NCBI GenBank assembly: GCA_900128565.1
Contig: LT635985.1
Span: 1-26,739 of the forward strand
Direction of reading: 5' to 3'
Origin: Stramenopiles sp. TOSAG23-6
Taxonomy: Eukaryota > Sar
DNA: 26,739 bases
Each line of letters opens with the position of its first letter. Positions within the stretch are counted from its first letter, which is position 1. This document shows positions 1 through 26,739 of the stretch, one piece after another. A model generated the notes under the pieces. It had not been told where the DNA came from. It made no database searches and saw nothing but the letters and a program-made list of their open reading frames with translations. The position numbers and the translations under genes are program-made.

Positions 1-61
1 TGTTTTTTTTGTTTTTTTTGTTTTTTTTGTTTTTTTTGTTTTTTTTGTTTTTTTTGTTTTT
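1..61 (-). repeat. 9-bp coding microsatellite encoding a (KKT)n tail
   Basis: About six units of G plus eight T on the + strand (AAAAAAAAC in the sense direction). They are in frame with exon 3 of the TMEM260-like gene and follow ...LPPKT. The repeat runs off the window edge, so its length and the true stop are unknown. Confidence 0.85.
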
Positions 62-2351
62 GGTGGTAATTGTCTTGGATCAAAAAGAGTCGATACAGAA
101 GAAGCACTAGAAATCCAGGCATCAATATATTTTCTTCGTACAACAACTTCCCATGATTCATTATCAAAAATACTCAGTAGGGGAGGAAGTTTGTATTTTT
201 TCAAAAATTTCAATAATTTGTGAATAAATTTTTGAAATGTATTTGTCGATAACCCTAACCCTAGTATATTTGATTCATCGGATGGCTCATATATTTGTAA
301 AACAATATCCTGCGTTTGACCCCAAATTTCACATTCCATACTTTTTCCTTCATATTGATTTTGTATCACTATTTTATCAACAATTCCAAAATTTATACGA
401 TCAAATACTTGCATTGGTGTATCATCGCCATCATACCAATGACCTGTAATAAATATCTCTTTTTTACTAATATTTAATGCAAGAAATTCAGCCATATTAT
501 AGCCATCCTTTTCATGCGGATGATAACATGTATTGTGAAAAAATATTTCTTTTGTCTAAAAGCATCATTGCGTTGTTTGTTAGGTACAAAATTTTCTAAT
601 ACAAAAAAATACAAATTTCAAATTTCAATGTTTTTTAACCCTTAAAAAAATGAATGGGGAGTGAAATTTGAAAAGCGATTCCAACTGTAGGTGAAACGGG
701 TAAAACGTTCGATGATTGGGAAATATTATTTCTGGATAATGACGATGTTGTGTAGTATACCACCAACTATATGTCATCAAAGGAACAGATAAAACAGAAA
801 CATCAACACGAAATCCTTCACATTCTTGTACGTATTTTGTTGCATTGTGTACAATATCTTCCATTGATAAAAAAANACTTTTAGGTGGTAAATTTTCAAG
901 TATATTTCTCCCATATTCTGCAATATACTTTTGATTCGAAAAATCCCTCGATTTATAATTTATAATACACTGATACACAACGAGAGATACTGCAATAAGT
1001 AATGGACAATAATAAATATTCCCAAATTTGAAAAGTTTACTTTGTTTTGATGATACCAAAGTGTAATCAAAAACATGTTGAGTGACATTAAAAAATCCAA
1101 CACCTGAGAAATAAAAAACAACAATATTACACTGTTGCCAAAATCTTTTGTATACACCTTGTAATAATGGATTTTCAGTATCCATATTTGCTAAATAACT
1201 CATAACAAATAAGTACAGAAGAGTCGATATACAAAGTATAACTCCACTTTTCTTTTTTTTACATGTACAAAATGTACCAATGATAGCCAATACTATTGAA
1301 ATTATTCCACTTTCTTTTGAATGAAGAGTATAAAAATAGTCACGAAGTCGCAACCACACATATATATTATCATCTATATCTCCATTTGTATCAGTTAATT
1401 GAAATGTACCATACTCCATGCGTAAAAAATGTGTCAAAAATCCTGAAAGAGTTGTTTGGTCACCCCAACCATCTTTTCGTTTTAAATTAGAAGCATACAC
1501 TAAATATAGATATGGGAGAAACCCACAGAAAGAACTTACTGTTAGCCATAGAACATGTATTGTAAAAAAAAAAAATCGAAATTTGTTAGGTACAAAATTT
1601 CGTACGAAAAAAAAAACAATTGAAATTCATAATGAAAACGTACAATACGTATCTTTGAACGAGTAGGGTTAGGGATTGAAAATAGACAGTACAAAACCCA
1701 AATTGCTATAGGTATAACAAGAAAAATTATGGTATGCTGATTTGATAATCCTAAACCACACAGCAGTGCACCAATGCAAGCATCACTCAGTAATGTAGTT
1801 GAGTTAATGTTCATTCGCTTTTTTTCATTTGTATTTTTTTGTTGTAGTAGAAAAAAACTAAAGTGACTTTCAAAAGAAAGAAACTGAAGTAAAATAAAAA
1901 CAACAAACAAATTATTCAAAGCAAAAACTTCACCCTGAACAGCATATAACCAAATTGTAGGAGAAAATGCGAATATACCAGCAGCATATATACCACTTGC
2001 AATACAAAATAAAAATGTTTTCTTTTTCAAATGGACCAAAGCAGGATCAGAAACGCTACTAAAAGTATAAAACATTGAAATGAAAAGTCCTCCGGCAGCA
2101 AGAGAGTCACACAAAGCCGAAAACATATTTATTCTAAAAGCAGGACTTCCACCAAGCAAAGGTAAGCGATAAAACATAGCCGCAAGTATCGTCCAAAGCG
2201 GATAACCAGGAGGATGTGCTGACCCGAGATTACACGCTGCTGTCATCAACTCTCCACTATCACCACCAGGAACACTTGAATATATAGTATTCAAATAGAT
2301 TTTGAAAACTATTGCTATAAAACATAGTGCAATACTAAGCACTTTAATCAT
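1..2351 (-). CDS. TMEM260: TMEM260-like protein (DUF2723), 3' partial, three exons seen
   Basis: Members of this family are ER membrane proteins; human TMEM260 is an O-mannosyltransferase for plexin, MET and RON IPT domains. Exon 1 is 2351-1644 and carries the family signature SVPGGDSGEL followed by AHPPGYPLWT and several hydrophobic helices. Exon 2 starts at 1554 and continues in frame through FLPYLYL and WGDQTTLSGFL, both typical of the family, then a luminal part with PLMTYSWW. Exon 3 runs from about 527 off the left edge (FITGHWYDGDD). The exon 1-2 join is fixed by conserved sequence. The exon 2-3 join is unresolved, because exon 2 meets a stop at 627-625 and no good GTATG lies before it. 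An N at 876 hides one residue. The visible C-terminus ends in Lys-Lys-Thr repeats, which I do not expect in this family. Transcribed divergently from the gene at 2733. Confidence 0.85.
528..640 (-). mobile_element. introner-like intron 2 of the TMEM260-like gene, 5' boundary uncertain
   Basis: In sense direction it carries the family core TTTTGTACCTAAC and ends TTCACAATACAT at 528. Exon 3 needs the frame TGT-TAT-CAT. No GTATG or GTACG precedes the in-frame stop of exon 2. A GTTAAAAAAC at 639 is the only GT nearby and would need the acceptor to fall one base earlier (ATACA). Confidence 0.55.
1555..1643 (-). mobile_element. introner-like intron 1 of the TMEM260-like gene (89 bp)
   Basis: Starts GTACGTTTTCATTATG, has TTTCGTACGAAA and TTTTGTACCTAAC, and ends ACAATACAT. 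Removing exactly this piece joins ...RI to VLWLTV in frame, and the downstream residues match the family. There is no AG at the acceptor. Confidence 0.85.
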
Positions 2352-2732
2352 TTGTATAGATTTGACTTTTCCTCCGTTTAAATAAATGTGGAAAGTTTTT
2401 AATTTATATACACAGTTCCAGGGTCGATATGATTCTTTAATAAAAGTCGATCTGACTGATCGTGATGATCGCGGTCAATCGAAAAACTCATTCAAAAAGA
2501 CCGTTACGGTATTTTTAGGTTCATCCTTCTATTCCGTCTACCTAATATATAGCTATATATAGTGTATCTACTTACATTTAGCTTGCAATATTACCTATAA
2601 CTATTGCGTAAATTAGTTTGCTTAGTACCTCAGATGTACTAGCTATATTCAAAGTGAAGAGAACTTTGGTCATTATCACGAGATACAACAACGAAAAAAT
2701 ATACAACCAATGATATCTAGGAAGTAGCAAAA
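2352..2732. promoter_or_regulatory. divergent spacer between the TMEM260-like and WW/PIP genes
   Basis: 381 bp with no coding signal. It holds a TATATAGCTATATATAG stretch near 2550 that could serve either gene, but such A/T runs are common here. No motif was recognised with confidence. Confidence 0.4.
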
Positions 2733-4076
2733 ATGGCAGATGACGTGGGACTTGATGTTGCTGTTAAACAGCAGCAAGGTATTAGAAAGTATTTCGGTAA
2801 ACGTAAATATGCTAAACCGTCACACACGAAAGATAGAAACAAAAGAATTGAAGAGAAACATAAAAAACTCGTAAATTTCTTGAAAACAGATGAAGAAACT
2901 AAATACAGTGATACATTGACCTCTCCATCAGGAAGAGAATTACATAATACATTAACGTCTCCATCAGGTAGAGAATTACATAATACATTAACTTCTCCAT
3001 CAGGTAGAGAATTACATAGTACATTAACGTCTCCATCAGGTAGAGAATTACATAATACATTAACGTCTCCATCAGGTATGGGGGAGTACAACAAAAGTGA
3101 CCTAAATAAAGAAAATTCAGTGAGTGCCCCTGATAGCAATAACTCAAGATATTCGTTACGTAAAAGAAAAAAATCACTATCATATTTTGGAACTTTATTA
3201 AAAGCTAGTATGCAAAGACTTTCTTGGAAACGCAACAAAATAGCAAAGAGAAACGATATTTGTTCTTCAAGTATAGAAAGCAATGATTCCAAAATGAATA
3301 CATTAAAAATTGACTCTAGTGAAGATATACCTGAAGATGATAGCTATTACACAAGTTATACTGACTCAGATACTGATGTAGTGATTGTTGCGCCACCGCC
3401 ACCGCCACCACCGCCACCAATAATACAATCGCCACCACCGCCACCAATAATACAATCTGACACTGATTTCATTAATAATGATTGGGAATCTCTAGCAATG
3501 ATTTCTCCTCCAGAACCTCATAGAAAATATCCTCAGAGTCCTCACAATTTTAATAATTGGATTCCATGTTGGACAATAGACGATGAAAAATTTTATTATA
3601 ATTCTATAAATGGTGAAACAAAGTGGGGGGTGGTAGATGATGTAAGTAATTATGGTGAATATAATGACAATAAAGATGATGCTTACTATAATAAAGATAT
3701 AACACAGTATGAAGAATATAATGACAATAAAGATGATGCTTACTATAATAATAAAGATATAACTCAGTATGATGAATATAATGACAATAAAGATGATGCT
3801 TACTATAATAAAGATATAACAAAGTATGATGAATATAATGACAATAAAGATGATGCTTACTATAATGAAGGTATAACACAGTATGATGAATATAATGACA
3901 ATACAGATGATGTTTACTATAATGAAGGTATAACAAAGTATGATGAATATAATGACAATACAGATGATGCTTACTATAATAAAGGTATAACACAGTATGC
4001 TGATAATAAGGAAATAGTTGCCCAAACAAAACGAAATATACAAACATGGGATATATCAGAAAAATCATTTCAGTAG
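2733..4076 (+). CDS. Repeat protein with PIP-box, polyproline and WW motif
   Basis: 447 residues, one exon, no homologue recognised as a whole. Near the N-terminus Q14-x-x-I17-x-x-Y20-F21 followed by GKRKY fits a PCNA-interacting peptide. Next come four and a half 12-residue repeats (LTSPSGRELHNT), a basic stretch YSLRKRKKS, an acidic Ser-rich part, and polyproline runs at about 221-242 (nine Pro, then PPPPP). A WW-like unit spans W276 to W298, the usual 22-residue spacing, with Y288-Y289-N290 and T296. The C-terminal proline of classical WW domains is replaced by Val. The tail is six acidic Tyr/Asn/Asp repeats of 19-20 residues. Composition suggests a nuclear, largely disordered protein. PCNA binding is inferred from the motif alone. 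Confidence 0.8.
   Translation: MADDVGLDVAVKQQQGIRKYFGKRKYAKPSHTKDRNKRIEEKHKKLVNFLKTDEETKYSDTLTSPSGRELHNTLTSPSGRELHNTLTSPSGRELHSTLTSPSGRELHNTLTSPSGMGEYNKSDLNKENSVSAPDSNNSRYSLRKRKKSLSYFGTLLKASMQRLSWKRNKIAKRNDICSSSIESNDSKMNTLKIDSSEDIPEDDSYYTSYTDSDTDVVIVAPPPPPPPPPIIQSPPPPPIIQSDTDFINNDWESLAMISPPEPHRKYPQSPHNFNNWIPCWTIDDEKFYYNSINGETKWGVVDDVSNYGEYNDNKDDAYYNKDITQYEEYNDNKDDAYYNNKDITQYDEYNDNKDDAYYNKDITKYDEYNDNKDDAYYNEGITQYDEYNDNTDDVYYNEGITKYDEYNDNTDDAYYNKGITQYADNKEIVAQTKRNIQTWDISEKSFQ
2913..3079 (+). repeat. 36-bp in-frame tandem repeat (LTSPSGRELHNT)
   Basis: Four full units plus a partial fifth, almost identical, with unit starts at 2913, 2949, 2985, 3021 and 3057. The low divergence points to recent expansion. 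Confidence 0.9.
3651..3995 (+). repeat. 57-60-bp in-frame tandem repeat (YDEYNDNKDDAYYNKDITQ)
   Basis: Six units start at 3651, 3708, 3768, 3825, 3882 and 3939. The second has one extra Asn codon. Later units change NK to NT and KD to EG/KG, so the array is slightly older than the 36-bp one upstream. Confidence 0.9.
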
Positions 4077-4163
4077 TCATTTGTTTTTAAATATAATAAA
4101 TTATTCAAATCGTTTTCTACAGAACAAGTACCTTTATTATATATTCCAGATAAAATTCAATAA

Positions 4164-6270
4164 TTAATTAAAAGAGTCAGTGCGTAAATGATAACTAGTT
4201 GCACGAGCAAACATTGGAAAATTTTCAAAATCACAACTTTTGCTTGATTCAACAGATTCTCTCCGACTATTACCCACAGAAATAGACTGATGACTCTTTC
4301 CATAATTTGTATTATTATTACTATGTACAGCAGTATATTCATTATTAATACCCTCAATATTCGTATCGACAGCATTCGCATCATTTGCTTGGATTCTTTC
4401 CAAGGCTTTTTCTGAAAGTTCCGTCCAATCACTACGCAACATTATAACTGTACAAAGAATAGACGATAGTGTCAACCCAACAGCAACTCCACACCAGAGA
4501 CCACCAATGCCAAGATCAAACACTTTCCAAAAAGCTAATAAAATACCTAAAGGAATCCCAAGGATCCAATACACACAAAACATGTATTGTGAAAAATAGT
4601 TTTTTTTAGTTAAAATATCGTTAGGTACGGCATGTACTGAGAAAATAAAATGTAGGTAAAAATTAATTTTGAAACGTACATTACTTTTGCAGCTATTGTT
4701 TGTTTTCCAATGGCTCTTAACTGACCTTGTGCAACACCATTTACTGTATCCACTATTTGATACAATGCTAACACAATCAACCATTTCTCGGTATCTCTAA
4801 TATATTTCTCTGTAGGATGAGAGAGAAAAAGAAGTGGAATATTGTGTCTAAGTAGGAACATTCCTAAACAAATTAAGAGACCCATCACAGAAGCAGCAAA
4901 TAATGATGCTTTTGAAGCAGATTCTGCGTTTCTTATTTTGCCTTCACCCAAATCATTTCCAATGACAATAGAACAACCAGTGCTCAACGGTAGAGTAAAT
5001 GCCACGTATGTAAATGCTGTACTATTCATTAAAGCAGCATTCACTGCGAGAGCAGTGGTTGGATCAGGTAACATTGCAGCTAAAAGATTCAATAACTCAA
5101 AAGCCCATGTATTGTGAAAAAATATTTTTTTTTTAGGTTTTAAAAAAATTCGTTAGGTACAAAATTTTGTACGAAACAAAATGTAGGTAAACAATTCAAT
5201 TTTGAAAACATACACCATTCTAAACCTATACTCAAAATTGCAGGACAGCCATATTGGAGTATTTGATATAAACCTGACAAATTCATAATTTCCACCCATA
5301 TAGATCGTCGTGGTATACATGGTTTATGAAGATCATAATAAGTTATATACAATATAGAAAGAATGACACGTAATATAGATGTAATTGACTGAACAACTGC
5401 ACACCACTCAAATCCAAGGTTACTCCCCCAATTCCCTAATATTGAATCCAACGAACCATTCAATAATACAAGTGTGAGTCCAATATTAAAAACTAAAGAA
5501 AACATCGCTATCCACATAAAAGGTTTTACTACACTACGAGCTGACATTGTCTTTCTAATGAGTTCATATAATATAGTGAACGGTACACCAACTAAAAGAC
5601 AACGGCAATATTTTCCAGCTAAATGGCTTATATGAGCAGGTACGTGAACAAATAAAAGTACATTACCTGAGAAATATCCAAATATAGTTGTTGGAATCAT
5701 AAGAAGGGACGCTACCAATGAAGCCCTCAAAAAATATACACCAAGCAAGTCAAAGCGATTTGCCCCTGCTGCTTGAGTACTTAGTGTATCCAGGGCAGCT
5801 ATTAGACCAAGTAGTAATGATACGCCAAACACATTATTAAACATTGTACCTAGAGAAGCAGCTGCAACAAAATCTTTGCCTTGATATTGACCCACCATGG
5901 CTACACCTGCAACATTTGGAAGAAACTCAAACACAGATGTCATCATTATTGGGAAGTACAAAACTGCTATACGTTTTAGTTGCACTTTCCAACGTGTATC
6001 ACCCTCATCAGCACCACCAATTTCATTATAATGTAAAGTATGTTGAATGCTAGAATCGTCTGATAAACTAGGTAATCTATGCGAATGTCGAATGCTAGAA
6101 ACACCAGCTAAAGTGGGTGGTCTTGGTATTAAGGGTGAGTCTGGAATTCTTGACCTATGTAATTGGTTTGATCCCCTTCGATTTCTAGAAGAGTGAGGAC
6201 TTAACTGCTTCATCATTGGACCTAATACTTCCCCTGATACAGTCCAAGACGCCATCTTCAATTCTACCAA
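4164..6270 (-). CDS. MATE family multidrug/toxin efflux transporter, three exons
   Basis: MATE proteins export organic cations or metabolites against H+ or Na+ in the plasma or vacuolar membrane. Exons 6270-5214, 5106-4680 and 4581-4164 join in frame to 633 residues. A Ser/Pro-rich N-terminal extension of about 90 residues precedes the transmembrane core. The core shows the expected hydrophobic segments and eukaryotic MATE landmarks such as GLEWWAFELL (rebuilt only across intron 1), AQGQLRAIGKQ and GIGGLWCG. A hydrophilic Asn/Ser-rich tail of about 85 residues follows. Start: Met at 6270; a second Met (MASW) at 6255 is equally possible. Convergent with the WW/PIP gene, 87 bp between stops. 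The family is certain and the substrate unknown. Confidence 0.92.
4582..4679 (-). mobile_element. introner-like intron 2 of the MATE gene (98 bp)
   Basis: Starts GTACGTTTC and ends CACAATACAT. The core is drifted but has CCTAAC. ATG is duplicated at the two borders, so the exact cut can slide, but the product KVMFCVYW is the same. Confidence 0.85.
5107..5213 (-). mobile_element. introner-like intron 1 of the MATE gene (107 bp)
   Basis: Starts GTATGTTTTCAAAATTG, carries TTTTGTACCTAAC, ends CACAATACAT. Excision restores GLEWWAFELL, a conserved MATE stretch. It shares a TTTACCTACATTTT block with the other MATE intron, so the two may be closely related copies. Confidence 0.88.
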
Positions 6271-6972
6271 AGTTTAATGCACAATAATATGAATTCTTTG
6301 AAAAGTCTATCTCTGTTAATACTGTCAGCGAAGCTTCTCGGCACAGTCGGTAGTTGTTGGAGTTGTTGGTAGCAATTTTGTCACGAGACGAGTGTAGTTA
6401 ATTGGTACGAACTACGAACCAGTCAAAAATGTCGAGTCAGCTCACAAAAAATTTCACAAACCTGCTTCGCTTTACCTTATATAGAGAGAGTTTCATTCAA
6501 ATTTCAAAGATACGTTTTTAAAATTTTGTTGTTCTTTTTGTTCTTGATTTAACTAACGCAAGAAGGAGCGTATTATAAAAATCAACTGATATTCTTCCCC
6601 AGCAGGTAAGTAGACCACACACACAATTACTACTATTTCCCATATCCAACACTTTAAATGCAATTTGAAGTATCGTTTCTGATAACACGAAAGTTCTAAT
6701 TGAAAGTCCAAATGGACAAACTTTAGACTGGACGTTGAAATGCAAAACTAGTACTGGAGACATTCAAAATGAGATTTTACAATGAATCTATTAAATTATG
6801 ACTTATATGCATTTTTGATTCTGACTTGAAGTTTAACAAAAGAACTATAAATTTCAAGCAAGAATGTCGGTCTATTATCGTGTTTATTACACAATGAGTA
6901 TTCCAATAGAACAAGTTTCATTTCACTTACACATTGAACTATCTATATATATATATATCTACTCAACTAGCG
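6271..6972. promoter_or_regulatory. divergent spacer upstream of the MATE gene
   Basis: About 700 bp. The first 200 bp next to MATE are less AT-rich; the rest is AT-rich with an alternating TA run (6944-6958) just before the small ORF at 6973. No conserved open frame or RNA was recognised. Confidence 0.35.
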
Positions 6973-7104
6973 ATGACAACGATGAAAACAAAATACCTTA
7001 CATCATTTCTACTGGCTGTATTTGTCGTGAATCAAATTGAAACAGTTCATGCATGGTCCCCATTTAAGGCTTATACCGAGTATTCTACGTTATTTAAAGT
7101 ATAA
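6973..7104 (+). CDS. Small signal-peptide ORF (43 aa), possible first exon
   Basis: The ORF begins MTTMKTKYLTSFLLAVFVV and continues NQIETVHAWSPFKAY. This has the n/h/c pattern of a secretory signal, with a plausible cleavage after VHA. It stops at 7102-7104. The text around the stop reads AAA|GTATAACTG, so the ORF could instead be exon 1 of a longer gene. A join to AAG|CGTAAAGCAG near 8490 would give a secreted coiled-coil protein in frame with the gene at 8446. No homologue recognised. Which of these is right cannot be decided from sequence alone. Confidence 0.45.
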   Translation: MTTMKTKYLTSFLLAVFVVNQIETVHAWSPFKAYTEYSTLFKV

Positions 7105-8445
7105 CTGTAATACTGAACTTTCTATACTATCATTGTTTATTCATTTTTAGTAAAGTTGACATACAATATGCGCCACATTTGGCATTTTCGATTTATTACA
7201 GTCAATAGAATAATTATAATTATAGCATCAACATTTTTTTATTTGTTTTCAATGCAAATATTTCACACATTATATTTCGTATTTGCCAATCATAAGATAT
7301 ATTGCTATAACCAATGAATCTCTCGGTAGAGTTCTGAATATTCACATTTCTTATTATTTGTATATTTTGCTACATTATATGCTGTATATAGCATTTATAA
7401 CAAATATTGCTGCAACCAAGAATCTCTTGCAAAAATTATCATTCACATTTCTTATTATTTGCATATGGAACACATTTTATCGAGAATGTTCTATCTCTTG
7501 AACTTATTACTATAACAAGAAAAACCTTTGACAAATTATCATTATTCACGTGTTTTATCATTCATTTATTATGTACATTATTTAGAGTGCAATGCTAGCT
7601 GGTTTAGGTCTCCCATTTGTGGGAAGAATGTTGAGGGGTACTTTTTATTGATTTCAAACAAAGTTGTAGTTAACTGAAGCCATAGACAAATAGTGTTATA
7701 ACTCATTTGTACTACAATTGACATATAATACAAATCATATTTGGCATTTTCTATTTATCAAAAGAAATTCAACAATTTTACGTATTTTTGTGATATCACT
7801 GTTTATTTATTTGTATTTATAATTAAGATATTATTGCATTACATCAAGTATTTTGTATTGATTTTAAATTAGGCTGAAATATCTCATCTTTTAATAGTAT
7901 TTACTCAGTAATAAAAATGTATATATTTTCCACAGTATATGTGTATTCGTGATTTAGAATGTGACCATTGTGGCAAAAAAACACATATATCNAAAAAAAC
8001 TTGGTACTTTTTACCTAATATTACGTATTTAAAATGTACTGTATAAAGTTAATATTTAATCATTTATGACGGAGTTTTGACATATTATAGACATTATCGC
8101 AAGTATTTTCTAAATTGTACATTCAATACTATATTTTTTCGACATTGATTTTTATTCAAGTGTTGTAGAGTTATCATATTGTAGATATTACACCGAGTAG
8201 TTTATATTGATAATACATGGTACTGTTAGTTTTGCATCGTTTAAACTATTAAGCTTTACTAAGAAAAAATCAATGTAACATATTTTCCATATAATATTTG
8301 TAAAAACGGGATTGTTGGAAATTGTGAAAAGGATTGCGGGAATCAAAGTCATCTGGTAAACAAATGGTACGTTGTTTACATTTCAAATTGTTTCTTTGAA
8401 ATATTTTATACACTTTTCAAAGTTATATTGATTTATTCATTTGTA
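7105..8445. other. AT-rich non-coding stretch with degenerate repeats
   Basis: About 1.3 kb without a credible coding frame. It contains a degenerate tandem array (7301-7590) and a further diverged pair of similar segments starting TTGACATA near 7156 and 7718, both followed by TTTGGCATTTTC. There is one N at 7992. It could be an intergenic region or a long intron linking 6973 and 8446. Confidence 0.5.
7301..7590. repeat. Degenerate tandem repeat, about 100-bp period, three copies
   Basis: Copies begin ATTGCTATAACCAATGAATC (7301), ATTGCTGCAACCAAGAATC (7406) and ATTACTATAACAAG (7506). Each is followed by TTATCATT or CATTTCTTATTATTTG segments. Confidence 0.6.
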
Positions 8446-9093
8446 ATGCTACAAAAATATTACACTCATTTTAACAATGACGCTAAGCGTAAAGCAGATG
8501 CAGAGGCAGAGGCTAAGCGTAAAGAAGCTGCGCTTAAGAAAATAACAGAGAAGAATGGGCCCCTTTGGAAAACAGCGGAGGAGTGTAAGAGCTTGACGGC
8601 GTTATTAGATAGTTATACAGAAAAGAAGAAGACATCAGCGCTGAAGAATGAGGAGTTGAAGAAAGCATATGGGGAGTTGGAAAAGGCTCAGGCGGCGAGA
8701 GAGGTGTCACGGGAAAAGCTGAACTTGAAGAGCAATGGTAATAATGCGACAAAGACAGATTACACAACCAAGTCTGACTTATTGATTGCGGCAGAAGCTA
8801 AATTCAATAATTTGAAAGCTGAAAGTGATACAGCGGGGTTGTCTAAGAAGGTGGCATTGGATGAGTTGCGGGTAGAGTGTGGGGCGCAACCACCTCCAGA
8901 CATTAAAACAGACCCTGGAGCATTGCAACCTTCGAGGGGGCCTTCTTCCAGGGAGACTTCCGGGGAGACTTCAGATCCTTATGAGAAATGGGTGCCTGAT
9001 AATGGCGTGCCTGGTAGATCATTATCAATGGTTCAAGGTAATTGGGCTTTCCTTCTTACAGTGTTTACTCTTAAACATATCTTAGGTGATTAA
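8446..9093 (+). CDS. Hypothetical coiled-coil protein
   Basis: 215 residues from the ATG at 8446; the real 5' end may be an acceptor site near 8480-8490. The body is a charged Ala/Lys/Glu helix (NDAKRKADAEAEAKRKEAAL and on through about residue 150), then a Pro/Ser/Thr-rich linker (PPPDIKTDPGAL, SSRETSGETSDPY) and a short hydrophobic C-terminal stretch (WAFLLTVFTL). Its codon third positions are clearly richer in G/C than the flanks, which supports real coding. No family recognised. The last residues may be affected by an unseen splice: AAG|GTAATT at about 9040 looks like a donor. Confidence 0.65.
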   Translation: MLQKYYTHFNNDAKRKADAEAEAKRKEAALKKITEKNGPLWKTAEECKSLTALLDSYTEKKKTSALKNEELKKAYGELEKAQAAREVSREKLNLKSNGNNATKTDYTTKSDLLIAAEAKFNNLKAESDTAGLSKKVALDELRVECGAQPPPDIKTDPGALQPSRGPSSRETSGETSDPYEKWVPDNGVPGRSLSMVQGNWAFLLTVFTLKHILGD

Positions 9094-9808
9094 TCATTTT
9101 TTCCAGCTATTGTAAAAAAATCAAAATATTTTTGCACATTTTTTTGTTGTACAAAATTGAGTCAGAAAAAAAACTACATTGTTAGTGAAGGTAAAATTGC
9201 GTTATATTGGCAAGAAAATAAAATCTACTAACATAATATTCTTCTTTATTTAATGTTTAATTTGTATATCTTTTATTTATTTTTGGTTGTTATGATGTCA
9301 TCATATTCAATAATATTTGCAAATGATTATTTTATCTTTGTTTCACTTTATTGTACTCAAATGATGTATCATCTCTTAGACTATCATTTTTTATAGATAA
9401 TTCAACACCGATTTCGTAGAGGAATCATCCAAATCTTCAGTAAAAGAAAAACGCGTTTGAAGGGACTGTTAAGTCTAATTAAAATCTGAGACCATTCTTG
9501 GATATTTCAATCAAGAATAGCATCAAATCTGCTGTCAGAATTAAGCTGTGGGTTACAGAAAGTAGTGTATTGGATACTTGAAGTTGGTGTTTTTCTGTTT
9601 TATATTTTGTCAAATTTTTCGAAAAGTCGATTTGAAAAATAACGGCAAAATAACGTTCGTCGTCAAATGGATTTTTTTTCTCTCCGAAAATATAATACGA
9701 ACTAGTATATATAGATACGTTTTTCTTTCACTTGCTATTCCCTCTTGATTTGCTTGAGGTAAAACCTTGTTATAAATAAAAAGGTAATATCTAAATATAA
9801 TAATAGAT
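9094..9808. other. Intergenic, AT-rich
   Basis: About 700 bp between two + strand genes. I see no conserved frame, RNA fold or introner core. A TATATATAGATACG stretch lies about 100 bp before the EF-hand start. Confidence 0.4.
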
Positions 9809-10261
9809 ATGCCAGTATCGGTATCTGATGCAGATAAAGAAACTTTCGCTGAAGCTTTCATTGTTTTTGATCGTGACGCAAGAGGAGAATTGAGTGTCGC
9901 TGATTTACAGAATATGTTCAAGTCGATAGGACAAAACAAAACCGATGATGAAATCAAAGCACAAATCCAATCAGTCGGTGGTAACGAAACTTTAAACTTG
10001 TCACAGTTTCAATTTTTCATGTCTGCGATAAAGATGATCTCTCCTACTCAAAAAGAAATTATTTCTGCTTTTTCCGCATTTGAAAGAAGTGAACATAAAA
10101 CAGGTCTGATCTCTTCTTCAGAACTAGTGAAGGTATTAACTACGACAGGTGACAATCCATTGAGTACAGACGAGGCAAATTTACTTGTCTCCGTGGCTGA
10201 TGTTGATGGAGATGGGAAAATAGATTATGAAAATTTTGTAAAGTTTACTACCAAAAAATAA
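9809..10261 (+). CDS. Calmodulin-like EF-hand protein (possible myosin light chain)
   Basis: 150 residues, the length of calmodulin, with four EF-hand positions in two lobes. Only the fourth loop keeps the D-x-D-x-D-G pattern (DVDGDGKIDYEN), but its position 12, normally Glu, is Asn. Loop 1 (DRDARGELSVAD) has Arg at position 5 and Asp at 12. Loops 2 and 3 have lost most ligands. Calcium binding is therefore doubtful, as in many myosin essential light chains. A myosin heavy chain lies 8 kb away, but the pairing is only suggestive. Single exon, no introner. Its stop is 37 bp from the stop of the convergent HEAT gene, so 3' UTRs probably overlap. Confidence 0.85.
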   Translation: MPVSVSDADKETFAEAFIVFDRDARGELSVADLQNMFKSIGQNKTDDEIKAQIQSVGGNETLNLSQFQFFMSAIKMISPTQKEIISAFSAFERSEHKTGLISSSELVKVLTTTGDNPLSTDEANLLVSVADVDGDGKIDYENFVKFTTKK

Positions 10262-10298
10262 AAAAACAATTAGTTGACAATTTTTATATTTTTTTTAT

Positions 10299-13200
10299 TT
10301 ATTTATTTAGACACAAAGCTGCTTGTTTCCGTATACATGGATTGGCATTTCTTAATACACACTTAGTTAGTATATTTTTGTCACCGGCATGTTTTAATAT
10401 TGATTGTGCAGTTGAAATCACTTTGTTGGATGGATCATTCAAAGACCTTAAAACTATAGCAAGTACAATTTTCTTTTTTAATACTGGGATAGTAGGGTTA
10501 GGGCTACTTCTTGACATTTTGTGTAATTTGTATAAAACTTGTAAAGAAGTACATCGTATATCTACGTTATCATCAAGTGTTAAACGTCTTAATAATGTCA
10601 CAATTCGAGATAGTAATGTATTGCAAGTTTTATCGATTTCTAAAGTACTTAATACAGAAATAAACGAAACTCGAAGTTTTGAAGACTTTGACTTTGCTGC
10701 TATATCTATAACCCATGAAACACCTTTGGACCCCATTTGCATTAGTGCGGATGCAATAATACGCGATGGAACTTTTGATGATACTAAAGTAGTTTGAATT
10801 CTAGTGGTAGAATCAATTTTATATTCTTGTTCTAGTAATATTCTCTCACTGCTCATCTTGTCATCAATAGTATTGTCAAGTAACCAATCCTCTTTAGGAA
10901 ATGATTTATAGATACAATGAAGCAAATGTGGAATAGCAATTTGATGTCCCCATAAACCTAACACAGCAACTGTAGACGTTCTCACTAACCAAAAATTATC
11001 AGCAAGGGATTCTAACAGACATAAAACAATTTTTTCAGAAAGAAGAGTATTTGTTTTTACTTGTTTCTCCGTCGTGTTTTTATTATTACCATTTATGTTA
11101 CATTGATCATATAAGTCAACTGTTTGTCTAATAACTGGAGAACCAAATGCAGTCACCGTTGCATTTCGGATGGATTGCTCCTTATCACAAAGAGTGACAA
11201 AGAATGCTTGGATCACTTGAATGAGTTTAGGTAAAGGCAGTTGTATAGTACTTAATGTAGCTATTGATGCAATACAAACATCTTTATCTAAATCTTGAAG
11301 AGAGAATAATAGTGCATCAATAATTTTACAATCCATTGAACTGTCACAAAGCCATCCAATCGATGATATTATTTGACGTTTTGGATTTTTACTGGTTTTC
11401 GTAGCATTACTATAATCTCTTTTGATTGCATCATCATCAATATCATCATCAATGTACATTCTCTCAATAGGTATAATATTTGTGTAATCAAAACTTTGTT
11501 TTTCAAATATTCTCTGAAAAGAATTTAATATTTCTTGTGGATCTAAACGGAGAGTATAATGATAAAGTTCTGAATGTTGTACGTTCCAGTACGTTTTTAA
11601 AGGACCAAAGTTAAAATCTTGCCCAAACGAATTTCTAGTCAATTCATATCTAAATTCAGAAATTGAAAAAACTTCAATCTTTTGTAGTTCTTGTATTTTT
11701 TGTATTTCTCCACGGCCTTTTACATAAATACCATTTGGAAGAATATTATTATCTTTATATAAATTGCTAATTGTAGATGATGTATATGATTTAGTGTCAT
11801 CTACGCCATTTATACTTTTGCGAGTTTTAGGATATTTAGAACAAAGTTTAAGTTCTACTATTTGCTTTTGTTTTTCGATTCCATAATTTTTGTTTTTTTG
11901 CTTCTTTTGTTTTCTTTCATAATCATTATCCACGAAAATGTTTATATAAGATCGTCGTTTTGTATGAAAGTCTATACCTAAAGCCCAACAACAAATGCGT
12001 TTCACTAAAGAGGTTGTTTCAGTATTACACATATGATATACTAAAATATTTACCCCAGAGCATGGGAGAGTACGCAAAGCCCATCCAGCTGCAATCTTAC
12101 ATTTATGGCGTATACTACTTTTAGGGTTCTCTAATAAAAAACGTTCTAAGATCCCCCCAACTCTAATTACAATTTGTGCATACTGTTTATCAAAATCTGT
12201 GGCAGTCATAGATTTTCTCGTTTCTGTAGTGGAAATTGTGCAAAATACGTATCCTAGAGATATTATCATAGATAATTTTGTCTTTGAACAAATTACAATA
12301 TCCATCTGAGAACAAAGTAAAGGTATAATACATAACTGTTGAATTTGAGGCAAATTGCAGAGGTGTGTTAATATCGCCTTATCAAGTTCTAATGTGCCAT
12401 CTTTTATGACCAACAAACATTCTTGTATTCCTAGAGTTCCTAGAGCAATTAATACATTTAAAATTTCACTTCTTTGTCTTACTAATAATTTTTTTTCGTG
12501 ACTTATCTGGGGCAGAGGGTTTTTATATTTTTCAGCTGAATTTTGTTTAACATTTGTGGAATTTGTCGAACTTTGCTTAATTTCCTCCAAAACAATGTGA
12601 AAACATCGCTTTATTTCAGGTAGTAATTTGATACATTTTTCGCCTAACCTTGTGATGAACTTGAACAAAAGTGTATTAAATTCTATACTATTTTTTTTAT
12701 ACTCTAGAAGAAGTTTTGATTTACAAAGTGGCAAAAACTCACGATTAAAAAAGTCATTATTTTGCCTATCATTTACTAATTGCTCGACGTATTGACCATT
12801 TGTCAGTTCAAAGCATAATTCAGATAATGCGTATATGCAATCAAAACCTTTTACCATTGTACTGTTTGCTATTTGATCTAGTAATGACCGAACTCGTTTT
12901 AATGTATTTTGGAAAAATATTTAAAAAAAAAATCGTTAGGTACAAAATTTCGTACGAAAATAAATTCGATTTTTTGTTTAAAAAAAAAATAAAACATACA
13001 TGCCACACAGTATGGTAACTTATGTTTTGCATCTTTATTTATATCTTTCATTGATTCATCTTTTGAAGCATTCAAAGTGACATACTTTAAATAAGGTGAA
13101 CTAGAAACTAATGTTGATGGTGCAGTATAGTCATTGAGAACGTCTTTCATTAATGGTGCAGTAGAATCACCGAGAACGTCTTTAATTTTAAACGGAAACT

Positions 13201-13879
13201 CTTCAAGAGCAACACCATATTCTCTTCCAGTATCAGTTGTAAAACCCTCAAGATCAACATCTCTTCTAGTATCAGTTGTAAAACCCTCAAGATCAACATC
13301 TCTTCCAGTATAAGTTGTAAAACCCTCAAGATCAACATCTCTTCCAGTATCAGGTATGGGAAAACTTGACTTATACGAATTCATTTCAAGTTTTGGTGTT
13401 TTTATATTTATATCCCACGCTATAGGAGGATGTTCTTTCTTTATTTTTGTTTGCTCATCTTGATATGTTTCCGGTACATCATCGACTATATTTGTCAACG
13501 GTTGAATATGTGTTTCAGCTCCATTTTTAGAGATAGAAAGAGGATCGTATTGCAGGAAATATTTATGTAGTGAAGTTATATTGTTCGAACAATCTTTACC
13601 CACTGTAATACTTGGATCAGACAAACGACGACTTCTTCCAGTAAAACCATACATTCGCTGTTGTAGTTCATATGATGTGCCATATGGTGGAAAACCTGGT
13701 GAGTTTGGAGTTTTAAGATACACAGAATCCCGAAGTTTTTTGTGCTTGTTCAAGACAAGACTTTTATCAAAAGTAGCTAATGTAGGAGTTTCATCTATCC
13801 AGTCTTGTTTCCTACTAACAGTGTTTTCAAGGTGCTGCTTCGTAGCAGTATCCATAGATAGTACTGTTGAATTTGTCAA
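10299..13879 (-). CDS. Large HEAT-repeat protein with disordered, repeat-bearing N-terminus
   Basis: Exons 13879-13000 and 12901-10299 join in frame (PYCVA|LKRVRSLLDQ) to 1160 residues. Residues 1-290 are polar and disordered, with three 13-residue repeats (TGRDVDLEGFTTD) and two KDVL..x..TAP motifs. From about 300 the protein is a chain of paired helices of HEAT/ARM type, clearest near the C-terminus (DALLFSLQDLDKDVCIAS, LCLLESLADNFWLVRTSTV, IVLRSLNDPSNKVISTAQ). A basic, low-complexity insert (KQKKQKNKNYGIEKQK) interrupts the solenoid. It resembles HEATR4-type proteins in layout, but I cannot confirm orthology. Likely a scaffold. Divergent from the basic repeat gene at 14215. Confidence 0.8.
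12902..12999 (-). mobile_element. introner-like intron of the HEAT gene (98 bp)
   Basis: A near-consensus copy: GTATGTTTTATTTTTTTTTT, TTTCGTACGAAA, TTTTGTACCTAACG, then AAATATTTTTCCAAAATACAT at the end. AT is repeated at both borders. Confidence 0.9.
13221..13351 (-). repeat. 39-bp in-frame tandem repeat (TGRDVDLEGFTTD)
   Basis: Three units (13221, 13260, 13299) and a 14-bp partial fourth, with one to three differences between units. Confidence 0.9.
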
Positions 13880-14214
13880 TTTTTTTGGATTGCTTCTCTA
13901 TCCTCTATGTGAATATGTGAGTTCACTTGACTATGCGAGGGCTCGGATAGATTTGTTTCGATAATTCAGAATCGGAATATTGTAAAGGTAGTTATATGAA
14001 TTTGGCTGGGAGGATGATACGAAAATCAAAAAATGATACGAAAACATATCCGTTTCATACTTCTTTCTATGAAAGTGAAACTGAACTGAAACGTTCGAGT
14101 CTACTACACTTTGGGCATAGGTTAGCGTGTTACGTGCTTCTCATATACTATATAATATAATAATATAACAGACAATCATATACTATAGCTATATCGTAAG
14201 GATACATATCAAAT
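13880..14214. promoter_or_regulatory. divergent spacer between the HEAT gene and the basic repeat gene
   Basis: 335 bp without a coding frame. An A/T-rich block with ATACTATATAATATAATAA lies 45-65 bp before the + strand start and is a possible core promoter. Confidence 0.4.
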
Positions 14215-15823
14215 ATGCTTGGACCCGTTGTTCAACCTTCTTTAGTTGCGTCAATGTCACCAAAATATGAAGGAGGACAAATATCTTTAGTCAAGTCTGA
14301 TCGAGTACAACCAGTAGTAAATGACTCAACAATAGGTGTAAATACTCCAAGTAAAAAACCAGTAGTAAATGACTCAACAATAGGTGTAAATACTCCAAGT
14401 AAAAAGTTGGGTATTCATACAATACCGTTAGAAACCAACAGCGCATTTCATTCGATTAAACCAGGAATTTCAGTATTTGTTAGAGGCAAGAATATGCCAA
14501 CACCAATTCGTAAAAAACGTAGAAAAGCAGAGCGACTTTTACACAGACCTAGACCAACTACTACTAGTCATCAAAATAATAGTTTACACAGACCAAGACC
14601 AACTACTAGTCATCCTACCCCGGCCGTTTATTCTAACTCTAGTAGTCATTTTACAAGACCAAAGACCATACATGTCTCACATCGATCTTTACAAAACAAA
14701 CAATACATAGGTGGAAAAAATCTTACATATCAAAATAATACAAGAATGATTAATAGAGACAAACAGTTTATAGTCACGATTCAAGGGGATTCTATATTTA
14801 ACTTTAATCCTACAACAACGAGTAGAGAGAATACTAGTACTACTGATGTCTTTACAACACGAAATTATATAGATCAAAAATTATCAATGAGAAATGAAGG
14901 TGGATTATCAATGAGAAATGAAGGTGGATTATCAATGAGAAATGTAGGTGGATTATCAATGAGAAATGAAGGTGGATTATCAATTAGAAATGAAGGTGGA
15001 TTAAATCGACCTCGACGTAGTATTGATCGTAAAAGTATACAAAAAAAAAGAAAAAATCAAAACAAAATGACAAAAAATAAAAGTAATACACAAAATACAC
15101 AAAATACACAAAAAAAAGATAAAATTCCTGGTTGGAAAAAAGTTAGAGAATGTAGTAAACGTTCAACAAGAAGCAATCCTCTGGGAAGTAAGGCAAGCAG
15201 ACTTTTACAATCATTATATGGTAAAAAAACAAAATGTAGTTCGAAATCTTTTTCAAAAGAATCTTTCAATCATTATTATAAAAATCATGAAAAGACAAAA
15301 ATAAATTTTCAAAAATGGGATTTTCCAAAATACACTACTCTTAACGTAGAATTGAAAGAAGCACTTCATCGACGAAATCATGTGCAAGTTATAAAACTTC
15401 GACGCCAAATTGCGGAACTTTATTCTGGAGGCCTTCGAAAACCGACACAAAAAAGAATTGCAAAACCTAAAAAAGATTCAAAACAATTACAGAAAATAAG
15501 TTCAGTACGTTTTTTTTTTCTTTTTTTTTTTGTTTCTCAATTATTATTATTATTATTTTATAGTACATTTTGTGCCTCTAACAAATGTGAAAAAAAAAAA
15601 AAAAAAATATATATTGTTTTCAAAATATCATTGTTTACGACTACGTTTGTGCTCTGTGCAAGATCGTGTCACTTGTGAAAAATGGTGGTCCAATGAATCG
15701 AGACCAAGACATATTAGTAAAAAGAATGATAAACACCGTGAAATGAATACATTTGGTACTTCAAATCATACAATGGATTCATCATATAAAGCTTTTAAAA
15801 TATGTATATCTGACTTCAAATGA
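14215..15823 (+). CDS. Basic, Ser/Thr-rich repeat protein, two exons
   Basis: Exon 1 is 14215-15504 and exon 2 is 15632-15823, giving 493 residues. The N-terminal half is disordered, with a duplicated 16-residue unit (PVVNDSTIGVNTPSKK), two LHRPRPTT motifs, and five copies of LSMRNEGG. A strongly basic stretch (RRSIDRKSIQKKRKNQNK) follows. A short helical segment near 385-410 (LNVELKEALHRRNHVQVIKL) is the only part that looks folded. No domain recognised; composition suggests nucleic-acid or microtubule binding, which is inference. Without splicing, exon 1 would run into poly-Phe/Lys from the intron. Exon 2 was chosen because it keeps a 63-codon basic frame. An AG acceptor further on (15662) would give a shorter tail. 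Confidence 0.72.
14311..14406 (+). repeat. 48-bp in-frame duplication (PVVNDSTIGVNTPSKK)
   Basis: Two adjacent units at 14311-14358 and 14359-14406, identical as far as read, so a recent duplication. Confidence 0.92.
14881..15000 (+). repeat. 24-bp in-frame tandem repeat (LSMRNEGG), five units
   Basis: Five contiguous 24-bp units. The third changes GAA to GTA (Glu to Val) and the fifth ATG to ATT (Met to Ile); otherwise identical. Confidence 0.95.
15505..15631 (+). mobile_element. introner-like intron of the basic repeat gene (127 bp, + strand)
   Basis: Starts GTACGTTTTTT, has a drifted core TTTTGTGCCTCTAACAA, ends CAAAATATCAT. It is the only copy on the + strand and lies in the only intron-bearing + strand gene, so element orientation follows transcription. 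Exon 1 ends in A and the intron ends in T, so no sliding yields an AG end at this point. Confidence 0.65.
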
Positions 15824-15846
15824 TACAATGAATTTATTCACAAATA

Positions 15847-16013
15847 AATAAATAAACACAATTACTCTTCAACAAAAATATTATCCAAAATGTAGACCTC
15901 ATTGCTGTTTCATCAAAGCCTATAACCCTACTAACCCTAACCTAATAAATAAACACAATTACTCTTCAACAACGTGTCCTTTATACTTCATTGTTGTTTC
16001 ATCAAAGCCTATA
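15847..16013 (-). repeat. Duplicated SHMT 3' end separated by telomere-like filler
   Basis: The coding end of SHMT plus its 3' flank (15944-16013) recurs in drifted form at 15847-15924. Shared parts include CACAATTACTCTTCAACAA and TTTCATCAAAGCCTATA. Between them lies AACCCTACTAACCCTAACC, two to three TTAGGG-like units. Confidence 0.85.
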
Positions 16014-17702
16014 GTTGGAAACTGACGACAAAAATCAGCAACTTCGAGCTGTAAAGATTTCAGTTTACTATCATATTTTCCCTCTGAAAGAGAGTCTTTA
16101 AATGCTTTTAAAGTTTTTTTTCCCGTACTGGCAATCACGTCATCTTGTATTTCTTTCGCAAGACAAACCCCTTTATCAACAAAATGTGCAATCATTGTAA
16201 AATCTTTCTTCACTAAACCACGTGATGTCATCGTTGGACTTCCTAAACGTAATCCAGATGGTTTTAATGCACTTTTATCTGTAGGAACAGTATTCTTATT
16301 TATTTTGAAAAAATATTTCAATAAAAAATTTTGAAAATTTGTTAGGTACAAAATTTACTATGAAAAAAAATAAAAAATCGATTTTTTTTTTTTCGGTAAA
16401 AAAAAAAAAATAAAACATACATTTGTTGATATATTACAACGTTCCAATACAAATTCACAGCGTGCTCCATCAACTCCGCGAGAGGAGAGAACATCAAGAA
16501 GTAATAAATGATTATCAGTTCCACCCGAAACCATCGAATATCCAACATCTTCAAAAGTATGTATTTTGGAAAAATATTTCAAAAAAAAAAAAACTAAAAT
16601 TTGTTAGGTACGAAATTTCGTACGAAAAAAAATCGAAATTGAAAAAAAAAAAGAAACATACATCAGCCATAGTTTTTGAATTGGAAATAACTTCTTCCAT
16701 ATATCCTTTAAATTCAGGTGAAGCAGCTTGTTTCAAGGCCGTCGCGAGTGCAGTGATAGTATGATTATGAGGTCCTCCTTGACATCCAGGAAAAACAGAA
16801 AAATTGATCGGATCTTCCAAATTATAAAAGATTTCTTTTCCTTTTTTTGTAGTCGATCTCAAACCTTTACGATAAAATATCATGGCACCACGAGGACCAC
16901 GCAATGTCTTGTGTGTCGTTGTAGTGACAATATCAGCATGATCAAAAGGACTTGGTGTAACACCACCAGCAACCAATCCGCTTATGTGAGCCATGTCAGC
17001 TAAAAGATATGCACCAACACTATCAGCAATCTCTCTCATACGAGGATAATCATAATTTCGAGAATACGCACTTGCACCAGCAATAAGCAATTTTGGACGG
17101 ATTCTCTCTGCCAAAGCAGCACAAGAGTCGTAATCAATTCTTCCTGTTTTCACATCCAACTGATATCCGAAACTTTCAAAGTATATTGAAGTTGCAGATA
17201 TTTTCTTCGTTGGAGTTTGATACCCATGGGATAAATGTCCACCATGAGGCAAATCAAGACCAAGTATGCGATCATGAGGCTTTAAAATTGCAGTATATAC
17301 GTGAAAGTTTGCCGGAGAACCAGAAAGTGCCTGTACATTGACACCCCAGTCGTTTGGATCAAGTCTGAATGCTTCTAGTGCACGTTTTTGACACAATAAC
17401 TCGGATTGATCGATATACTCATTCCCTCCATAGTAGCGTGCATTTGGATACCCTTCTGAGTATTTATTTGACATTACCGAACCAAGAGCATCATATACAG
17501 ATTGAGACGTCAAGTTTTCCGAAGCAATTAGACAGATACTGTTCCTCTGTCTATTTTTTTCTTTTTCAATAATGTCGCATACCTCAGGATCAGTCTCAGA
17601 AAGCGGAGCATTCATAACACTAACCCAGTGTGGAACTGTAGAAAATGCCCGACTGCGAGCAACTACGGATATTTGGCGACGCCATACCGATATTAAAGAC
17701 AT
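15959..17702 (-). CDS. SHMT: Serine hydroxymethyltransferase, mitochondrial, three exons
   Basis: PLP enzyme that converts serine and tetrahydrofolate to glycine and 5,10-methylene-THF. Exons 17702-16662, 16558-16421 and 16297-15959 join in frame to 505 residues. The PLP-binding lysine is K265 in [34 protein letters not shown] and the C-terminal [11 protein letters not shown]...RLGSP block are canonical, the last rebuilt exactly at the second splice junction. The start at 17702 is preferred because it yields a presequence ([20 protein letters not shown]) free of acidic residues and ending near AFSTVPHW, typical of a mitochondrial signal. An upstream in-frame Met exists at 17768. The enzyme implies a working mitochondrial one-carbon pathway. 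Confidence 0.96.
16298..16420 (-). mobile_element. introner-like intron 2 of SHMT (123 bp)
   Basis: Starts GTATGTTTTATTTTTTTTTT, has TTTTGTACCTAAC, ends TTCAAAATAAAT. The acceptor differs from the usual ATACAT, yet excision restores the invariant N-K-N-T-V of SHMT exactly. Confidence 0.92.
16559..16661 (-). mobile_element. introner-like intron 1 of SHMT (103 bp)
   Basis: Starts GTATGTTTC, has TTTCGTACGAAA and TTTCGTACCTAAC, ends TTCCAAAATACAT. Joins KTMAD to [13 protein letters not shown], a conserved SHMT stretch. AT is repeated at the borders. Confidence 0.92.
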
Positions 17703-17958
17703 TTTAACCTTTATGAATGAGTGGTGTTTATTTACCAGACAGCGCTTGCTGAAAAGATATGTGTACACAGATGTGTACCCTAACCCTTGTGTTCTTCGAT
17801 CATCAATGTCGTTTCAATTTCTTTGGATTTCTTTGAATAATTGAGATTTCGTGTTTTACATAAGAATACATTTCAAATTCTCGAATTCTTCATGATATAA
17901 TACTATTCATTATTAAAATGACATTTAAAATGACATTTCTTTTTTATTTTTTAAATGA

Positions 17959-20900
17959 TTAATTACGACGCATTTGCTCCCTAACCAAGGCAAGCATTTT
18001 TTCTTCTGTATTGACTTCTAAATTTCCAATATATTTTTTTGATTTTTGTTTTACTCTTTTTATGTTACTAAAGATATCATGTACCTTTTTAACAAACAAT
18101 TTTGTACTTTCTGCAAATGCAAGTACATCTCTTGAAAAGTTTAGAACATGTACGGCTGGTAGTTCATTTTGTATAGCTAATTGATACTTTAGTTCAACTG
18201 CATCTAAATATTTTTGACTTTTACATACTTTCACTGCAGCTTGTGTGACAAAATGTTTTGCTGAGGCATTGAGGAGCATATATTTATCATTATTCGTTCG
18301 AAAAGTTTTTTCTTCAATATTTTGCCATACACGATTGATCTCTTCAAATATATTTCCCTCTAAATTTGGTTGTGTTATTTTCATTTTTTCTTTATTTTCA
18401 TTAGAGTTAGGGTTCTCATTATTTTCATGTAGAGAAATATTCTTTTCAAATAAATCTCTTGGTACATAATTCCATCCACCTATTTTAGCAAATGTATACC
18501 CTGTTTCATGAATATTTTCCCTGATTAAAGACAGAATTTCACTAGATTCTTTCAAATATTTCACGCGATGATCAAGTCTTATTCCATATAATGATTTCAT
18601 TTTTACGAAAAATGTGTTTACTTTTTCCAAATAAATACTTTTAATATGTACAATATAGCGTAGTCTATAAAAAAAGCGACGCCAAGCCGTTTGAATTATA
18701 ATGGAAGAATGATTTCTTTTTTCATGTAATTCTTTCAACCTTCTCTCTTCGGGGGGTACGATGATTTGTTGATACAGTGATCTAGTAATAAAACCTCTAA
18801 TATGTGTTTGTGTTTTATGGATCCAATATTTTATCAATAATTCAGATTTCAATAATTCATCACCTATTCCTAACTGTTGTGCCAATTGTCGTTTTGATAT
18901 GAAATCATTTATAGCTGACTTATCCGTTCCATGTGTTGGAAAATATATGTCAAATTTGATTTTTTTGTTAGGTATGAAATTTAGTATGAAAAACACTATA
19001 GGTGAAAAATTTATAATGAAAACGTACATGTTTTGTTCGATCTTTCATCTTTTTTTTCCATCGCAAAACTAAAATACTTTGTGCTGCTATAAATATTTGG
19101 AACGAATTTGAAATTAATCGCATACGACTCCAATTAAGTATACAATTTAAACTACACCATCTAAGCCATTGATCAATTGAATGTAACGTTGTAGCTTTGC
19201 CAAATAATTTTGTTGACCCTAAAGACCAAAAAATGTCGTTTTTGCCTAAATGAGAAACTTTATTTGATGGAAGTGCATGAGCACATACCGCACTGACACC
19301 TTTACGAGGCATTGAGTCTTTTGCTATGGGTGGATCCATAAGGGCATGTATACTTTTTGGTACAATTACATCATTCCATAGACTAGAATAGCTCATTCTA
19401 AATGGAAAATTTCGTTTTTTAATTTCACATACTTTAATCATTCCAGTATACAACAATTGTCTGTACACTGTTGAATGGTTAAAACTACACAAACCATCAA
19501 TTGGGCGATAGTGTATTTTATTTGGATTAATACATCGGATGAAATGTGGATTTGTTGTACGTAATGTAGAAGACAATGTCGATATGGTTTTTAATGTTTT
19601 TCCTGCGAGAGTATTTTTGTCATCATTATATATTTCATTAAATATAGTTACAAGCAAAGGTATTTTTGAGGTCTTCATTATCGATTTTATTTGAGTCAGA
19701 TTTGTATCATTATTTTGACATAAGAAGTTGGTTGCATTATACTCAATTTTACCAACGTAATGAGTAATACAAAATGTATTGCCATACTTGGCATGTGTTG
19801 AAAACATTGCGGATGCTTTTTGTATCGTAGAGTTTGTTGTATGTACATTTCCGATTTTACCAGATTTTGTAGAATTTGTATACGAATTTTTCATTTCCTG
19901 TACAAAAGCTTTACCCATGTTGTTTTTACCCATATTATCATGAAAATTATATATACTCTTTTCTTTGATACGTGGTAAAATACCTTGGAATTTTGTACAA
20001 TTTTTGGATAATAAATTTTGACAAGGTAAAGTATCCAAATCTTCTAATGTATCCATAGGCAATTCAATACATTCCTGTTGAAATACACTTACTTCAGATT
20101 GAAACACGAAATCATCCAATATACCTTGAAGTTTTTCATTTGCATAGTTTATACATAATTCATAGAGAGTATTTTTTGGTAAAGATTGAAACCCAAATAA
20201 ATCTAAAACACCAATAAAAGAATCACTTTCTTCATTTGTTTGTAATGCAGTATTACAAACATTTTTGACTAACCAGGAGTAAATACGCTTATATATCTCT
20301 TTTGATATTGAATTACGACGGCATTCGGCTGTATCAGTAGACTGTATTGGCATTTTAGCGAATGATTTACCTGGAAGTACAATCGTATCATTTAGTAGCA
20401 ATGTTGTATACACGTCCCTACTTAGTCCTAATAAATCAGCAACTTCATTAGCTATATTTTGGTTTACAATGGCACAACTACTCATACTATTATCAGTATC
20501 ATTACAATCATAAAATTGTATATTTTGGTTTTTTAAAATACTTGTCAGAAGTTTCCATAAAGATATGCACGTTGATGCTGAAACACCAAGTAGTTCAAGT
20601 GAAGCCTGTATTGTGAAAAAGTATTATTTCTCTTCTACACAAAATATTAGATATGAAATATATTGTTTTTTTCAGAAAAAAAAAAAAAAAAATTCAATTT
20701 CAAAATTTAAAAAAAAAAGAAACATACCCGAACGCCAGACATTTTTGGATCTTTTCTAGAAAGTGGATTATTCATACGATTTATATCATATTCTTCACCA
20801 ACACCATGACCAATGAATGTGGAACCACCATGAGTAAGTTGTGAATAATCTTCACAAGTACCTAAGTGAAATTCATCACCTAAAGTAAAATCATCTTTGT

Positions 20901-22037
20901 TTTGTGCTCTTAAAAAATGATAAAAAATATGAAAACATCGTTCACCCAGCGCATAGTTGCATGTATTTTGGAAAAATATTTCAAAAAATTGTTAGGTACA
21001 AAATTTCGTATGAAAAAAATTTCGATTTTTTTGTAAAAAAAAAAAATAGATAAAAAATTGAAAAAAAAAAACTAAAATGTACATATTCGTGTCACATCTA
21101 AAAAATAATGTTGGACAAATGCACCAACAATACAACCTTTTTTAAATAAAAGTTTCGTGAAAAGGCCAACACACGAAGCATTATCATTTTTGTTTGTTTT
21201 GGCATGTCCAAATGCTTCAAGGAGTGGCGAAATTCCACAAATTTTCTCTATAATTTTTGTTTGAGAATTTCTAACAGATCTGTCAAGACTTTTATTTGAA
21301 ATTTTTACCAAATGATGAATTAAAAGATCATTGATAGTTGTCTTTCCAGAACCAGATTCCCCAGAGAGTACACAACTCTGATTATTCACGTTGCCATTTG
21401 TTCCGTATAAATTTCTATATATCGTTTTTACTTTTTTATAAAAGTAGTTGATTCGAAGTTTTGAATGTTTTGGGTCATGATGAAGTGTTCGAGTATCCAA
21501 CAAACTCATTTGAGGATTTAAACAAATAAGAATGTCACCAACACTTGTATAGGGTTGGTAATCTTCGACGAAGCGACGACCTAAAAGTCGCAGAAGACTA
21601 ACGTTGCCAAAGCCATTTACTGTAGAAATATCATCAGGAATCATTTCAATGGGCAAGTCGTGAGAGTCATCATACGGACAAACCTCATCTAATGAAAATA
21701 TAAAAGTATCATTATGTTTTTGTTTTGATATTTGTATTGTACATGTATTATCATTATTGTTAGCAGATAACAAATATCCAACAGCAAACAACTCTGTACA
21801 CGTTTTCACCTCAGGACCTTTGATGCAGGGACCTGGGCATTTGCCACGCTCTTGATACTCTTTAAGTTTAAGTTTCTCCTCATTATTATTTCCATTTTGT
21901 GGAAATCCAATTGTTTTACTACTGAAATTTATACGATCTAGAAACTTAGTTCGATATGGATCGTCTCTGACAACATCTGCAGCAGAATACCAAGAACCTT
22001 TCTTGTCAATACCAGTGGGATAATATACTTTTCTCAT
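17959..22037 (-). CDS. Divergent myosin heavy chain with altered switch regions, four exons
   Basis: Exons 22037-21083, 20960-20728, 20605-19028 and 18930-17959 join in frame to 1245 residues. Motor landmarks: P-loop GESGSGKT at 226-233; EAFGHAKTNKNDNAS leading to switch I; GERCFHIFYHFL after splice 1; LCINYANEKLQG; IRCINPNK; and an IQ motif (IIIQTAWRRFFYR, about 999-1011) for one light chain, then a short helical tail ending at MRRN. Two key positions are changed. Switch I reads NDNASCVGL where NxNSSRFGK is usual (Arg to Cys289, Lys to Leu292). Switch II reads DLFGFQ where DIxGFE is usual (Glu to Gln536). The class cannot be assigned. It may bind ATP but hydrolyse it poorly. Confidence 0.9.
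18931..19027 (-). mobile_element. introner-like intron 3 of the myosin gene (97 bp)
   Basis: Starts GTACGTTTTCATTATAAATT, has CATACCTAAC, ends TTTTCCAACACAT. Joins MKDRTKH to GTDKSAIND in frame, between the end of the motor/converter and the IQ region. Confidence 0.82.
20606..20727 (-). mobile_element. introner-like intron 2 of the myosin gene (122 bp), GT-AG ends
   Basis: Starts GTATGTTTC and ends TTCACAATACAG. The core is strongly drifted (CATATCTAATATT in place of TACCTAAC). It is the one recognisable copy with an ordinary AG acceptor, and its exon 1 ends in G. The last base of the intron mirrors the last base of the preceding exon, as it does (T/T) in most other copies. Confidence 0.8.
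20961..21082 (-). mobile_element. introner-like intron 1 of the myosin gene (122 bp)
   Basis: Starts GTACATTTTAG, has TTTTGTACCTAACAA, ends TTCCAAAATACAT. Excision joins DVTRI to CNYALGERCFHIFY, matching the conserved GERxFHIFY of myosins. Confidence 0.9.
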
Positions 22038-22295
22038 TGGCTTACAATATTTTTATACCTATTTGTAATCTCGAAATAAAAAGGATACTGCTAAGACTTC
22101 ACTTTGTGTGTGTATGTAAATAAGGTGTAACGTATACTTTGGAAACTAGTATACGTTAAAATTAAATCAAATACACGAAAAATGCTAAAAAATCAAAAAA
22201 AGAAAGAAAGAGGACATTTTTGTTTTATTTGATCTTTTACAAATCCCCTCAATCAACAACACTCATATCATCTTTGTTGTATTAAATTTTTACTT
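22038..22295. other. spacer between myosin and ABCE1
   Basis: 258 bp between the ABCE1 stop and the myosin start, both on the - strand. No coding or RNA signal seen; it must hold the myosin promoter. Confidence 0.4.
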
Positions 22296-24497
22296 TTAGC
22301 CTTCTAATACAAAAAATTGATTCGCAGCTTTTTGTTGCCGATCCAAAGTTGAATTTTGCTTGTTAATTCTTGGACGAAACGTGACAGGATCTCTTCTCAA
22401 GGTGACTCCAAGTTGTTTCAAGAAAGTATTAAACCCACACTCAATATCACTTGGTTTTTGAACTGTACATTCCACACTTGGTTTACCCTCAAAAGTAATG
22501 ACACGATCAAACAGACCTGACGCCATGAGTAAATCATGCTCAATCACAAAACCAGTAACACCAAGGTGATTAATAATCCATCTTCGAATGACTTTTGTGA
22601 CTAAAGCACGTTGTTCACAATCAAGAAATGCAGATGGTTCATCAAGAAGATACACTTGTGCAGGAACACCAAGGCAAAGCACAATAGCTAGACGTTGTAA
22701 TTGACCACCAGATAAAACAGATACTTTACACTTGACCAATTCATCCATACCAAGAGGTTTTAAAACATGTAAACGAAAAAAGCGATCAGAAAGACTTTTG
22801 TTGATACGAAGTTCCATGAGTTCTTGTACAGTTCCTTTGAAGCCACGTAATTTTGGTCCAAAATGTTGTCTCTTGAATGAAACACCTAAATCATGTAAAG
22901 ACATTTTCTTATTTTTACAAGTTAAAGGAACATTAGGGTTAGGGTTACGGACTTTAGCAAGACGTTGTTCTGCACTGCTGGATGGAACAGTAGGAGGATT
23001 CTTATCATCACCCAATGCACCTGCAAGGTGCTTCATGAATGTCGATTTACCACAACCATTCTCCCCTAAAAGACCAATGATTTCTCCAACACGAAAAAAG
23101 CCCGGTTCAATATTGAGAATAAACCCTGGAGTTTCGCTACAATTTTTATGTTTTTTCATGTGAATTTCACGAAGTCTTTTTACTTCATCCGGATGCGTTC
23201 CTTTTTTAATACGTAGACGAGGAGGACGTTGTGTAAGCTCAATCCGTTTTGAAGGATATGAGATACGATTATCACCTTTCTTCAACTTCCGGTTTGAAGA
23301 TGTTTCTGAGTGTTGACCATTTTCTTCAAAAGCATCAATATTTTCAGTGCTTAAATTTTGTGGTGGTTTGAATACCAAAGGTTCTGCACGAAAACGAACA
23401 TTTTCAGCTTGAAGGTACCCTGAAAGAAACTGGTTGATTCCACATCCAACATTTGAAGGTTGAGCAACAACTCCATAAGCGCTTGCTTCACCATACAAAC
23501 ACACAATTGAATCAGAGACATAATCAAGAACAGATAAATCATGATCAACAACAATAACAAATCGAGTAGGTACGCGTCTCTTGTTTGAAATGTTATCTTT
23601 CTTTCCAGTAGATTCTTCAAGTAGTTCTCGTATAACGTGAGCCACCGCAATTCTTTGCTTTACGTCCAAAAATGCGGAAGGTTCATCAAAAAAATAAATT
23701 TGACGATCCACCAGACAAGTACAAGCTACTGCCATTCGCTGAATTTCACCACCCGACAAATTACTCACGGTTCGATCAAGTATATTTTCAAGACCAAGTT
23801 GTTTCACAATTTTATCCAGCATACCTCGCTCATCGCGTCTCTTCAACACATCACAAACTTTCATGTGTTGTAACTTTTTTACAAAGTTAGAATCAAGCTG
23901 TGGCTTTGTAGTCGGACAAATGCGATCTTCCAGAACACCCAACATATACGACTGAAGCTCTGATCCTCGGTAATATTTTACAATGTCCAACCAACCAGGA
24001 GCTTCAACTTCCGCTCCAAGGTTTGGTTTCAATCGTCCTGCCAAGATGTTTAGTATAGTACTTTTCCCAGTTCCATTAGAACCTAACAACCCAAGTACCG
24101 TACCTTTCTTTGGTGTTGGAAGACCATGTAGCCTGAAGCAGTTTTTACCGAAAGAGTGAGTTGTTGCTTGTAGACCAGAGGGTAGCTGTACAACTTTGAC
24201 CGCCCCATCCGGACAACGCTTAGCACGCATTAGACAAGCTCCACATGCCTCTTCAATGATTACAATACGTTTCTTCTTCACAGTGATACATTCCGCAGGA
24301 CATGATCGAGCAGCCTTTCTCAAATAATCGAAAGCTCGTGAATGTGGTTTACATAGATCTTGGTCAAGAATAGCAATACGTTTCTTCTCGACTTTGCCTT
24401 TCTGATTACGTCGAAGAGACGTCAAAGCCGAGGAAGCTTTAGCAGCGACGAGGAACCAAGGCCGCCAAGCCGGAAGCAGCAACTGCTTCAGCAGCAT
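22296..24497 (-). CDS. ABCE1: ABCE1/Rli1 ribosome-recycling ATPase with degenerate Fe-S domain
   Basis: ABCE1 splits post-termination ribosomes. 733 residues, single exon. NBD1: Walker A GSNGTGKST at about 139, LSGGEIQR, Walker B FFDEPSAFLD, and HDLSVLDY. NBD2: GENGCGKST, LSGGQLQR, LLDEPSAFLD, IEHDLLMA, and a canonical end (RRDPVTFRPRINK). All ATPase motifs are intact. The N-terminal ferredoxin-like domain normally has eight cysteine ligands. Here the equivalents present are C49, C66, C85, C88 and C95. The second and third ligands are missing (CKPHSRAFDYLRKAARSC), and the seventh is R91. Neither cluster keeps four ligands. A 40-residue N-terminal extension rich in Leu, Ala, Arg and Lys, without acids, resembles a targeting presequence. 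An insert in NBD2 contains RNPNPNV from a telomere-like motif. Could be a paralogue of a normal ABCE1. Confidence 0.95.
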   Translation of the reverse strand: MLLKQLLLPAWRPWFLVAAKASSALTSLRRNQKGKVEKKRIAILDQDLCKPHSRAFDYLRKAARSCPAECITVKKKRIVIIEEACGACLMRAKRCPDGAVKVVQLPSGLQATTHSFGKNCFRLHGLPTPKKGTVLGLLGSNGTGKSTILNILAGRLKPNLGAEVEAPGWLDIVKYYRGSELQSYMLGVLEDRICPTTKPQLDSNFVKKLQHMKVCDVLKRRDERGMLDKIVKQLGLENILDRTVSNLSGGEIQRMAVACTCLVDRQIYFFDEPSAFLDVKQRIAVAHVIRELLEESTGKKDNISNKRRVPTRFVIVVDHDLSVLDYVSDSIVCLYGEASAYGVVAQPSNVGCGINQFLSGYLQAENVRFRAEPLVFKPPQNLSTENIDAFEENGQHSETSSNRKLKKGDNRISYPSKRIELTQRPPRLRIKKGTHPDEVKRLREIHMKKHKNCSETPGFILNIEPGFFRVGEIIGLLGENGCGKSTFMKHLAGALGDDKNPPTVPSSSAEQRLAKVRNPNPNVPLTCKNKKMSLHDLGVSFKRQHFGPKLRGFKGTVQELMELRINKSLSDRFFRLHVLKPLGMDELVKCKVSVLSGGQLQRLAIVLCLGVPAQVYLLDEPSAFLDCEQRALVTKVIRRWIINHLGVTGFVIEHDLLMASGLFDRVITFEGKPSVECTVQKPSDIECGFNTFLKQLGVTLRRDPVTFRPRINKQNSTLDRQQKAANQFFVLEG

Positions 24498-24537
24498 GAA
24501 GGATCGTGGTTGTAGTGGTTACGCATGGAGAAGTCAT
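24439..24537 (-). other. Possible upstream ORF overlapping the ABCE1 start
   Basis: A 32-codon frame starting MTSPCVTTTTT and ending LVPRRC overlaps the first 20 codons of ABCE1 in another frame. The segment 24400-24520 is unusually GC-rich for this window. It could be a regulatory uORF, or a sign that the annotated ABCE1 start is wrong. Confidence 0.3.
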
Positions 24538-24954
24538 GTTTAAGGATTTGGTCATTGTGATACAATTAAATTACTGTAGCTGTTTTGAGTTTTCTGAAGT
24601 TCGAACAAGACAGAGAGCAAGGAGGAGGTGCGCATCATGTTTTTTAGTACACCGCGCGACCATTCATTCGATACCCGGTACCTTATAGTAAACTGACTTC
24701 ACAATTATTCTTGTCATACTTAAATGATTAAATCCTCTTACTTTTCGTTTATTCAAGACAAGAAGACAAAATATTTTATAATCGCTTATAATAGGAGGAA
24801 TAAATATGACTTCGCTTTGGTACGACTTTTTGTACTTTTAGTACCTTAAGAAAATTTTAATCCAGTTGTAAGCCCTAATAGTAGTCTATTGCAATTCTAC
24901 TATTCTTTGTATACTCTTTGTATAATTTTTGTACTGATAACTTGATAACTTTGA
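24538..24954. promoter_or_regulatory. spacer upstream of ABCE1
   Basis: About 400 bp between the ABCE1 start and the stop of the next - strand gene. It is GC-richer near ABCE1 and AT-rich beyond. It must hold the ABCE1 promoter and the 3' end of the neighbouring gene. No motif was recognised. Confidence 0.4.
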
Positions 24955-25911
24955 TCATTCATGTTTTTCATTTTCTTTCCCATTGTGTTTTTTCTTATAA
25001 AAATAATACATTCCACCTAAAATCATTAAGGTCATTATACCTAATGGAATGAGTGATGATTCATGTGGTACAATCAGTGAATATGGATCAGGACTATTTG
25101 TAAGTGTTATGTATTTTGGAAAAATATTTCAAAAAAAAATTTTGAAAAATTGTTAGGTACAAATTTTACTATGAAAAAAAAAAAAAAAAAATTCAATTTT
25201 TTTTGTAAAAAAAAAAAAAAAAAAAATTCAATTTTTTTTTTAAAAAAAAAAAAAAAAAAAACGTACATAATTTCAGTAAATATTGGATCATCTAACATCT
25301 GTTGTTCCCAGATCAATTTTGTTGCTACCAATGGTTCTGCATAACACCAATTTACACCTCGCCAAAATTTACCTCCAAGAGCCCAATATTCTTGAACACC
25401 AATTGTTAAATTATATCCAAGTATTTTGAAAAAATATTTAAAAAAGAAAAACCCTAAAATTTGTTAGGTACAACATTTTTATAAAAAAAATTTCGATTTT
25501 TTTGTTTAAAAAAAAAAATAAAACATACAATTAAATAAGGACTTTTGATATATCTATTTAATTCACAATGAATTAAAGTATCATCGGTTGAAGTTGATCT
25601 TTTTCCAAAAGCAAAACTATGGTCTTTGGAAAAATATTTCAAAAAAAATTCTAAAAAAATTTGTTAGGTACAAAATTTCGTATGAAAATAAATTCGATTT
25701 TTTTTTTACCGAAAAAAAAAAAAATAAAACATACATAACCAAATAAATTTAATCTTTCAGGATGACTTCGGATTCCACCAGTATAAGCAGGAAGATCTAT
25801 TGGAACATCAGTATTACATATATTGTGAAACAGTTTGGAACGTTACATTGAATGATGAATTTCATTTTTTTTTTTTTTTTTTTTTTTTTTGGAAAAAAAA
25901 TTTGTTTTAAA

Positions 25912-25942
<31 letters not shown>

Positions 25943-26739
25943 GAAATTTATGATGAAAACATACTCTTAACTTTACAACGCATCACAATTGAATTTCTAA
26001 AATAAAATGATGTCCTAGAAGCATCACAGCATTGTAAACACCAACCAATATCTAAACCAGCTGGATTCTTTGTACTTAATGATGTAAATGAAAGAATATT
26101 AAAAAAATTTCAAATATTTTGTTAGGTACAAAATTTTCTACCAAAAAAAAAAAAAAATCAAAATTCATGATGAAAAAAACATAAACGTTGATGTCCAATG
26201 ATAACCTTTGCCATCAAAGGGATTCCCGCCATTTTCATCTGCACGTGTACAATCAAGTTGACCGGGTAACCCATCATTATCAGTACTAGATAAATCATAC
26301 ATGTATTTTGGAAAAATATTTGAAAAAAAAATTTTGAAAATTTGTTAGGTACAAAATTACGTACGAAAAAAAATTTAGACTAAAAATTGAAAAAAAAATA
26401 AATCATACATGGCACAAAAAGCTGGTTCCGGATCGTTTTGGTTGATATTACGCCTGCGTGGTCTAAATGAATACGCATATACTTTGTGAAAATATTTTAA
26501 CTTTTTTTTTGTTTAGTATCTTAGGTACAAAATTTCATACCAAAAAAAAATATAGTTTGTGAAAATATTTTAATTTTTTTTTAGTATCTTAGGTACAAAA
26601 TTTCGTACCAAAAAAAAAATTCATAATAAAAATGTACATCACACTGTGGATTATATTGACAAGCTAATTCACACCTCCGAGCACATGTATTTTGGAAAAA
26701 TATTTCAAAATTTACCAAAAAAAAAAAAATTGTTAGGTA
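24955..26739 (-). CDS. Type I membrane protein with PAN/apple-like segment, 5' partial, eight exons
   Basis: Exons 26684-26638, 26476-26409, 26300-26187, 26083-25965, 25817-25735, 25618-25529, 25418-25267 and 25108-24955 all join in frame to about 275 visible residues. The first visible part, CARRCELACQYNPQCDAYSF followed by FCAMYDL, has the Cys spacing and aromatic pattern of a PAN/apple ligand-binding module. The ectodomain has further Cys (GWCLQCCDAS, IHCELN, NWCYAE) and one N-glycosylation site (NLT). A single helix near the end (LIPLGIMTLMILGGMYYFY) is followed by a basic tail KKKHNGKENEKHE. This predicts a cell-surface or vesicle receptor/adhesin with a short cytoplasmic tail. No family assigned beyond PAN-like. 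Exons average about 100 bp, and all introns belong to the introner family. Confidence 0.78.
25109..25266 (-). mobile_element. introner-like intron, last of the PAN-like gene (158 bp)
   Basis: Starts GTACGTTTTTTTT, ends TTCCAAAATACAT, core TTTGTACCTAAC. Enlarged by three A/T homopolymer runs of about 17-20 bp. Joins FTEI to ITLTNS. Confidence 0.85.
25419..25528 (-). mobile_element. introner-like intron of the PAN-like gene (110 bp), TT end
   Basis: Starts GTATGTTTTATTTTTTTTTT, core TTGTACCTAAC, ends TTTCAAAATACTT. The preceding exon ends ATT, so the two bases after ATAC (TT) match the exon end, where most copies have AT. Confidence 0.82.
25619..25734 (-). mobile_element. introner-like intron of the PAN-like gene (116 bp)
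   Basis: Starts GTATGTTTTATTTTTTTTTT, core TTTTGTACCTAAC, ends TTCCAAAGACCAT. AT is repeated at both borders. Joins LNLFGY to SFAFGKR. Confidence 0.82.
25818..25964 (-). mobile_element. introner-like intron of the PAN-like gene (147 bp), drifted core
   Basis: Starts GTATGTTTTCATCATAAATT, ends TTCACAATATAT. The TACCTAAC core is replaced by AATGTAACG. Contains a T run of about 25 bp on the + strand. Exon frame (KVK-S-NTDVP) fixes the junction. No sliding gives GT-AG. Confidence 0.78.
26084..26186 (-). mobile_element. introner-like intron of the PAN-like gene (103 bp), odd ends
   Basis: Starts GTTTATGTTTTTTTC, with core TTTTGTACCTAAC. The 3' end is drifted to TTCATTTAC (or ACAT two bases on); both choices give HWTSTSLSTK. 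Confidence 0.65.
26301..26408 (-). mobile_element. introner-like intron of the PAN-like gene (108 bp) flanked by a 14-bp direct repeat
   Basis: Starts GTATGATTTATTTT, has a GTACCTAAC core, ends TTCCAAAATACAT. ATAAATCATACATG occurs on the + strand at both 26290-26303 and 26398-26411, so the splice point can slide over 14 bases with the same mRNA. Confidence 0.85.
26477..26637 (-). mobile_element. introner-like intron of the PAN-like gene (161 bp) with a duplicated 3' half
   Basis: Starts GTACATTTTTATTATGAATT, ends CACAAAGTATAT. Contains two copies of the GTACCTAAG / AAAATATTTTCACAAA half about 73 bp apart, so two possible branch-point/acceptor units. Confidence 0.82.
26685..26739 (-). mobile_element. 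introner-like intron of the PAN-like gene, cut by window edge
   Basis: Only the 3' half is visible: TACCTAAC core at the right edge, then AAATATTTTTCCAAAATACAT. The donor lies outside the window. Confidence 0.8.

Follow-up and report, generated by a model that had tools for sequence, protein, structure and literature searches.

A family of probable introners with a 2-bp target-site duplication and mostly AT 3' ends in a MAST-3 stramenopile

Introner copies and host genes in the window

The window, by which we mean the whole 26,739-nt stretch of DNA that was analysed, carries 19 copies of one intron family of about 100 nt, all on the minus strand and forming 18 interruptions, in agreement with a preliminary description that had counted 19 short related introns. 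The copies comprise 17 minus-strand TACCTAA cores and two coreless copies that retain both ends; two of the cores belong to one compound copy, and another copy is truncated by the contig end. The exact motif TACCTAAC occurs 15 times on the minus strand and 0 times on the plus strand of the window, four exact end motifs are likewise found there on the minus strand only, and a loose scan yielded a single plus-strand match, which lies near 5164 and is the palindrome of a copy in MATE.

Copies were located in each of the hosts TMEM260, MATE, HEAT, SHMT and myosin, as the same description had stated. The TMEM260 region holds one copy at 528..640 (core 580-586, 3' end CACAATACAT at 528; the 5' end is not fixed and 640 is approximate) and a second of 89 nt at 1555..1643 with flanks TT/AT (spliced ORF 586 aa). 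MATE is interrupted by introner 1 at 5107..5213 (107 nt, GT/AT; spliced ORF 518 aa) and introner 2 at 4582..4679 (98 nt, AT/AT). The copy in the HEAT gene at 12902..12999 (98 nt, AT/AT) is the one through which a repeat-bearing minus-strand ORF at 12899-13879 is fused to the HEAT ORF; a basic repeat gene had also been listed as a separate host, which fails if the plus-strand repeat genes were meant, since no introner copy was found in those of the window.

Three further minus-strand genes become continuous when their introns are removed. SHMT (15959..17702) encodes 505 aa once introner 1 (16559..16661, 103 nt, AT/AT) and introner 2 (16298..16420, 123 nt, AT/AT) are taken out, and the spliced protein aligns without gaps across the two junctions to PDB 7e13, 6smn and four full-length relatives; at introner 1, splicing to either of the AGs that lie within 70 nt fails to restore the frame. 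Existing gene models fail at both SHMT introners and drop coding sequence elsewhere, as in the ABCE1 model. Myosin (17959..22037) becomes a single 1245-aa frame after removal of introner 1 (20961..21082, 122 nt, AT/AT), an introner-like intron 2 (20606..20727, 122 nt) that is coreless, keeps both ends and ends in AG, and introner 3 (18931..19027, 97 nt, AT/AT); it is gapless against 9dfv at the first two of its three junctions, the two that the query covered. The last gene (24955..26739), putatively PAN-like in the preliminary description and with its 5' end beyond the contig, stays in one frame to its stop through 7 of 7 junctions. It contains copies with AT/AT flanks at 25109..25266 (158 nt), 25619..25734 (116 nt) and 26301..26408 (108 nt), a 110-nt copy at 25419..25528 whose TT/TT flanks are a target duplication other than AT, an introner-like intron that has lost its core (25818..25964, 147 nt, GA/AT), a 103-nt copy with a decayed 5' end (26082..26184; TTATG, boundary placed by hand), the compound introner with two cores (26477..26637, 161 nt, AT/AT), and the 3' part of a copy (26685..26739) cut within its core by the contig end.

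Copy number, anatomy and flanking duplication

Two proteins of the window are identical to GSMAST32 gene models in protein comparison, which identifies the host as MAST-3, an uncultured, single-celled stramenopile of the marine plankton, and not Amoebophrya. In the 8.03 Mb of sequence that make up the partial genome, the 20-mer GTTAGGTACAAAATTTCGTA has 814 exact matches and the 16-base core ATTTYGTACCTAACRA has 1,612, with 0 for either when read backwards, so that chance similarity, named earlier as the outcome that would undo the idea of a family, is not upheld. Both counts are inflated by contig duplication; allowing for it gives a rough estimate of about 1,000 copies in the genome. Contigs C2 and C27 are duplicates of each other, inverted, and contigs C13 and C14 agree along 29,998 bases but for a single gap and are thus a single sequence and no allelic pair; the latter were rejected as a case of allelic polymorphism for introners, and no presence/absence polymorphism was found in this single strain. 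In a 298-kb sample, a loose pattern (2 mismatches) gave 222 raw matches, or 150 without duplicates, some of which are chance because the reversed pattern gave 31 raw matches.

The introns had been called near-identical; they are one family, and the term is too strong, nearest-neighbour identity having a median of 84% and a maximum of 97%. Identity between copies in unrelated genes reaches 97% along some 91 nt, and the similarity extends to both ends of the intron. Moreover, the 5' and 3' spacers co-vary among copies (Mantel r 0.267, P 0.0004) and the subtypes are linked (Fisher P 0.0014; 58 of 107 copies classifiable), which supports relatedness of the copies by descent, including in parts that are no splice signals. 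This relatedness, the copy number and the frames restored by exact removal favour the earlier suggestion that the introns spread as copies.

Statistics on ends, flanks and frames were computed on 107 copies, some on the best 80; the invariant GT start of the 107 is by construction, because the copy search demanded GT at the 5' end. The consensus is about 90-120 nt long and reads GTAYGTTTT...TTTCGTACGAAATTTTGTACCTAAC...CCAAAATAC (or CACAATAC), with the 5' end GTATG or GTACG in 85 of 107 copies (GT being required). Conservation is strongest at the 5' end, in TACCTAAC and at the 3' end; TACCTAAC resembles a branch site, lies about 40 nt upstream of the end and is accompanied by a T-rich tract. 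Read from the consensus ends, the element's own inverted match spans about 4 bp (GTAY/ATAC); the inverted ends ATGTAT/ATACAT quoted in the preliminary description contain this match and also take in the duplicated dinucleotide. Pairing between the ends is mildly above shuffles: 2.39 expected pairs in the copies compared with 1.10 in shuffled sequence, and 55 of 75 copies exceed their shuffles.

The most unusual feature of the family, and one absent from the preliminary description, is the lack of AG at most of its 3' ends: the 3' dinucleotide is AT in 77 of 107 copies and AG in 4. In 74 of 107 copies the same two bases flank the element on either side (mean 51.1 and maximum 64 in 20,000 shuffles), an excess limited to two positions among the nine compared, and the copies are thus flanked by a 2-bp target-site duplication. 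Targets are mostly AT, with GT, TT, CT and AG as well. Among the 39 copies with a non-AT 5' dinucleotide, 23 carry a differing 3' dinucleotide, so either some duplications have eroded or the element also carries an AT of its own. Mismatched flanks combine a 3' AT with a different 5' dinucleotide in 12 cases and the reverse in 2 among the best 80 copies (n = 17), and in 19 and 10 cases among all 107 (n = 33), which favours a GT-AT register. A YAY triplet stands at the 3' end in 64 and before the 5' end in 41 of the best 80.

When the element and one duplicate are taken out, 95 of 107 copies keep an open frame through the junction. Controls shifted by 1, 2 or 4 bases are open in 47-51 copies and those shifted by 3 bases in 90 and 97; unspliced, 19 of 107 are open, and antisense 39, the copies lying in coding-sense orientation. 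For 66 of the 95 in-frame copies some nearby AG likewise leaves an open frame, by a loose test, and 6 of the 12 copies closed at the inferred junction are open at an AG.

Probable mobilisation and splicing

We consider it likely that this is an introner family of non-autonomous, DNA-mobilised elements, spliced as GT...AT introns with the duplicated dinucleotide as 3' splice site; mobilisation was probably as DNA. A copy would enter a 2-bp target, mostly AT, and duplicate it, creating a new intron. The element would bring the 5' splice site (GTATG/GTACG), the branch-site-like TACCTAAC and the T-rich tract, and its 3' end would be completed by whichever of the two duplicated dinucleotides lies downstream, so that the intron is most likely GT...AT, not GT...AG, and the mRNA would keep its pre-insertion length. 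Removal by the spliceosome, the GT-AT register and mobilisation by a transposase are all suggested by the genomic sequence, and no transcript of the host species beyond gene models appeared among the best 120 matches of each of two protein searches. Alternative registers, AT-AC or TG-CA, yield an identical mRNA. U12-type AT-AC introns have a branch site TCCTTAAC near the end and start with ATATCCTT. The commonest copies do read AT...AC in another register, but they have no ATATCCTT start, and some 40 nt separate their branch-like core TACCTAAC from the end; against this consensus, U12 introns were set aside by branch-site sequence and distance.

The DNA-transposon-like origin proposed earlier is supported by the 2-bp target-site duplication, but the inverted ends are short, at about 4 bp, and the search for a mobilising transposase was negative: the partial genome yielded one DDE_3 and one DDE_1 gene, both lacking introner ends, and no match for four other families. 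As mobilisers we rejected both the DDE_3 gene on C298, which is without introner ends, and the DDE_1 gene on C382, which sits between inverted repeats of its own (CCTATTCCGGCC, TAGGAAGT); allowing one mismatch, the motif of these repeats has 3 genomic occurrences, and the C382 element itself accounts for 2. There was no RVT_1 match in the partial genome (a control matched in 3 of 14), U2 and U6 snRNAs were not found in the 8.03 Mb by a search run without positive control, and the 13 stretches compared with Rfam (145,727 bases) contained nothing that reached gathering score. Viral carriage was set aside, a 19-base core having 0 matches in viral_contigs; it also had 0 in genome_contigs, a prokaryotic set. 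No empty-site paralogues were recognised, junction-crossing matches being taken, without a formal filter, as the copies' own loci or neighbouring introners.

Spread through RNA, in which introns are reverse-spliced after excision into other transcripts and then restored to DNA by reverse transcription and recombination, is a route proposed for fungal introner-like elements (as reported in the available part of PMC9860276), and here we regard it as unlikely. The coding-sense orientation, the full set of splice-like signals and the failure to find a transposase with matching ends in the partial genome would fit it, but sense orientation is likewise expected from selection on insertions into coding sequence, a 2-bp duplication confined to the insertion flanks is unexpected for reverse splicing, and the partial genome gave no RVT_1 match under the control noted above. 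Convergence without any spreading is already disfavoured, and we think it very improbable. Under it, all introns of the genome would look alike because they share unusually strong splice signals, as introns of Trichomonas or Giardia do, and the best conserved parts of the present copies are those where such signals would sit; the similarity nevertheless takes in TTTCGTACGAAA, no splice signal familiar to us, and the identity between copies in unrelated genes, the spacer co-variation, the subtype linkage and the flanking duplication all speak against convergence.

Removal without the spliceosome would have precedents in the nonconventional introns of Euglena, whose paired ends get joined, and in the IESs of ciliates, which are short and AT-rich with a 2-bp repeat on their flanks. 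The 2-bp repeat, one copy of which remains afterwards, and the end pairing above shuffles would agree with such a process, which we also think very improbable. The pairing is weak, however, the succession of GTATG, CTAAC and a T-rich tract is of the kind that the spliceosome recognises, and DNA elimination predicts no orientation bias, in contrast to the excess of open frames in sense over antisense.

Under the preferred reading of DNA-mobilised, GT...AT-spliced introners, many introns of the host genome would stem from a mobile element, and because these mostly end in AT, not AG, standard gene-finding misreads the genes. More tentatively, and at slightly less than even confidence, the 3' splice rule of this MAST-3 lineage may have moved from AG towards YAT, such that an AT-preferring element makes seamless introns almost everywhere with its duplicated target as acceptor, and a single family could account for nearly all introns, hidden by GT-AG annotation. 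The family would add a stramenopile lineage to those with mass intron gain from a mobile element. More unusually, its introners would lack AG, and a single pair of bases would act as preferred target, as target duplication and as splice acceptor.

Known introners and other AT-ending introns

Target-site duplications and terminal inverted repeats are each present in part of the known introner families. In the available part of Gozashti et al. 2022 (PMC9860276), introners resemble the MAST-3 family as short, AT-rich introns that are similar across unrelated genes of aquatic protists, with a target-site duplication, a splice site co-opted from it and unchanged mRNA length. The MAST-3 duplication is 2 bp, in contrast to the 3-9 bp given there for earlier families, and its 3' end is mostly AT, unlike the introners described there. 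That survey, according to the same part of the paper, began from annotated introns, and unannotated families would therefore not enter it; an AT-ending family such as this one would be overlooked by surveys of that kind.

The comparison with Amoebophrya introners that had been suggested holds in part: these too are repeated introns that violate GT-AG, with direct repeats at exon borders (available part of PMC7789003). As described there, this dinoflagellate has hundreds of families with very varied splice motifs, 8-20-nt inverted repeats joining the ends and direct repeats of 3-5 nt, whereas the MAST-3 family is one dominant family of a stramenopile, with inverted ends of about 4 bp and a 2-bp repeat. 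Inverted repeats of the Amoebophrya type were not found in the MAST-3 copies, whose end matches and pairing excess are small, nor were direct repeats of 3-5 nt, the excess of flank matches being confined to two positions.

A parallel for the 3' end lies in the distant Fritillaria tunicates, for which the available part of PMC13326754 gives a 3' AT in 34% and 44% of introns of two species, with YAY as the triplet at 3' ends and, in many cases, ahead of the 5' end as well. With Fritillaria as its parallel, the MAST-3 family, under the preferred reading, would make a link between the insertion preference of an element and the evolution of splice-site rules testable. The main Fritillaria classes in that source start with AG, the MAST-3 copies with the GT required by our search; splicing is demonstrated there by transcripts and is inferred from DNA here. 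Shared by the two are 3' ends in AT or AC with YAY, which for the MAST-3 family means AT in 77/107 and YAY in 64/80 copies.

Copies in the window and evidence for common descent

The preliminary description had reported nineteen related introns, and this number holds: 17 TACCTAA cores lie on the minus strand of the window and two coreless copies keep both ends, giving 19 introner copies in 18 interruptions, one compound and one cut by the contig end. Pfam bears out the named hosts TMEM260, MATE, HEAT, SHMT and myosin; the remaining host is a last gene (24955..26739, minus strand). An exact-motif search of the plus-strand genes in the sense direction found no core and none of the four end motifs, ABCE1 (22296-24497) is a single open frame without an introner copy, and an unsystematic look for GT-AG introns noticed no others in the minus-strand hosts. 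Separately, tandem repeats with units of 36, 57, 39 and 24 nt occur in the coding sequence of different genes (2911-3090, 3582-4037, 13210-13353 and 14880-15003), and telomere-like CCCTAA runs lie in or beside genes (248-262, about 15918-15940 and about 22932-22945); one such run in ABCE1 encodes NPNPN.

In the 8.03-Mb assembly the 20-mer core has 814 matches and the 16-mer ATTTYGTACCTAACRA has 1,612, with none for either when reversed; both counts are inflated by duplicated contigs. In loci fetched from the assembly, a sample partly picked for core matches and duplicated contigs, 126 exact 16-mers fall to 84 without duplicates; for the copy count that had been suggested as a check, this gives a rough estimate of about 1,000 unique exact cores, with 1,612 as the upper limit. 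A looser core pattern gave 222 raw matches in this sample against 31 for the reversed pattern; from 150 non-redundant matches we removed 40 with no findable end or less than 30 nt of flank and three further duplicates, leaving 107 copies. In the sense direction these run from GTAYGTTTT through a T-rich spacer, TTTCGTACGAAA, TTTTGTACCTAAC and a T-rich tract to CCAAAATAC or CACAATAC; the GT start is not independent, since the 5' search pattern demanded it. Median length is 99 nt without the last dinucleotide, mean GC is 19%, TACCTAA is conserved at 95-100% at each position, and in 103 copies a median distance of 40 nt separates the last base of CTAAC from the 3' terminus.

"Near-identical", as the introns had been called, is too strong for a median nearest-neighbour identity of 0.84; the maximum is 0.97, against a median of 0.625 and a maximum of 0.67 in 25 shuffled copies. 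Identity in the 5' spacer predicts identity in the 3' spacer (Mantel r 0.267, P 0.0004; 5,000 permutations, 71 copies), and the end subtypes are linked (32:16 versus 1:9, Fisher P 0.0014, with 49 of 107 copies not classifiable). This co-variation is accounted for by common descent and not by common splice signals alone, and it supports the earlier proposal that the introns spread as copies among unrelated genes. Neighbouring copies less than 1,500 nt apart in the fetched loci have a median spacing of 152 nt, many at 79-145 nt (55 values); as a speculative reading, nucleosome linkers might lie behind these distances.

Probable insertion footprint, predicted splice register and candidate mobilisers

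In 74 of 107 copies the dinucleotide preceding GTAYG is the same as the one following AATAC, compared with a mean of 51.1 and at most 64 in 20,000 shuffles, and among nine flank positions compared the excess is confined to these two. The matching pairs are AT/AT (58), GT/GT (6), TT/TT (6), AG/AG (3) and CT/CT (1); among 39 copies with a non-AT 5' dinucleotide, 23 mismatch at the 3' side. Within the window, flanks are equal in 11 of the 16 intervals that could be fixed, whose limits were placed manually at the end motifs. We interpret the matching as a partly eroded 2-bp target-site duplication, which favours spread by DNA insertion.

The registers GT...AT, TG...CA and AT...AC yield identical mRNA. 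Where flanks mismatch, AT stands only at the 3' side in 12 and only at the 5' side in 2 of 17 cases among the 80 best copies (19 and 10 of 33 among all 107). The upstream dinucleotide thus shows the variability of exon sequence and the downstream one tends towards AT, the pattern predicted if the intron ends there; GT...AT is favoured with moderate confidence. Of the 107 copies, 77 carry AT and 4 carry AG as the 3' dinucleotide; the predicted 3' splice end would thus be mostly non-AG and coincide with the target duplication. Fritillaria tunicates reportedly use 3' AT widely, and YAY triplets accompany both their 3' ends and the sequence ahead of their 5' ends (PMC13326754); the introners resemble these introns in both features, with YAY in 64 of 80 copies at the 3' end and 41 of 80 before the 5' end.

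Profile searches of the assembly returned one DDE_3 gene (locus L035 2793-4073, contig C298), which adjoins a host gene with a decayed introner, and one DDE_1 gene (contig C382); DDE_Tnp_4, MULE, RVT_1 and Transposase_21, the last searched without a positive control, had no match there. Neither gene is flanked by introner ends. The DDE_1 element (locus L037 2852-6667; minus-strand ORF 3108-6347, a 1080-aa open frame) is bounded by inverted repeats CCTATTCCGGCC and TAGGAAGT and carries near its left end a degenerate introner-like core, GTACGAAA...GTACCTAA, with a spacing of 5 versus 4 in all 70 exact introner cores counted; as a link to a mobiliser this is a lead only.

Predicted removal of the copies and the reading frame

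Over 60 nt on each side, the frame is open across the inferred junction in 95 of 107 copies. Junctions shifted by 1, 2 or 4 bases leave 47-51 open, shifts of 3 bases 97 and 90; unspliced, 19 copies are open, and antisense 39. Retained copies would disrupt most genes, their lengths being spread over all three classes modulo 3 (39, 36 and 32). No frame-preserving AG lies between -45 and +30 nt in 29 of the 95 in-frame copies, and the other 66 have at least one AG in this range that also leaves the frame open; six of the 12 copies shut at the inferred junction are open at an AG in this range.

SHMT provides the clean case. Neither AG within 70 nt keeps the frame at copy 1 (16559-16661, 103 nt). 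At copy 2 (16298-16420) two of six do: the AG at +3 would lose a lysine found in all four aligned full-length relatives, and that at -60 would keep 60 nt of introner. The spliced protein is gapless at both junctions against PDB 7e13, 6smn and the 80%-identical relative P0122; the existing SHMT model P0155 has MADVYVGYSM (VY for TFED) and ISTNNTVP (lysine lost) there. Spliced myosin is gapless at junctions 1 and 2 against myosin VIIa (9dfv), junction 3 being outside the query; its intron 2 (20606-20727, minus strand) is coreless, with AG at its 3' end. The last gene keeps one frame through 7/7 junctions down to its stop. In a Pfam scan of seven spliced proteins for domains crossing junctions, Aa_trans, Peptidase_M16_C, Myosin_head and UCH_1 cross one and DEAD_2 does so with insertions; Helicase_C_2 also crosses its junction, which lies five residues from the domain start, DHBP_synthase stops short of its own junction, and one protein matched no family.

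Lineage, literature and assembly

Of 585 ABCE1 residues aligned with the EukProt model GSMAST32.ASY1 (P0001), 584 are identical; the remaining 148 of 733 face gaps left by coding sequence that the model excised as false introns. SHMT is 99% identical to P0155 from the same set, which likewise takes out many coding parts of the gene (15959-17702). On the source's own label we read GSMAST32 as a MAST-3 genome and assign no subclade. Introners are an established kind (PMC9860276); that survey took its introns from annotation files, and its main text mentions neither "stramenopil" nor MAST. The main text of PMC8163842 lacks the word intron, a search combining MAST-3 with introner found nothing, and among the titles listed on Amoebophrya introners, introner elements or introners since 2022 none names MAST-3. 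The proposed comparison with Amoebophrya introners yields a parallel and not a match. We conclude that the introner family is real; the literature searches made here did not tie its lineage to introners.

The assembly (408 contigs, of which the window is C35 in full) may be partial, because single-cell assemblies of MAST-3A and MAST-3F are given as 18.9 and 21.1 Mb in PMC5778133. Two contigs, C13 and C14, share one sequence across 30 kb, and C2 and C27 form perfect inverted duplicates (26-28 kb). Through these artefacts of assembly or amplification, copies are counted twice. An introner core lies in the first 60 bases of at least 11 contigs (C4, C6, C11, C13, C14, C15, C19, C23, C29, C30 and C38), and the window itself terminates within one (26733-26739); the family itself therefore probably breaks the assembly.
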